Below are positions 1 to 54,307 of a stretch of 54,307 nt of DNA, piece by piece. The stretch comes from Bacteroidales bacterium (GTDB lineage: Bacteria > Bacteroidota > Bacteroidia > Bacteroidales > F082): contig JAFYUH010000202.1 of assembly GCA_017549605.1 (NCBI GenBank), forward strand, positions 1 to 54,307, in the 5' to 3' direction. Numbering within the stretch: the stretch's first letter is position 1; each line of letters starts with the position of its first letter. The translations under genes and the position numbers were made by a program. The notes under the pieces were generated by a model that saw only the letters and a list, made by a program, of their open reading frames with translations, had not been told where the DNA came from and searched no databases.

Positions 1-298
1 CAATATGTTCAAACACCGCGTTAAAAAATATATCGGCGCTTACGCAGCTGTCATGAACGGCGTTGACATCATCGTCATGACTGGCGGTATCGGCGAAAAC
101 GCTTGGTTCATGAGAGGTCCAATCCTCCAAGATATGGAATATCTCGGAGTTAAGATCGACGTGGAAGCTAACAACGCTACAATGGGCGAAGCTCGCATCA
201 TCTCAACACCAGATTCAAAAGTAACAGTCGTTGTATTCCCAACAGACGAAGAATACATGATTGCTAAAGATACATACGACATTGTAAAAGGTCTTTGA
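1..298 (+). CDS. ackA: acetate kinase, C-terminal part (truncated by window start)
   Basis: This is the last ~98 codons of acetate kinase, which makes acetate and ATP from acetyl phosphate in the cytoplasm. The reading frame is open from base 2, so the gene begins upstream of the window. The family signature TGGIGENAWFMR, which lines the nucleotide and acetyl-phosphate site, is present, followed by the usual C-terminal segment ending FPTDEEYMIAKDT. The usual partner, phosphotransacetylase, is not visible and would be expected upstream. The stop codon lies inside a small inverted repeat, and a phased 7-base repeat and a strong terminator follow at once. Identification is secure from the motif; nothing can be said about the N-terminal half. 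Confidence 0.93.
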   Translation, partial: NMFKHRVKKYIGAYAAVMNGVDIIVMTGGIGENAWFMRGPILQDMEYLGVKIDVEANNATMGEARIISTPDSKVTVVVFPTDEEYMIAKDTYDIVKGL

Positions 299-301
299 TG
301 A

Positions 302-336
302 AGACTAAAGACCAATGGCTAATGGCTAAAGGTTAA
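302..336 (+). repeat. heptad repeat after ackA, unit NNNNNAA (left arm)
   Basis: Five consecutive 7-base units, each ending AA, two of them identical (TGGCTAA), run from just after the ackA stop to the first base of the terminator stem. A related array in inverted orientation lies at 371-410 on the other side of the terminator, so the two arms could pair. Units carry TAA, which appears in all three frames because 7 is not a multiple of 3. Confidence 0.75.
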
Positions 337-370
337 GAGAGTTCCTAAAAAATTAGGAACTCTCTTTTTT
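337..370 (+). terminator. rho-independent terminator of ackA
   Basis: A perfect 12-bp stem (GAGAGTTCCTAA with its complement) with a short A-rich loop is followed by six T. It sits 38 bases after the ackA stop and is framed by the two heptad arms. Confidence 0.88.
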
Positions 371-410
371 ATCATTAGCCTTTTGTCATTAGTCCTTTGC
401 CTTCATTGGC
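371..410 (-). repeat. heptad repeat, right arm, at 3' end of the choloylglycine hydrolase gene
   Basis: Read on the minus strand, 7-base units such as AAGGCAA and ATGACAA follow the hydrolase stop codon at 405-403. The array is the inverted counterpart of 302-336, giving a long imperfect stem around the ackA terminator. Confidence 0.65.
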
Positions 411-1482
411 TTATAGTAACCACCTCAACAGGTTGTGAATTAGGTTCATCTAATCTTTGATATTGATATTTAACCTTGCCGAAGTCGATTTCCTTAAGGT
501 CAATCATTCTGATATTGTTGTTATCGAATGTCTTGTAATAAACGACAGTATTTGTCAAGTCTATTACTGAAGTCCATTGTGTTGCGCTTGGCAAGTCAGG
601 GATTTCATTCTTAGGGAAATTCATTCCGATTGGGATGTCGAAGTTATTCAAGATATGGAAGCATTGAAGCATTGTTGCATGAGCCGTTGCCAACATTGGA
701 GCTGTAGCCTTGAAGAAAGCAACTCTCACAAAACGTGATGGAGGTGTGAAGTCGCCAGGCAAGCCAAGGAAACCGTTGCCATGACCTATTGGCTTCACCA
801 TAAAGTCAGCCATTTCATGAGCTGCTGGGTTCACAGGAGTAAGGTTGATGTAGTTACTTAAGTTATTAAGATGCCATGGAAAATTAGGAGCGTTGGTGAT
901 GACACCGATTGGGTTGTCATAGATATGAGGAACGCCGTCTTCGATTTCAAGAACGATTTGAGCGCCTGACTTATCGCCTATTCTCCAGTGAATAGCCTCC
1001 TCTGATCCATTTCCGCCCATAAGGGAAACGACACGCACCTTATTAATATTAGCCTTCAACTCTTCGACCGTAGCGAATTGTGACAATATCCATGATACAA
1101 GCTGCAAGTCGGCTATGGTAGTCGCATTATACTTTTCATCATAAAGCAGATAACTGCCGAAGTTAGGGAAATAGAACAGACCTGCCGACAGACCCGCTTC
1201 GTTAACGCCTTCTGCTATGAATTCCTTTTCATGAACAGCAAGTCCGACATAACCATATTTAGCCTTGAACGTCATTCCATTTTGACCTTTAGGAGTGAAT
1301 GATGTCTGACTGTAGTTACGAGGAACCACGACATACATACTATTAAGATTTGTACCTGCCCATTCTATTGTTCGAGCTTGTATATAAGATCCATCTGCTG
1401 CGAACATCGAGATTCCGGTACATGCCTCCGCCTTAAACTGCCAAGCGAAGAACAGACATGCGATGATTAATAATTTTTTCAT
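403..1482 (-). CDS. choloylglycine hydrolase / penicillin V acylase family protein, exported
   Basis: A 359-residue linear amide C-N hydrolase of the Ntn family, which hydrolyses amides such as conjugated bile acids, penicillin V or N-acyl homoserine lactones. A signal peptide (1-20, ending KAEA) is followed directly by Cys21-Thr-Gly; after signal cleavage Cys21 would be the N-terminal nucleophile. Other family residues are visible: Arg in ARTIEW, Asn in NEAGLSAG, Asn in ITNAPNF, Arg in PSRFVR. The acidic residue that is usually Asp in the R-T-M-D motif is Glu here. It is expected in the periplasm. It stands alone, with no transporter or regulator beside it. Substrate cannot be told from sequence alone; a bile salt hydrolase or a PVA-type acylase are both possible. 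Confidence 0.88.
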   Translation of the reverse strand: MKKLLIIACLFFAWQFKAEACTGISMFAADGSYIQARTIEWAGTNLNSMYVVVPRNYSQTSFTPKGQNGMTFKAKYGYVGLAVHEKEFIAEGVNEAGLSAGLFYFPNFGSYLLYDEKYNATTIADLQLVSWILSQFATVEELKANINKVRVVSLMGGNGSEEAIHWRIGDKSGAQIVLEIEDGVPHIYDNPIGVITNAPNFPWHLNNLSNYINLTPVNPAAHEMADFMVKPIGHGNGFLGLPGDFTPPSRFVRVAFFKATAPMLATAHATMLQCFHILNNFDIPIGMNFPKNEIPDLPSATQWTSVIDLTNTVVYYKTFDNNNIRMIDLKEIDFGKVKYQYQRLDEPNSQPVEVVTISQ

Positions 1483-1540
1483 AATCTTTATTGTTTTTAG
1501 TGAGATTTAAACAAAAGAGATTATGAAAGGTTCAATGAGA

Positions 1541-1648
1541 AGTCACCAAGACACCGAGACACCAAGACACCGAGATAAAAAAAGTGCATCGTAAATTACG
1601 ATGCACTTTTTCTTGGTGACTCGGAGTCTTGGCGACTCGGAGACTTTA
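1541..1648 (-). repeat. octamer repeat with inverted arms around a terminator (family ACCAAGAC/ACCGAGAC)
   Basis: Between the delta-60 gene and the hydrolase gene lie two arms (1541-1576 and 1611-1645) of an 8-base repeat alternating ACCAAGAC and ACCGAGAC, in opposite orientation, flanking a hairpin. The same family recurs inside queA (4037-4079) and after the gene ending at 47123. The minus-strand arm begins within a few bases of the upstream gene's stop codon. Confidence 0.85.
1577..1612 (-). terminator. terminator hairpin of the delta-60 cargo gene
   Basis: A perfect 15-bp inverted repeat (1580-1594 with 1596-1610) is flanked by an A run at 1577-1583, which gives a U-tract for minus-strand transcripts. 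The short T run on the other side could let it work in both directions. Confidence 0.8.
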
Positions 1649-3319
1649 TTTTATAACTAATTTTTCAACGTAGTTATTTTCGTTTTGTTTAACTGAAATG
1701 AAGTAAACGCCACTTTCTAAATCTTCAACATTGATTGATGAAACTGTATTTGAAATTTCAACTTCTTTAACGCAGCGACCTGTCAAGTCGATGATGCTTA
1801 CTTGAGCATTATCATTCAAAGCGCCTTCGATGAAGATTGTTGTTGTTGCAGGATTTGGATGGATTTCGAATCTGTTTTCATAATTTCCAACTACGCTAGT
1901 TGTGTCATTACCATTATTATCATCTTCGTTGTTATCACCATTACCCTCGTTACCTTCAACTGCAACATTTATGCTAGCAAGATAAATCTTTGTATAGTCG
2001 CCAGGACCTGATACTGCTGGATCGTCATAAGCAGCAAAACCAGTAACAACAAGTTTATCAGTACCTTGTAAAGCTATTGAATAAGAGTTGATTTCTTCTT
2101 GTTCATCATATACTTTTGGCAATGGAACGATGCCAGAACCTGCGAAGTTTTCATTGAATTGACCATTTTCATCAAGGTTATAAACATAAGCACGGTATAA
2201 TTCTTCACTTATATTACGTGAATAGACTGTTCCGAAGATTTGTCCGTCTGGAGCTGCTAAGATTGAATAGCTGTAGTTAACGCAGCCGTCGCCTTGGAAT
2301 GGTTCTACTTTTACATAACCTTCTTCACCGAATGTTTCGTCGATAGTACCGTCTGTATTAACGCGAGTTACGAATGATTCATATCTTGGTAATTCCGGAG
2401 TGTCTGACCATAATTCATCGTGACCGCCAACAATGTATTTACCGTTAGGTTGAACGTCGATTGACAAAGCGAATTCTGCATATTCACCAGTCCAGAGATA
2501 TACAACTCCATTTTCACCGAATGTTTCATCAATTGAACCATTTGAGTTAAGTCTCATCATATAAGACCAGATGAACATACCGTCTTCGCCAGCAGCTCTT
2601 TTATCACCACAGAGGATAATTTTACCATCATCAAGGATCTTAACATCATATGCATATGAGTGAGTGCTTGGATCTGAATCCAATTCAATAAAAGCCACGC
2701 CATCTACACCGAATGTCATATCTGGGTTACCTTTAGCGCTGTAACGTCTTACAACGATTTCATCTTGGTAGTAACCAACAACAACGCAACGACCTTTTGA
2801 ATCAATGTCGATACCTTCGAAAACGTAACCGTTTTGTTCTTGTTCTGTAACAGCCCATCCGCCTTCGCCGAAATCTTCATTTTCAAAACCGTTTTCATCT
2901 AAGCACAAAATGAAACCAGCATTAAGTCCATTAAATGCATAACCAGCGAGATAAAGCATACCATCTTCACTTAAAACTGCATCATAAGGACAGTTTTTGT
3001 AGATAAGCTCATCCACCTTCAAGAATATGATACCGCCATCGCCATAAGTTTCGTCCAATGTACCATCAACATTATGACGAGAAATATAGATAGCGTAATT
3101 GTATTTGTCAGTACGAGATTCACCGATTGTTAAGATTTTGCCATCTTCTTGTACTAAAACCTTATAAACATAATCGAAATAACCAAATGCATCAACTTTG
3201 GATGGGTGGAATACAAATACACCGTCTGTACCGAAATCTGTGTTAATTTCGCCTGGTTCTTGAGCGAAAGAAGTGAATGCTAGAATGCATACCAATGCTA
3301 GAGTAAATAATTTCTTCAT
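1646..3319 (-). CDS. secreted delta-60-repeat protein with type IX secretion C-terminal domain
   Basis: A 557-residue exported protein. The start at MKKLF (3319) is chosen over an ATG 33 bases upstream because it opens a good signal peptide (cleavage near FTSFAQ) and suits the promoter at 3365-3372. The body holds about seven delta-60 repeats with the pattern T-F-G-x-x-G (for example TFGVDGVAF, TFGENGVVY), predicted to form a beta-propeller-like structure of unknown function. An Asn/Asp/Gly-rich linker (around residues 455-480) leads to an ~80-residue C-terminal tail (HPNPATTTIFI ... GVYFISV ... EKLVIK) of the Por-secretion type A family. It is therefore a likely cargo of the type IX system whose SprA translocon is encoded at 10.8-18 kb. 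It may be released or anchored at the surface. Confidence 0.88.
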   Translation of the reverse strand: MKKLFTLALVCILAFTSFAQEPGEINTDFGTDGVFVFHPSKVDAFGYFDYVYKVLVQEDGKILTIGESRTDKYNYAIYISRHNVDGTLDETYGDGGIIFLKVDELIYKNCPYDAVLSEDGMLYLAGYAFNGLNAGFILCLDENGFENEDFGEGGWAVTEQEQNGYVFEGIDIDSKGRCVVVGYYQDEIVVRRYSAKGNPDMTFGVDGVAFIELDSDPSTHSYAYDVKILDDGKIILCGDKRAAGEDGMFIWSYMMRLNSNGSIDETFGENGVVYLWTGEYAEFALSIDVQPNGKYIVGGHDELWSDTPELPRYESFVTRVNTDGTIDETFGEEGYVKVEPFQGDGCVNYSYSILAAPDGQIFGTVYSRNISEELYRAYVYNLDENGQFNENFAGSGIVPLPKVYDEQEEINSYSIALQGTDKLVVTGFAAYDDPAVSGPGDYTKIYLASINVAVEGNEGNGDNNEDDNNGNDTTSVVGNYENRFEIHPNPATTTIFIEGALNDNAQVSIIDLTGRCVKEVEISNTVSSINVEDLESGVYFISVKQNENNYVEKLVIK

Positions 3320-3364
3320 AATTTTAAGTATTAAGTTAAATTTTTGACACAATTAATTTGGGTA

Positions 3365-3395
3365 CAAATTTAACGATTTTCATTGAACAATCCAA
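3365..3395 (-). promoter_or_regulatory. promoter of the delta-60 cargo gene
   Basis: On the minus strand TAAATTTG (3372-3365) matches the Bacteroidota -7 box TAnnTTTG; a TTG (3395-3393) lies 20 bases upstream as a possible -33 box. It supports the start at 3319. Confidence 0.65.
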
Positions 3396-3463
3396 TACCA
3401 TTTCTCATTTTTTTACAACAAAATCAAGTGTTAAAATTCAATGTATTTAACAATAAAAATAAT

Positions 3464-3471
3464 TATCTTTG
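3464..3471 (+). promoter_or_regulatory. -7 box upstream of the Pmp3-like gene
   Basis: TATCTTTG matches TAnnTTTG and lies 20 bases before the ATG at 3492. It would also drive queA, which follows 7 bases after that gene. No clear -33 box. Confidence 0.65.
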
Positions 3472-3491
3472 CAATCATAAATTCAACAACT

Positions 3492-3644
3492 ATGTCATTA
3501 CTCAGAGTCATATTATCAATCCTATTCCCTCCATTAGCTGTCATTGATAGAGGCTGCGGATCAATATTAATTGTATTCTTATTAACACTTTGCGGTTGGG
3601 TCCCTGGCGTCATCGCCGCTTTAGTAATCTTAAATAAAAATTGA
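3492..3644 (+). CDS. YqaE/Pmp3 family small membrane protein
   Basis: A 50-residue hydrophobic peptide with two membrane segments, the second containing the family pattern LTLCGWVPGVIAAL, and an FPPLAVI motif in the first. Members of this family (Pmp3, UPF0057) sit in the cytoplasmic membrane and are linked to ion and membrane-potential homeostasis in plants and yeast; the bacterial role is unclear. The start at 3492 is preferred over an upstream ATG because that one precedes the promoter. It ends 7 bases before queA and probably shares its transcript. The central residues DRGCGS differ from the more usual charged linker, so membership is likely but not certain. Confidence 0.8.
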   Translation: MSLLRVILSILFPPLAVIDRGCGSILIVFLLTLCGWVPGVIAALVILNKN

Positions 3645-3651
3645 TTGAGTG

Positions 3652-4905
3652 ATGATTAAAGAGGTTCAGAACATTTCCATCGAGGATTACAACTATCCGC
3701 TTCCAGACGAACGAATCGCAAAGTATCCATTAAGCGAACGTGACGCTTCAAAGTTATTGGTTTTGAAGAATGGAAAAATCACTTCATCTCATTTCAAAAA
3801 CATCGATGATTTCTTACCGAAAGATTCCTTATTGATATTTAACGAGACCAAGGTTGTCAGAGCTCGTCTTCAGTTCACAAAAGAAAGCGGAGCATCCATA
3901 GAAATATTCTGCCTTGAACCAATCACCGGCAATGGCGACTATCAATTAGCATTCAGCAGCGCTTCCCCATCAAGATGGCGTTGTCTTGTAGGCAATTCAC
4001 GACGTTGGAAAAGTGATAAGTTGACGATGGCGGTCGAAGTCACCAAGACACCAAGACACCAAGACACCAAGACAAAAGCCACGCTTTATGCTGAAAGAAT
4101 TGAGAAGAATGACAATTATTCCGTAATAGAATTTTCTTGGGAACCTGCAGAATTAAGTTTCGCCGAGATTTTGGAAGCAGCCGGCGAGATTCCATTGCCT
4201 CCATATCTGCATCGCGAAGCAGAAGCATCCGACAGAGAACGTTATCAGACAGTCTTTGCGAAACATGAGGGTTCGGTAGCAGCTCCTACTGCAGGACTTC
4301 ATTTTACAAACGAACTTATAGACAAACTCAAAAGCGAAGACATTGCTTTTGAAGAAGTGACATTACACGTCGGCGCCGGCACATTCCGCCCAGTTTCATC
4401 AGAGACCATCGGCGAACACGAGATGCATTCCGAGACAATAGTAGTCAGGAAATCGTGTATCGAAAACCTTATAAAAAACTGCAATAAGACCATCATACCT
4501 GTTGGAACTACCAGCATGAGAACCATAGAGTCTTTATATTGGATCGGTCTTATGCTCATCGAAGAAGGACTAGAAGAACGCAACTTACATCTGAACCAAT
4601 GGTTTCCATACAAAGAAAGAGAATCCTTGCCATCGGCAGAAGAATCTCTTTCAACAATATTAAAATATATGGAAGAACACCAGATGAATGTTTTTCACGC
4701 AAGTACCGCTTTGATGATAGCACCTTCTTGCAAGATAAACATCGCAAAAGCGCTCATCACAAATTTCCATCAGCCTAAAAGCACCTTATTATTATTAGTG
4801 TCAGCATTGATTGGCGACAAATGGAAAGAAGCTTATCAATACGCCCTTAACAACGACTTCAGATTCTTAAGTTACGGCGACAGCTGCCTTTTCCTTAATT
4901 CATAA
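3652..4905 (+). CDS. queA: S-adenosylmethionine:tRNA ribosyltransferase-isomerase, long form
   Basis: QueA moves the ribosyl part of SAM onto 7-aminomethyl-7-deazaguanine in tRNA to make epoxyqueuosine. Family motifs are clear: YPLPDERIAKYPLSERDASKL near the N-terminus, LLIFNETKVVRARL, AAPTAGLHF, LHVGAGTFRPV, and the C-terminal NFHQPKSTLLLLVSA. At 417 residues it is longer than the ~350-residue E. coli enzyme; part of the excess is a loop near residues 131-143 encoded by the 8-base repeat ACCAAGAC (see 4037-4079). The ATG at 3652 directly follows a GTG at 3649; either could start. The stop lies inside the inverted AT-rich repeat shared with the convergent response regulator gene. Confidence 0.92.
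   Translation: MIKEVQNISIEDYNYPLPDERIAKYPLSERDASKLLVLKNGKITSSHFKNIDDFLPKDSLLIFNETKVVRARLQFTKESGASIEIFCLEPITGNGDYQLAFSSASPSRWRCLVGNSRRWKSDKLTMAVEVTKTPRHQDTKTKATLYAERIEKNDNYSVIEFSWEPAELSFAEILEAAGEIPLPPYLHREAEASDRERYQTVFAKHEGSVAAPTAGLHFTNELIDKLKSEDIAFEEVTLHVGAGTFRPVSSETIGEHEMHSETIVVRKSCIENLIKNCNKTIIPVGTTSMRTIESLYWIGLMLIEEGLEERNLHLNQWFPYKERESLPSAEESLSTILKYMEEHQMNVFHASTALMIAPSCKINIAKALITNFHQPKSTLLLLVSALIGDKWKEAYQYALNNDFRFLSYGDSCLFLNS
4037..4079 (+). repeat. octamer repeat inside queA
   Basis: About four 8-base units ACCAAGAC lie within the queA reading frame and encode Thr/Lys/Pro/Gln/Asp-rich residues VTKTPRHQDTKTK. The same sequence family is intergenic at 1541-1648 and 47081-47122. Three units equal 24 bases, so gain or loss of three units keeps the frame. 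The sense strand has no stop triplet in any frame. Confidence 0.85.
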
Positions 4906-4952
4906 TTCATAATGCATAATGCACAATTATTATGAATTATGAATTATGCATT
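4894..4952. repeat. inverted heptad repeat between queA and the response regulator gene
   Basis: Units of the type ATAATTC/ATAATGC run from the last codons of queA and, inverted, into the last codons of the convergent response regulator gene. Both stop codons (queA 4903-4905; regulator 4946-4944) lie inside it. The arms can fold into a long AT-only stem that may act as a two-way terminator. Related sequence is found at the start of the sialidase gene (31758-31790). Confidence 0.8.
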
Positions 4953-5672
4953 AACTTCTGCTGGTTCCGCAACAACTAATCTGAATCCCACTCCGTGGAC
5001 TGTAAGGATTTTTACGTTAGGGTCAGCTTTGAGGTATTTTCGTAAACGAGCAATAAAGACATCCATAGAACGACCGATGAAATAATCGTTGTTACCCCAT
5101 ATCATCTTAAGGACTTTCTTACGGGTAACTAGTTCGTTTTTATTATCATACAACACCTTAAGCAAAGCCGCTTCTTTTCTCGTAAGAGGCTGCTCTTGTC
5201 CGTCTAGGATAAGAAGCATATTTTTTGCGTCAAAAACGAAACGACCGATATTTATCTTATCTCCAGAGAGCGTATATGTGAAAGGATCCTTTTTCTCCAC
5301 GCGACGCATCACCGCCTTGATTCTAAGAAGAAGTTCTTCATTAGTAAAAGGTTTTGTAAGATAATCATCGACGCCATATTCGAAATCCTTCAAAATATTG
5401 ACCAACAAGCCCTTTGAGGTAAGGAATATCATAGGCACATCAGGATTCAAAATCCTAATCTGAGCTGCTAAAGCAAAACCATCGATGCCCGTCATCTCAA
5501 TATCGAGAATACAGACATCGATGTCATATTTTTTGAAAAAGTCCAGACCCTCAACACTTTTCTTAGCAGCATACACCTTATAATCAACAGCATTCAGGCT
5601 CTCACTTATAGTATTACGCAAATCGACATCATCCTCGACAAGTAAAACTGAAGTTTTATTAAGAGTTTTCAT
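4944..5672 (-). CDS. OmpR-family response regulator, orphan
   Basis: A 242-residue two-component response regulator. The receiver domain (about 1-122) has the acidic pair E13/D14-D15, phosphoacceptor Asp57 (in LDIEM) and Lys107 (in YLTKPF). The C-terminal winged-helix DNA-binding domain (about 135-236) contains LTRKEAALLKVL and SMDVFIARLRKYL. It resembles RprY-type regulators of Bacteroidota. No histidine kinase lies next to it, so its partner is elsewhere. It is transcribed alone, converging on queA. Its targets cannot be read from the window. Switch residues look intact, so phosphorylation-dependent control is expected. Confidence 0.9.
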   Translation of the reverse strand: MKTLNKTSVLLVEDDVDLRNTISESLNAVDYKVYAAKKSVEGLDFFKKYDIDVCILDIEMTGIDGFALAAQIRILNPDVPMIFLTSKGLLVNILKDFEYGVDDYLTKPFTNEELLLRIKAVMRRVEKKDPFTYTLSGDKINIGRFVFDAKNMLLILDGQEQPLTRKEAALLKVLYDNKNELVTRKKVLKMIWGNNDYFIGRSMDVFIARLRKYLKADPNVKILTVHGVGFRLVVAEPAEVNA

Positions 5673-5741
5673 ATTTCGTTGTTTTTGTCGTATAAACCAA
5701 CAAACAATTAAAATGTTTAATGATGTCTAATTTTTTTCTAA

Positions 5742-6719
5742 TTATTTATTTCTTTTATATAAATATTCTGCGTAATCGCGCAAGACTTTCTTTCTATCCT
5801 CATTTTCAACATCAAGTTCAGCAAGAATCGTCTCTGAACTCATAAAATATTTATGGATATGCGCAAGCGCCTCTTGTTTAACAGCGTATTTATCATATAT
5901 CGCCAACACCTTATTTATCTTATCTTCATCGCGACCTTTAGGCATTTGGAAAAGTCTACGCAACTCTGCTTCATCTTCCGCAGAAGCCACGCTCAACGCA
6001 TATAAATACAAATATGTCTTTTTATTGTCAGAGATGTCGCCACCTATCATCTTTCCAAACACATCAACGTCAGCATAACAATCCAAAACGTCGTCTTGCA
6101 ACTGGAACGCCATTCCGAGATCTACACCATAATTATATATAGCATTTTGAGCCTTTTCATCAGCGCCAGCGACAATAGCACCTATTTTCAAAACAGAACC
6201 GAGAAGGACCGCAGTCTTAAGACGAATCATCTCAAGATATTCCTCCAAGGTCACATCATCACGAGTTTCGAAATTCAAATCAAATTGCTGACCTTCGCAT
6301 ACTTCCAAAGCGACCTTACATAATTCAGCGAACACCTCATAACGATATTTATTATCGGTATTTAAAACATACTGGAAAGCCTTGATCAACATTGTGTCGC
6401 CAGAAAGGATAGCAACGTCAGAACCCCATTTCTTGTAAATGGTTTCCACGCCCCTGCGCAATGGAGCCTGGTCCATAATATCATCATGAACCAAAGTGAA
6501 GTTATGGAATATCTCAGCTGCAACAGCCGGCACCATACAATCCTCAACCTTGCCGCCAAAAAGATCACAAGCCAGCAAACACAAAGTCGGACGCAATCTC
6601 TTTCCACCTTGACGAAGAATATACTCTATTGGAGCATACAACTCTGCTGGATTACCTTCAAACTTCTGATTATCAATATAATCATTTATCAACTTCTGAA
6701 TTTCTTCTATTGTATACAT
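5742..6719 (-). CDS. polyprenyl diphosphate synthase (likely short-chain: FPP/GGPP type)
   Basis: A 325-residue trans-isoprenyl diphosphate synthase, which condenses isopentenyl diphosphate with an allylic diphosphate. It has GGKRLRP (38-44), the first Asp-rich motif DDIMD (79-83) followed by RRG, and the second Asp-rich motif DDVLD (209-213) after FQLQ. The residue five positions before the first motif is Phe74; a bulky aromatic there usually stops chain growth early, which suggests a C15-C20 product rather than the long menaquinone tail. This is an inference from position only. It is a single gene, divergent from the unknown secreted protein at 6882. Confidence 0.9.
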   Translation of the reverse strand: MYTIEEIQKLINDYIDNQKFEGNPAELYAPIEYILRQGGKRLRPTLCLLACDLFGGKVEDCMVPAVAAEIFHNFTLVHDDIMDQAPLRRGVETIYKKWGSDVAILSGDTMLIKAFQYVLNTDNKYRYEVFAELCKVALEVCEGQQFDLNFETRDDVTLEEYLEMIRLKTAVLLGSVLKIGAIVAGADEKAQNAIYNYGVDLGMAFQLQDDVLDCYADVDVFGKMIGGDISDNKKTYLYLYALSVASAEDEAELRRLFQMPKGRDEDKINKVLAIYDKYAVKQEALAHIHKYFMSSETILAELDVENEDRKKVLRDYAEYLYKRNK

Positions 6720-6881
6720 GATATAGTATTTTATATTTTAACTTCATAAAACATTTATCCGAAACCATATCTTCATAATTTTAAAGATATATTTTCGAAA
6801 GTTCAAAAATACAATTTTTACAACAATCAATAATAAAAAAATGGTGCGAAATTTGTAATATTTTTACTAAAATTTTACATG

Positions 6882-7934
6882 ATGAAAACATTAAAACTGA
6901 TAATTTTCACATTGTTATTTTCCGTAACAACATGCATCAATGCGCAAGAAGCAAAAAGCACTGATGAACTTGACAAAACAATTGAAAATCTCATTCCAAA
7001 AGCCAAGAAAAACAAGCTCAGCGAAAAGCAGTTACAATCTCTTACGACGGCATACCACGAAGCCAATGAAATTGACCACAAATGCATTATGAGACTCAAA
7101 GAATCCGGACAAGCTGATATCTGGATCGAGATATATCATAGATTGACATCCATCGAACAAAGACAGAACAAAGTCAATGCGTTGCCAGACAACATAAAGT
7201 CTGCGATGAATTTCCGACTGCTTAAACTTGAAAACGAAATCAACAACTCAAGGGGAAAAGCAGAATTGTATCTTTGCGCCAAGACCAAGGCATTGCTAAA
7301 GACACCTAACAACGAAAACTTAGAAGAGGTCGACAGACTCATCTACCAACTTATAAAAATAAACCCTCAGAATAAAAGCATCGACGAGTTAATGTTAAAG
7401 TCTGCAATTTTACCATACAAGCACATCCTTTTCAGGGTCGCCACTCCAATAGAGATGCACCTTCCCCAAGACATTGCGAAACTCATTTTAGATTTTGACG
7501 ACAACACTATCTACAACATCCCATTCGACGTCGTTCAAAACAAAGACACGAAATATGATTTGATGATTCGAATTATGATTGACCAGAAAATAATATCTCC
7601 AGAAAAAATAGAAACCATAACTTTTGAAGAAACAAAAGATAATTTTAAAGCCGTTGTAACAGATAAAACAATGACTAAATCTGCCGCATTAAAAGGCAAA
7701 ATTCAAATTATTGACGTAAAAAATGATGAAATCTTGATCAACACACCATACAATATAGCCTCTACTTTCCGTCATCAGTATGCTGAAGTGAGTGGAAATA
7801 CACAAGCTTGCACAGAATACACGCTTCAGCTTTTAAACAACGAAGTTATTGATTTTCCGACAGATGACGCACTTTTAAAAGGAGCCGCAAGAGAGTTAAA
7901 TAGCGCCATAAAAAATATTTTTCAAAAAAATTAA
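6882..7934 (+). CDS. secreted protein of unknown function
   Basis: I do not recognise this 350-residue protein. A signal peptide (about 1-22, ending CINAQ) predicts export to the periplasm or outer membrane. Residues about 25-165 look mainly helical and charged, rich in Lys, Glu and Asn; residues about 165-300 contain alternating hydrophobic stretches that suggest beta strands. There are no lipobox, transmembrane segments or catalytic motif that I can name. Two ATG codons sit side by side (6879 and 6882); the second is listed. The gene ends 30 bases before the tRNA promoter region and has no clear terminator. Confidence 0.7.
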   Translation: MKTLKLIIFTLLFSVTTCINAQEAKSTDELDKTIENLIPKAKKNKLSEKQLQSLTTAYHEANEIDHKCIMRLKESGQADIWIEIYHRLTSIEQRQNKVNALPDNIKSAMNFRLLKLENEINNSRGKAELYLCAKTKALLKTPNNENLEEVDRLIYQLIKINPQNKSIDELMLKSAILPYKHILFRVATPIEMHLPQDIAKLILDFDDNTIYNIPFDVVQNKDTKYDLMIRIMIDQKIISPEKIETITFEETKDNFKAVVTDKTMTKSAALKGKIQIIDVKNDEILINTPYNIASTFRHQYAEVSGNTQACTEYTLQLLNNEVIDFPTDDALLKGAARELNSAIKNIFQKN

Positions 7935-7941
7935 AAAAATG

Positions 7942-7972
7942 TTTGGTGGTTTAAAAAAAAGTTGTACCTTTG
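7942..7972 (+). promoter_or_regulatory. promoter of tRNA-Thr
   Basis: TTTG (7942-7945), exactly 19 bases, then TACCTTTG (7965-7972). This is the textbook Bacteroidota primary sigma promoter, 28 bases before the mature tRNA. Confidence 0.88.
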
Positions 7973-8000
7973 CACTCGCAAAACGAAAGGTAATTGCATT

Positions 8001-8072
8001 GCCGGCGTAGCTCAGCGGTAGAGCACGTGATTTGTAATCTCGGGGTCGGGGGTCCAAATCCCTCCGCCGGCT
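8001..8072 (+). tRNA. tRNA-Thr (anticodon UGU), atypical
   Basis: A 72-base cloverleaf: 7-bp acceptor (GCCGGCG with CGCCGGC, discriminator T), D arm GCTC/GAGC with a 7-base loop holding GG, anticodon loop TTTGTAA (anticodon TGT), T stem GGGGG/CCCTC. The 3' CCA is not encoded. Two features are odd. The anticodon stem has a T-T mismatch at the middle pair (positions 29-41), and the T loop reads TCCAAAT, so the nearly invariant U55 is C. A canonical promoter and a terminator suggest it is expressed. Confidence 0.9.
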
Positions 8073-8080
8073 CAAAAAAA

Positions 8081-8108
8081 AGAGGACGAAATTTCGCCCT
8101 CTTTTTTT
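8081..8108 (+). terminator. terminator of tRNA-Thr
   Basis: An AGAGG ... CCTCT stem extended by CGAAA/TTTCG, with one mismatch, followed by a run of seven T. Confidence 0.8.
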
Positions 8109-8177
8109 ATTTCCCGTCCTCAAATAATCCTTATTTATTTTTGTCCACAAATAAGCACTAATCAAACAGCAATAAGA

Positions 8178-8555
8178 TCAAATATTAACATAGCGATTCC
8201 ACTCTAGTTTTATTTTATGTCCAAAATTAATCAACAAACCTAATGGATATTTGGTAATATGCAAATAGTTCAACACCTGGGACACATGATCTTTCGTCAA
8301 CAAATCAACAGCTTTAAGTTCAACTATTATGTCATCATAACAAACAAAATCTGCAATATATCTTTTTCGGAGCTTTTCACCTTTGTAATAAACATCAAGA
8401 GACACCTCTCTCATATACGGAATACCTCTATACAAAAACTCCCTTTCAAGTGCTTCTTGATAAATCGCTTCCGATAAACCACAATGAAGTTCATTATAAA
8501 CCTCATAACATGCGCCAATAATGGCATAAACTTCGTTTTCGTAAATCAGTTTCAT
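8178..8555 (-). CDS. GxxExxY protein, PD-(D/E)XK nuclease-fold family
   Basis: A 125-residue protein of the GxxExxY family (G26-x-x-E29-x-x-Y32). It carries the PD-(D/E)XK-like core IADF ... IIVELKAV, with Asp69, Glu79 and Lys81 as likely metal and catalytic residues, and a following Q-x-x-x-Y helix. The family is assigned to the PD-(D/E)XK superfamily but its biological function is not known. The start at MKLIYENE (8555) is chosen because the longer frame upstream is only translated repeat sequence. The stop codon abuts a partial copy of the same 73-bp repeat that forms three tandem copies upstream. This pairing suggests that the protein may act on, or travel with, the repeat. Confidence 0.85.
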   Translation of the reverse strand: MKLIYENEVYAIIGACYEVYNELHCGLSEAIYQEALEREFLYRGIPYMREVSLDVYYKGEKLRKRYIADFVCYDDIIVELKAVDLLTKDHVSQVLNYLHITKYPLGLLINFGHKIKLEWNRYVNI

Positions 8556-8580
8556 AGAAAAAAATATTTTGGTTGTAAGG

Positions 8581-8794
8581 TTGTCCACGAATAAACACCA
8601 ATCAAACACCAATAAGATTCGTGTGAATTCGTGCAGATTCGTGGTTGAATGTTTTGTCCACGAATAAACACCAAGCAAACACCAATAAGATTCGTGTGAA
8701 TTCGTGTAGATTCGTGGTTGAATGTTTTGTCCACGAATAAGCACCAATCAAACACCAATAAGATTCGTGTGAATTCGTGCAGATTCGTGGACAA
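8581..8794 (-). repeat. three tandem copies of a 73-bp repeat
   Basis: Copies start at 8581, 8654 and 8727 (period 73, nearly identical). Each opens with TTGTCCACGAAT and holds a 10-base sub-repeat beginning ATTCGTG three times. The last copy ends ATTCGTGGACAA, the inverse of the opening. A shortened copy is at 8141-8177, and diverged relatives at 50573-50636 and 47688-47716. Frames through the array have no conserved start and look untranslated. Confidence 0.92.
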
Positions 8795-8802
8795 AGCAAC
8801 AA

Positions 8803-10020
8803 TTACCAGTTAAGGATTTTCTTGAAGTCGTAATCCTCTGGATTTGCTACATATTTCTTAGCAGCTTCATAATCAGCAGGTGTGATGTATTGCAAACAAT
8901 CGCGGAACACGAGCTTTGCCTTTGGACCATCCATGTTGACGAGACGAGGTTTTACCTTACCATTTTCATCTTCTACATCTTTAAGATACAACGGCTTAAC
9001 TTCACCTTTATTGTCTGATGTAACCATAGCGCCAGAAACGCCTTCGTCGAACAATTGTTTTACGCCATAACCCAACATGCTGCAATAGAACAAGTCGAAT
9101 GCACCTGGATCAACGCAACGTACTTCGTAACCGATTTCTACTGGACGGCTCTTGATTGAAAGACCCAATTCAGAGATGCGTTTTTGCAACAAAGTATTGA
9201 AGATATGAGCCTTACTTACGTTGCCAAGTTCTGGGTGACCATGGTCGTCGTATGTGAAGTTAACGCCAGAGTTAGCGATTTCTTCGTCAGTCATAAAGTG
9301 GAAAACACCTTCGCTGATGATAGCAACGCCATAACCAATGCCCAATATTTTACGTTTGAGCATAGCGCTGATAACGAGATTGAGAATACGATCGAATGTC
9401 ACCTCTGTCTTGTTGAACATTTCAGGTATGATGATCATTGGATAGTGACAAGCTGCACCCATACCTAAAGCGAGGTGACCAGCCTCACGGCCCATAGCTG
9501 AAACGAGGAACCAGTTGCCGCTTGTACGAGCATCTTCATAAACAGTTTGAGAGATTCTCACGCCAGCTTCTTTTGCTGAATAATAACCGAATGTAGGTGT
9601 TCCTTCTGGAAGTGGAAGGTCGTTGTCAATTGTCTTTGGAACGTGAATATTTTGAATCTTTACATTATTGGCAGCCAAGAATTTAGAGATACGGTTTGCT
9701 GTTGAAGCTGTATCATCGCCACCGATTGTAACTAAAAGTTTCACATTGTTGTTAACGAAGAAATCTGTATTGAATTCTTCATCTTTTGGTTTATAACGGC
9801 TCATTTGCAATGCAGAACCGCCCATTCTTTGAATCATATCTGCATAAGCGAAATCCATTTCAACAAACTTAGGATTTGCCTTGAAAAGATTCTTATAACC
9901 TTCATGAAGACCTATAACGCGATAATTGTCTTTCAAGAAAGTCTTTGCAACTGTACTGATAACAGTATTGATACCTGGAGCCGGACCACCACCGGCGAGA
10001 ATTACTATTGATGGATTCAT
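8803..10020 (-). CDS. pfp: 6-phosphofructokinase, pyrophosphate-dependent type
   Basis: A 405-residue phosphofructokinase that phosphorylates fructose 6-phosphate in glycolysis. The phosphate-donor loop reads GGDDT (100-104), with Asp103 where ATP enzymes have Gly, and the catalytic motif is PKTIDND with Lys129 where ATP enzymes have Gly. Both changes are the accepted marks of pyrophosphate-using enzymes, which work reversibly and save ATP. The N-terminal GGGPAPGIN and MGREAG motifs are intact. It is a single gene with its own promoter (10062-10093). Its 3' end is 7 bases from the repeat-bounded GxxExxY element. Donor choice is a sequence prediction. Confidence 0.92.
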   Translation of the reverse strand: MNPSIVILAGGGPAPGINTVISTVAKTFLKDNYRVIGLHEGYKNLFKANPKFVEMDFAYADMIQRMGGSALQMSRYKPKDEEFNTDFFVNNNVKLLVTIGGDDTASTANRISKFLAANNVKIQNIHVPKTIDNDLPLPEGTPTFGYYSAKEAGVRISQTVYEDARTSGNWFLVSAMGREAGHLALGMGAACHYPMIIIPEMFNKTEVTFDRILNLVISAMLKRKILGIGYGVAIISEGVFHFMTDEEIANSGVNFTYDDHGHPELGNVSKAHIFNTLLQKRISELGLSIKSRPVEIGYEVRCVDPGAFDLFYCSMLGYGVKQLFDEGVSGAMVTSDNKGEVKPLYLKDVEDENGKVKPRLVNMDGPKAKLVFRDCLQYITPADYEAAKKYVANPEDYDFKKILNW

Positions 10021-10061
10021 ACAATATTTTGTTAAAATTATTTATGTTACATTAGGTTTTG

Positions 10062-10093
10062 CAAAGGTAAAAATATTATCAAAACGAAGCAAA
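10062..10093 (-). promoter_or_regulatory. promoter of the phosphofructokinase gene
   Basis: On the minus strand TTTG (10093-10090), 20 bases, TACCTTTG (10069-10062). Confidence 0.8.
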
Positions 10094-10110
10094 AAATCAG
10101 CAAAAATATA

Positions 10111-10141
10111 TTGTTTTTTAAGCTTAAAAACAGTATCTTTG
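10111..10141 (+). promoter_or_regulatory. promoter of ruvA-sprA
   Basis: TTG (10111-10113), 20 bases, TATCTTTG (10134-10141), 53 bases before the ruvA ATG. No other promoter is seen before sprA, so both genes probably start here. Confidence 0.72.
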
Positions 10142-10194
10142 TCGGCTATTAATTAGCATTTCTTTCTATCAAGATTTGAGATTAAAATAAGAGT

Positions 10195-10779
10195 ATGTAT
10201 AGTTTTATTTCAGGCAAGATCGTTGACAAAAATCCTGCTTATGTCATTATTGACAATCAGGGTATTGGATATTTAATTAATATAACATTAAATACATTTA
10301 CATCGATAGGAGAACAAGCAGAAGTAAAGCTGCACGTACATCTAGCCATCCGCGAAGACGCTCATGTCTTGTATGGCTTTTACACTGAAGAAGAACGTTC
10401 TTTGTTCCTGCAACTGATAACAGTGTCTGGAGTTGGCTGCAATACCGCCAGACTTATATTGTCATCACTGACTGTACGCGAGACAATCGACGCCATCTCC
10501 AACAACAATATCAGGGCAATCCAAAGTGTCAAAGGAATAGGTGCAAAGACAGCCCAAAGAATAATAGTTGACCTGCAAGACAAAGTAGGAAAACTTAACA
10601 TCACAGAAGGAGAAAAAACTCCTTCAGGATACAATACATTGAAAGAAGAGGCGTTATCTGCATTGATGGTCTTAGGCTTCAGCAGAACAAGCATTGAGAA
10701 AATTTTGGAAAAGCTCTTAAAACAGATGGAGAATCCAAATGTGGAACAACTTATCAAAGAAGCATTAAGACTACTTTAA
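10195..10779 (+). CDS. ruvA: Holliday junction branch migration subunit RuvA
   Basis: A 194-residue RuvA, which binds four-way DNA junctions and loads the RuvB motor during recombination repair. The N-terminal OB domain (YSFISGKIVDKNPAYVIID) is followed by two helix-hairpin-helix motifs (ITVSGVGCNTARLIL and IQSVKGIGAKTAQRIIVDL) and a C-terminal domain III (EALSALMVLGFS) that contacts RuvB. Length is normal. It lies 11 bases before sprA; ruvA next to sprA is a recurrent arrangement in Bacteroidota. No ruvB or ruvC is nearby. Confidence 0.96.
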   Translation: MYSFISGKIVDKNPAYVIIDNQGIGYLINITLNTFTSIGEQAEVKLHVHLAIREDAHVLYGFYTEEERSLFLQLITVSGVGCNTARLILSSLTVRETIDAISNNNIRAIQSVKGIGAKTAQRIIVDLQDKVGKLNITEGEKTPSGYNTLKEEALSALMVLGFSRTSIEKILEKLLKQMENPNVEQLIKEALRLL

Positions 10780-10790
10780 GTTATTATTTT

Positions 10791-13700
10791 ATGAGAAACT
10801 GTTTTATTAAAAATATCAAACATATTTTTACGCTTTTATTATTACTTGGCGTAATCGTGCCTTCATCATTAATAGCACAGAGCAACGACAGCATCCAGCT
10901 AATCTACCCAATCCCTCATGATGACGGTAATCCTGCAAATTTCGAAGACAACAAATCTGGATTCTTTTTTAAAGAACCAGAAAACATAACTCGTGAAGTA
11001 ATATACGATCCTGTAACAGGAAAATACACTTTCTATAGCAAAATAGGCGACTTCATGTACAAAGATCCATATAGCATGGATCAGAAACAGTACATCGACT
11101 ATTTCAGCAAAAAGGCTGAAAAAGCATACTGGAAAGAACGCCGCGAGGCCTTAAGCAACACTTCCGGAAACGGCAACCAACTCATCCCTACCATATATGT
11201 CGGCGGAAAGGCTTTCGACAAGATTTTTGGAAGCAACACCATCGACATCAAGTTACAAGGTTCTGCCGACGTAACATTAGGTCTCAAGCACCAACGCAGA
11301 AACGACCCTTCTTTAACAATAAGCCAACAGAGAACCACAAACTTCGACTTTGATGAAAGCATACAGTTGAGCGCCGCTGCAAAAATCGGCGAAAAGATAG
11401 AATTCAAGCTCAACTATAACACCGAGACACAATTCACATTCGACAACAAATTCACCTTGAAGTATGAAGGCGACGAAGACGACATCATACAGCTCATCGA
11501 AGCCGGTAACGTCAGCATGCCTTTAAGAAGTTCCTTGATAACTGGTACACAGTCTTTATTCGGTATCAAGACAAAATTACAATTCGGCAAGACAAGCATC
11601 ACATCAGTCGTGTCATACCAAGAAAGCGAGACACAGAACATCTCCGTAAGCGGCGGTGCTCTTACCAACGAATATGAAATAGAATGTCTTAACTACGAAG
11701 AAAACAGACACTTCTTCCTCAGTCAATATTTTAGAGACAACTACGAAAGAGCATTGGCGGATTTGCCTCTAGTGACATCCGACATCAACATCAACAAAAT
11801 AGAAGTCTGGGTCACAAACACTACTTCAAATTACGAAAACAGCCGTAATATCGTTGCTTTTACCGACTTAGGTGAAGGAAAAGAAGAATGGATTTACAAT
11901 GATGACAAAGTACGTCCTTCAGGAGCAATAGGAGCTCAATACCCAGATGGCACCGTTAATACATTGCTTAACGACATAGACTACAACTCCTTAAGATCTT
12001 TAAATACAGTAACATCATATTTAACATCGCAAGGTTACACATCAGGCAAAGACTTCGAAAAATTACAAAAAGCCAGAAAGTTAAGTCCATCAGAATACGT
12101 CCTTAACAGCAAGTTAGGTTTCATCACATTGAACATCAACTTGAATGCAAACCAAACCCTGGCTGTCGCTTACCAATACACAGTCATCGGTCATGACAAG
12201 GTATACCAAGTCGGTGAATTCTCCGACCAAAGCATTGCCGACCCTAATTTGTTAGTAACCAAATTATTGAAGAGCACGACCATCAACACCAAGATGCCAA
12301 TGTGGGATCTTATGATGAAAAACGTCTATAACATCAGAGCTTATCAGGTAAGTCCAAACGATTTCGTCATGAACATCTTGTATTTAGGCAACAACAACGG
12401 TGTTGCAACAGGATACTTCGCTGATGCAGAAGGTGATGCAAAAGGTAAGTCATTGCTCAACCTGATGAATTTGGATAACTTGAACTCACAGAGCAACCCT
12501 ATAGACGGCGGTGATGGTCTCTTCGACTTCATAAACGGCGCCACAACTAACGGCGGTACCATCAATGCTGCAACAGGCCGTATCTACTTCCCTGTTCTGG
12601 AGCCTTTCGGAAGCCATATCAGAAAGATATTCGAAAACGAACCTGCACTTGCAGACAAATACGCCTTCGACTCTTTGTATAGACTCACAAAGGCGTCAGC
12701 AGAACAATATACCGATAAAAACAAATTCAGATTGGAAGGCCACTACACCTCTTCATCTGGAAGCGAGATTAGCTTAAACGCTCTTAATGTACAGCCTGGT
12801 TCTGTAAACGTCAGTGCCGGCGGCGTGCCTCTCGTTGAAAATGTGGATTATACCGTCGACTACACTCTCGGACGCGTGACAATCTTGAATGAAGCATTGC
12901 TCAACTCAGGAACAAACATCAACATCTCAATGGAAAACAACACAGCAATATCAACCATGAAGAAGACATTCATGGGCGCTAGAGTTGAACATGAGATAAA
13001 CCCTGACTTCTTGATAGGAGGAACAATATTACATCTCACAGAAAGAGCTTACACAACAAAAGTCAACTATAACGATGAACCTTTATCTAACACCATCTAT
13101 GGTTTCGACTTCAACTATCAAACAGATTCTCAATTACTGACCGACCTCATCGACAAGCTGCCATTCATTGAGACAAAACAAAAATCCAGAATCTCCATCT
13201 ATGGTGAAGTGGCTCAGTTCATACAGGGCATCAACAAAGAAAACGGTCAGACTGGCACATCATATATCGATGACTTCGAAGGATCTAAGTCAACGATAGA
13301 CTTACGTCAGTGGTCAACATGGAAACTTGCAAGTACTCCACAACACCAACACGCATTATTCCCAGAGGCTTATTCAACAATGGGACATGACTATGGCAAA
13401 AACCGTTCTAAATTAGCATGGTACACAATCGACCAATCTGTATTTTATGAACGTCGCAGCAATATTTTACCATCTAACATAACCAACGACGAGTTGTCAG
13501 ACCATAGAGTAAGACAAGTGTTAGAGACAGAAATTTTCCCTAACAGAGATATTCAAGCTGGTGTATCAACCAACGTATCAATCTTGAACTTAGCTTATTA
13601 TCCTAACTTAAGAGGACCTTACAACTACGATACTGATAACCTTAACGAAGACGGTACATTCTCCAACCCAGAAGACAGATGGGGCGGCATCATGAGAGCC

Positions 13701-16700
13701 ATCGAATCATCAGACTTTAACGCCACTAACGTAGAATATATCGAATTCTGGATGATGGACCCATTCTTCGAAGGACAAGACCAAACCAATATAGGTAAAT
13801 TGTATTTCAACTTAGGTGACATCTCTGAAGATATCTTGCGCGACGGAAGAAAGTCATACGAAAACGGTCTCCCAACCAACGAACAAATTGTCAACGTTGA
13901 CACCACAGCATGGGGTCGCGTGCCATCATTACAAGCATTAGTTGACGCCTTCGATGCAAACCCACAGTCACGCCAATATCAAGATATCGGTTATGACGGT
14001 CTCTCCAATGAAGACGAAAAATCTTTCTTCAGAAATTATCTTGAAATATTAAAAAGCAAATTATCTTCAGAGGCATACGCTGCTGCCGAATCAGACCCTT
14101 CTTCTGATGACTATCATTATTTCAGAGGTTCCGACTATGACTCAGACCCTAAGTATAGAAGCATCTTGGAACGTTACAAAAAATATAACGGCAGTGAAGG
14201 CAACTCCCCTTCTGAAGCTCAATACACAGAAAACTACACTACAAACAACTCAACCCGTCCTGACGTTGAAGACATCAACAATGACAACACTCTCAACGAA
14301 TCAGAGAACTACTATCAATATGTAATCGAACTCGATCCTAACAAGATGTTGAAATCTGGACAGAACAGAATCTCCGACATCCGCACCACAACAGTCACAA
14401 CTATCAACGGTGACAATAAAGAAATCAAATGGTATCAGTTCCGTATTCCTATCAGAGAACCAGACAAAGTCGTAGGTAATATTGAAGGATTCTCATCTAT
14501 CCGCTTCATGAGAATGTTCATGAAAGGCTTCAAGAGCGATATCGTAATTCGTTTCGCAACATTGGATCTCGTAAGAGGAGAATGGCGCACATATACACAA
14601 TCTATTCAAGCTCCAGGTGAATATATGGCTGGCGACCAAACAAATCATACATTGTTCGAACAGTCTGCTGTCAACCTTGAAGAGAACAGCAACCGCAACC
14701 CTATTCCTTATGTAATTCCTCCAGGAATATATCAGGAAGTTTATACAGGAACACTTTCAACGATACGTCAGAACGAACAAGCATTACAGTTATCTGTAGA
14801 AAACCTTGTCGATGGCGATGCTAGAGCTGTTTATAAATCAACAAGCTTCGACTTTAGATATTATCAGAAACTCCGTATGTTCATCCACGCAGAGAAGATG
14901 TATGAATACGACCACATGGAAGACGGTGACCTTACAGTTTTCTTGCGTTTCGGTTCCGACTTGACAGACAACTATTACGAATACGAAGTGCCTCTTAAAT
15001 TTACAGACTGGAATGTATCTTCGACAGACGACTACGCCATCTGGCCTGAAGAAAACAATGTAGAGATTGACTTCGAAGAACTTATTGAAGTAAAGAACAA
15101 CCGCAACAGATCTATTGGCATCAACAATGTCCAATCAAATCGTGTCTATAGCGAAAGTTCTGGCAAGAATAAAATAAAAGTCTTGGGTAATCCTACTATC
15201 AGCGAAGTTAGAAGCATGATGATAGGTATCAGAAACCCTATAAACAAAAACGAAGTAAGCGAAGACAAGAGCGCTATCGTATGGATTAATGAGTTAAGAC
15301 TTACCGACTTAAATAACCAAGGTGGTTGGGCTGCTACAGGTCGCATCGAAGCCACATTGGCTGACTTAGGTAGAGTCACCGCTTCAGGTTCTTACAACTC
15401 AGCAGGTTATGGCGCTTTAGAGACAAAAGTAACTGATTCTAAGATGGAATCAAATGGATATTACAATGTTTCAACAGATATCGACTTGGGTAAATTCATG
15501 GCACCTCAAAAAACAGGTATCACTGTCCCTATCCATTACGACCATAATCAGACAACAATAACACCAGAATACAATCCATTCGATCCTGACGTAAAATTCA
15601 AGAACGCCTTAGAAATCATCGAAGACCAAGCTGGAAGAGACTCACTCAAAACAGCGGCTAAAGATATTGTAAAACAAACTAACTTCAATATCACTAACTT
15701 AAGGAAGACACGTGTTGGCAAGAAGAAACCTCATTTCTGGGATATCGAAAACTTCAACGCTTCCTATGCTTATACAAAACAAGAGCAAAAAAGCAGCGAT
15801 ATTGAATATGCTATCGACAAGAGCTATCGTGGCGGACTTGGCTACACCTACTCTACCAATGCGAAAAACATCCAGCCTTTTGCAAAAGCTAAATGGGCTT
15901 CTTCACCATATCTACAGCTGATCAAGGACTTCAACTTCTACTATATGCCAAAGAGCTTCTCATTCTCAACAGAAATGTTCAGACAATATCAAGAACAGAA
16001 ATTGAGAAACAAGAGCTCTGGAGATATCATCATCAGACCTACATACGCTAAGAACTGGGACTGGAATCGTACTTACGACTTCAGATATGATATCACCAAA
16101 GCATTGAACTTCACATACAATGCTTCTGCCAACGCATATATCTATGAGCCTGCAGGCTTGCCAGAAAGAGAAACTGCAGAATGGAACGCTAACAGAGATA
16201 CTATCAGAAATGAAATCTTCGGATTAGGTTCTATCTCTAGATTCAACCAGACCTCTAAACTCAACTATAATATACCTATTAATAAATTACCATTCCTCGA
16301 CTGGGTAACATCTAACGCAAGTTATACCGGAACTTATCGTTGGACAGCCTCATCGCGTTCAACACAAAGCATTATGGGTAACTTGAACGAAAACGAATCC
16401 ACTTTGCAACTCAATGCTAATGCCGATTTCACCAAGTTATATAATAAGGTGCCTTATTTCAAGAAGATAACCACTCCTAAACGCGCTAGCCGTAACAACA
16501 ATAACAACCGTCAGCCTAAGAAAGAAGAGACCGCTGTCGACACTACAAGCAAAGCACCTAAGAAGAACTATGCCAAGTTAGTGGGTGACAATGCTGTAAG
16601 ACTCTTATTAAGCGTCAAGAAGGTTTCATTCTCATACTCACAAAGCGGCGGTGTTTCATTGCCAGGTTATATGTATGAACCAGACTATATCGGCCTCAAC

Positions 16701-17957
16701 TCAATGACAGGCGCTCCTGGATTCGGATTCATCATCGGTAGAAATAACGGCATTCTAGACAATGCCATAAATGGCAACTGGCTCACAACAGATACCACTT
16801 TCAACCAGGCATATTCAGAAAGATTCAACGAGACATATAACTACAAAGTCACACTCGAACCATTCCAAGACATCAAGGTTGACATCAGCGGTAACAGAAG
16901 TTATGCGGAAAACCTCTCAGAATATTTCAGATACGATGTCAACGATGGAATGTTCCACATATATACACCTACAAACGGAGGTAACTTCAGCATCTCTCAT
17001 TTGATGACAGCGACATCATTTAAAAACGGTGATGAATTATTTGAAACATTACTCAGCAACAGACAAGACATCGCAATGCGTCTGGCAAATGAAAATCCAT
17101 ACTGGCTAGAAATGGGCAGTCCTATGGTTTATGACTCTATCGGACATGGATATTATCCTTTAGGTTACGGAGCAAACTCACAAGAAGTTCTTATATACTC
17201 ATTCTTGGCTGCCTACTCTGGTCAAGGTGCGAACAGCGTAGAACTCAATATGTTCAGAAAATTCGCCTTGCCAAACTGGTCAGTGAACTTCTCTGGACTC
17301 TCAAAGATTCCTGCTCTTAAGAAGATATTCAAGACCATTAACATAACACATTCTTACAAGTCGACATATTCAATCTCATCATGGGCTACAAACCTCAACT
17401 ATTCAGAGAACGCCCCTATGATGATGTATGAAGGCACCAACTTAAGAGTGCCACAATACGATATGGCACAGATGGTTGTTTCAGAACAATACGCACCATT
17501 AATCGGTGTCAAGCTGGCATTTAACAACAACTTCTCACCATCATTCGACTTCAAGAAAAGCAGAACCGTTACCATCAGCTTCATCAACAATCAGCTCACA
17601 GAAGCAGAAGGCAGAGAAATCGTCATCGGATGCGGTTATACATTCAAAGACCTTGGCATGACATTCTCATCAATGGGCGGTGCTGCAACAAGAACAAGCA
17701 ACGACCTTACAATGAAGCTTGACATTGGATTCAGAAAAGACAAAACCACTTTGAGAAGCATAGATGAAAACTACAGTCAGATTTCATCAGGTCAAAACAA
17801 GATCAACATTTACTTGACTGCAGACTACGACTTCAGCACACGCCTTGGCATGCAGGCATTCTTCAGACATGATGTAACAGACCCATTTATAGCCAATTCT
17901 TATAAGACATCTAACACCTTCGCAGGCGTGACATTAAGATTTAGCTTGACCCAATAA
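10791..17957 (+). CDS. sprA: type IX secretion outer-membrane translocon SprA (Sov)
   Basis: A 2388-residue outer-membrane protein, the expected size for SprA/Sov, the very large beta-barrel that forms the type IX secretion channel. It starts with a basic, hydrophobic signal peptide (to about LIAQ, residue 30) and continues as alternating polar beta-strand segments rich in Asn, Tyr and Thr over its whole length, ending in an aromatic barrel strand (FAGVTLRFSLTQ). Recognisable family segments include the start IYPIPHDDGNP and the conserved aromatic end. It sits between ruvA and gcvH, as in other Bacteroidota. The rest of the machinery (PorK/L/M/N, PorV, PorU) is not in the window. One cargo with a type IX tail is at 1646-3319. 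Confidence 0.95.
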   Translation: MRNCFIKNIKHIFTLLLLLGVIVPSSLIAQSNDSIQLIYPIPHDDGNPANFEDNKSGFFFKEPENITREVIYDPVTGKYTFYSKIGDFMYKDPYSMDQKQYIDYFSKKAEKAYWKERREALSNTSGNGNQLIPTIYVGGKAFDKIFGSNTIDIKLQGSADVTLGLKHQRRNDPSLTISQQRTTNFDFDESIQLSAAAKIGEKIEFKLNYNTETQFTFDNKFTLKYEGDEDDIIQLIEAGNVSMPLRSSLITGTQSLFGIKTKLQFGKTSITSVVSYQESETQNISVSGGALTNEYEIECLNYEENRHFFLSQYFRDNYERALADLPLVTSDININKIEVWVTNTTSNYENSRNIVAFTDLGEGKEEWIYNDDKVRPSGAIGAQYPDGTVNTLLNDIDYNSLRSLNTVTSYLTSQGYTSGKDFEKLQKARKLSPSEYVLNSKLGFITLNINLNANQTLAVAYQYTVIGHDKVYQVGEFSDQSIADPNLLVTKLLKSTTINTKMPMWDLMMKNVYNIRAYQVSPNDFVMNILYLGNNNGVATGYFADAEGDAKGKSLLNLMNLDNLNSQSNPIDGGDGLFDFINGATTNGGTINAATGRIYFPVLEPFGSHIRKIFENEPALADKYAFDSLYRLTKASAEQYTDKNKFRLEGHYTSSSGSEISLNALNVQPGSVNVSAGGVPLVENVDYTVDYTLGRVTILNEALLNSGTNINISMENNTAISTMKKTFMGARVEHEINPDFLIGGTILHLTERAYTTKVNYNDEPLSNTIYGFDFNYQTDSQLLTDLIDKLPFIETKQKSRISIYGEVAQFIQGINKENGQTGTSYIDDFEGSKSTIDLRQWSTWKLASTPQHQHALFPEAYSTMGHDYGKNRSKLAWYTIDQSVFYERRSNILPSNITNDELSDHRVRQVLETEIFPNRDIQAGVSTNVSILNLAYYPNLRGPYNYDTDNLNEDGTFSNPEDRWGGIMRAIESSDFNATNVEYIEFWMMDPFFEGQDQTNIGKLYFNLGDISEDILRDGRKSYENGLPTNEQIVNVDTTAWGRVPSLQALVDAFDANPQSRQYQDIGYDGLSNEDEKSFFRNYLEILKSKLSSEAYAAAESDPSSDDYHYFRGSDYDSDPKYRSILERYKKYNGSEGNSPSEAQYTENYTTNNSTRPDVEDINNDNTLNESENYYQYVIELDPNKMLKSGQNRISDIRTTTVTTINGDNKEIKWYQFRIPIREPDKVVGNIEGFSSIRFMRMFMKGFKSDIVIRFATLDLVRGEWRTYTQSIQAPGEYMAGDQTNHTLFEQSAVNLEENSNRNPIPYVIPPGIYQEVYTGTLSTIRQNEQALQLSVENLVDGDARAVYKSTSFDFRYYQKLRMFIHAEKMYEYDHMEDGDLTVFLRFGSDLTDNYYEYEVPLKFTDWNVSSTDDYAIWPEENNVEIDFEELIEVKNNRNRSIGINNVQSNRVYSESSGKNKIKVLGNPTISEVRSMMIGIRNPINKNEVSEDKSAIVWINELRLTDLNNQGGWAATGRIEATLADLGRVTASGSYNSAGYGALETKVTDSKMESNGYYNVSTDIDLGKFMAPQKTGITVPIHYDHNQTTITPEYNPFDPDVKFKNALEIIEDQAGRDSLKTAAKDIVKQTNFNITNLRKTRVGKKKPHFWDIENFNASYAYTKQEQKSSDIEYAIDKSYRGGLGYTYSTNAKNIQPFAKAKWASSPYLQLIKDFNFYYMPKSFSFSTEMFRQYQEQKLRNKSSGDIIIRPTYAKNWDWNRTYDFRYDITKALNFTYNASANAYIYEPAGLPERETAEWNANRDTIRNEIFGLGSISRFNQTSKLNYNIPINKLPFLDWVTSNASYTGTYRWTASSRSTQSIMGNLNENESTLQLNANADFTKLYNKVPYFKKITTPKRASRNNNNNRQPKKEETAVDTTSKAPKKNYAKLVGDNAVRLLLSVKKVSFSYSQSGGVSLPGYMYEPDYIGLNSMTGAPGFGFIIGRNNGILDNAINGNWLTTDTTFNQAYSERFNETYNYKVTLEPFQDIKVDISGNRSYAENLSEYFRYDVNDGMFHIYTPTNGGNFSISHLMTATSFKNGDELFETLLSNRQDIAMRLANENPYWLEMGSPMVYDSIGHGYYPLGYGANSQEVLIYSFLAAYSGQGANSVELNMFRKFALPNWSVNFSGLSKIPALKKIFKTINITHSYKSTYSISSWATNLNYSENAPMMMYEGTNLRVPQYDMAQMVVSEQYAPLIGVKLAFNNNFSPSFDFKKSRTVTISFINNQLTEAEGREIVIGCGYTFKDLGMTFSSMGGAATRTSNDLTMKLDIGFRKDKTTLRSIDENYSQISSGQNKINIYLTADYDFSTRLGMQAFFRHDVTDPFIANSYKTSNTFAGVTLRFSLTQ

Positions 17958-17997
17958 TTTTTTTTGAAATAAATAAGATTCATAAGAATAAAAATTG

Positions 17998-18005
17998 TAT
18001 TTTTG
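17998..18005 (+). promoter_or_regulatory. -7 box upstream of gcvH
   Basis: TATTTTTG, a TAnnTTTG match, 43 bases before the ATG. It may allow gcvH expression separate from sprA. Confidence 0.5.
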
Positions 18006-18048
18006 GCACAATAAAAAGTAATTATTTAATCTTAAAAATAAAGAAACA

Positions 18049-18426
18049 ATGAACATCCCAGCAGAATTAAAGTACTCAAAGGATCACGAATGGATCCGCT
18101 TAGAAGGCGAAACAGCTTACGTAGGTATCACAGACTTCGCACAACACGAATTAGGTGACATCGTTTTCGTTGACATCGACACAGTTGATGAAACACTTGA
18201 AGCAGAAGAAACATTCGGTACAATTGAAGCTGTTAAAACATCTTCAGAATTGTTATTACCAGTAGCAGGTACAGTTATCGAGTTCAACGAAGCTCTCGCT
18301 GACGCTCCTGAAACAGTTAACAACGATCCTTACGGCGAAGGCTGGATCATCAAGGTTCAAGTAGCTAACCCAGCTGATCTCGATGGTTTATTAGATGCTG
18401 AAGCTTATAAAGAATTAATCGGCTAA
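18049..18426 (+). CDS. gcvH: glycine cleavage system H protein
   Basis: A 125-residue lipoyl carrier that shuttles the aminomethyl group between the P and T proteins of the glycine cleavage system. The hybrid lipoyl fold is clear: [28 protein letters not shown], and the lipoylation site [12 protein letters not shown], with Lys at the usual position. The C-terminal [12 protein letters not shown] is typical. The gcvP and gcvT genes are not in the window; gcvH lies instead between sprA and a VanZ-like gene, a known Bacteroidota arrangement. A free-standing H protein may also serve in lipoate metabolism. Confidence 0.96.
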
Positions 18427-18443
18427 TATAATTTGCCTTTAAA

Positions 18444-18869
18444 TTGAAACGACTGTCGGAAAGTTTCTACCCCGGACTCATCTGTGCCTCAATAATAATG
18501 GTACTTATGGGACTGCCTGGAAAATGTTTCCCGACAGTCGTTTGCTTTTGGGACTGGCTGGGCCCAGACAAAGTCGTACACTTCTTATTATTCGCTGTTT
18601 TATCTTTCTTATCTTTATGGGGTTATAGAGCTTTTCTCTTCAACATCAATTATCCTCATAGAAACAGATTGTTCATTATAATTTCTTTAATATCAATTTT
18701 ATACGGAGGATTAACAGAAATTCTCCAGAAATACCTTTTTATAAATAGATACGGCAGCTGTTATGATTTCATTGCCGACGCCATAGGTTGTTTAATCGGA
18801 ATTATCATATTCCATTTTTTAGCTCAAAAAAAATTAAAAAAATTAACAAATTCAGAGAGCAATATCTAA
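18444..18869 (+). CDS. VanZ family membrane protein
   Basis: A 141-residue inner-membrane protein with about four hydrophobic segments. The VanZ-like pattern is visible: a short loop ending PDKVVHFLLFAVLSFL, then GGLTEILQKYLF and the C-terminal DFIADAIGCLIGI. The best-known member confers low-level teicoplanin resistance in vancomycin-resistance clusters; for this lone Bacteroidota version the function is not known. A TTG start at 18444 is used because no upstream ATG or GTG retains the first segment. It starts 17 bases after gcvH and lies in the same direction as tonB, so it is probably co-transcribed with gcvH. Confidence 0.85.
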   Translation: MKRLSESFYPGLICASIIMVLMGLPGKCFPTVVCFWDWLGPDKVVHFLLFAVLSFLSLWGYRAFLFNINYPHRNRLFIIISLISILYGGLTEILQKYLFINRYGSCYDFIADAIGCLIGIIIFHFLAQKKLKKLTNSESNI

Positions 18870-18878
18870 TAAATTTAT

Positions 18879-18886
18879 TAACTTTG
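18879..18886 (+). promoter_or_regulatory. -7 box upstream of tonB
   Basis: TAACTTTG matches TAnnTTTG, 44 bases before the ATG. No convincing -33 box. Confidence 0.6.
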
Positions 18887-18930
18887 TGGCGCAATAAATC
18901 TTTTGAGTTTTAACTAGAAAAAATAATAAA

Positions 18931-19614
18931 ATGGAAATTAAGAAATCACCAAAGGCAGATCTTGAAAGCAAGAAATTAACATTTACCTTGATAGGTCTGG
19001 TTGTTTCATTATTTATTATCTGGCGTGTATTTGAATACAAAAGCTACGACAAACAATCTTTTGACGATTTACAAAGAACCGTTGAGGTCATAGAAGAAGA
19101 AATGGTTGAAATCACAAAACAAGAACAACCAAAACCACAACCTCCAGCACCAAAACCACAAGTCACACAAATTCAAATCGTTGAAGACGACGTTGAAGTT
19201 GAAGACGAAATCGATATCAATGCTGAAGTTGACCAAGACGAAGTGATTGAAGAATACGAATTCGTACCAGAAATTGAAGAAGAAGAAATCGTTGAAGCAG
19301 AAATCTTCAAAGTAGTAGAAGAAATGCCTGAATTCCCAGGTGGTGCTGCTAAGATGATGGAATTCATCCAAAAGAATATCAAATATCCTATGATGGCTCG
19401 TGAAAGCGACATCCAAGGTCGTGTATTCGTTAACTTCGTTGTTGAACCAGACGGTTCAATCACAAACGTAACAGTAATGCGCGGTATCGGCGGTGGCTGC
19501 GATGAAGAAGCTCTTCGCGTTGTTCAAAGCATGCCTAACTGGAAACCTGGTAAACAACGTGGTAGCGCAGTTCGCTGCTCTTTCACAGTGCCAATCATCT
19601 TCAAATTACAATAG
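18931..19614 (+). CDS. TonB family energy transducer
   Basis: A 227-residue TonB-like protein that couples the proton-motive force to outer-membrane receptors. One N-terminal membrane segment (about 16-32) is followed by a periplasmic linker: a short Pro/Lys/Gln part (about 66-78) and then a very acidic Glu/Asp/Val part (about 84-125). The C-terminal TonB domain has the family motifs EMPEFPGGAAKMMEFIQKNI, YP-MMARE, GRVFVNFVVEPDGSI and the end W-KPG-Q-G-AV. ExbB/ExbD are not nearby. The acidic linker is unusual in length but common in Bacteroidota members. A terminator follows at 19641. Confidence 0.93.
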   Translation: MEIKKSPKADLESKKLTFTLIGLVVSLFIIWRVFEYKSYDKQSFDDLQRTVEVIEEEMVEITKQEQPKPQPPAPKPQVTQIQIVEDDVEVEDEIDINAEVDQDEVIEEYEFVPEIEEEEIVEAEIFKVVEEMPEFPGGAAKMMEFIQKNIKYPMMARESDIQGRVFVNFVVEPDGSITNVTVMRGIGGGCDEEALRVVQSMPNWKPGKQRGSAVRCSFTVPIIFKLQ

Positions 19615-19640
19615 TAAATCACATCTATACTATACAAAAA

Positions 19641-19672
19641 GAGAGCTGTTTTTTCAAGCAGCTCTCTTTTTT
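19641..19672 (+). terminator. terminator after tonB
   Basis: An 8-bp stem GAGAGCTG/CAGCTCTC, a 10-base loop, then a T run. It ends the ruvA-to-tonB block. Confidence 0.88.
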
Positions 19673-19723
19673 ATCCTTATAAAAAAATCAATGATTGAAT
19701 TTATTTAGTATCTGAAAAAAACG

Positions 19724-19731
19724 TAAATTTG
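19724..19731 (+). promoter_or_regulatory. -7 box of the LytTR gene
   Basis: TAAATTTG, only 5 bases before the ATG at 19737, which implies a very short or absent leader. Confidence 0.6.
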
Positions 19732-19736
19732 CAATC

Positions 19737-20651
19737 ATGACAAATCAAGACAATAAGAAATATACATTACGCTTCGGCAATAAAGACCTGCCTTCTTTTC
19801 TGGTTACAAAAGAAAATATCAGAAAGCTCATATTCTTTACAACAGTATATTCCTTAATATTCATTAACATATTCCGTCCATTCAACTCAGAAGACTGGAT
19901 ACCTGGAATAAACAACTTCAACTACTTCCTATACTCTTCCCTAATGGTCCTCATTGGCGTGACACTCATCTCAGTGAGCCGTATGATAATGTATTTCTTC
20001 GTTAAGAAAATATCCATCGGATATCTTGAATACCTTATATGGATATTCGCAGAAATCGCAATACTAGCAGGATTCTATGTCTTCATCGCATATAAAGTAG
20101 GATTCATAGACAACTACATCGGTCAAAATCATAACTTCGTATATTGGGAAGCCATCTTCGAAATATTCAGAAAAGCAATAGCAAATACCACATGGATGCT
20201 CCTCATCCCTTATGTCATCTCATTCTTATATCTTTATAATGAATATCTTCTTAGAAATATGACAAATAAAGATGATGAACACAAAGAATCAAATGTGATA
20301 CATTTCAAAGATGAAAAAGACGAGGTACGCTTCTCTATAGCATCAGATAAAGTCATTTACATCGAATCTTCTGACAACTATTGCATCATAAAATATATCA
20401 ACAACGACAAAGTATCTGATTTCATTTTAAGGAATTCCTTAAAGAGATTAACAAGCGAACTCCAAAACACACCAATTCAACGTTGCCACAGATCATATAT
20501 GATCAATTTTGAACATATAGCATCATTGAAAAAAGACAACAGCGAAATCAGTTTTGAATTCGACATCCCTAATATCAAAGAGATACCTATTTCCAAGTCA
20601 TACAATGACAAAATCATGGAATTATTTGTTATACATTCAAAACAAAAATAA
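19737..20651 (+). CDS. membrane-bound LytTR-family transcription regulator
   Basis: A 304-residue protein with about four membrane segments in residues 28-175 and a C-terminal LytTR DNA-binding domain (about 200-298). The domain shows the usual start (VIYIESSDNYCIIKYI), the central LRNSLKRLTSEL and the RCHRSYMINFEHI motif. There is no receiver domain, so it is not a standard response regulator; the membrane part may sense something directly. It overlaps no gene and ends 8 bases before the TPR gene, so the two form an operon. Ligand and targets are unknown. Confidence 0.9.
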   Translation: MTNQDNKKYTLRFGNKDLPSFLVTKENIRKLIFFTTVYSLIFINIFRPFNSEDWIPGINNFNYFLYSSLMVLIGVTLISVSRMIMYFFVKKISIGYLEYLIWIFAEIAILAGFYVFIAYKVGFIDNYIGQNHNFVYWEAIFEIFRKAIANTTWMLLIPYVISFLYLYNEYLLRNMTNKDDEHKESNVIHFKDEKDEVRFSIASDKVIYIESSDNYCIIKYINNDKVSDFILRNSLKRLTSELQNTPIQRCHRSYMINFEHIASLKKDNSEISFEFDIPNIKEIPISKSYNDKIMELFVIHSKQK

Positions 20652-20659
20652 TTTCTTCC

Positions 20660-22648
20660 ATGCATAAACTGCGTTATTTTACACTAACACTATTTTTATT
20701 ACTCGGATTCAATTCGTATTCTCAACTTAATCACAAACATTTCATATTGATGGGACGCATCGACTTGTCGGAAGAAAACTATTCCGATGCGATGTACAAT
20801 TTCAATAACGCCATCATCGCCAAGCCAAAAGACTTCGAAGGATATTTCCTAAGAGGCATTGCTAAATATAGTCTCAACGATTATATCGGAGCCGTCAACG
20901 ATTTCACAAAGACACTGGAATTCCATCCTTTATATGTGAGGGCTTATCATTATAGAGGCGTTGCCAACGACAGACTAGGCAACTACGCCGACGCTAAGAA
21001 AGATTTCAGCAAAGCCATATCTTTAGATCCTTATGACGCAGAACTGCACATAGCAATGGGATCAACAAAACTACACCTGAACGAATTCGAAAACGCAATA
21101 GCCAGTTTCGACACCGCAATAATCATCAACCCGAACAACTCCAACGCATACATAAACAGAGGCATAGCAAAGAAATTCCTCCATCGCCTCGACGAAGCAA
21201 TAGCCGACCTCAACAAGGCCGTCTACTACGACTTCTTTAATATTGAAGCATTGGTAAGACGCGGCATGATAGAAATGGAACAGGAAAAATATCAGGACGC
21301 GCTGATAGATTTCAACAACGCTCTTAAAATGGATAACAACAATCCTATAATATTCTTTAATAGAGGAACCGTATATCTCAATATAGGCGACACCGTTTCC
21401 GCATTGAAAGACTATGAACGCGTCAACAACCTGGATGAACGCAACGCCTTGACTTATTTCAACAGAGCAATCATTTACGGACAACTTGAAGAGAACGACA
21501 TCGCCTTGGCTCTCTTTAACAAAGTGATAGAAATAAACCCCAAAAACATCTACGGTTATTTCAACCGTGGTATCTTACATTATAAAATGGAAAAACTTGA
21601 CGAGGCAGAGGACGACTTCTCCAAAGTCATAGAACTCTTCCCTGATTATGTAGACGCTTGGGTCAACAGGTCGATAGTGAGACATGAAAAAGGCGACACT
21701 CAAGGTGCCGAAGCCGACAGATACAGATCAAAAGAAATCATAGAACTCATAAGCGATGACGGCAAAAGCATAGATTCATTATACAACATCTATTCTAACT
21801 ATATAGATTACGACAAAATCATAGCCTTCGATTCCGACTTCACCAATGGTGACAAAGGCGGCAAACTCGCTCAGTTCTCATCTGTCGACATAAAACCATT
21901 CGACAATTTCATCATCGGCATCGATGAATTTGATTCTAAAGACAAGAATAAAAAAGACAAACATAATTTCGTAGATGCAACATTAAGTATGATAAATGAA
22001 AATAAACAGCTTAATGGCATACGTCTCGTTTACATGCAAAAAAATCATGATGAAGAAGAACATCAGTCTCTTCTCAATGACTCTATCATAAACACTATCA
22101 ACGATAACGATTTGAAGACATTCTTATCTGCTCTGATGAATTACGAGATTCATAATTATCAACATGCTGAAAACAATTTTTACTCGCTGACTAATAATAG
22201 TATCTACAACATTTACTCTTATATAAACATCGCTTCCATTCAGAAAGACAAAGCCGAACTGATATTGGCAAACCAGAATTATAACGACCCTGTAAGCATC
22301 AGCACCAAAAAGACAACTGAAAAAAGAAACATCAGCAATCCTATAAAACCTGACTACCAGCAAGCATTAAACATTTTAACTAATCTGGCATATAATAACA
22401 AGACCAATCCTTTTGTCTGGTACAATCTAGGAAACGTTCATCTACAGATGCAGGAATTCCACAAAGCCATCGACGACTACACTCTTGCAATACAATACGA
22501 AAAGAATATGGCTGAAGCTTATTACAACAGAGGTCTCACCCTACTCTTCTTAGGCGAGAAAGAATTGGCGAACAGCGATTTAAGCAAAGCCGGAGAATTA
22601 GGAATAAAAGAAGCTTATGCGGTGATAAAAAGATTTATCAATAATTAA
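20660..22648 (+). CDS. secreted TPR-repeat protein
   Basis: A 662-residue exported protein with a signal peptide (about 1-21). Nine or so tetratricopeptide repeats run from residue ~28 to ~360 (units such as YFLRGIAKYSLNDYIGAVNDF and YYNRGLTLLFLGEKELA), and two more at the C-terminus (about 590-655). The middle (about 370-560) is low in repeats, with charged Asp/Lys-rich parts. TPRs mediate protein-protein contacts; no catalytic motif is seen. Its place 8 bases after a membrane LytTR regulator suggests the two serve one pathway, perhaps with the TPR protein as an envelope-side partner. That link is inference from gene order. Confidence 0.88.
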   Translation: MHKLRYFTLTLFLLLGFNSYSQLNHKHFILMGRIDLSEENYSDAMYNFNNAIIAKPKDFEGYFLRGIAKYSLNDYIGAVNDFTKTLEFHPLYVRAYHYRGVANDRLGNYADAKKDFSKAISLDPYDAELHIAMGSTKLHLNEFENAIASFDTAIIINPNNSNAYINRGIAKKFLHRLDEAIADLNKAVYYDFFNIEALVRRGMIEMEQEKYQDALIDFNNALKMDNNNPIIFFNRGTVYLNIGDTVSALKDYERVNNLDERNALTYFNRAIIYGQLEENDIALALFNKVIEINPKNIYGYFNRGILHYKMEKLDEAEDDFSKVIELFPDYVDAWVNRSIVRHEKGDTQGAEADRYRSKEIIELISDDGKSIDSLYNIYSNYIDYDKIIAFDSDFTNGDKGGKLAQFSSVDIKPFDNFIIGIDEFDSKDKNKKDKHNFVDATLSMINENKQLNGIRLVYMQKNHDEEEHQSLLNDSIINTINDNDLKTFLSALMNYEIHNYQHAENNFYSLTNNSIYNIYSYINIASIQKDKAELILANQNYNDPVSISTKKTTEKRNISNPIKPDYQQALNILTNLAYNNKTNPFVWYNLGNVHLQMQEFHKAIDDYTLAIQYEKNMAEAYYNRGLTLLFLGEKELANSDLSKAGELGIKEAYAVIKRFINN

Positions 22649-22676
22649 AAAAATTATCTTTACAAAAAATTACGCT

Positions 22677-23099
22677 ATGAAAAAGAAGGCCTTATTAGTC
22701 ATCATATTAGTCATAATCAGTTTATGCGCTTTAGCTTTTGTAGTCTGGACAATTACAAAACCAAAAGAATACGAACCTGAATATCTGGAACCTGAAGTGT
22801 TTGAAGATGAAGTCTACGACACTGATATGATAATCGGATTATGGCAGAATGGAACAGTATTCTACAGATACAATGACGATTTCACAGGCATAACTTGGGA
22901 TACTGCCGACGATGTAACTGAATTGGAAGGAAGCAAATTCACATGGGAAGTCAACAAGAAAAGAATCATACACTTCCACCAAATGGAGATAAATGATGCG
23001 ATAATACCCAAGGCATATACCATCACCAAATTAGACTTCTCTAATTTTGAATACAAAGACGACTACAAAGTAGAACATCTTTTCACCAAGATAGAATAG
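22677..23099 (+). CDS. membrane-anchored lipocalin-like protein
   Basis: A 140-residue protein: an N-terminal hydrophobic segment (about 5-27) acting as a signal or anchor, an acidic spacer, then a small beta-rich domain starting IIGLWQNGTVFYRYNDDFTG and continuing TWDTADDVTELEG, a pattern seen in lipocalin-like proteins of Bacteroidota. Function is unknown. A near-consensus -7 sequence (TATCTTTA, 22655-22662) lies just upstream. It converges on the transglutaminase-like gene with one base between the two stop codons and no terminator between. Confidence 0.72.
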   Translation: MKKKALLVIILVIISLCALAFVVWTITKPKEYEPEYLEPEVFEDEVYDTDMIIGLWQNGTVFYRYNDDFTGITWDTADDVTELEGSKFTWEVNKKRIIHFHQMEINDAIIPKAYTITKLDFSNFEYKDDYKVEHLFTKIE

Positions 23100-23100
23100 A

Positions 23101-24738
23101 TCACTTGCTCATCTTGACGATTTTAGGCATCTTATCCTTAAACTGAGGCATCGTCATTCCTATCGTTGCGTTGATATATGTAGGATCGCAGACATAATAT
23201 TTCTTGCCTGCATAAGAAAACGCATCTCCGCTGATGTTCACATTATCACCGAAACAGACCGCTGTTGCAAGATGGCCTTCATATTGCAAGCCGACGACTT
23301 TAGCGTCTGTATAAGTTGTAACCAGCCATGCGAACAAAGCTGAACGATCTTCACAGTCGCTATATGGATAAGCGATAACTTCTTCTGGATAGAAATACTT
23401 CTCGTAACCGAATTGCTGGTCGTCGGTCTTATAATCAAATGCTGTCTGAACGAAATTCAGGATGATGTCTATAAACTGAACTGATGTATATTCCTGTTTG
23501 ATGTCGTTAAGTTTTTCATTAAATGCTCTTTGTGCCTCTATAGAAAGAGGTGAAGCGAAATAAATCGGAAACACCGTCATTGGCACATCATTGAGATAAG
23601 CTATATGAGCGCTGTTATATGGCAGCTCTAACTTATCATTGATCTTTGCAATATTCAATTCTCTCTTGACATCGCACTGTCCCATATTTAAAGTATTGTA
23701 AAAATCAAGTCCCATCTGTTTCAAGCCTGCATTCTGCTCATCATTATTGTAGGTGTAGATGCTTTCCTTAGAACCTCCGCCTCCATAGATAGAATAATAC
23801 TTCAAGCTTGTATTTTCTGTTTCTTTGAAACGGAAGAAAGAATAAGAATATACTTCTTTAGAATTATCAATTACAGCAAGAAGAGTAAGTTTGTTAGAGT
23901 CTTTGCCTCTTGCAATCTTGACTTTAAAGTCACCTTCATTACGTAACATATAGAAGTTAAACAAGACGCAATTATCTATATCAGAGAACATCGATTCCGA
24001 CAGAGAACGCAAGATACAGAAATATCCCCATTCATTAAGTCCCATTGTATTGACATAAGCGTCAATCTGTTTCCATAAATCAGAAGTCTCTTTCGACATC
24101 TTGGAAATCTCTTTGAAATAATCTGCCACATCTGTTTCCTTGATACCTTTATGCTTCAGACGCAACTTATCATCTACATTAAAATCAAGTTTCTTTCCGT
24201 AGAAATTTATTGAGACATTCTGACCTGACATCACATTTGCCTTTGTATATGACACAAAATCTGACGGCTTGCTAATCTCTTTCACACCTGAACTTGTAAC
24301 GACTTTTCTTACTACATAATTATCTTGACGAGGTGTATAATTTACTGCGTCACCGGCATCTACATTATAAATAACTGATACCTGAGGAAGTTCTGCATTG
24401 TCCTTATATTGCACATCTCCTGACTGAACATCTGTGACATCTGACTTTGGAGCCTCTGGCAACTTGTTTATTTTAGGCAATGTCATTGAAAGTTCCTGTG
24501 TCTTGAACTCTTCAAACAAAGTCCATTCTTTTGCCAAAAATTCAGCGAATTCAACGTTGGCTTTTGTCACAAACTCATCATACTCTTCACTTAGTTTCTG
24601 CGTCTGCTCGTTTGCTTTTTGCATAAACTCAGATTGTTCTTTCTTCAATGACTCTAGATATTTTTGATATTCATCATCTTGAGAAAAGCCATATAAAGAA
24701 ATAACATACAAAAACAAAAGCAACGACAACTTCTTCAT
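23101..24738 (-). CDS. secreted transglutaminase-like protein with N-terminal coiled coil
   Basis: A 545-residue exported protein. After a signal peptide (about 1-19) comes a charged, probable coiled-coil stretch (about 22-75), a Pro/Asp-rich linker, and a long middle region I do not recognise. The C-terminal ~120 residues look like a transglutaminase-like cysteine hydrolase: Cys in SDCEDRSALFAWLV, His in YEGHLATAV and Asp in YVCDPTY form the expected Cys-His-Asp triad, in order. Members of this fold cleave or cross-link peptides; the substrate is not known. It has its own promoter at 24766-24795. Confidence 0.78.
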   Translation of the reverse strand: MKKLSLLLFLYVISLYGFSQDDEYQKYLESLKKEQSEFMQKANEQTQKLSEEYDEFVTKANVEFAEFLAKEWTLFEEFKTQELSMTLPKINKLPEAPKSDVTDVQSGDVQYKDNAELPQVSVIYNVDAGDAVNYTPRQDNYVVRKVVTSSGVKEISKPSDFVSYTKANVMSGQNVSINFYGKKLDFNVDDKLRLKHKGIKETDVADYFKEISKMSKETSDLWKQIDAYVNTMGLNEWGYFCILRSLSESMFSDIDNCVLFNFYMLRNEGDFKVKIARGKDSNKLTLLAVIDNSKEVYSYSFFRFKETENTSLKYYSIYGGGGSKESIYTYNNDEQNAGLKQMGLDFYNTLNMGQCDVKRELNIAKINDKLELPYNSAHIAYLNDVPMTVFPIYFASPLSIEAQRAFNEKLNDIKQEYTSVQFIDIILNFVQTAFDYKTDDQQFGYEKYFYPEEVIAYPYSDCEDRSALFAWLVTTYTDAKVVGLQYEGHLATAVCFGDNVNISGDAFSYAGKKYYVCDPTYINATIGMTMPQFKDKMPKIVKMSK

Positions 24739-24765
24739 AGCAGTAATTTTATTCTATTTATTCAA

Positions 24766-24795
24766 CAAAGGTAATAATCAAACAAGTTTTGTCAA
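24766..24795 (-). promoter_or_regulatory. promoter of the transglutaminase-like gene
   Basis: Minus strand TTG (24795-24793), 19 bases, TACCTTTG (24773-24766), 28 bases before the start codon. Confidence 0.78.
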
Positions 24796-24820
24796 CTAAA
24801 AAACATATATAAATTCAGTA

Positions 24821-26011
24821 TCAAATCGTCACCTTATTCAATATGTCTGTCAAAGCCGCTATTGCTATTCCGTAGTTTGTGATAGGAATATTCTGTGCCT
24901 TTGCTCTTCTCACTCTCGACAAGACATGACGGCGTGTAAACATACAGGCTCCACAATGAATCACGAGATCGTACTGACTCAAATCTTCTGGAAAGTCGTT
25001 GCCAGAAACGATATCAATCTGCAATTCTTCACCGAATTTCTTGCGTAACATTCGTGGCAGCTTCACTCTTCCGATGTCTTCGTTTTGAGGTATGTGAGAG
25101 CAAGCCTCAGCTATCAGCACCTTTGAGTTTTTTGTCAATGCCATCAATGTATCGGCGCCTTCTCGGAATGTGTCGATGTCACCTTTATGACGAGCCATCA
25201 ACACTGAAAATGAAGTGAGTTTTGTCTCTTTAGGAGTTAAAGGCTGTACTTGTGCGAACACCTGCGAGTCTGTAATTATCAATGCCGGCGGATTTTTAAG
25301 ACTCTCCAGCATCTGAGGCAGTTCTTCCGGCGCACAGCTCAAAGCAAGCGCGTGCTTGTCGAGAAGGTTGCGCAATGTAACGACCTGAGGCTGTATCAGT
25401 CTTCCCTTTGGTGCAGAAGCGTCTTGCGGCATCACTAGCACTACGACATCGCCAGCCTTGACCAATGAATATGTTATGTCATCAAGATTGTCGTCTTTGC
25501 TATACAAAGAAGCCATCTTCGCCAACAAGGCATCTATTCCTTTTCCATTCAAAGCTGATATCGACAATACTTCTTGTTCTAAAACATGTGACCAAGCGTC
25601 ACTATCAGACTCTGACTCTGCGACATCATCGCATTTGGTCATCACGAATATAGTAGGGATATCTGCCTTCTTGAAAAAGTCACGCCATTCTATCTCATAC
25701 GACACCTCTTCAGGTTTTCCGCTTACGAGGATTATCGCCATGTCGACCTGTTGCGATGCTCGTCTTGTCCTCTCATTACGCATGAGTCCGAGTTCGCCAA
25801 TGTCGTCGAAACCTGCGGTGTCGCCGATGACGGCCGCTCCTATTCCTGGGAGCTCTATGTTTTTCCAGACAGTGTCGGTGGTAGTTCCAGCAACATCAGA
25901 AACTATTGACACATCCTGACCAGTGAGGGCATTGATCAATGTCGACTTGCCGACATTACGTCTGCCGAAGATACCTATATGATAACGATTTGAACGTTGA
26001 GTTTCTTTCAT
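24821..26011 (-). CDS. hydF: [FeFe]-hydrogenase maturation GTPase HydF
   Basis: A 396-residue GTPase and scaffold on which the di-iron subcluster of the H-cluster is built before transfer to the hydrogenase. The P-loop GRRNVGKST is at residues 16-24, with DTAGFDD and TKCD as further GTPase motifs. The C-terminal cluster domain has the family signatures ACSHIPQNEDIGRVKLP and HCGACMFTRR, which supply the Fe-S ligands. Last gene of a hydE-hydG-hydF minus-strand run. Length and motifs are normal. The hydrogenase that it would activate is not in the window. Confidence 0.96.
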   Translation of the reverse strand: MKETQRSNRYHIGIFGRRNVGKSTLINALTGQDVSIVSDVAGTTTDTVWKNIELPGIGAAVIGDTAGFDDIGELGLMRNERTRRASQQVDMAIILVSGKPEEVSYEIEWRDFFKKADIPTIFVMTKCDDVAESESDSDAWSHVLEQEVLSISALNGKGIDALLAKMASLYSKDDNLDDITYSLVKAGDVVVLVMPQDASAPKGRLIQPQVVTLRNLLDKHALALSCAPEELPQMLESLKNPPALIITDSQVFAQVQPLTPKETKLTSFSVLMARHKGDIDTFREGADTLMALTKNSKVLIAEACSHIPQNEDIGRVKLPRMLRKKFGEELQIDIVSGNDFPEDLSQYDLVIHCGACMFTRRHVLSRVRRAKAQNIPITNYGIAIAALTDILNKVTI

Positions 26012-26013
26012 AA

Positions 26014-26080
26014 ATATGAGCTATGAGCTATGAGCTATGAGCTATGAGCCCAATGCCCACAGCTCACGACTCATGGCTAA
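26014..26080. repeat. heptad repeat between hydG and hydF (unit TATGAGC)
   Basis: Five near-perfect TATGAGC units (26016-26050) are followed by a diverged inverted arm (about 26056-26076). A relative lies at 54030-54058. On the plus strand each unit holds TGA. Confidence 0.88.
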
Positions 26081-27499
26081 TTAAAATCTAAAATCTCTTT
26101 CGCCATTGTCGATGGCTTCCAAATATTTCGCTGCTGTGGCGCGTGCCTTTTCGTTTGGAACTGTCTGCAACAGACGTTGTATCATCGCCTTGGCTTTTTC
26201 CTTGACTTCAGGTGATGCGTAGTCGTTGGCATATTCCTTCAATGTTATCAAAGCATTTGGCAAGCAGCAGTTAGCGATCTGTCCGCTCTTGAGCAATGAC
26301 ATGAAACGGTCGCCTGTTCTGCCTTCGCGGTAACATGCTGTACAGAAGCTTGGGATATGGTCGAGGTCGAGGAGCCATCCGACTACTTCGTCGAGGGTAC
26401 GGTGGTCAGCGACGTCGAACTGTGCTGAGTTTTCTTCTTCGGTTTCAGGTGTCACATAGCCGCCGACACTTGTGCGCGAGCCTCCGCTGATCTGTGAGAT
26501 ACCGAGTTCCAAGAGGCGAGCGCGGCTCTTCTCACTCTCACGAGTAGAGATGATCATACCTGTATAAGGAACAGCAATTCTTATGATTGCCACTATTCTA
26601 TAGAAGATATCGTCTGGCACTGCATTCTTGAAATCTGCTGTGTCGATGTCGTCTGCCATGCAAAGACGAGGCACGCTTATAGTATGAGGACCTACTCCGT
26701 AAGTTGCTTCAAGGTGTTCTGCGTGCATGAGCAAACCGACGAAGTCGTAACGGTAAGTCTCTAAGCCGAACAACACTCCGATACCGACGTCATCGATGCC
26801 GCCTTGCATAGCGCGGTCCATAGCCTCGGTATGATATGCATAGTCGCTCTTTGGTCCTGTTGGGTGAAGAGCCTCGTAGTTTTCTTTGTTATATGTCTCT
26901 TGGAAAAGGATGTAAGTACCGATACCAGCATCGCGTAACTTCTGATAATTCTCTACTGTTGTAGCAGCGATGTTGACATTGACACGACGGATAGCGCCGT
27001 TCTTATGCTTGATGCTGTAGATAGTCTTGATACTTTCCAAGATATATTCGATAGGGTTTTCCACTGGATGTTCGCCAGCTTCGAGAGCAAGACGTTTGTG
27101 ACCCATGTCCTGCAAAGCGATGACTTCCTGACGGATCTCTTCTTGAGATAATTTCTTACGACGGATGCTCTTGTTCTTAAGATGATAAGGACAATATACG
27201 CAGCCGTTGACGCAATAGTTAGAGAGATAAAGCGGAGCGAACATCACTATTCTGTTGCCGTAGAATTTATGTTTTATCTCACGAGCTATGTCGTAGATCT
27301 CGTTGATGATTTCCTGGTCGTTGCACTCAAGAAGAAGAGCTGCTTCTCTGTGAGTGAGGCCCTTGCATTCACGAGCTTTTTGAAGTATAGATTTTATAAG
27401 TTCAATATTATTGCTGTTTTCGCGGGCATAAGCCATCGTTTCGCGAATCTCGGAATCACTGATGAATTCCTCTGCTATTTGTGATTTGATATTATACAT
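26081..27499 (-). CDS. hydG: [FeFe]-hydrogenase maturase HydG (radical SAM tyrosine lyase)
   Basis: A 472-residue radical SAM enzyme that splits tyrosine to p-cresol, CO and cyanide, the diatomic ligands of the H-cluster. The SAM-cluster motif is Cys96-x3-Cys100-x2-Cys103 (CVNGCVYC). The second cluster at the C-terminus is bound by CTACYREGRTG and the later NCCLPNAL, as in other HydG. Typical segments LFQETYNKENYEALHP and GGSRTSVGGY are present. It lies between hydE and hydF, with 42 and 69 bases of repeat-bearing spacer. Confidence 0.96.
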   Translation of the reverse strand: MYNIKSQIAEEFISDSEIRETMAYARENSNNIELIKSILQKARECKGLTHREAALLLECNDQEIINEIYDIAREIKHKFYGNRIVMFAPLYLSNYCVNGCVYCPYHLKNKSIRRKKLSQEEIRQEVIALQDMGHKRLALEAGEHPVENPIEYILESIKTIYSIKHKNGAIRRVNVNIAATTVENYQKLRDAGIGTYILFQETYNKENYEALHPTGPKSDYAYHTEAMDRAMQGGIDDVGIGVLFGLETYRYDFVGLLMHAEHLEATYGVGPHTISVPRLCMADDIDTADFKNAVPDDIFYRIVAIIRIAVPYTGMIISTRESEKSRARLLELGISQISGGSRTSVGGYVTPETEEENSAQFDVADHRTLDEVVGWLLDLDHIPSFCTACYREGRTGDRFMSLLKSGQIANCCLPNALITLKEYANDYASPEVKEKAKAMIQRLLQTVPNEKARATAAKYLEAIDNGERDFRF

Positions 27500-27556
27500 G
27501 ATATGTTGTTTTATTAATTATTCATTCTTAATTGTCAATTTTCAATTCTTAAAGTC
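27500..27556 (-). repeat. heptad repeat at the hydE 3' end (unit type NNNNAAT)
   Basis: On the minus strand, 7-base units such as TGAAAAT, TGACAAT and TAAGAAT run from the last hydE codons to near the hydG start. The hydE stop TGA (27544-27542) is part of the first full unit. Confidence 0.8.
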
Positions 27557-28591
27557 GCCACGGGCATAGTTGATATGATAACCTATGGCATTAAGTCTGT
27601 CTTCTAATTGTTGCATCTGCTGTGCCGATTCAGCGCCGGTACTTTTCTTATTGTCGTATATCGAATATTTCTTGCGCTGTTCCACTGGCGAGACGTTCGG
27701 CATCACCACATTAGCGCCTGCAAGTATGGCGCGTTCCATGCCGTCAGGACATAATGTCGCTAGTGCTGTAGTAGCAGGAAGCAATACCGTTGGGAAACGA
27801 AGTCTCAACAAAGAAAGCATGAGTATTGTTTTGTCGGCGCTGCCTGGACTCTGCTTCTCGAAAGGAGTGTTGGTGGCAGGAAGGAAAGGTCCGATGCCTA
27901 TCATCTGAGGCTGCAGCTCTTCCAGGAATCGTATGTCTTCATAGAGATGTTCGTCGGTCTGGCCAGGACTGCCTATCATCATTCCGCTGCCCGTTTGGAA
28001 ACCGAGGCGTTTCAATGTGAAGAGACACTCTCTCCTGTTTTCCGAACTCATCATCTCAGGATGAAGCTGCATATAATGCTCATCGTTGCGTGTCTCATGA
28101 CGCAGCAGGAACCTGTCAGCACCCGCTTCCTTGAAAGCGGCGTAAGCCTCTGCACTGCGCTCGCCTACTGATAAAGTGATAGCCTTGTCAGGATAAGCAG
28201 CTCTTATCGTCTTGACCACATCAGCCACCCATTCGTCGGTCTGCTTAGGGTCTTCGCCGCCTTGCATGACGAATGTGTTGAAGCCCAAGCTGTCGGCCTC
28301 CTTACAGCATTCCAGTATCTCTTCCTTGCTAAGACGATAACGCTGCGCGTCTCTGTTGGAAGCACGGATGCCGCAATAGTAGCAATTGTTTTTACAATAC
28401 GAACTTATCTCGATTAATGCTCTGACAAAGACTCCTTTTCCATAATGAGCGACTGCAGTTTCAGCAGCCTTGGCACGAAGATATTCGCGCTCGTCAGCAT
28501 TTAGGGAGGTGAGTAAAACCATCCACTCATCGCGACTTAAGACATCGCCATGAGCAAGACGATCGATTGTGTTGTAGTTAGTCTTTTCCAT
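27542..28591 (-). CDS. hydE: [FeFe]-hydrogenase maturase HydE (radical SAM)
   Basis: A 349-residue radical SAM enzyme of H-cluster assembly, acting on an organometallic precursor derived from the HydG product. The SAM cluster motif is CKNNCYYC (Cys66, Cys70, Cys73), followed by GIRASN and the GGED motif (MQGGEDP). The start at MEKTNYN (28591) is preferred, with an ATG two codons earlier as an alternative; longer frames read through a repeat and over the promoter at 28609-28616. It heads the hydE-hydG-hydF run, which is probably one operon. Confidence 0.95.
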   Translation of the reverse strand: MEKTNYNTIDRLAHGDVLSRDEWMVLLTSLNADEREYLRAKAAETAVAHYGKGVFVRALIEISSYCKNNCYYCGIRASNRDAQRYRLSKEEILECCKEADSLGFNTFVMQGGEDPKQTDEWVADVVKTIRAAYPDKAITLSVGERSAEAYAAFKEAGADRFLLRHETRNDEHYMQLHPEMMSSENRRECLFTLKRLGFQTGSGMMIGSPGQTDEHLYEDIRFLEELQPQMIGIGPFLPATNTPFEKQSPGSADKTILMLSLLRLRFPTVLLPATTALATLCPDGMERAILAGANVVMPNVSPVEQRKKYSIYDNKKSTGAESAQQMQQLEDRLNAIGYHINYARGDFKN

Positions 28592-28608
28592 AGTCATTTT
28601 AGTTAATG

Positions 28609-28616
28609 CAAAGATA
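28609..28616 (-). promoter_or_regulatory. -7 box of the hydEGF run
   Basis: Minus-strand TATCTTTG, 17 bases before the hydE ATG at 28591. It decides the start because upstream in-frame codons would not be transcribed. Confidence 0.72.
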
Positions 28617-28620
28617 ATAA

Positions 28621-28652
28621 AAGACAACGGACAACAGACAACGGACAACAGA
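28621..28652. repeat. heptad repeat (ACAACGG/ACAACAG) between hydE and the acyltransferase
   Basis: Four 7-base units alternating ACAACGG and ACAACAG, followed by a T run. Same family as 32885-32972, 52618-52711 and 53978-54009. Confidence 0.88.
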
Positions 28653-28669
28653 TTTTTTTTAATTATAAA

Positions 28670-29665
28670 TTAGGATTGTGGTATTAGGAATTTTTTGAGA
28701 TTGAGTTTGTCTAATATTATAGAAATAACTATACAAATTACCATGCTCAACAAAGCGAATATCACATTAGGAAGAACCGTACCTGTCAACACAGAAGGGT
28801 CGATTTTGAAGATATAAAGCATCACTCCTTTAAGTCCGGCGAACACTATAAGATGGAAAGCGCATATCAACAGAGTGTCTTTCGCAATATACTTGACGAA
28901 CTTTCTTTCTCCGCATAAGTTCTGCAATATCATACATATATATGACATAAAACAGCATCCTGCCACGCCGCCTGCAACAAACAGGAATATGTTATTATAG
29001 GTATTGGTATGCATCGCCACCTTGTCGTTAAAGACAAATGCCAGAACCAAGACAAGCGCTGACAGTGCAAAAAGATAAGGCTTGAATATCTTGTCGCCTT
29101 TCTCTCTCAACACGCAGCCGAGACGATAAAACAATAATGCTACTATAGCGATGTCGATGCAGAAAGGCAGACGTACCGGATTGTATTTCGTATTTAAAAA
29201 AGCTATCAAGAATAATGTCGCGGTGACAACAACACTATATCGTTTGTTTTTATAAAGAAGATAATAGAGATTCTCAACAAGGAACAAGGCTGCGAGGAAC
29301 CATAAAGGCACATCATGTACCATCGCTTTAGGACTGACAGTCAGAGCTGCCATAAGTGGCGATAAAACGCCGACGGCTTCATTGGCATCGTCGCCAACTT
29401 TTCTCAAGATGAAGAACCACAAAAGATATGTCAGCAAGTTCAATATTATGTACGGAATTATCAGCTGCTTGAAACGCTTTTTGGCGAACTGCATATATGA
29501 AGGATATTTCTCGAAACTGAAGAGATAACCAGACATAAAAAAGAAGAAAGGCATGTGGAAGGTGTATACAAATGCCTCTGCAGGTTTATAAAGCGCCGTG
29601 TGGGCAAGCACTACAAGATATATCGCAATAGCCTTGCCGTAATCTAACCATACAATACGATTCAT
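28670..29665 (-). CDS. membrane acyltransferase family 3 protein
   Basis: A 331-residue integral membrane protein with about ten hydrophobic segments and the acyltransferase-3 signature: N-terminal RIVWLDYGKAIAIYLVVLAH with a His at the end of the first segment, then FHMPFFFFMSGYLFS. Such enzymes O-acylate sugars of surface polysaccharides, peptidoglycan or lipids. It starts two bases downstream of the EptA-like gene and is probably co-transcribed with it, which suggests envelope glycan or lipid modification. The acceptor is not known. Confidence 0.88.
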   Translation of the reverse strand: MNRIVWLDYGKAIAIYLVVLAHTALYKPAEAFVYTFHMPFFFFMSGYLFSFEKYPSYMQFAKKRFKQLIIPYIILNLLTYLLWFFILRKVGDDANEAVGVLSPLMAALTVSPKAMVHDVPLWFLAALFLVENLYYLLYKNKRYSVVVTATLFLIAFLNTKYNPVRLPFCIDIAIVALLFYRLGCVLREKGDKIFKPYLFALSALVLVLAFVFNDKVAMHTNTYNNIFLFVAGGVAGCCFMSYICMILQNLCGERKFVKYIAKDTLLICAFHLIVFAGLKGVMLYIFKIDPSVLTGTVLPNVIFALLSMVICIVISIILDKLNLKKFLIPQS

Positions 29666-29667
29666 CT

Positions 29668-31197
29668 CTATCTGAAAATACTTAATTGTGGATTCTTATA
29701 TTCTGTTGTTATATCAGCAGCATCTATTATGCTATGGAAAAGATAATCGCTGCGATATCTTTTGCCGCTGTTATTTTTCAAGTTATCTATGTGATCTGGG
29801 AACGACTGCGCATACTTGTCGGAATACCATACGAAGGCTGCCGGATAATGCAGTTCTGGTCTGTCCGTTCCATGAAGGAAGTAGCCGTCTTCGCCTAAAG
29901 ATTCACCATGGTCTGACAGATAGACTAGTATCGCTTTCTTATCTCTTATGAGGTCTATTGTGTTTTTTATGAAATAGTCGGTATAAAGTATGGTGTTGTC
30001 GTATGAATTTATCATCTCCTCCTGAGTGTTTGACGACACTACCCTACTCATCACGACTGGCTTGTAACGTTCAAACTCATCGGTATAATGTGAGTTATAC
30101 CACCAATGAGAACCGATGGAATGTACTATATGCAATTGTGTAGGGTTGCTGTCTTGAAGCTCATCTTCGAGATATGGCAGTATATCTTCATCAAGCCATT
30201 TGTCAAAGGTATAAACCGACTTGCTGCCGTTTACATATATCAATGTGTCGCATTCATTCATGAAATAAGCGTAGGTCGAGACGCTCTCCTGATTTGCTAT
30301 CCATGTGGTTCTGAAGCCAGCATTGTTAAAGATTGTCACGAACGACTGTTCGTTATATGCTTTCTGAGGATTGAGGCTGTCGGCCTGCGTCATTATATGC
30401 GGAACACTAGTATGTGTAAAGCACGCCTCGGTGTAAATGTCGGTAAGCATTACAATATTATCTTCCTTTACAAGATAAGGTGTCGTCTCACGTTCATAGC
30501 CATTAATCTGAAGATGATCACTGCGTAAAGACTCGCCAATGACAAACACCACTACAAGAGAATCGCTGTCAGCCACGGCCTCTGAGGTGAAAGTATCTCT
30601 CTGTTCCGCCGCGACGTCTCTAATTTCAAAATATGTTTTAAAGGTATAATATATCGAATAAGGCATACGCTGAGTAAGAGGTCGTTTCAGCTGAGGAATC
30701 AACGAGTTAGTCATAAATATTATGCCTACCGCTACGATAAGATGCAATAAAGGACGAGTGAAGTTTACCTTCTTCCATCTCAGCCACACTACAGCAACAG
30801 ATATGGCAATAGCGAGAAGCATAAGAAATATCAGCTGCCAGCTCACGACCTGCATGTTTGTCCTTAAGTCATTGATGAGCGCAAGTTCAATAGTCATAGG
30901 CGTGAGTGTGGCATTGACGGTATATCTGAAATATGCGAGGAAAGTGCTGAATGTCACCAGCAGCGGAAAGGTCACTGCAAAGACATATTTATTTATCGAG
31001 AACAGATAAAGCAAGCCAAACGTACCGACAGCTATAGAAACCCATTGGAATGCAAGCACCAGGAAATCTTTCAAAGAAGAATATGGCGAGTCGGCGAACT
31101 CTGACAGAGTGAAGACAAGCGCATAAACAATGGTTATTATGGTTACAAATAACAATGGAATAAGTATTTTCTTTATAGCTGTTCCTGATGTTTTCAT
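29668..31197 (-). CDS. EptA-like phosphoethanolamine transferase (sulfatase fold)
   Basis: A 509-residue inner-membrane enzyme. About five N-terminal membrane segments (residues 10-165) precede a periplasmic alkaline-phosphatase-fold domain. Metal-site motifs are visible: VIGESLRSDH, the nucleophile region ACFTHTSVPHIM with a Thr as likely phosphoenzyme residue, and YLSDHGESLGEDGYFLHG. EptA-type enzymes add phosphoethanolamine to lipid A or other glycans, which can lower sensitivity to cationic peptides. The acyltransferase gene follows after two bases. The acceptor could instead be a glycan or protein; the sequence does not settle it. Confidence 0.87.
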   Translation of the reverse strand: MKTSGTAIKKILIPLLFVTIITIVYALVFTLSEFADSPYSSLKDFLVLAFQWVSIAVGTFGLLYLFSINKYVFAVTFPLLVTFSTFLAYFRYTVNATLTPMTIELALINDLRTNMQVVSWQLIFLMLLAIAISVAVVWLRWKKVNFTRPLLHLIVAVGIIFMTNSLIPQLKRPLTQRMPYSIYYTFKTYFEIRDVAAEQRDTFTSEAVADSDSLVVVFVIGESLRSDHLQINGYERETTPYLVKEDNIVMLTDIYTEACFTHTSVPHIMTQADSLNPQKAYNEQSFVTIFNNAGFRTTWIANQESVSTYAYFMNECDTLIYVNGSKSVYTFDKWLDEDILPYLEDELQDSNPTQLHIVHSIGSHWWYNSHYTDEFERYKPVVMSRVVSSNTQEEMINSYDNTILYTDYFIKNTIDLIRDKKAILVYLSDHGESLGEDGYFLHGTDRPELHYPAAFVWYSDKYAQSFPDHIDNLKNNSGKRYRSDYLFHSIIDAADITTEYKNPQLSIFR

Positions 31198-31265
31198 TTC
31201 AATCCCGTTTTATTTTTGGAAAACTCTGTGAATTTATTCTTATTGTAAGAATCTTAAGAATCTCG

Positions 31266-31273
31266 CAAATTTA
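31266..31273 (-). promoter_or_regulatory. -7 box of the eptA-like/acyltransferase pair
   Basis: Minus-strand TAAATTTG, about 70 bases before the start. The divergent divIC-like promoter lies 48 bases away. Confidence 0.6.
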
Positions 31274-31320
31274 GGAAAAGTTTTTTTAATAATCTGTCAA
31301 AAAAATCTTTTGACTTTTCC

Positions 31321-31328
31321 TATCTTTG
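31321..31328 (+). promoter_or_regulatory. -7 box of the DivIC/FtsB-like gene
   Basis: TATCTTTG, 14 bases before the ATG at 31343; it excludes the earlier in-frame ATG at 31310. Confidence 0.65.
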
Positions 31329-31342
31329 CAAAAATTACAATC

Positions 31343-31639
31343 ATGAATTGGAAAGAAATCTTAAAGAAATTTAACAACAAGTATATCATTGCAACACTGA
31401 TATTTGCAGTGATAATAATATTCGTCGACCAGTATAATCTGTTCTTCCAGATAAAAAACCTCAAAAAGCGAAACAAAGCCAAGGAACAGGTTGAATTTTA
31501 CGAAAACGAGATTAAGAACAAACAGGAAGTTCTGGACAACCTTCACAAGGACTCAGCCTTGATGGAACGCATCGCTCGCGAGAAATATATGATGAAACGC
31601 GACAACGAAGTGATTTATATCATTGAGACAAAAGAATAG
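31343..31639 (+). CDS. FtsB/DivIC family septum protein
   Basis: A 98-residue bitopic membrane protein: a short cytoplasmic basic start (MNWKEILKKFNNK), one membrane helix (about 14-31), then a coiled coil (KKRNKAKEQVEFYENEIKNKQEVLDNL) and the family end ERIAREKYMMKRDNEVIYII. FtsB/DivIC proteins bridge FtsQ and FtsL in the divisome and help activate septal wall synthesis. The size and the pattern A-R-E-K-Y-M-K--EV fit well. It has its own promoter and stands alone. Confidence 0.9.
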   Translation: MNWKEILKKFNNKYIIATLIFAVIIIFVDQYNLFFQIKNLKKRNKAKEQVEFYENEIKNKQEVLDNLHKDSALMERIAREKYMMKRDNEVIYIIETKE

Positions 31640-31661
31640 ATTTTGACTTTGAAATAAGTAC

Positions 31662-31733
31662 AGACGTGTCAATGATGTATCTAAATTAAAATAATTCGTA
31701 TTCATATACAAATTACATCATTGACGCGTCTCT
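31662..31733. repeat. large inverted repeat after the DivIC-like gene
   Basis: Arms of 18 bases (31662-31679 and about 31714-31731, one mismatch), each with AGACG at its outer end, enclose an AT-rich loop. A related short hairpin with AGACG/CGTCT ends is at 45642-45663, and another at 45054-45077. It could be a terminator or a dispersed hairpin element. Confidence 0.75.
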
Positions 31734-31772
31734 ACAAACTGAACTTTAAATCCATAATTATCATTGTGAATT

Positions 31773-32924
31773 ATGAATTCTGAATTAAAAAAACTTTTAT
31801 TACCTTTATTAATACTTATTCCTATTTTCTTTTCTTGCGAGAAGAAAGATAATTTCGACGGTTATACCCGCACCGTAGTTTATCGTCCTGGTGACTATGG
31901 TTCAAAATACTATCGCATCCCGACTTTGATAACTGCCAAAGACGGCAGTCTCGTCATCTTCTCCGACAAACGCAAGGAAAACGAAACCGATTTGCCTGAA
32001 GACATCGACGTCATCTGCAACTACAGCACCGACGGTGGCTTGACATGGAGCGAACCTTATACTATCGCAAAAGGCTTCGGTTATATGGAAGGCTACGGCG
32101 ACTGCGCAGTGGCTCACACCAACGACGACAACGGTCTCATCGCTATATTCGTAGGAGGACAAGGTTTCTGGCAATCGACAGCGGCTAATCCAAACAGAAC
32201 ATACAAGTCAATGAGTTACGACAACGGACGTACATGGACAGAACCAGAAGACATCACACATTTCATCTTCGGCTACGAATGTGACGACCCTATCAGAAGC
32301 AAATGGCGCGCTTCGTTCTGCGCTGCCGGCAACGGACTACTCACCAGTAAAGGCAGAATCATGTTCGTCGCTTGCGTACGCGAGACATCAGCTTTCTCGG
32401 CAAACAATTACGTAATCTATTCTGATGACAATGGCGCGACATGGAACGTATCCGGACGCGCTTCAGTAGGCGGCGACGAAGCTAAAGTGGTGGAGCTCAA
32501 CAACGGCGACATCTTGATGAGTATCCGCACTTCTGGAAAGAGATGGTATAACATCTCTCACGACGGAGGCGTGACCTGGAACGAGACACATTCTGTATGG
32601 AACGAACTCGTAGCACCAGCCTGCAACGGCGACATCATAAGATATGACGAGAACACATTGTTACACAGTCTCCCTACAGGCAACTCACGCCGCGACGTGG
32701 CGATATACATCTCCAACGACGAAGGAAAGACCTGGAACGAAGGAAAGATAGTAGTGCCTCGCTTCTCCGCATATTCTTCATTATGCATATTGCCAGACAA
32801 CACAATCGGCATGTACGTAGAGGAAAGAGAAGTAGACACCACCAGCTACGAAATGGTGTTTTATAGATTCCCTATTGAATATTTAAGACAACAGTCTACA
32901 GACAACGGACAACAGAATTTTTAA
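31773..32924 (+). CDS. sialidase-like lipoprotein (GH33/BNR family)
   Basis: A 383-residue exported exo-sialidase candidate, which releases terminal sialic acid from host glycans. A lipobox (IFFSC, Cys22) predicts a lipoprotein. The YRIP motif with the first catalytic Arg is at about 47-50, and there are five Asp-box repeats (for example STDGGLTWSEP, SYDNGRTW, SDDNGATW, SNDEGKTW). The segment AKVVELNNGDILMSIR carries the usual Glu and second Arg; AYSSLCIL holds the likely nucleophile Tyr. Both ends are odd: the ATG lies in an AT-rich heptad repeat, and the last ~12 residues (RQQSTDNGQQNF) are translated ACAACAG-type repeat. Substrate linkage cannot be inferred. Confidence 0.88.
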   Translation: MNSELKKLLLPLLILIPIFFSCEKKDNFDGYTRTVVYRPGDYGSKYYRIPTLITAKDGSLVIFSDKRKENETDLPEDIDVICNYSTDGGLTWSEPYTIAKGFGYMEGYGDCAVAHTNDDNGLIAIFVGGQGFWQSTAANPNRTYKSMSYDNGRTWTEPEDITHFIFGYECDDPIRSKWRASFCAAGNGLLTSKGRIMFVACVRETSAFSANNYVIYSDDNGATWNVSGRASVGGDEAKVVELNNGDILMSIRTSGKRWYNISHDGGVTWNETHSVWNELVAPACNGDIIRYDENTLLHSLPTGNSRRDVAIYISNDEGKTWNEGKIVVPRFSAYSSLCILPDNTIGMYVEEREVDTTSYEMVFYRFPIEYLRQQSTDNGQQNF

Positions 32925-32972
32925 ACAGCAGTTAAAAACCGTTGACTGTCGACAGTTGTCTGTTGACTTTTA
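32885..32972. repeat. inverted heptad repeat (ACAACAG family) at the sialidase 3' end
   Basis: The first arm (32885-32916) lies in the coding region and forms the protein tail; the inverted arm (about 32940-32968) follows the stop. Together they make a long imperfect stem that may end transcription before the next promoter at 32963-32993, which overlaps the second arm. Confidence 0.82.
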
Positions 32973-32993
32973 AAGAAATTTGTATTATCTTTG
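32963..32993 (+). promoter_or_regulatory. promoter of the Cys/His-rich lipoprotein gene
   Basis: TTG (32963-32965), 20 bases, TATCTTTG (32986-32993). The -33 box falls within the repeat arm. Confidence 0.72.
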
Positions 32994-33026
32994 TAGGATA
33001 ATTTTTTAAATCTAAATCAAACGACT

Positions 33027-33359
33027 ATGAAAAAACTTCTTTTAGTATTAGGCATGGTTACAGTATTATTAGCAAGTTGCTGTAACAACAATCAAGGCGC
33101 ACAAAAGTGCAACGGCAAAGCAGAACAAAAATGCGAACAAAAATGTGAAGGTCATAACCACGACAAGGCAGCTTGCAATCACGAAGGTGAGATGAAAGCT
33201 TGTCAAGGTCATAATCATGAAGCATGTGAAAAGAAATGTGACAACGCTCAAAAATGTGATGGTCAAAAACCAGAAACATGCGAAAAGAAATGTGACAATG
33301 CATGTGATCATCAACATGAACACCAACATCAACATGAAGGCTGTAACCATCAACATTAA
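33027..33359 (+). CDS. Cys/His-rich lipoprotein, probable metal binder
   Basis: A 110-residue lipoprotein (lipobox LASC, Cys18). The mature part is built almost wholly of short repeats rich in Cys, His, Lys, Glu and Gln: about 14 Cys in all and 12 His. Motifs include GHNH (twice), CEKKCDNA (twice) and a His-rich tail of alternating His. Nothing hydrophobic remains, so it is probably unfolded until it binds metal. I know no named family for it. A role in binding or buffering Zn, Cu, Ni or Fe at the envelope is inferred from composition alone. It precedes the Fe-S enzyme PFOR but has its own promoter and terminator. Confidence 0.8.
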   Translation: MKKLLLVLGMVTVLLASCCNNNQGAQKCNGKAEQKCEQKCEGHNHDKAACNHEGEMKACQGHNHEACEKKCDNAQKCDGQKPETCEKKCDNACDHQHEHQHQHEGCNHQH

Positions 33360-33420
33360 TCAGCGAAATTATTTTAATGTAGCATAAAACAATTCATCAT
33401 TTGATGTTTTATATAAGAGA

Positions 33421-33442
33421 GCGGATTTATTCCGCTTTTTTT
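33421..33442 (+). terminator. terminator after the Cys/His-rich lipoprotein gene
   Basis: GCGGA/TCCGC stem, 5-base loop, seven T. Confidence 0.82.
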
Positions 33443-33487
33443 GTTAAATAATTTATTACGATTTGCTTTTTGTGTATAAAAAAAAAT

Positions 33488-33495
33488 TAAATTTG
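33488..33495 (+). promoter_or_regulatory. -7 box of the PFOR gene
   Basis: TAAATTTG, 55 bases before the ATG. A TTTG at 33462-33465 is 22 bases upstream, slightly long for a -33 box. Confidence 0.65.
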
Positions 33496-33550
33496 CGTGT
33501 TAAAAAAGTGAAACTTGATATACTAATCATATCTAAAAAAATTAACAGTT

Positions 33551-36500
33551 ATGGCAGAAAAAAAATTTATGACATGTGATGGTAACTGCGCTGCAGCTCA
33601 CGTTTCTTATATGTTCAGTGAAGTTGCTGCGATCTATCCTATTACACCATCATCACCAATGGCAGAATATGTTGACGAATGGAGTGCCGCAGGCAGAAAA
33701 AATATCTTTGGAGAAAATGTTAAAGTCGTTGAAATGCAGTCTGAAGCTGGTGCTGCAGGTGCTGTTCACGGCTCATTACAAGCTGGTGCTTTAACCACCA
33801 CATATACAGCATCACAAGGTCTCTTGTTGATGATTCCTAACATGTACAAGATCGCTGGTGAGTTGTTGCCAGGCGTATTCCACGTCTCAGCACGTGCTTT
33901 GGCAGCTCAAGCATTGTCAATCTTCGGCGACCACGCTGACGTTATGAGCGCTCGTCAAACAGGTTTCGCTCTTTTAGCAACAGGTTCAGTACAAGAAATC
34001 ATGGACCTCGCTCCTGTAGCTCACCTCGCTGCTATTGAAGGCCGCGTTCCATTCATGCACTTCTTCGACGGTTTCCGTACATCACACGAAATCCAAAAGG
34101 TAGAAGCTGCTGACCAAGAAGAAATCAAGAAGCTCGTCAACTGGGAAGCTCTCAACGAATACCGCAAACGTGCCTTGAATCCAGAACATCCTGTTACACG
34201 CGGTACAGCACAAAACCCAGACATCTACTTCCAAACACGCGAATTACAAAACAAATACTACTATGCTCTTCCTGACATAGTAGCAAAATATATGAAAGAA
34301 ATGAGCAAGATTACTGGCCGTAAATATGCTCCTTTCACATACTATGGCGCACCAGATGCAACTAACATCATCATCGCTATGGGTTCTATCACCGACGTCA
34401 TCAAGACTGTGGTCGACAAAATTAACGCAGAAGGCAAGAAAGTCGGTTTGGTAAGCGTCCACCTCTATCGTCCTTTCAGCGTAAAATATCTCTTGGATGT
34501 TGTTCCTGATACAGTAAAACGTATCTGTGTCCTCGACAGAACAAAAGACACTGGCGCTAACGGCGAACCTCTCTACTTAGACGTTGTTGAAGCTTACAAC
34601 GATTTGTTCAGACACCACAGCACACACTTGCCACATATCATCGGCGGTCGCTATGGCTTGTCATCAAAAGACACAACACCTGCTCACATCTTGTCAGTAT
34701 TCAAAAACTTAGAGAGACCTGAACCTCGTAACAGATTCACCATCGGTATCAACGATGACGTTACTTTCGGTTCTCTCCCAATGCTTCCTGAGTTCTCAAT
34801 CCTTCCTAAAGGCACTTTCGAAGCTAAGTTCTACGGTCTCGGCGCTGACGGTACTGTAGGTGCTAACAAGAACTCTATCAAGATCATCGGTGACAACACA
34901 AATAAATACAGTCAGGCTTATTTCGACTACGACTCAAAGAAATCAGGCGGTTACACATGTTCACACCTCCGTTTCGGCGACCAGCCAATCTTGGCTCCTT
35001 ATCTCGTAGGTACTCCTGACTTCGTAGCAGTTCACGTTCCTTCATACTTAAGCAAATATGACTGCTTACGTGGTTTGAAAGACAACGGTACATTCTTATA
35101 CAACTCACCATGGGATGTAGAAGAAACCAAGAAACACCTTCCAGACTTCGTCAAGAAATATTTGGCAGTACATAACATCGACATGTACATCATCGATGCT
35201 ACTAAGATCGCTGACGAAATCGGTTTAGGTAACCGTACAAATACAATTCTCCAATCAGCATTCTTCAAGATCTCTGGCGTTATTCCTTACGACCTCGCTG
35301 TAGAACAAATGAAGAAATTCATCGTCAAGTCATACGGCAAGAAAGGTGAAGACATCGTTAAGATGAACTTCGCAGCTGTTGACCGCGGCGGCGAAATCAC
35401 CAAGTTGGAAATCCCAGCAGAATGGGCAAACTTAAGCTGCAAGACAGACTTCGTTTTGGAACCATTGAAAGGCGCACCAGAATTCATCAACAAGATCATG
35501 CGTCCAATGACAGCTCAGTTAGGCAACGACCTTCCTGTAAGCACATTCGAAGCTATCATAGACGGTACATTCCCAGCTGGTACAACAGCATACGAAAAAC
35601 GCGGCATCGCTACAGTAGTTCCAGAATGGAAATCAGAAAACTGTATCCAATGTAACCAATGTTCTTTAGTATGTCCTCACGCAGCGATACGTCCTGTTGT
35701 CATGACAGACGAAGAATTGGCTAACGCTCCTGAATCAATGAAGGCTATCGACATCAAGATGCCAAAAGAAATGGCAGGTATGCACTTCCGCATGCAAGTA
35801 TCCGTAATGGACTGTACAGGTTGCGGCAACTGCGCCGACGTATGTCCAGCTAAGGAAAAAGCATTGGTGATGAAACCATTTGAAAGCCAACTCGGCGAAG
35901 CTGAAAACTGGGAATACGGCCAACATAAAGTTACATATAAAGATGAACTCATCGACAAATACGCTAACATCAAGAACAGCCAATTCGCACAACCATTGTT
36001 CGAGTTCTCAGGCGCTTGTGCTGGCTGCGGCGAGACACCATATATCAAGACTATCACACAACTCTTCGGTGAAAGAATGATCGTAGCTAACGCAACAGGT
36101 TGTTCTTCAATCTATGGCGGTTCAGCTCCTGCTACTCCATACTGTAAGAACTACAGAAGCGGCAAGGGTGTTGCTTGGGCAAACAGCTTGTTCGAAGACA
36201 ATGCTGAATTCGGCCTCGGTATGCAGACAGCTACAACAAAACTCCGCGATCGCGTTGAACGTATCATGAGAGAAGCTATCGAAGAATGCAACTGCTGCAC
36301 AGCAGAATTGAAAGCTCTCTTCCAACAATGGATCGACAACCGCGAAAACGGTCAAGTAACAGAAAAACTCGCTCCACAGATCCTCGAAATGGCAGGAAAA
36401 TGCGACTGCACATACTGCAAACAAATCGTTGACCTTAAAGACCACTTGGTCAAGAAGTCACAATGGATCATCGGTGGTGACGGTTGGGCATACGACATCG

Positions 36501-37108
36501 GCTTCGGCGGCTTAGACCACGTATTGGCATCAGGCGAAGACGTCAACGTATTGGTTCTCGACACTGAAGTTTATTCAAATACTGGCGGCCAGTCATCAAA
36601 AGCTACTCCAACAGGTGCTGTTGCTAAGTTCGCTGCTTCAGGTAAGAAATTACGTAAGAAAGACCTCGGCATGATAGCTAAGAGCTACGGTTATGTATAC
36701 GTTGCTCAAGTAGCAATGGGCGCTAGCCAAGCTCAATACTTCAAAGCTATCAAAGAAGCTGAAGCTTATCCAGGTCCATCACTCGTTATCTGCTACGCTC
36801 CATGTATCAACCACGGCATCAAGGCTGGCATGGGTCGCACACAAAACGAAGAGAAATTGGCAGTCGAATGCGGTTACTGGCAACTCTACCGTTACAACCC
36901 AGCTGAAGAAGAAGCAGGTCAAAACGGTTTCCACTTGGACAGCAAAGAACCAGACTGGAGCAAGTTCCAAAACTTCATCATGGGCGAAGTTCGTTACAAC
37001 TCATTGTTGAAGACTTTCCCAGCAGAAGCAAAAGAATTGTTTGCTAAGACTGAACAATATGCAAAACTTCGCTACGAAGGATATAAGAAATTAAGCGAAG
37101 AAAAATAA
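33551..37108 (+). CDS. nifJ: pyruvate:ferredoxin (flavodoxin) oxidoreductase
   Basis: A 1185-residue single-chain PFOR that oxidises pyruvate to acetyl-CoA and CO2 and reduces ferredoxin. Domain order is normal: the N-terminal pyrimidine-binding domain (YPITPSSPMAEYVDEW), the CoA and gamma domains, a 2x[4Fe-4S] ferredoxin domain with CIQCNQCSLVC from Cys698 and CTGCGNCADVC from Cys755, and a C-terminal TPP domain with CAGCGETPYI, GGDGWAYDIGFGG and the Mg/TPP motif NTGGQSSKATPTG. Codon use suggests high expression. It fits with ackA and the hydEGF maturases in fermentation. A heptad repeat starts at the base after the stop. Confidence 0.97.
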   Translation: MAEKKFMTCDGNCAAAHVSYMFSEVAAIYPITPSSPMAEYVDEWSAAGRKNIFGENVKVVEMQSEAGAAGAVHGSLQAGALTTTYTASQGLLLMIPNMYKIAGELLPGVFHVSARALAAQALSIFGDHADVMSARQTGFALLATGSVQEIMDLAPVAHLAAIEGRVPFMHFFDGFRTSHEIQKVEAADQEEIKKLVNWEALNEYRKRALNPEHPVTRGTAQNPDIYFQTRELQNKYYYALPDIVAKYMKEMSKITGRKYAPFTYYGAPDATNIIIAMGSITDVIKTVVDKINAEGKKVGLVSVHLYRPFSVKYLLDVVPDTVKRICVLDRTKDTGANGEPLYLDVVEAYNDLFRHHSTHLPHIIGGRYGLSSKDTTPAHILSVFKNLERPEPRNRFTIGINDDVTFGSLPMLPEFSILPKGTFEAKFYGLGADGTVGANKNSIKIIGDNTNKYSQAYFDYDSKKSGGYTCSHLRFGDQPILAPYLVGTPDFVAVHVPSYLSKYDCLRGLKDNGTFLYNSPWDVEETKKHLPDFVKKYLAVHNIDMYIIDATKIADEIGLGNRTNTILQSAFFKISGVIPYDLAVEQMKKFIVKSYGKKGEDIVKMNFAAVDRGGEITKLEIPAEWANLSCKTDFVLEPLKGAPEFINKIMRPMTAQLGNDLPVSTFEAIIDGTFPAGTTAYEKRGIATVVPEWKSENCIQCNQCSLVCPHAAIRPVVMTDEELANAPESMKAIDIKMPKEMAGMHFRMQVSVMDCTGCGNCADVCPAKEKALVMKPFESQLGEAENWEYGQHKVTYKDELIDKYANIKNSQFAQPLFEFSGACAGCGETPYIKTITQLFGERMIVANATGCSSIYGGSAPATPYCKNYRSGKGVAWANSLFEDNAEFGLGMQTATTKLRDRVERIMREAIEECNCCTAELKALFQQWIDNRENGQVTEKLAPQILEMAGKCDCTYCKQIVDLKDHLVKKSQWIIGGDGWAYDIGFGGLDHVLASGEDVNVLVLDTEVYSNTGGQSSKATPTGAVAKFAASGKKLRKKDLGMIAKSYGYVYVAQVAMGASQAQYFKAIKEAEAYPGPSLVICYAPCINHGIKAGMGRTQNEEKLAVECGYWQLYRYNPAEEEAGQNGFHLDSKEPDWSKFQNFIMGEVRYNSLLKTFPAEAKELFAKTEQYAKLRYEGYKKLSEEK

Positions 37109-37150
37109 TCTTGAACTTTGAACCTTGAACTAAGGCTTTTGAACTTCAAG
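37109..37150 (+). repeat. heptad repeat directly after the PFOR stop (unit NNNTGAA)
   Basis: Six 7-base units in perfect phase, four ending TTGAA, begin at the first base after TAA. TGA occurs in most units, hence in all frames. The terminator follows 10 bases later. Confidence 0.82.
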
Positions 37151-37160
37151 GACTTTATAA

Positions 37161-37197
37161 GAACTCTGGAATTCTAGAATTTCAGAGTTCTTTTTTT
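37161..37197 (+). terminator. terminator of the PFOR gene
   Basis: GAACTCTG/CAGAGTTC stem extended by AATTC pairing, then seven T. Confidence 0.87.
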
Positions 37198-37198
37198 A

Positions 37199-37206
37199 TA
37201 TATTTG
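37199..37206 (+). promoter_or_regulatory. -7 box of the TonB-dependent receptor gene
   Basis: TATATTTG, directly after the PFOR terminator and 32 bases before the ATG. No -33 box is recognisable because the terminator occupies that place. Confidence 0.55.
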
Positions 37207-37237
37207 CGATAATAATTTATAATCAAACATTTCTTTT

Positions 37238-39604
37238 ATGAGGAAAATCTTCTTATGTTTTATATTATTGATTTTTAATCTGAACATATTCGCACAAAAT
37301 AATATATCTTCTATTAAGGGAAAAGTTATTGATGAGAATGATACACCGCTTCCTTATGTCTCGGTTGCCGTTTACCAAGATGATAATATTATAACTGGTA
37401 CCATCACCAACGACGATGGTATCTTCACTTTAAAAGTTCAGCAGTCTGACAAAGAACTACGTCTTGCTTTTGATTTCGTCGGTTATATTAAGGAAGAAAT
37501 AAAAACAACACCAAATAAAGCAAAGATTGAAGTCGGCAATATAGTTCTAAAAGAGAACGTTGTCATGCTCGACGATGTTGTTATAAGTTCCACCGCCGTC
37601 GCTCATAAATCAACCGTAGAACATACAAGCATCAATGCGTCGGCCAACATCGCTTCTTCCAAGGGCAGCGCTCTTGACATCCTCAGCGCTTCATCATCAA
37701 TATCAATGCAAAATGATATCATCTCGATCCGCGGCAACAGCAACATCCTCGTACTCATCGACGGCGTACCTACAACAGTTACTGATTTGTCAACGATACC
37801 TGCCGCCAATATAAAAACAATCGATGTCATCACTAACCCAGATGCTTCATACGATTCAGAAGGCACTGGCGGAATTATCAACATCATAATGAAAAAAGAA
37901 AGTGCCAAGGGTTTCAGCGGAGTGATAGGTGCAAACTACGGATTCAACCATTTCGTGACTGGCAATACAGCCTTTTCGTATAACAGTAAAAAAGTTTCTT
38001 ATCGTTTCAGTTATAATACAAAATATGAAGACGATATTATCAACAGTTCGCTTACACGTCTTATGAAAGAGTCAGGAAGTCTAATCTCACAACAGATGGT
38101 GTCAAACAGATATACATTTAATAATAATGTAAGTATTGGAGCTGATTTCAGAATCAACAAGAAGAACACTATGACCGTCGATTTGAAATATATGTCGCCA
38201 CGATTGAATGTGAAACAAGATTTACAAAACACCATCACACATAATAGCACTTCTTATGAATCACGACATAATGACGTGACTTGGAACAGAGATAATATTG
38301 AAGCTGTAGTAATGTATCGTCATATCATCAAACCAGAAACATCTGATATCTCTTTCAAAGGATCGATATCTAAAATCTGGGGAAGACGACCTTCATATTA
38401 TTATGTAGAAAATAAACTTCAGAATTACTCAAACTCAGGTGGAAGTCCTTTCATATCTAACTTCCAAACCGATCTCAAACAGAAATTAAGCCGAGGTACC
38501 TTGAGTGCAGGAGCGAAAGTGACATACCGCAGTAACGACATATATCACGAGTTTTTTGCTTTGGAAAATGAAAATTGGATTTATTCTGATTCTTTCAGTA
38601 ACGATCTGTTACATACAGAACTTATTCCTGCAGCTTACGTTATGTTCTCTTCAAAAAACATTGGCAAGTTCAGCTATAAAGTTGGTCTGAGAGGAGAATA
38701 CAGCATAGTAACATTAGACAGCAAGCATGAAAATATAGATACAAAAAAAGATGACATTTTCATTGCGCCAAGTCTTTCTGGAACATATAAAATATCTGAC
38801 AAGCAAGACTTGTCACTTGCATTCTCTCGAAGAATAGGACGTCCTACATATCCTCAACTGACACCTTATATGAGTATGGTCGATGCCATGACTTACGAAC
38901 AAGGCAATATGAATTTACAAGCCGAAAAGACATCGAAACTAGATTTGACATATAATATAAAAGGTAAAAAATTCAATATTTTTGCTGACGCATACTTCAA
39001 CTATACAGAAGACTATATCTCCCAGATAACAGAAGTCATTGACGGACTGCTCATCACAACATATATCAATGCCGCATACGATATGAAAAGTGGTCTTGAC
39101 CTATCGTTAAAGATATTCCCTTGGGAATGGATAACCGCCACATTTAGTTCCAACACTTTCTATGTAAAGACATGCGGTCAGTTTAAAAAAGCCGACTATG
39201 ACTTTAGCATGATAGACATTGACAACGAAGGATTGTCAAATAATTCTAACATCATGCTTGATCTTATTCCCAGAAAAAACACAAATATTCAGTTGCAATA
39301 TTTCATCATGACACCACAATATTATCCACAGCTCACCACATCATTTATGCATAAGATGAATGTAGGCATAAAGCAAAAACTCATGAAAGGTGCCATGACA
39401 TTATCTCTACTCGTTACCGATGTCTTTAACACATACAAATGGGAAGTTCATTCATACAACAGAATTTACGATCTTACAAACATAAGCAAGCAGAAAAGCC
39501 GAATGTTATGGATAGGTATATCATATAATTTCAATTCATATAAACAAAATAAAGCAGATAAAGCTGGAGACGCTGACAGAAATCTGATTAAGTTTGGCTT
39601 GTAA
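37238..39604 (+). CDS. TonB-dependent outer-membrane receptor with carboxypeptidase-regulatory-like domain
   Basis: A 788-residue outer-membrane protein. Signal peptide (about 1-19), a carboxypeptidase-regulatory-like beta domain (about 24-105; IKGKVIDENDTPLPYVSVAVY ... F-L-V ... FVGY), a plug domain (about 115-215; ISIRGNSNILVLIDGVP and GTGGIINIIMKK) and a ~22-strand barrel of the family outer_membrane_beta-barrel type. No SusD-like partner or substrate-binding gene is next to it, so it is not a standard glycan PUL pair. It may take up peptides, siderophores or metal chelates. The C-terminus ends in a short charged stretch rather than the usual aromatic residue. Confidence 0.88.
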   Translation: MRKIFLCFILLIFNLNIFAQNNISSIKGKVIDENDTPLPYVSVAVYQDDNIITGTITNDDGIFTLKVQQSDKELRLAFDFVGYIKEEIKTTPNKAKIEVGNIVLKENVVMLDDVVISSTAVAHKSTVEHTSINASANIASSKGSALDILSASSSISMQNDIISIRGNSNILVLIDGVPTTVTDLSTIPAANIKTIDVITNPDASYDSEGTGGIINIIMKKESAKGFSGVIGANYGFNHFVTGNTAFSYNSKKVSYRFSYNTKYEDDIINSSLTRLMKESGSLISQQMVSNRYTFNNNVSIGADFRINKKNTMTVDLKYMSPRLNVKQDLQNTITHNSTSYESRHNDVTWNRDNIEAVVMYRHIIKPETSDISFKGSISKIWGRRPSYYYVENKLQNYSNSGGSPFISNFQTDLKQKLSRGTLSAGAKVTYRSNDIYHEFFALENENWIYSDSFSNDLLHTELIPAAYVMFSSKNIGKFSYKVGLRGEYSIVTLDSKHENIDTKKDDIFIAPSLSGTYKISDKQDLSLAFSRRIGRPTYPQLTPYMSMVDAMTYEQGNMNLQAEKTSKLDLTYNIKGKKFNIFADAYFNYTEDYISQITEVIDGLLITTYINAAYDMKSGLDLSLKIFPWEWITATFSSNTFYVKTCGQFKKADYDFSMIDIDNEGLSNNSNIMLDLIPRKNTNIQLQYFIMTPQYYPQLTTSFMHKMNVGIKQKLMKGAMTLSLLVTDVFNTYKWEVHSYNRIYDLTNISKQKSRMLWIGISYNFNSYKQNKADKAGDADRNLIKFGL

Positions 39605-39673
39605 AACCGACTAAATTCACATATTTTGTCAACTTTTTCCCTCTTAATATGTTTCATAGTAAATTTTACCACT

Positions 39674-40249
39674 ATGAAACATATTCTTTTTATCATAGGC
39701 TCTTTTCGTAAAGAGTCTTTCAACAGACAACTTGCCAAGATTGCAGAAGACATTCTCAAAGACAGATTCGTGATTTCTTACCTCGACTTCAACGACATTC
39801 CATATATGAATCAAGATTGGGAAATCAAGGGACCTAGCAAATGTCTGACCCAAGAACAGGAGCGCATTCATCGAGTACGAGAGGAGATTCTCAAAGCCGA
39901 CGGCATCTGGATCTTCACTCCAGAATACAACCACAGCTATCCTGGATTATTGAAAAACCTCTTCGACTGGCTGTCTCGTCCTATGGATATTTCCAACTTC
40001 GCAAATCCAACAGCAGTACAGGGAAAGAAAGTCACAGTCAGCGGCGCTGGCGGCAAGAACAAGACAGCGTCATGCCGCGCCAAACTGAACGAGCTGTTGG
40101 AATATATCAAGATGGATGTGATGAAAGAACCTCAGGCTGGTATTGCCCTCGGCTTGGAAGCATGGGTAAAAGGTGAATTCAAACTCACCGAAGAACAACT
40201 TAACGAACTGAAAGAACAAGCAGAGAATTTTGCAGAATTTGTAGGATAA
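39674..40249 (+). CDS. NADPH-dependent FMN reductase family protein
   Basis: A 191-residue flavodoxin-like protein. The FMN phosphate loop GSFRKESFNRQLA lies near the N-terminus, and the second flavin motif TPEYNHSYPGLLKNLFDWL at about residue 80 is typical of NADPH:FMN/quinone reductases. The start at MKHILFIIG is chosen over an in-frame ATG 48 bases upstream because homologous proteins begin with this strand. Substrate may be quinones, azo dyes or chromate; not defined. It lies 43 bases before pyruvate kinase, which has its own promoter. Confidence 0.88.
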   Translation: MKHILFIIGSFRKESFNRQLAKIAEDILKDRFVISYLDFNDIPYMNQDWEIKGPSKCLTQEQERIHRVREEILKADGIWIFTPEYNHSYPGLLKNLFDWLSRPMDISNFANPTAVQGKKVTVSGAGGKNKTASCRAKLNELLEYIKMDVMKEPQAGIALGLEAWVKGEFKLTEEQLNELKEQAENFAEFVG

Positions 40250-40255
40250 AATTCA

Positions 40256-40263
40256 TATCTTTG
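40256..40263 (+). promoter_or_regulatory. -7 box of the pyruvate kinase gene
   Basis: TATCTTTG, 30 bases before the ATG. No well-spaced -33 box. Confidence 0.65.
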
Positions 40264-40292
40264 TTTGTTGATAAAAAATATATTTTATTACT

Positions 40293-41702
40293 ATGAAACA
40301 AACTAAGATAGTAGCTTCCATTAGCGACCTCCGTTGTGAGGTTGACTTTTTACGAGAATTATATAATGCCGGAGTCAACGTGATGCGAATCAACACGGCA
40401 CACGCTACTCCGGATGGCATCAAAAACGTCATCAACAACATCAGAGCTGTCTCAAGCCAGCTCGCTATCCTTATTGACACCAAAGGTCCAGAAATAAGAA
40501 CGACGAATGTCGAAGATCATATCTATTTCAAGACCGGAGACAAAGTGAGAATCTGCGGCAATCCTTCAGAGACAACGACTCGCGAATGCATCAACGTCTC
40601 ATATAGCAACTTCGTCCACGACCTCAACATCGGCAACGACGTGCTCATCGACGACGGCGAACTCGCACTGAAGATCGTCGATAAAAGTAACAACACCCTC
40701 TATGCCATCGTACAAAATGACGCCCGTCTCGGCAACAGAAAAAGCGTCAACGTGCCTGGCGTACATATTGAATTACCAGCGCTGACAGAGAAAGACAAGA
40801 CAAACATAAAACTCGCAATAGAAGAGAACCTCGACTTCATCGCTCACTCTTTCGTAAGAAACAAAAGCGACATCAAAGCCGTACAAGACATTCTCGACGA
40901 ATACAACAGCGATATAAAAATCATATCCAAGATTGAGAACCAGGAAGGCGTAGATAACATAGACGAAATCATCGAGGCTTCTTATGGCATCATGATCGCT
41001 CGCGGCGACCTCGGCATTGAGGTGCCTATTGAAAAGATTCCTGGCATCCAACGTAAGATCATACGCAAGTGCGTCATCGCCAACAAACCCGTCATCGTGG
41101 CAACGCAGATGCTTCATACAATGATAAACAACCCTCGTCCTACACGCGCTGAGGTGACAGACATCGCGAACGCCATTTATTACCGTACTGACGCTCTTAT
41201 GCTCAGCGGCGAGACTGCCTCCGGCAAATATCCTATCGAAGCAGTGAAGATGATGGCATCCATCGCAGAGCAGGCAGAGAAAGACAAGATGCGCGAAAAC
41301 GACATAGAAATCCCTCTTGACGAAAACAGCAGCGTCACGGAGTTCCTCGCGAAAAACGCCATCAAGGCAACCGAACTGCTCAGCGTCAAAGGTATCATAA
41401 CAGACGCCAACACAGGAAAGACAGCCCGCATCCTCTCCTCTTACCGAGGACCTAATCCCGTGATAGCATTATGTCATAATGAGAAACTTGTGCGACAACT
41501 CGCATTGAGTTATGGCATCACTCCTATATATCAAGCTGACAAAAAGGAATTGAAAGAAGAATATAAAAGCGCTTTGCAAATGCTTCTGAACAAAGGTTTC
41601 GTCAACACTGATGATAAAATCGTTTATCTCGGAGGAAGTTTCGGCGAAGAAGGCGGAACTACATTCCTAGAAATCAATAATGTAAAAGACATGATTAGTT
41701 AG
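40293..41702 (+). CDS. pyk: pyruvate kinase
   Basis: A 469-residue glycolytic enzyme making pyruvate and ATP from phosphoenolpyruvate. The barrel contains DTKGPEIR, the catalytic ISKIENQEGVDNIDEI, MIARGDLGIEVP and ATQMLHTM...PTRAEVTDIANA, and SGETASGKYP; a B domain and a C-terminal domain follow. The N-terminal substrate motif is RINTAHA instead of the usual RLNFSHG, as in the Bacteroides type of the enzyme. The effector loop region is short. The stop TAG lies in a GTTAGGA heptad. It pairs metabolically with the PPi-PFK and PFOR genes. Confidence 0.95.
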   Translation: MKQTKIVASISDLRCEVDFLRELYNAGVNVMRINTAHATPDGIKNVINNIRAVSSQLAILIDTKGPEIRTTNVEDHIYFKTGDKVRICGNPSETTTRECINVSYSNFVHDLNIGNDVLIDDGELALKIVDKSNNTLYAIVQNDARLGNRKSVNVPGVHIELPALTEKDKTNIKLAIEENLDFIAHSFVRNKSDIKAVQDILDEYNSDIKIISKIENQEGVDNIDEIIEASYGIMIARGDLGIEVPIEKIPGIQRKIIRKCVIANKPVIVATQMLHTMINNPRPTRAEVTDIANAIYYRTDALMLSGETASGKYPIEAVKMMASIAEQAEKDKMRENDIEIPLDENSSVTEFLAKNAIKATELLSVKGIITDANTGKTARILSSYRGPNPVIALCHNEKLVRQLALSYGITPIYQADKKELKEEYKSALQMLLNKGFVNTDDKIVYLGGSFGEEGGTTFLEINNVKDMIS

Positions 41703-41721
41703 GAATTAGGAGTCGGAAGTT
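41699..41721 (+). repeat. GTTAGGA-type heptad at the pyk 3' end
   Basis: GTTAGGAATTAGGAG spans the pyk stop codon (41700-41702). The same family in sense orientation follows the sigma factor, DUF2461 and DAHP synthase genes. Confidence 0.65.
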
Positions 41722-42708
41722 TTAGAAACTAAATCCGATTCCCAAATTTACTGGAACCAGACTTTCAGTGCTATATTTTTGATTGAAGAACTGTGTCAAC
41801 CCTGCTCTACCAAAGATTACGAAATCTTTAAAACTCAAGACTGCCAATGCATTGACACCAAAGGGATTGTAAGCAAGATTATCTGAAACTGTGTATTTGC
41901 CACCTTTTTCAAGCTTCACTTTCGACTTCATTTCGAAACGCCATTCAAATTCAGGGCCGAAAGAGAATGCCATTTTATTGCCACCTATTCTCCATTGCAA
42001 CTGAGCATTGACAGGCAAGCGAAGACTCCAATAACGCAGATAGCTTTTCTTGATATCTCCTTTATCTATAATATTTTCAAAACCATCAGGTACAACTTCA
42101 CCATCGTTGCCATAATAAAAATATGTGCTGTTAGGAGAATTGCTACCAGGATGGCTATAAGTTCCCAAAAAACAATCTAAGTGATTGTACGTATTTGATA
42201 TTCCGAATGCAGCTGTCAATCCAAAAGTGTTTTTCTTATTCTTGCACAATTTAATCTGAGAGAAATAAGAACCCCATTCAAACGAACTTGGCTTCTGGCG
42301 TACCAACGTCAAATGATTTGTTCCTACCAATGTTGAATATGCATAATATATTGTAGGATAAATTGGCTCAAAGGAACGGAAGTTTAATCTTGGGCTCCTG
42401 TCATCTTTGATAAAAGTTGGATTGATAGGAATGTTGATAGTAACGTTCCTTGTCTCTGTCTTACTAGCAACATTATTTTCATAGCGACTTTCATAATAAG
42501 GATTCTTCTCAAATTCTCCATTTTCATTGACAGAATATACGTTAATCTTCAATCCGTTAAAAGTATCAACTATCTTTACCTTATTATTATTGATAAGAAC
42601 TTCCACCTTGTCGCCACCGGCTATCACAACAGTGTCATTTTTTATTTCTTGAGAAAAAACTGTCACAGCAAACGCCATTAACATAGAAATCAATACTAAT
42701 CTTTTCAT
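41722..42708 (-). CDS. putative outer-membrane beta-barrel protein of the sigma factor operon
   Basis: A 328-residue exported protein (signal peptide about 1-19, ending VFSQ). The N-terminal ~90 residues are polar; from about 100 onward the sequence alternates as beta strands (WGSYFSQIKL, FGLTAAFGIS, LRLPVNAQLQWRI, MAFSFGPEFEWRF) and ends NLGIGFSF with a terminal Phe, as in small outer-membrane barrels. No specific family recognised. Fourth gene of the ECF operon after sigma factor, anti-sigma candidate and beta-ladder protein, so it may be a target or sensor of envelope stress. Confidence 0.75.
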   Translation of the reverse strand: MKRLVLISMLMAFAVTVFSQEIKNDTVVIAGGDKVEVLINNNKVKIVDTFNGLKINVYSVNENGEFEKNPYYESRYENNVASKTETRNVTINIPINPTFIKDDRSPRLNFRSFEPIYPTIYYAYSTLVGTNHLTLVRQKPSSFEWGSYFSQIKLCKNKKNTFGLTAAFGISNTYNHLDCFLGTYSHPGSNSPNSTYFYYGNDGEVVPDGFENIIDKGDIKKSYLRYWSLRLPVNAQLQWRIGGNKMAFSFGPEFEWRFEMKSKVKLEKGGKYTVSDNLAYNPFGVNALAVLSFKDFVIFGRAGLTQFFNQKYSTESLVPVNLGIGFSF

Positions 42709-42753
42709 ATCTTTAATATTTAAATTGTTAATTATTTATTACTAATTCTTACC

Positions 42754-43902
42754 TTAAAACTCAATCTCTAAATCACCATATCGCATATCAATTTTAATCT
42801 GATGACTTTCGTTATCGTCATTATAATTACCAATCATTACTGATTCTTCATCATCCTTGATGTATTTCTTCGCATTGTCTTTGAGTATATCGCACTCAAT
42901 GTCGCCGTATGAAGACGAAAGATTATATGAAAATCTATGGTTTTCGCTAAGGATGACACTAACATCTGCGTATAAAGCTGTGATGTCAATGATTTCAAAA
43001 TCCAGAGCCACTTTGTTTATTTCAATATCTCCATAAGTGGAAGACATGTTAATTTTCTTTAAGAGATAATCTATTTCAACATCGCTATATGAATTATCCA
43101 CTGTCAAATCCTTGGCGTTTTTTAAATATGTGTCGCTATATTGTACCTTCAGATATGCGGCCTCAATATCAGAACACGAAATGTCGGAATACTGACAAAA
43201 AGCCTTCAACGAATTTATGTCACCGAACTTACCGTCACCGTATTGCAGGTTAACATTCACTTCATTTCCAGTATTGACACGAATATCACCATAACGTATT
43301 TTAGCATCGACTTTATCAGCATATTTTATTTTGGCATTGCCATAAGCAAGGTCTATCTTATTATCAGCGAACAGACTGTCAATTGAGAAATTACCATAAT
43401 CCAATTCCAGATCGAGATATCTGCTGAGTTTATCAATATTGACATTTCCATAAGCATTATGCATTACAAGAAATATATTTTTAGGAATCATTATGTAATA
43501 ATCTATCTGAAACTCAACATTATTTATCTTGCTTGGGATGATAGTCTTCGCCATTATTTCCTTATTGGATTGAGAGTTTTCAAAGTCGATGTCTATCTGA
43601 TACAGCAGTTCCTCAGCTTTTTCTTCCTTATTCGACTTAACCACTATCTCGACATGAAAACTGATATGGTTTTCATTCCATGTAGAAATTTCATAGTCGC
43701 TGTACTTACCCGAAAGATTAAGAGTGTAATCCTCTCCCGCATTGAAGTTTGCGTCTATTGTCCTTTTCTTGGTATATTTGTAATTATTGTCAAACTCATT
43801 TTCAGCAAAGCCAATCGAAGCAACAAAACACAGCAGTAATGTAAAAACAATCTTTGACAACGGCCAAAATCCAATAGTCACTATCTTAGTTCTCATAATC
43901 AT
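42754..43902 (-). CDS. exported beta-ladder repeat protein (DUF4097-like)
   Basis: A 382-residue protein with an N-terminal signal sequence (to about FAEN). From about residue 135 to the end it carries ten or more ~18-22-residue repeats whose turns read Y-G-D-I, Y-G-N, Y-S-D or Y-A-D, one per rung. This is the pattern of a beta-helix in which Tyr residues stack, as in the DUF4097/putative-adhesin group often found next to ECF sigma factors. Function unknown. It lies 6 bases after the anti-sigma candidate and 45 bases before the outer-membrane gene. Very low in Cys and Pro. Confidence 0.8.
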   Translation of the reverse strand: MIMRTKIVTIGFWPLSKIVFTLLLCFVASIGFAENEFDNNYKYTKKRTIDANFNAGEDYTLNLSGKYSDYEISTWNENHISFHVEIVVKSNKEEKAEELLYQIDIDFENSQSNKEIMAKTIIPSKINNVEFQIDYYIMIPKNIFLVMHNAYGNVNIDKLSRYLDLELDYGNFSIDSLFADNKIDLAYGNAKIKYADKVDAKIRYGDIRVNTGNEVNVNLQYGDGKFGDINSLKAFCQYSDISCSDIEAAYLKVQYSDTYLKNAKDLTVDNSYSDVEIDYLLKKINMSSTYGDIEINKVALDFEIIDITALYADVSVILSENHRFSYNLSSSYGDIECDILKDNAKKYIKDDEESVMIGNYNDDNESHQIKIDMRYGDLEIEF

Positions 43903-43908
43903 TCCTCC

Positions 43909-44388
43909 TTATTTTTTATTGATTTTTCTATATATTGAATTTAATGTCTGCAATTGATTATTATATATTTGCGACGTTATTGCGAGTTGCTTCTCTTCAG
44001 GCAATGGTGCAATCTCAGCAAATACCCCTGTAGTATTATTCATACTTTCTATCAACATATTAATCTCTTTTCTTGTCGAATCATCGACATTATCAAGAAT
44101 ATTTTCAAGCAATACTATCGTCTCATTGAGCTGTCTTTCATAAAGCATTCGCATTTCAGCAACCTTATCGTTTTCATTATAAAGGTAAGGCTGCATATTA
44201 TCTTGTACCTTAAGTATCAATAAGACAAGTACTATAGCAACAGCTGCAGAAGAAATGCCGAACCATATACGTCTAGCTCTTGGCACAGTTTCATTTCGTT
44301 TTTGCAACTTCATGGCAAAACGCTCCTGATGACCAGCAGGCAACTCCTCCATGAACCTATTCTTGTTATTTCTTATATAATTTTCCAT
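43909..44388 (-). CDS. putative membrane anti-sigma factor
   Basis: A 159-residue protein with a cytoplasmic basic region (about 1-40), a single membrane helix (about 43-62) and a periplasmic helical domain (about 70-159). Position directly after an ECF sigma gene and this topology fit an anti-sigma factor. The N-terminal part lacks the His/Cys zinc motif of ZAS-type anti-sigma factors, so recognition rests on topology and context. The segment LYERQLNETIVLLENILDN looks amphipathic and could bind the neighbouring exported proteins. Confidence 0.7.
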   Translation of the reverse strand: MENYIRNNKNRFMEELPAGHQERFAMKLQKRNETVPRARRIWFGISSAAVAIVLVLLILKVQDNMQPYLYNENDKVAEMRMLYERQLNETIVLLENILDNVDDSTRKEINMLIESMNNTTGVFAEIAPLPEEKQLAITSQIYNNQLQTLNSIYRKINKK

Positions 44389-44400
44389 ATCCTAAAAGTA

Positions 44401-44464
44401 TTCCTAATTCCTAACTCCCAACTCCTAACTCCTAACTCCTAACTCCTAATTCCCAACTCCCTCT
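44401..44464 (-). repeat. heptad array GTTAGGA at the end of the sigma factor gene
   Basis: Plus-strand CTCCTAA-type units repeat about eight times (44401-44464). Read in the gene direction they are GAGTTAG, so TAG recurs in each unit. The sigma stop TAG (44441-44439) and the last four codons (Gly-Ile-Arg-Ser) are inside the array. Confidence 0.92.
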
Positions 44465-44975
44465 TAAGTTTCTCCTTCGCCCTTGCATACTGCGACCTAA
44501 CAGATGAAGGCTTAATATTCATCACCTCTGCTATATCTGCAAAATCAAGTTCATCAACAAGATGAAGATACAACACCATCCTATAGCCATTAGGGAGCGA
44601 GTCGATTTTTTCTTTTATCATATCAACAGAAAATATCAATTCATCATCGTCATCATCATATTGTTCGACAACGATGTTATTGCCAACTTCAGTAAATAAA
44701 GGTGTCTTGCTGTTTTTACGGAACCAGTCGATGCTTTTGTTTACAGCGATTTTCTTCACAAAGGCTATGAAGTCTTTTTCTGTTCCAAGAAATCTGTCGA
44801 TATTGTCGAATGCCTTAAGGATGGAGTCTTGCATTATCTCCTCGGCATCGAACTCGTTCATCACGATATGGAGACTTGCGTTATAGACGGGCATTGCGCA
44901 GATGTTGTATAACTCCATCATCGCCTTCGAGTTGCGCCGCTTGCATCTTGTCAACAAATCGTCAAATCTAACCAT
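44439..44975 (-). CDS. ECF-type RNA polymerase sigma-70 factor
   Basis: A 178-residue sigma factor. Region 2 (about 15-85) includes EFDAEEIMQDSILKAF, and region 4 (about 120-175) has SLPNGYRMVLYLHLVDELDFADIAEVMNI and the recognition helix KPSSVRSQYARAKEKL. The start at MVRFDDLL (44975) is chosen because it gives the normal family length; the 36 upstream codons contain no sigma homology. It heads a four-gene operon. No promoter with its own recognition sequence is evident. The C-terminus runs into a heptad repeat. Confidence 0.93.
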   Translation of the reverse strand: MVRFDDLLTRCKRRNSKAMMELYNICAMPVYNASLHIVMNEFDAEEIMQDSILKAFDNIDRFLGTEKDFIAFVKKIAVNKSIDWFRKNSKTPLFTEVGNNIVVEQYDDDDDELIFSVDMIKEKIDSLPNGYRMVLYLHLVDELDFADIAEVMNIKPSSVRSQYARAKEKLKRELGIRS

Positions 44976-45051
44976 CTTTCTTGTTTTTTTACATTCACTT
45001 AACGCATATATTGAAAATTTGATGCATCGAATTTTAATTTTTTTTAAACAA

Positions 45052-45079
45052 AAAGACGTGATAACAAAACCACGTCTCT
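45052..45079 (-). terminator. terminator of the formyl-THF cyclo-ligase gene
   Basis: On the minus strand AGACGTG/CACGTCT stem with a ~10-base loop, followed by a T run; it lies 8 bases after the stop. Confidence 0.75.
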
Positions 45080-45086
45080 TCAATTC

Positions 45087-45614
45087 CTAATTCAAACTGA
45101 TGACCTCATTCATTCTGATGTCATTATCTTCTGTCGGCACTTCATCTACCAACTGAAAGTCGAAGCAAATTCCTATACGAGTGACATCTAAGTGCTTGCA
45201 GAGAAATCTGTCGTAGTAGCCTTTGCCTCGTCCTATTCTGTTTCCTTTTTTATCGAAAGCCACTCCTGGAACGACGATCAAGTCATAACCACCAGTATAC
45301 TCATCATTTTGAGGCTCTAGTATATTGAAGTCGCCCACAGCGAAATCTGTTTCTTTTGAAAGTTCAACGGGAATGATGTCATCACCAACGACTGTAGGAA
45401 GGATGATTCTCTTCTCGTTACGCCATTTTTCCAAGAACTCATGAGTGTTGACCTCATCAGGAAGCGAACTATAAAGCATCACCGTTTCTGCCTCAATGAA
45501 ATATCTGTTATTCTCTAACTTATCAAGAATCAACTTCGACTGCTCCAAAAGACACTCTTTTGAATGCTGCTTCTTCAAAGCTTTAATACAAGCCCTTAAT
45601 TCTTTCTTATCCAT
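45087..45614 (-). CDS. 5-formyltetrahydrofolate cyclo-ligase
   Basis: A 175-residue enzyme that uses ATP to turn 5-formyl-THF into 5,10-methenyl-THF. N-terminal MDKKELRACIKALKK and the conserved C-terminal loop VVPGVAFDKKGNRIGRGKGYYDRF are diagnostic; MLYSSLPDEVNTHEF lies in the middle. Length is normal. It lies between the DUF2461 gene and the sigma operon in the same direction, separated by hairpins and heptad repeats. Its stop is in a GAATTAGGAATT stretch related to the heptad family. Confidence 0.94.
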   Translation of the reverse strand: MDKKELRACIKALKKQHSKECLLEQSKLILDKLENNRYFIEAETVMLYSSLPDEVNTHEFLEKWRNEKRIILPTVVGDDIIPVELSKETDFAVGDFNILEPQNDEYTGGYDLIVVPGVAFDKKGNRIGRGKGYYDRFLCKHLDVTRIGICFDFQLVDEVPTEDNDIRMNEVISLN

Positions 45615-45619
45615 AATAA

Positions 45620-45703
45620 ATAATTAAATTCCTAATCTATTAGACGCCACAGGAGTGACGTCTCTACATAAACTCCTAACTCCTAATTCCTAACTCTCAA
45701 CTA
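45620..45703 (-). repeat. AGACG hairpin plus GTTAGGA heptads between DUF2461 and cyclo-ligase genes
   Basis: A hairpin AGACGCCAC/TGACGTCT (45642-45663) is followed by CTCCTAA-type units (about 45671-45698) that end two bases before the DUF2461 stop. In the gene direction the units read GTTAGGA. Confidence 0.82.
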
Positions 45704-46378
45704 AACACCCTCTCTCGCAAAAAGCGCTGCTCTATTCAAAAGTGCGTTGAAGTCGTAAGCGGTCTTGAATTCTTCCAAAGCCCACTCTATCAGATTGTCA
45801 CTATACAGCATTCCTTCTGGAAGAGCCTGGATGAGATTATATTGTTTCAATCTTAAAAGATAATCGTAAGGATTGTCTTTAGGGAAATCCTTTGGAGTCT
45901 TGCTGAGACTGCAGGATGTATCCAAGGTAAAGTTCTTGGCTTTCTTGATCGCTGTTTCAAAACTTGCGCCGTCATAACAGATATCTTCTCTTATGCTCTT
46001 AAGCACGTCTTTATCTGGATTATACAAACCGGCATAAAGTCCGTTAAGTCCAAGATATTCGGCACCATCACCTTCAAAATGAAGATAATATCCCGCGAGT
46101 CCTGATTTCTTGCCTTGAGTGCAGACGTAGATTCCCATATGTGTTTTGTAAGGACGCTTGTCAGGAGAAAATCGAATGTCGCGATAGATGCGATAGGTGC
46201 AGTCGTTCACGCTGAGATTTCTTATTGAAGAATCGAATTTAGATATGCCGTCAATAAGTTCGACTGTCATATTATTAATACGGTTCTGTGCTTTGAGATA
46301 TAAATCCTTATTTTCCTGAAACCAAGGGCGATTGTTGTTATGCAAAACGCCATTGAGAAATGTCATTACGTCCTTCAT
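45701..46378 (-). CDS. DUF2461 family protein
   Basis: A 225-residue protein matching DUF2461 (TIGR02453): MTFLNGVLHNNNRPWFQENKDLY, YRIYRDIRFSPDKRPYKTHMGIYV and YYLHFEGDGAEYLGLNGLY are characteristic. The fold is cytoplasmic; no reaction is established for the family. Single gene with its own promoter in a hairpin. Downstream heptads follow the stop. Confidence 0.92.
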   Translation of the reverse strand: MKDVMTFLNGVLHNNNRPWFQENKDLYLKAQNRINNMTVELIDGISKFDSSIRNLSVNDCTYRIYRDIRFSPDKRPYKTHMGIYVCTQGKKSGLAGYYLHFEGDGAEYLGLNGLYAGLYNPDKDVLKSIREDICYDGASFETAIKKAKNFTLDTSCSLSKTPKDFPKDNPYDYLLRLKQYNLIQALPEGMLYSDNLIEWALEEFKTAYDFNALLNRAALFAREGV

Positions 46379-46382
46379 AAAT

Positions 46383-46417
46383 AAAAAAACTATCTTTTAT
46401 GCAAAGATAGTTTTTTT
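46383..46417. terminator. palindromic hairpin overlapping the DUF2461 promoter
   Basis: Perfect inverted repeat AAAAAACTATCTTT/AAAGATAGTTTTTT around TATGC. The T run on each strand makes it terminator-like in both directions, yet its right arm contains the minus-strand -7 box. Confidence 0.65.
46402..46409 (-). promoter_or_regulatory. -7 box of the DUF2461 gene
   Basis: Minus-strand TATCTTTG, 23 bases before the ATG, inside the hairpin 46383-46417. Confidence 0.6.
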
Positions 46418-46518
46418 TGAAATTCAGAAATTCAGAAATTCAAAACTTCAAAAAATTCTGAACTTTTGAGTTTCAGAAATTTTGAGATTCTGAGATTCTG
46501 AACTTTTGAGTTTCTATA
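46418..46518 (-). repeat. octamer repeat (AAAAGTTC/AGAATCTC/CTGAATTT) after the small membrane gene
   Basis: In the gene direction 8-base units ending TTC or CTC keep phase for ~90 bases from the stop of the gene at 46519 to the hairpin at 46417, with the later units being inverted relatives of the first. Confidence 0.8.
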
Positions 46519-46989
46519 TTAAAATTCTGCCGTTTTTACTTCAGTCTGTGGAACGAAATCGAAAGGTTCGTATTTAAAAAGCTGCATTGCTGCGAACTTC
46601 TTATCCTTTGAGTGGACGACATAAAGCTGAACATTGCCTTCATCGACTCTCTTGAATTTCTCTATAGATTTATAATCACCTTTATCGATTGCATTTTTAA
46701 TATCATAGAAATCAGCGGTATCGAAATAAAGCTGACGTTTTATTATTGGAGAATTAGTCTTGACATAAACCTCGCTGTTCAATTTGGCAATCATTAAAAA
46801 TGTAGCGAAAGCCACTATAGATATTCCAATGAAAATCAGCGTTGATGAAAGCATATCGCTTTCAATTTTTCCTGAATAAACGAACAACAAGACGCCTAAG
46901 CCAATCAAAGCCAAGCTTAAGAGTAATGATTTAAGGTTGAATTTTTTCTCGATTAATTCTAATTGTGTGTGTTGAATACTGTTTGTCAT
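46519..46989 (-). CDS. small two-segment membrane protein, unknown
   Basis: A 156-residue protein I cannot name. Two membrane helices (about 20-38 and 46-66) are followed by a soluble C-terminal domain (about 75-156) with TADFYDIKNAIDKGD, KRVDEGNVQLYVVHSKDKKFAAMQLFKYEPFDFVP. The last part resembles cytoplasmic beta-rich domains found in Bacteroidota conserved hypothetical proteins. No catalytic motif. No promoter recognised; the octamer repeat follows its stop. Confidence 0.72.
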   Translation of the reverse strand: MTNSIQHTQLELIEKKFNLKSLLLSLALIGLGVLLFVYSGKIESDMLSSTLIFIGISIVAFATFLMIAKLNSEVYVKTNSPIIKRQLYFDTADFYDIKNAIDKGDYKSIEKFKRVDEGNVQLYVVHSKDKKFAAMQLFKYEPFDFVPQTEVKTAEF

Positions 46990-47024
46990 GATTTTTAAAG
47001 TTTAATTGTTAATAATAAGATACG

Positions 47025-47122
47025 GTCAACTGTCTACAGACAACAGACCTTGAGTAAAAAAATCGCAAAGACACAAAATTCTTAGTGACTCGGTGTCTCG
47101 GCGTCTTGGTGACTTGGTGACT
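47025..47122 (-). repeat. ACAACAG palindrome and ACCAAGAC octamers after the gene at 47123
   Basis: Octamers ACCAAGTC/ACCAAGAC/GCCGAGAC (47083-47122, read on the minus strand) abut the TGA stop of the upstream gene. About 35 bases on lies a short palindrome with ACAACAG units (47025-47048). Confidence 0.82.
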
Positions 47123-47503
47123 TCAAATAATAAGGTGTCTTACTATAACAATTAAATCTTCCTTCGATGACAAAGGAGATGAGAACTTCAAATTATAATT
47201 CTCTGTTGGCTGCACTTCTGCGGAGAAGCGTTTCAAGAGAATGTTATTTATCAGATTCTGTTGGGTTTTCTTCTGTGATGAAATAAGTCGGAACGACGGC
47301 AGCGGAAGAGAATTCTGCAATTCAGGGATGATGGTCTTGTCGGAAGCCGCATCGAAAATAGACTCTATATCAGACTGCTGTCTGTCAAAGATATAAGACT
47401 CTTCTATATCTGTAACATTAACAAATGAAGAAACATCAGCTTTCGTAGAGAAAGCCAGAGCAATGAATATCAACGATATTATTGTCAAAATATGTTTCTT
47501 CAT
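47123..47503 (-). CDS. small exported protein, unknown
   Basis: A 126-residue protein with a clear signal peptide (about 1-22, ending STKAD) and no lipobox. The rest is polar, with YIFDRQQSDIESIFDAASDK and a basic C-terminal half; no family recognised. It has a -7 box 19 bases upstream. It may be a small periplasmic factor; there is no further evidence. Confidence 0.6.
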   Translation of the reverse strand: MKKHILTIISLIFIALAFSTKADVSSFVNVTDIEESYIFDRQQSDIESIFDAASDKTIIPELQNSLPLPSFRLISSQKKTQQNLINNILLKRFSAEVQPTENYNLKFSSPLSSKEDLIVIVRHLII

Positions 47504-47521
47504 ACAGATAAAATCATTTCA

Positions 47522-47529
47522 CAAAGATA
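47522..47529 (-). promoter_or_regulatory. -7 box of the small exported protein gene
   Basis: Minus-strand TATCTTTG, 18 bases before the ATG at 47503. Confidence 0.65.
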
Positions 47530-47581
47530 ACACTTTTTAGGTAAAAATGTTGCAGTTTTTTTAGTCTGTTGATTTTTCTTT

Positions 47582-47716
47582 GGGCGTTCCGGCAAAGCCG
47601 TCGGGCTTTCCGCTCTATCTTTTTTCGCTACGCTCCAAAAGGATGCCGCTCCAATCCCTAACGCATTGAGCGATGGAAGTAGTAACTACAAAGATACGTG
47701 CAAATCCTCGTGATAC
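47582..47716. repeat. dispersed-type repeat element and GATACGTG-type repeat
   Basis: 47582-47664 begins GGGCGTTCC and ends CCTAACGC, with the inner words GGGCTTTCCGCT and AAAGGATGCCGCT. I recognise this layout as a common intergenic element of Bacteroidota. It is GC-richer than its surroundings. At 47688-47716 a GATACGTG ... CGTGATACGTGG repeat related to the 73-bp family encodes the last residues of the GH20 protein. Confidence 0.7.
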
Positions 47717-49470
47717 GTGGAGATTACAAAACCAAAGCTCCATCTTTGTCCTTTGAATGTCTTTGGAATATACAATTCTATTTTGTTATCGCCTTTTTTA
47801 AGGTTTATGCTGACAGGTTCGCGCATCCAATAGAACTGCTCATCGGTATAAGGCAATTCTTCTTCAGGTCGATGCCAGGTGTTATAATGGAATTTATATT
47901 TTTCAGGTTCTTTCCATGTTTGTGCAGGGAAATATTCCTCGCCATTGACCAACAAACGACCATTGTTTTCCCATCTGCCTTGAGGTCCGATGCCGCCAGA
48001 TATTCTGTTAGAACGAGCTGCCGCTTCAAAGCCGACCCATGCCTGTATCGTCACATCCTCTTCAGAATAAATTTCAGTTACAGCCCAAGCCGAGACCGTA
48101 TCACCTATATTAATACCATTAGCTCTGCATAAGTCGTCGACGTCAACAGCGCCGCCTCTAGTTTCCAAGTTAAGAGTATCGGCAATAGTTATATTCCACA
48201 AAGTCTCAGCATTAGGATTCCAACGCACATCATAGTTTTGAAGCATATTGTCTTTATGGCATGACATCTTATCTTCAAAAGCCACGAGTTCTTCCCAAGA
48301 GCCTTCTCCACCGTTCCAGAAGCGTTCCGAGAAAGTCATCATGCCGTTAATCATCCCGTTATGAAGAGCGATACGAGTCTTGTCATCGACACGCACGTCA
48401 TTCCAGAGACATAATATTCCGCCGAGAGCGTTTGTGGTATCAGGAACATCCTGAGCGCATGCCTTATGCAAGAACACCTTATTTGTAAAATAGATAGGAT
48501 CGTAATAGTTGAGATAACCCATGAAAGAATCTATATAACGGCCGCCTTTTTTAGCACTTGCCGCATTGGAACCAGCAGCGGTGTTCCATATCTGACGTAC
48601 CGTAGTAGAATCAGAAGGAAGCCCTGGATCCCAAGCCACTGCAATACGATTATGCTTCCTGCACAAATCTTCTGTAAACTTCATAAAACCCTTTGGATCA
48701 GAGATGTAAACCTCGTCAGAACCTATATGAAGATAAGGACACATCGAGACAGGAATCTCGTTGCAGAACTCCTCGATGCATTTTTCGAGCACCTTCATAC
48801 CTTCTTCAGAATCCATGCTGAAACCGAAGGCGCTTCTGAAATAAGCAGAATGGCCAGGCATATCAATCTCTGGCATTATGGTGATACCGCGTTCTTCTGC
48901 GTAAGTTATCAGCTCACGAATCTCATCGTATGTATAAAACTTACCGCAGTCACGACCTGGACGTTGATATTGAGGATCATTGAGTTGAGAATAAGCCTTA
49001 CATTCAATACGCCAAGCTGGATTGTCGGTGAGATGCCAATGGAAATAATTTATCTTGTAAAAAGACATCAGGTCGATGGTCTCTTTGAGCATGTCTATAG
49101 TCTGGAAATTACGACCGGTATCGTGCATGAAACCTCTGAAAGGATAAGCCGACCAGTCGTGGATTTCCACATCTGGAACACGACCTTCTGAATCCTTGAG
49201 TTGCTCCAATGTCTGTCGCGCCCACACCTCATTACCTTCAATATACGCTATACCTTTCTCTATCTTTAAAAAATATTCGTCTTTATTTTGCGGATATATA
49301 AGATTCTCTGATAATGAAGAAATTATAACATCTTTCAGAAGATGCATCTTGTCATTTTTAACTACAAATTCTTTTGGACTTGGTATTATATTTTCTGATT
49401 TGAAAAGCGATTTTTCCTTACAAGAAAATAAGGAAAGACAAAGGAATAAAAGCAATGATATTTTTCTCAT
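47686..49470 (-). CDS. beta-N-acetylhexosaminidase lipoprotein (GH20)
   Basis: A 594-residue exo-glycosidase that removes terminal beta-GlcNAc or GalNAc. Lipobox LFSC (Cys17) predicts a lipoprotein. A short N-terminal GH20b-like domain precedes the catalytic barrel: RGFMHDTGRNFQ, HWHLTDNPAWRIE, MPEIDMPGHS, and the catalytic pair Asp-Glu in HIGSDEVYI. A C-terminal beta domain (about 420-594) may bind sugar. The start at 49470 is fixed by the promoter at 49485-49492. The final residues (HEDLHVSL) are encoded by a CGTG-type repeat. Confidence 0.93.
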   Translation of the reverse strand: MRKISLLLFLCLSLFSCKEKSLFKSENIIPSPKEFVVKNDKMHLLKDVIISSLSENLIYPQNKDEYFLKIEKGIAYIEGNEVWARQTLEQLKDSEGRVPDVEIHDWSAYPFRGFMHDTGRNFQTIDMLKETIDLMSFYKINYFHWHLTDNPAWRIECKAYSQLNDPQYQRPGRDCGKFYTYDEIRELITYAEERGITIMPEIDMPGHSAYFRSAFGFSMDSEEGMKVLEKCIEEFCNEIPVSMCPYLHIGSDEVYISDPKGFMKFTEDLCRKHNRIAVAWDPGLPSDSTTVRQIWNTAAGSNAASAKKGGRYIDSFMGYLNYYDPIYFTNKVFLHKACAQDVPDTTNALGGILCLWNDVRVDDKTRIALHNGMINGMMTFSERFWNGGEGSWEELVAFEDKMSCHKDNMLQNYDVRWNPNAETLWNITIADTLNLETRGGAVDVDDLCRANGINIGDTVSAWAVTEIYSEEDVTIQAWVGFEAAARSNRISGGIGPQGRWENNGRLLVNGEEYFPAQTWKEPEKYKFHYNTWHRPEEELPYTDEQFYWMREPVSINLKKGDNKIELYIPKTFKGQRWSFGFVISTYHEDLHVSL

Positions 49471-49484
49471 AAAATTCTTTTTTG

Positions 49485-49492
49485 CAAAACTA
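49485..49492 (-). promoter_or_regulatory. -7 box of the GH20 gene
   Basis: Minus-strand TAGTTTTG, 14 bases before the ATG at 49470. Start codons further upstream are excluded. Confidence 0.6.
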
Positions 49493-49534
49493 AGAAAAAT
49501 GTAAATGAAGTGAAAAACCAATCATAAATTATTG

Positions 49535-49542
49535 TAAATTTG
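49535..49542 (+). promoter_or_regulatory. -7 box of the YitT-family gene
   Basis: TAAATTTG, 19 bases before the ATG at 49562. Confidence 0.65.
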
Positions 49543-49561
49543 CACACCAAAAAATTATACA

Positions 49562-50515
49562 ATGAAATTCAAATTAGACTTTAAAGAAATTATCAATTAC
49601 GTTGCAACTAAAAAGTTCTGGATCGAATTGATTATTATGACATTGGGTATGATTGTAACTGCTTGCGCAGTTTACTACTTCCTTGTACCAAGCAAACTTA
49701 TCATCGGTACAATCTCAGGTCTCTCAATCGTCATCAGCGGAATTTGCGAAAAATTCTTCGGATTCCCTCTTAACGTATCAACAGTAATCTTCGTAATCAA
49801 TGCCATCTTGTTGATTTTAGCTTACATCCTCATCGACAAGGAATTCGGCATCAAGACTGTCTTCACAGCTCTTATATTAGGACCATTGATCGGTGTTTTG
49901 GAAAAATATTTCCCATATCAAAACTTCATTGATCCTTCATCAGAAATCCCTTCAATCATGGGCGACCTCTGGCTTGACCTCTGCTGCTTCGTATTATTAT
50001 TAAGCTTGGCACAAGCAGTTTTATTCAAGATCAATGCTTCAACTGGCGGTCTCGATATCTTAGCAAAAATCGTTAACAAATATTTACACTTCGACATCGG
50101 TACTTCAGTATCAGTTGCAGGTTGGGTCATCTGCTGCACAGCTTTCATGATTAACGATGCTCGTTTAGTTATCATCGGTTTGATCGGTACATGGATTAAC
50201 GGTTTGGTTGTTGACTACTTCACAGCTAGCTTCAACAGAAGAAAGAAAGTCAGCATCATCTCAAACGAACACGAAAAGATCAGACAATTCATCATCAACG
50301 ATATCTCACGCGGTTTGACAATCTACAATGTCAAAGGCGGTTATAGCGGTGAAGACAAAGTAAAACTCGAAGTTTTCTTGTCAACAGATGAGTTCTCAGA
50401 TTTGATGAAGTTCATCAACGACAACGAAATCAACGCTTTCATCACAGCAGGTAACGTTAGCGAAGTCTACGGTCTCTGGGGTGACAAGAACAGACTTAAA
50501 AACGTTCAAAAATAA
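49562..50515 (+). CDS. YitT family membrane protein (DUF2179 domain)
   Basis: A 317-residue protein with six membrane segments in residues 20-235 (YitT_membrane; LVPSKLIIGTISGLSIVISG, STGGLDILAKIVNKY) and a C-terminal cytoplasmic DUF2179 domain (about 238-305; SRGLTIYNVKGGYSGEDKVKLEVFLS). The family is widespread; substrates are not defined, and a transport role is suggested by topology. It is flanked by two glycosidase genes but transcribed on its own with a promoter and terminator. Confidence 0.93.
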   Translation: MKFKLDFKEIINYVATKKFWIELIIMTLGMIVTACAVYYFLVPSKLIIGTISGLSIVISGICEKFFGFPLNVSTVIFVINAILLILAYILIDKEFGIKTVFTALILGPLIGVLEKYFPYQNFIDPSSEIPSIMGDLWLDLCCFVLLLSLAQAVLFKINASTGGLDILAKIVNKYLHFDIGTSVSVAGWVICCTAFMINDARLVIIGLIGTWINGLVVDYFTASFNRRKKVSIISNEHEKIRQFIINDISRGLTIYNVKGGYSGEDKVKLEVFLSTDEFSDLMKFINDNEINAFITAGNVSEVYGLWGDKNRLKNVQK

Positions 50516-50522
50516 AAAATCA

Positions 50523-50546
50523 AGCCGCTAATCAGCGGCTTTTTTT
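50523..50546 (+). terminator. terminator of the YitT-family gene
   Basis: AGCCGCT/AGCGGCT stem with a 4-base loop and seven T, 8 bases after the stop. Confidence 0.9.
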
Positions 50547-50572
50547 ATACACTACTTTCACTATAATACATA

Positions 50573-50636
50573 TCCACTAATCTTCACGAATCAACACTAA
50601 ACTTTCGTGACAATTCGTGTCATTTCGTGGACAAAT
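50573..50636 (-). repeat. TTCGTG-type repeat at the GH89 3' end
   Basis: Diverged copy of the 73-bp family: TTCGTG recurs three times at ~10-base spacing and ends TTCGTGGACAAA. The GH89 stop codon and its last residues (YLSTK) are encoded by it. Confidence 0.78.
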
Positions 50637-52821
50637 ATCTTTTCCAGATTTTTCGTAAGATTTTCTTGGTATCACCTTGTGGTTGGGAAGAATATTTCAA
50701 TGCTTTGTTAAAGCACCATTCTCGCTCCATCGCAAACCATCCTCCTTCAGGCGACTGCAAATCATTTTCAAAGAAATATTCCCATCGTGGATAGTAAAAA
50801 TCCTTTAGCATACCACCCCAGGCTCTGTAAGAATAATCGCGCAAACCACCTTTGTTGGCATTGGCTTCATCTCCCCATGTAGTTATTAAAGTACGGGCAT
50901 TATTCAATTCCAACCAATCTTTGTCAGATTCCACAGTTCCCTCAAACTCATCAGCGATATCGCGTGCCATCTGCGTCCAATTACCAAACATGAAATTCTT
51001 ATTCGTGTTCAGCAAGGCATCCATATCCAATATCAAAGACAAGAAAGCATCACGTTGTTTTTTAAAACCTTTGACATTACCTTCATCATAAGATTTCTTA
51101 ATATCTTTTAACAAATAATAAGCATAATCCATCAAAGCCTGACGAGATATTTCAATAAGGTCGAAATAATAGTTTTCTCCAGATAGATCAGTTTTCAACA
51201 ACAGACGAGCCGCTTCTCTAACATCATCCGTATTATAAAAGATATCCGTCCCGCCCCATGACGACACCTTGTCAACCGTCAATGAAGGACGAGCGCAGAC
51301 CACTGCCTCATGCGGACCTTGCAATGACGTTTTACAATCCAATGCCGAATTACGCAACAACTCCCAAGCTTTAATCGCATGTTCATTTTCTTGTCCATAA
51401 CGGCTTACCGTATAATTACGCATCCATTCTTTGGCATCAGGTTTCTCGTCATGCCAAGGTAACTCAAATAAAATGTCATATAAGACAGGTACAGAACCAA
51501 TACCCTCGGGTGTCGCGCCTATGCCTTTTATGTTAGGATGTGAATTTTTATTTTCAAAATAACCGTCAATGACGCCATTGAAACGCCCCATAAAACCTGA
51601 GCGACCTCCGAAGTTAGGCAACATGCAATAGACGGCGTCATGACCTTTATATTCACCGAAATGCGTGTGCGCCGTCGAGAACAAATCCAGTATTATCAAG
51701 TCACCTTTCGCCACCTGATCAAGAACGTGATATTGATCCGAATACCATTGCCAATATTGAATCACCCATTTCTCATCTATGTCGTCATTTGCAGCAAACA
51801 TAGCATCAGCGATGGCTTTATAAGCAGATGCCACATCGATGTCACTAGTATTTGCGCCTTCATGAAATGGATCCATGCTGTAATATTGCGACGTCCCCAT
51901 CACCTCAGCGAGCACCTTATAGTAGTTGGCTGCCATCTTCTTAAAATCCTCTGTATTTGGATTCAAGATATGAGGGCGAGTGAAACCACACCACAACCCT
52001 TGTCCGTTCGCCGATATTCCGGTCTTTTCCGTGAAGTTGCTCGGCACCATGCCGCTGAAACCAGGAAGCACAGGCTGCATGCCTAGTTCTCGCATCCTAT
52101 CACATATCTTTTTCGCCAGAACAGCCTGACGCTCATACCACCAATCAGGATTAGGACCGCCCCAAGATTCGAGGTTGTTCATTCCCCACCACGCCTGAAA
52201 ACAAGGTCCAGCGATGAAAGCATCTGCTTCTTCAGAAGTGTAATTGTAATATTCCGTTAACAATTTTTTCCAAACCACATCGAGACCGACGATCTGCAAA
52301 GGCATGTTGATACCATGTAACGCCATCCAGTCGATTTCCTTCTCCCAACGCTCCCACGTCCAGACCGACATCGAATAAGAAAAAGTACAATAGTTGAGAT
52401 AATAACGATAGTCGGCAGAACAAACATGCATCTCATCTTCAGAAGGAATCGGGAATTCATAAGAAGACAAATCGTTGAGATATAAATTATTCCACGATAG
52501 ATTTATTTTAGCATAATGATTCAGATACCAATTGACACCCGTTGTTATCGCTAATACAGAATTACCTTTAACACAAGGTTTCCCATCTTTAGAAGTGATA
52601 ATAAAAACATCTTCTCTCAACTGTTGACTGTTGTCCGTTGTCTGTTGTCCAAGATTTTCATCCAAAACCGTAACTATCAACTGTTGACCGTTATCTGTTG
52701 TCTGTTGACCTAAAACTCTAGATAAAAAATCATTGATGACTTTTTCAGACGTATTTAATGAATCTGCAAAAACATCAAACGATAATAGAAATAAACAAAG
52801 TAAAGTAATAAGTGTTTTCAT
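50620..52821 (-). CDS. alpha-N-acetylglucosaminidase (GH89)
   Basis: A 733-residue exported glycosidase that removes terminal alpha-GlcNAc, as on gastric-type mucin O-glycans or heparan fragments. A signal peptide (about 1-19) precedes an N-terminal domain (to ~110), the catalytic barrel (about 115-460; YYLNYCTFSYSMSVWTWERWEKEIDWMALHGINMPL, YSMDPFHEG with a catalytic Glu, ATPEGIG with the second) and a C-terminal helical domain. Two copies of a translated heptad repeat, LGQQTTDNxQQL, sit at residues 37-48 and 57-68, exactly 20 residues apart. The C-terminus YLSTK comes from a different repeat. Neither affects the catalytic core. Confidence 0.93.
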   Translation of the reverse strand: MKTLITLLCLFLLSFDVFADSLNTSEKVINDFLSRVLGQQTTDNGQQLIVTVLDENLGQQTTDNSQQLREDVFIITSKDGKPCVKGNSVLAITTGVNWYLNHYAKINLSWNNLYLNDLSSYEFPIPSEDEMHVCSADYRYYLNYCTFSYSMSVWTWERWEKEIDWMALHGINMPLQIVGLDVVWKKLLTEYYNYTSEEADAFIAGPCFQAWWGMNNLESWGGPNPDWWYERQAVLAKKICDRMRELGMQPVLPGFSGMVPSNFTEKTGISANGQGLWCGFTRPHILNPNTEDFKKMAANYYKVLAEVMGTSQYYSMDPFHEGANTSDIDVASAYKAIADAMFAANDDIDEKWVIQYWQWYSDQYHVLDQVAKGDLIILDLFSTAHTHFGEYKGHDAVYCMLPNFGGRSGFMGRFNGVIDGYFENKNSHPNIKGIGATPEGIGSVPVLYDILFELPWHDEKPDAKEWMRNYTVSRYGQENEHAIKAWELLRNSALDCKTSLQGPHEAVVCARPSLTVDKVSSWGGTDIFYNTDDVREAARLLLKTDLSGENYYFDLIEISRQALMDYAYYLLKDIKKSYDEGNVKGFKKQRDAFLSLILDMDALLNTNKNFMFGNWTQMARDIADEFEGTVESDKDWLELNNARTLITTWGDEANANKGGLRDYSYRAWGGMLKDFYYPRWEYFFENDLQSPEGGWFAMEREWCFNKALKYSSQPQGDTKKILRKIWKRYLSTK
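52618..52711 (-). repeat. two heptad repeats inside the GH89 reading frame
   Basis: Two ~33-base blocks of ACAACAG/ACAACGG units (52618-52651 and 52678-52711), 60 bases apart, are read in the same frame. The sense strand of this family has no stop triplet in any frame. Confidence 0.88.
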
Positions 52822-52824
52822 TTT

Positions 52825-52898
52825 AGTTTAAGGTTTAAGGTTAAGGTTTAAAGTTTTCTGAGATTTTGAATTTCTAATAAAAAAATTCCTAACTCTCA
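52825..52898. repeat. heptads GGTTTAA, octamer and GTTAGGA between GH89 and DAHP synthase genes
   Basis: 52825-52853 has TTTAAGG-type units; 52855-52875 an octamer like 46418-46518; 52886-52898 a GTTAGGA-type word next to the DAHP synthase stop. Confidence 0.72.
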
Positions 52899-53954
52899 AA
52901 GTTGTCTATCAATCGAATCCTTATGAATACTTTCAAAAATATCTTTGACAAGAGTTTCATTCAAACCAAGGAGTTTACCTTTTTCGATATGATTTGACAA
53001 TATAGAATTCCATCTATCGAGTTGAAGCACAGCGAGGTTATTCTCTTTCTTTATCACTCCTATTTTAGAAGATATCTCACTTCTTTTAGCCAAGAGCTGC
53101 AACAATTCCTCGTCGATGTTATCGATCTGGTTTCTCAGTTCTTGAAGGAGGAAATCTGCATTATTCGACTTGGTTTTATGAACCACCAGATTATCGAGCA
53201 GCAGCTTCAAATCGTTAGGAGTTATCTGCTGATCAGCGTCGGTGAGAGCCATTTCAGGATTACAATGCGACTCTATCATAAGACCGTTTGTCGCGAGATC
53301 GAGAGCTTTTTGTGCTGTCGACTGCAGAATCTCGCGGCATCCGCATATATGACTTATGTCTGTTATTATCGGGATGTTAGGATTTTTACGATGTAGTTCG
53401 ATAGGAATTTCCCAGCGAGGGTTGTTGCGATAAGGAGCAGCGTTAGTGTCTTGGAAACCGCGATGTATCGCAACGAGATGAGTGAGACCTGAAGAAGCGA
53501 GACGTTCGAAAGCGCCGATCCATAACTTAAGGTCGGGCGCTATAGGATTTTTCACGAAGACAGGAATATCGACGCCGCTGAGAACGTCGGCAAGCTGCTG
53601 CATAGAGAAAGGATTCGCTGTTGTTCTGGCACCGATCCACAGAGCATCGACTTCATATTTCAATGCCAACTCTGCATGTTCAGGCGTCGCCACCTCCGTC
53701 ATGAAAGGCAGCTTTGAAGCTCGTGAAATCTCTCTCATCCATTTTAAGCCCTCCTCACCTATTCCTTCGAAGCCGTTAGGACGAGTGCGAGGTTTCCAGA
53801 TACCGCCACGCAAGATTTTAACTTCTTGTATATTTGATAGTTTTACAACAGTGTCTGAAAATTGTTCCTTGCTTTCCACACTGCACGGACCCGCAATAAG
53901 CAAAAGCTCATCGGGATTTTCAATCCATCCTTTTATGTCAAAACTATCTCTCAT
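52896..53954 (-). CDS. DAHP synthase fused to chorismate mutase (type II)
   Basis: A 352-residue fusion. The N-terminal barrel (about 1-255) is a DAHP synthase of the KDO8P-like class (IAGPCSVES, KILRGGIWKPRTRP, ITDISHICG, IESHCNPEMALTD), making the first shikimate-pathway intermediate. The C-terminal ~85 residues are an AroQ-type chorismate mutase (LLQELRNQIDNIDEELLQLLAKRSEIS...IGVIKKENN). Such fusions link pathway entry to phenylalanine/tyrosine synthesis and are usually feedback-controlled through the mutase part. The start at 53954 is set by the promoter at 53965-53972. Confidence 0.94.
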   Translation of the reverse strand: MRDSFDIKGWIENPDELLLIAGPCSVESKEQFSDTVVKLSNIQEVKILRGGIWKPRTRPNGFEGIGEEGLKWMREISRASKLPFMTEVATPEHAELALKYEVDALWIGARTTANPFSMQQLADVLSGVDIPVFVKNPIAPDLKLWIGAFERLASSGLTHLVAIHRGFQDTNAAPYRNNPRWEIPIELHRKNPNIPIITDISHICGCREILQSTAQKALDLATNGLMIESHCNPEMALTDADQQITPNDLKLLLDNLVVHKTKSNNADFLLQELRNQIDNIDEELLQLLAKRSEISSKIGVIKKENNLAVLQLDRWNSILSNHIEKGKLLGLNETLVKDIFESIHKDSIDRQL

Positions 53955-53964
53955 CTTTTTTTTG

Positions 53965-53972
53965 CAAAAATA
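53965..53972 (-). promoter_or_regulatory. -7 box of the DAHP synthase gene
   Basis: Minus-strand TATTTTTG, 10 bases before the ATG at 53954. Confidence 0.6.
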
Positions 53973-53977
53973 TAAAA

Positions 53978-54095
53978 AGTCAACGGACAACAGACAACAG
54001 ACAACAGACTTTTTTTACTAGCTGTTTTGCCCACAACTCATAGCTCATAGCTCACAGCAAAAAAATCTTTCATCTTTTGTCTTTAGTCTTTAGAC
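53978..54095. repeat. three heptad families between the DAHP synthase gene and asnS
   Basis: ACAACAG units (53978-54009), CTCATAG-type units (54030-54058, inverse of TATGAGC) and GTCTTTA units (about 54067-54094) lie in series in one divergent spacer. Confidence 0.85.
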
Positions 54096-54102
54096 TTTTT
54101 CT

Positions 54103-54110
54103 TATCTTTG
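54103..54110 (+). promoter_or_regulatory. -7 box of asnS
   Basis: TATCTTTG, 41 bases before the GTG start. Confidence 0.65.
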
Positions 54111-54151
54111 TAAGTTAATTAAAATCAGAATAATTTTAAAGAAATATAATC

Positions 54152-54307
54152 GTGAAACGTACAGAGATTAAAGATGCATTACAAATGCAAGAGCTTGACA
54201 AAGAGATAAATGTCAAGGGTTGGGTGCGTAACAAACGCGGCAGCAAAAACGTAGCTTTCATCGCTTTGAACGATGGTTCTACAATTAATAACCTCCAATT
54301 GGTAATC
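54152..54307 (+). CDS. asnS: asparaginyl-tRNA synthetase, N-terminal part (cut by window end)
   Basis: The first 52 codons of a class II tRNA synthetase charging tRNA-Asn. The N-terminal OB-fold anticodon-binding domain is recognisable: [21 protein letters not shown] and [12 protein letters not shown], typical of the AsnRS subgroup. The start is a GTG (54152), with no ATG nearby in frame; the next ATG in frame is 11 codons later and would lose family sequence. The rest lies outside the window. Confidence 0.93.

Follow-up and report, generated by a model that had tools for sequence, protein, structure and literature searches.

In the genome of this uncultured bacterium from the ruminant gut there are hundreds of very short blocks, often directly downstream of genes, in which a word of 7 or 8 letters is typically repeated four to five times. 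The repeats belong to a known heptamer class, of which they represent a richer form; new here are the degenerate words shared between arrays, the mode of four to five units at both periods, the lack of likeness between adjacent copies in some of the words, the inverted pairs that form hairpins and the turnover of array sites. We found no description of this repeat set for Bacteroidales in the open-licence literature.

Arrays of period 7 and 8 in the window and the genome

In the window, i.e. the whole stretch of 54,307 nt that was analyzed, one fixed scoring rule detected 20 arrays (14 with period 7 and 6 with period 8), compared to a mean of 0.4 and a maximum of 2 in 20 block shuffles. Under a stricter rule we counted 8 arrays of period 7, 4 of period 8 and none of periods 4–6 and 9–13. 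The exact phase described in the first-pass annotation was confirmed, with arrays at all eight sites named there, at the same position or within a few bases.

Inverted pairs of arrays form long hairpins, and two of them in the window enclose a terminator-like core. In the first (301–412, folding z-score −8.5) a period-7 array of the GACTAAA type (word F1, 301–336) is the 5′ arm, followed by a terminator-like stem-loop with a T run (338–366) and by a period-7-phased reverse-complement arm of the CATTAGT type (370–412), which lies below the array score cut-off and was recognized by eye. In the second (1540–1646, z −12.6 for 1535–1646) one arm is the period-8 array ACCAAGAC (F8, 1540–1575) and the other a reverse-complement arm of period 8 (and 16) at 1611–1646, separated by an A run, a stem-loop and a T run (1575–1611, core with T run 1580–1611). 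Many arrays have no such stem with a T run. Three further pairs combine the period-7 array AATTCAT (F4, 4896–4927), a 5′ arm overlapping the queA stop codon, with the period-7 arm ATTATGA (4929–4953, z −5.7); five copies of TATGAGC (period 7, F3, 26015–26049) with a degenerate period-7 arm identified by eye (26054–26082, z −6.4); and the period-8 array GAAATTCA (F9, 46419–46453) with the period-8 arm TTCTGAGA (46476–46509, z −6.0). A degenerate F2 array with an inverted F2 stretch of the GTTGACT type (32886–32967) was observed below the score cut-off.

The other period-7 arrays are RGWCAAC (F2, 28623–28652, where one register holds four full copies from 28622), ATTATGA (F4, 31763–31786), TTGAACT behind a stop codon (F6, 37111–37130), nine copies of AAYTCCY (F5, 44400–44461), a second F5 array (45671–45702) and TTTAAGG (52826–52856), which forms no hairpin (z −0.7 for 52820–52895). 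A period-8 F8 array at 47085–47123 is a single arm that does not fold alone (z −0.4 for 47075–47125). An F2 array of period 7 lies on the minus strand in the frame of a NAGLU-type gene (52620–52649), and the last spacer has an F2 (53981–54009) and a CTCATAG (F3, 54037–54058) array, both of period 7. There a period-7 array of the TTTAGTC (F1) type follows at 54065–54098, and the whole spacer folds with z −5.4. A period-8 F8 array lies on the plus strand within the queA reading frame (4037–4074, Queuosine_synth match).

For the genome-wide count we sampled 774,725 bases of 2.53 Mb, namely the window and 60 further stretches with 401 spacers. The spacers contain 105 arrays of period 7 and 63 of period 8, with harmonics at 14 (55) and 16 (45), so that period 8 is nearly as common as period 7 and the arrays depart from the ‘period 7 only’ pattern of the heptamer class, although about half of the stretches were chosen from contigs with ACCAAGAC matches, which favours period 8. 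Other periods were almost empty (none at 3–6, 11 and 13, one at 9, two each at 10 and 12), and five dinucleotide shuffles gave no array at any period, in agreement with the early observation. In the open reading frames of the sampled stretches, taken from a generous set, we found 45 arrays of period 7 and 17 of period 8. At one locus (L006) period 8 dominates (4 arrays versus 0 of period 7).

The number of units is constrained. Counting arrays from two units upward, the mode was four to five at both period 7 (127 of 267) and period 8 (70 of 166). RGWCAAC is present in exactly four copies in 58 of 72 arrays, with a total length of 31–33 nt in 55 of 72, and in the relative G027 four copies were observed in 30 of 38 arrays. 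Blocks thus measure about 32 nt for this commonest heptad word and 38 nt for the octad word ACCAAGAC. A fall-off of copy number from the shortest arrays, as expected for an open-ended slippage microsatellite, was not observed. An assembly artefact is unlikely because the arrays span only 20–60 nt and orthologous arrays occur in separate MAGs of related species.

Shared words and their spelling

Many arrays draw on about ten degenerate words common to the whole genome, among them RGWCAAC with 62 and RCCRAGWC with 49 arrays, besides others, and families do recur at distant sites. The earlier view that the period is constant and the sequence is not holds for the period only, since about ten words are shared and the unit number is restricted too. 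Core letters are 95–100% fixed, while free positions are limited to A/G, C/T or A/T.

In three of the seven words tested, adjacent copies are not more alike than copies elsewhere (F2.524/.534, F4.616/.662, F9.398/.422), and between degenerate columns at a distance of two bases there is almost no linkage (r2 at most 0.064). F5, F6, F8 and, weakly, F11 show some likeness within arrays: we measured.702 versus.635 (sd.022) for adjacent copies of AAYTCCY,.642 versus.604 (sd.011) for any pair in RGYTCAR and.652 versus.560 (sd.029) for copies two apart in RCCRAGWC. In RGWCAAC the first unit carries T at W more often (35 of 58) than units 2–4 (50 of 174), and the same was found in G027 (23 of 30 versus 25 of 90), a pattern that copying from a single block would produce. 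Leaving out arrays with repeated flanks (10 of 62 for RGWCAAC), AAYTCCY shares more three-unit strings between arrays than by permutation (141 versus 69, sd 15); for RGWCAAC no clear excess was seen with three units (77 versus 71, sd 10) or four (9 versus 4.7, sd 2.2).

Between species the word repertoire, the sites and the spelling of copies all change. At 21 orthologous sites the array was absent from the relative in 12 cases and of a different word there in 5, and at one such site five copies stand against three. The base frequencies of RGWCAAC are nearly unchanged in G027, though the sites are mostly not shared. A pattern of three and a half RGWCAAC-type units matched in 23 of 395 Bacteroidota genomes; among the matches listed outside G000 these were mostly uniform TGACAAC or TGTCAAC runs, and the backward control matched equally. 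Plasmids gave weak matches to the RGWCAAC array (2 Streptomyces records, E 0.7) and to the AATTCAT hairpin (32 records, E up to 1). Four RGWCAAC copies were found in 15 viral contigs, where the copies are more uniform; several of these contigs represent one and the same element.

We tentatively favour, at well below even probability, a reading in which dispersed, phase-locked blocks of the heptamer class are copied and rewritten in register, and kept where they are harmless or useful as terminators. Existing arrays would be the source from which blocks of four to five units reach new sites by copying, and the blocks may be rewritten in register when replication switches templates at short homologies, with arrays acting as donors for one another. 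They would survive where little harm is done, behind stop codons and in protein loops, and inverted pairs would be kept more often than not as presumably stronger, two-way transcription terminators. For block copying we counted the same words at many unlinked sites, RGWCAAC as a discrete four-copy block, the empty orthologous sites (12 of 21) and the shared-string excess of AAYTCCY; against it we counted the lack of a clear excess for RGWCAAC, since copying of whole blocks should leave one. This analysis revealed neither a target duplication nor a gene that could mobilise the arrays.

Possible, though doubtful, is local slippage of the replicative polymerase, whose 7–8-nt footprint would create duplications anywhere that grow in place from seeds and are pruned. 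It agrees with the strict period of 7 or 8, with the local likeness in AAYTCCY, RGYTCAR and RCCRAGWC and with the over-representation of heptamers in many bacteria, as stated in the available parts of two papers (PMC4679880, PMC4692102). By eye, the unit AGTCTATG at L006 matches the end of the gene upstream of it, the two arms of one spacer have changed together between L007 and L008, and in several species the same intragenic loop carries arrays, though of different words, all of which fits slippage. In queA the loop is just 7–8 residues longer where the array measures about 40 nt, which suggests growth in place rather than clean insertion. However, slippage leaves unexplained why a single word occurs at 62 sites and why its free positions are the same in both species compared, as well as the four-unit block, and in F2, F4 and F9 neighbouring copies are unrelated in spelling, so that plain local slippage does not explain those words.

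MetJ boxes of 8 bp and plasmid omega heptads are direct repeats bound by proteins. Each word could in this way be a putative recognition unit for a protein that packs side by side every 7 or 8 bp, with selection keeping the core and tolerating variation at R, Y and W; SARP-LAL proteins are described, in the source text as available, as binding heptad direct repeats. The fixed core and the restricted free positions do resemble a recognition profile. We nevertheless regard such cooperative sites as rather unlikely, as more than one protein would be required for about ten words, array sites are not conserved and arrays also lie inside genes.

Gene context and hairpins

Array density is highest in convergent spacers (3.9/kb, 16 of 37 spacers), lower in tandem (2.8/kb, 72 of 221) and lowest in divergent ones (0.9/kb, 6 of 38); these counts depend on the gene-caller setting, for which a looser one was used (the first caller, with greedy long ORFs, gave 90% coding). 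In the count used below for orientation inside genes and for base composition, 118 of 293 arrays have no usable context. The claim that the arrays fill gene 3′ spacers is right about the 3′ bias and wrong about the confinement. ‘Fill’ is too strong, since arrays at 655, 4037 (queA) and 52620 (NAGLU-type) lie in reading frames, the one at 655 probably by chance, and those at 53981–54098 lie upstream of two divergent genes.

Behind stop codons the polarity is fixed for five of ten words, while it is not clear in F2, F6, F1, F3 and F8. Stop codons as the cause of this polarity were considered and rejected: F4, F5, F11 and F11b fit, F9 does not. Inside genes F2 is oriented 17 to 0, F5 0 to 3 and F8 8 to 0, where the eight family-labelled ACCAAGAC arrays are not independent, most of them being located in paralogues that have a secretion-tail domain. 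Survival in the absence of stop codons would result in the orientation seen for F2 and F8, which we do not take as evidence of a mechanism.

Among 196 neighbouring array pairs 37 are inverted matches and 12 direct ones, with 11.7 expected from random partners, and 10 of 12 hand-picked stretches fold with z −3.8 to −12.6. A further idea is that the arrays are RNA hairpins under selection, as arms of extended two-way terminators or stabilisers of mRNA 3′ ends, in which selection for long stems yields repeats. The 3′ bias, the fixed polarity of five of ten words, the terminator cores nested at 301–412 and 1540–1646 and the end of an acetate kinase-type gene, where relatives have the arms swapped for arms of another word, all speak for this. 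On the other side, many arrays are single and single arms do not fold (z −0.4 and −0.7), and polarity is not clear in the other five words. Comparing arms with re-paired arms, we found no compensatory pairing in F9 (16 pairs,.601 versus.624) or F4 (5 pairs,.767 versus.846), the two words covered (five words with 0–3 pairs were left out). The mismatches likewise give no sign that an RNA hairpin is under selection, as G·U and A·C numbered 26 and 19 on the transcribed strand of tandem spacers, which is no clear signal. We regard selected RNA hairpins as an unlikely explanation.

For the favoured reading of copied and rewritten blocks, the G027 base frequencies of the word, the site with five versus three copies, the context density, the inverted pairs and the folding were counted in support, whereas the almost unlinked columns, the arms that are not co-spelled, the lack of a clear G·U bias and the queA loop were counted against it. 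So was the small share of inverted matches, since with just 37 of 196 neighbour pairs the class as a whole is not accounted for by termination. Rho utilisation sites were also considered and rejected, as the sense strand has no excess of C over G (C>G in 44.8% of 105 tandem and 40.9% of 22 convergent cases).

It is very improbable that the arrays are REP-like elements mobilised by a Y1 (RAYT) transposase or that a reverse transcriptase made them: the arrays share with REP/REPIN a dispersed, intergenic and partly palindromic nature, but differ in their internally phased tandem arms, and there is no Y1_Tnp match in either of the array-rich genomes G000 (84.75% complete) and G027 (91%), although a match is present in 28 of the 40 genomes of the genus (one in G009), while RVT_1 has one match in G000 (9.7e-12) and none in G027.

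Relation to known heptamer repeats

Heptamer repeats of Cyanobacteria, Beggiatoaceae and Xanthomonas were known before, without an accepted origin or function, and the present genus, in which many words and both periods can be compared across dozens of species, makes the competing ideas testable. Cyanobacterial STRR have 7-base units and are intergenic. The resemblance to them, pointed out in the first-pass annotation, is real as regards the heptamers, but judging from the available parts of Rehm et al. 2015 (PMC4692102) the closest match in print is the GGGANTN repeats of Xanthomonas, described there together with GGGGA(C/T)T in Nostoc. As far as the available text goes, most Xanthomonas arrays have four units and are linked to G-quadruplexes, inverted convergent pairs number 70 and 75 in two genomes, few arrays are intragenic or between divergent genes, and prominent ones lie at different genes in two species. 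The likeness extends to period 7, fixed and free positions, the four-unit mode, inverted pairs, proximity to stop codons and few arrays between divergent genes. In contrast to what these parts report, our genome has about ten words, a period-8 set, terminator cores nested between arms, words without G tracts and, by one gene set, more intragenic arrays.

Two published readings are touched by our data, the four-unit mode, found here without G tracts, and plain slippage, in view of words with unrelated neighbour spelling. Four GG tracts are missing from 69 of 108 arrays of four to five units, and four GGG tracts occur in 15 of 238 arrays; the four-unit mode hence needs no G tracts, which speaks against the published reason for four copies. 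A general cross-phylum class without a G-quadruplex link is conceivable, though rather improbable, in which the cell ‘writes’ blocks of about 32–38 nt from a lineage-specific degenerate word in steps of 7 or 8 nt, spelling units largely independently at free positions, so that the word persists while sites come and go. If true, this would imply a templating or recognition step that advances by 7–8 nt and is limited to about 4.6 units.

The first-pass annotation did not expect such arrays in a Bacteroidales genome at this density; heptamer arrays in Bacteroidetes do have a precedent in MacGregor 2015 (PMC4679880), whose available parts report TAACTGA direct repeats in Beggiatoaceae, Cyanobacteria and five Bacteroidetes. 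These are likewise heptamer arrays, mostly intergenic, with related words across phyla and no known mechanism. As described in the same parts, they lie mostly just upstream of start codons and consist of perfect copies, two being commonest, with a single inverted case and related heptamers rarely repeated, whereas our arrays are 3′-biased, degenerate, of four to five units and partly in inverted pairs. The heptanucleotide LSSR class of Mrazek 2007, known to us through the available parts of PMC4679880 and PMC4692102, is associated with a period-7 excess and the polymerase-footprint idea; the excess is common to both, while our arrays are degenerate, word-sharing and block-like and include a period-8 set. 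In 150 kb of Nostoc plasmids (no chromosome) we observed one array of period 7 and three of period 9, two of which form an inverted pair.

Arrays, their recurring units and their unit number

Using Tandem Repeats Finder together with a reading of every spacer, we found arrays (tandem blocks of seven- or eight-base units) at all sites named by the first-pass annotation. A single scoring rule returned 20 arrays in the window (14 with period 7, 6 with period 8), while 20 block shuffles gave a mean of 0.4 and a maximum of 2 under the same rule. The window corresponds to contig C201 of genome G000 (2.53 Mb in 205 contigs, 84.75% complete), and the claimed excess of periods 7 and 8 extends beyond it: the spacers in 774,725 bases of this genome hold 105 period-7 and 63 period-8 arrays, the latter share possibly being inflated because about half of the sampled stretches came from contigs already known for ACCAAGAC matches. 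Harmonics apart, at most 2 arrays were counted in these spacers at each of periods 3–6 and 9–13, and none in their dinucleotide shuffles. A second gene set placed 190 of 238 arrays outside genes; 28 were located inside them and 20 at their edges. An octad array (ACCAAGTC) is situated ∼34 codons before the stop in paralogous genes of L095 (contig C75), L085, L094 and L131; one paralogue has a Por_Secre_tail domain, and those on C75 are successive at a spacing of ∼2.1 kb.

The consensus units fall into recurring words (degenerate units common to many arrays), of which we profiled seven: RGWCAAC (62 arrays, 250 copies), RGYTCAR (34, 180), AAYTCCY (44, 190), AATKCAY (28, 110), RCCRAGWC (49, 187), CCTYARTT (28, 166) and TCARAANY (57, 252). 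Most of their core positions are 94–100% fixed, and two letters predominate at the free positions. Additional words are RRCTCAY, GNCTAAW and CCCTCATA; 63 of 293 arrays fit none of the ten.

Counting arrays from two copies upward, we observed four copies in 58/72 RGWCAAC (total length 31–33 nt in 55/72), 17/31 AATKCAY, 28/52 RCCRAGWC (commonly 35–38 nt), 21/50 AAYTCCY, 31/66 TCARAANY and 11/15 GNCTAAW arrays; RGYTCAR and CCTYARTT are broadly distributed. Ignoring the word, the mode in G000 is 4–5 units (127/267 period-7 and 70/166 period-8 arrays). This size makes up 17/46 and 14/29 in low-GC relatives and 14/30 of the period-7 arrays in high-GC congeners, where period 8 peaks at 3–4 units (6/13).

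Placement, polarity and inverted pairs

Convergent spacers carry arrays in 16 of 37 cases, tandem spacers in 72 of 221 and divergent ones in 6 of 38; within tandem spacers the arrays lean toward the end of the upstream gene. Among 196 neighbouring array pairs, 37 showed inverted-repeat matches (11.7 expected) and 12 direct matches. We counted polarity (sense/anti) for arrays ranked first or second behind a stop codon, and the second tends to be opposite to the first for AATKCAY (16/0, then 0/9), AAYTCCY (1/16, 5/0), CCTYARTT (2/14, 10/1), CCCTCATA (0/7, 3/0) and TCARAANY (17/4, 2/7). First arrays of RGWCAAC (3/5), RGYTCAR (4/7), GNCTAAW-type (3/2), RCTCAY-type (2/3) and RCCRAGWC (3/3) showed no clear polarity. 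Of 12 hand-chosen stretches subjected to RNA folding, ten scored z −3.8 to −12.6 and two, each with a single arm of a pair, −0.4 and −0.7. At window positions 1535–1646 the arms enclose a terminator-like stem.

Several RGWCAAC arrays (for instance window 28622, L083, L227, L228, L231) often have a GCAAAGATAATAAA-like 5′ flank, complementary to the promoter-like element TATCTTTGC, as though they were positioned immediately upstream of a promoter. Other repeats were seen alongside. A dispersed hairpin at 31660–31735 (GACGTGTCAATGATG...CATTGACGCGTCTCTAC) adjoins heptad arrays in several loci; its two ends recur exactly 10 and 16 times in the 775-kb sample. A dispersed repeat at 47570–47685 ends in GGATGCCGCTCCAATCCCTAACGC (8 exact copies in that sample). 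A repeat with a 73-bp unit (×2.9; 8581–8790, also 8748–8802 and 50590–50640) is built of CACGAAT/ATTCGTG half-repeats in steps of ∼10 nt and adjoins a PD-(D/E)XK-type gene (8178–8747); similar repeats are found next to a comparable gene in L007, L010 and L012, and related ones without it in L005.

Relatives and site turnover

A queA scan yielded 42 loci, nine of them close (L004–L012; recorded under the names Bacteroidales bacterium or Lentimicrobiaceae bacterium, with ruminant gut as the source of several). Under one fixed rule and in mostly small samples, arrays of both periods per 100 kb numbered 30.7 in G000, 12.0 and 17.5 in the related genomes G009 and G027, 9–28 in L005–L010 and L012, 0–15 in higher-GC congeners and none in three genomes from other families. 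Of 60 relatives, 5 had matches to RGWCAAC triplets, which were numerous only in G000, G009 and G027.

The terminator core behind an acetate kinase-type gene is retained in the window, L004 and L005, and L006 has a similar one, but the arms switch word and period among the window and L004–L008. A QueA loop carries octad arrays of differing spelling in the window and L004–L008, and is 7–21 residues longer than in L010–L012, where no octad array was found (L009 was not anchorable). By eye, one loop of an ETF-domain protein differs between genomes: G000 has RGWCAAC there, G009 an RGCCAAN-like run and some congeners other heptad runs, whereas G027 lacks an array. In a 419-kb G027 sample both flanks were present for 21 of 207 G000 array clusters: 12 sites had no array, 3 the same word, 1 a one-letter variant and 5 a different word. 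RGWCAAC free-position frequencies are nevertheless kept in G027 (A63 G28 T8 / A58 T41 against A66 G33 / A62 T38), and the array at window 53981 is retained in G009 with one A/G change. L008 has period-6 arrays (GTCATT/GTCAGT, ATTGAC) near 7.0 and 10.4 kb, where relatives carry period 7 or 8.

Origin and known repeat systems

We compared matches at free columns between real and permuted copies. Adjacent copies showed no excess likeness in RGWCAAC (.524 vs.534 permuted), AATKCAY (.616 vs.662) and TCARAANY (.398 vs.422). RCCRAGWC copies are not alike when adjacent (.536 vs.558) but resemble each other at a distance of two units (.652 vs.560, sd.029). Local likeness was observed in AAYTCCY (.702 vs.635, sd.022) and RGYTCAR (.639 vs.604, sd.018), and weakly in CCTYARTT (.601 vs.562, sd.026). 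Multi-unit strings common to arrays exceed permutation in AAYTCCY (n=3: 141 vs 69), with no clear excess in RGWCAAC (77 vs 71). Free columns inside one unit are almost unlinked (r2 ≤.064). The RGWCAAC block is not wholly uniform: W is T in 35/58 first vs 50/174 subsequent units (Fisher p 3e-5); the G027 counts are 23/30 vs 25/90 (p 3e-6).

The best account, though weak on mechanism, is that the arrays belong to a class of dispersed repeats: blocks would be copied and rewritten in register and tolerated where they do no harm, and inverted pairs would be a bonus for transcription ends; block copying alone does not account for the unlinked free positions. A binding protein is not enough by itself, as it leaves the many words and the site turnover unexplained, and slippage alone leaves over the shared words, the unrelated neighbouring copies and the four-unit block. 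Y1 transposases and reverse transcriptases were not supported as movers.

All known heptamer-class features tested here were found except restriction to period 7, since a period-8 set is present too, and G-tracts. According to Rehm et al. (2015, PMC4692102), GGGANTN heptamers of two Xanthomonas genomes share with our arrays the four-unit mode, inverted pairs (70 and 75), scarcity in divergent spacers and placement near stop codons, and four units are linked there to G-quadruplexes. However, our words mostly lack quadruplex potential and G-tracts, and since they have the same anatomy, this argues that the quadruplex is not the general reason for four units. TAACTGA heptamers occur in Bacteroidetes and other phyla, as reported by MacGregor (2015, PMC4679880). 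A Nostoc plasmid (NZ_CP046705.1, L213:45024–45126) carries an inverted pair of arrays (GTGTGGGGA / CCTCCCACA) resembling ours, but with period 9. Several heptad words (GGACAAC, TGACAAC, GTCAGTC, GGGGATT) are found on environmental viral contigs (L237, L242, L243, L245, L247; GC 0.65–0.68), with L247 holding arrays in both orientations.
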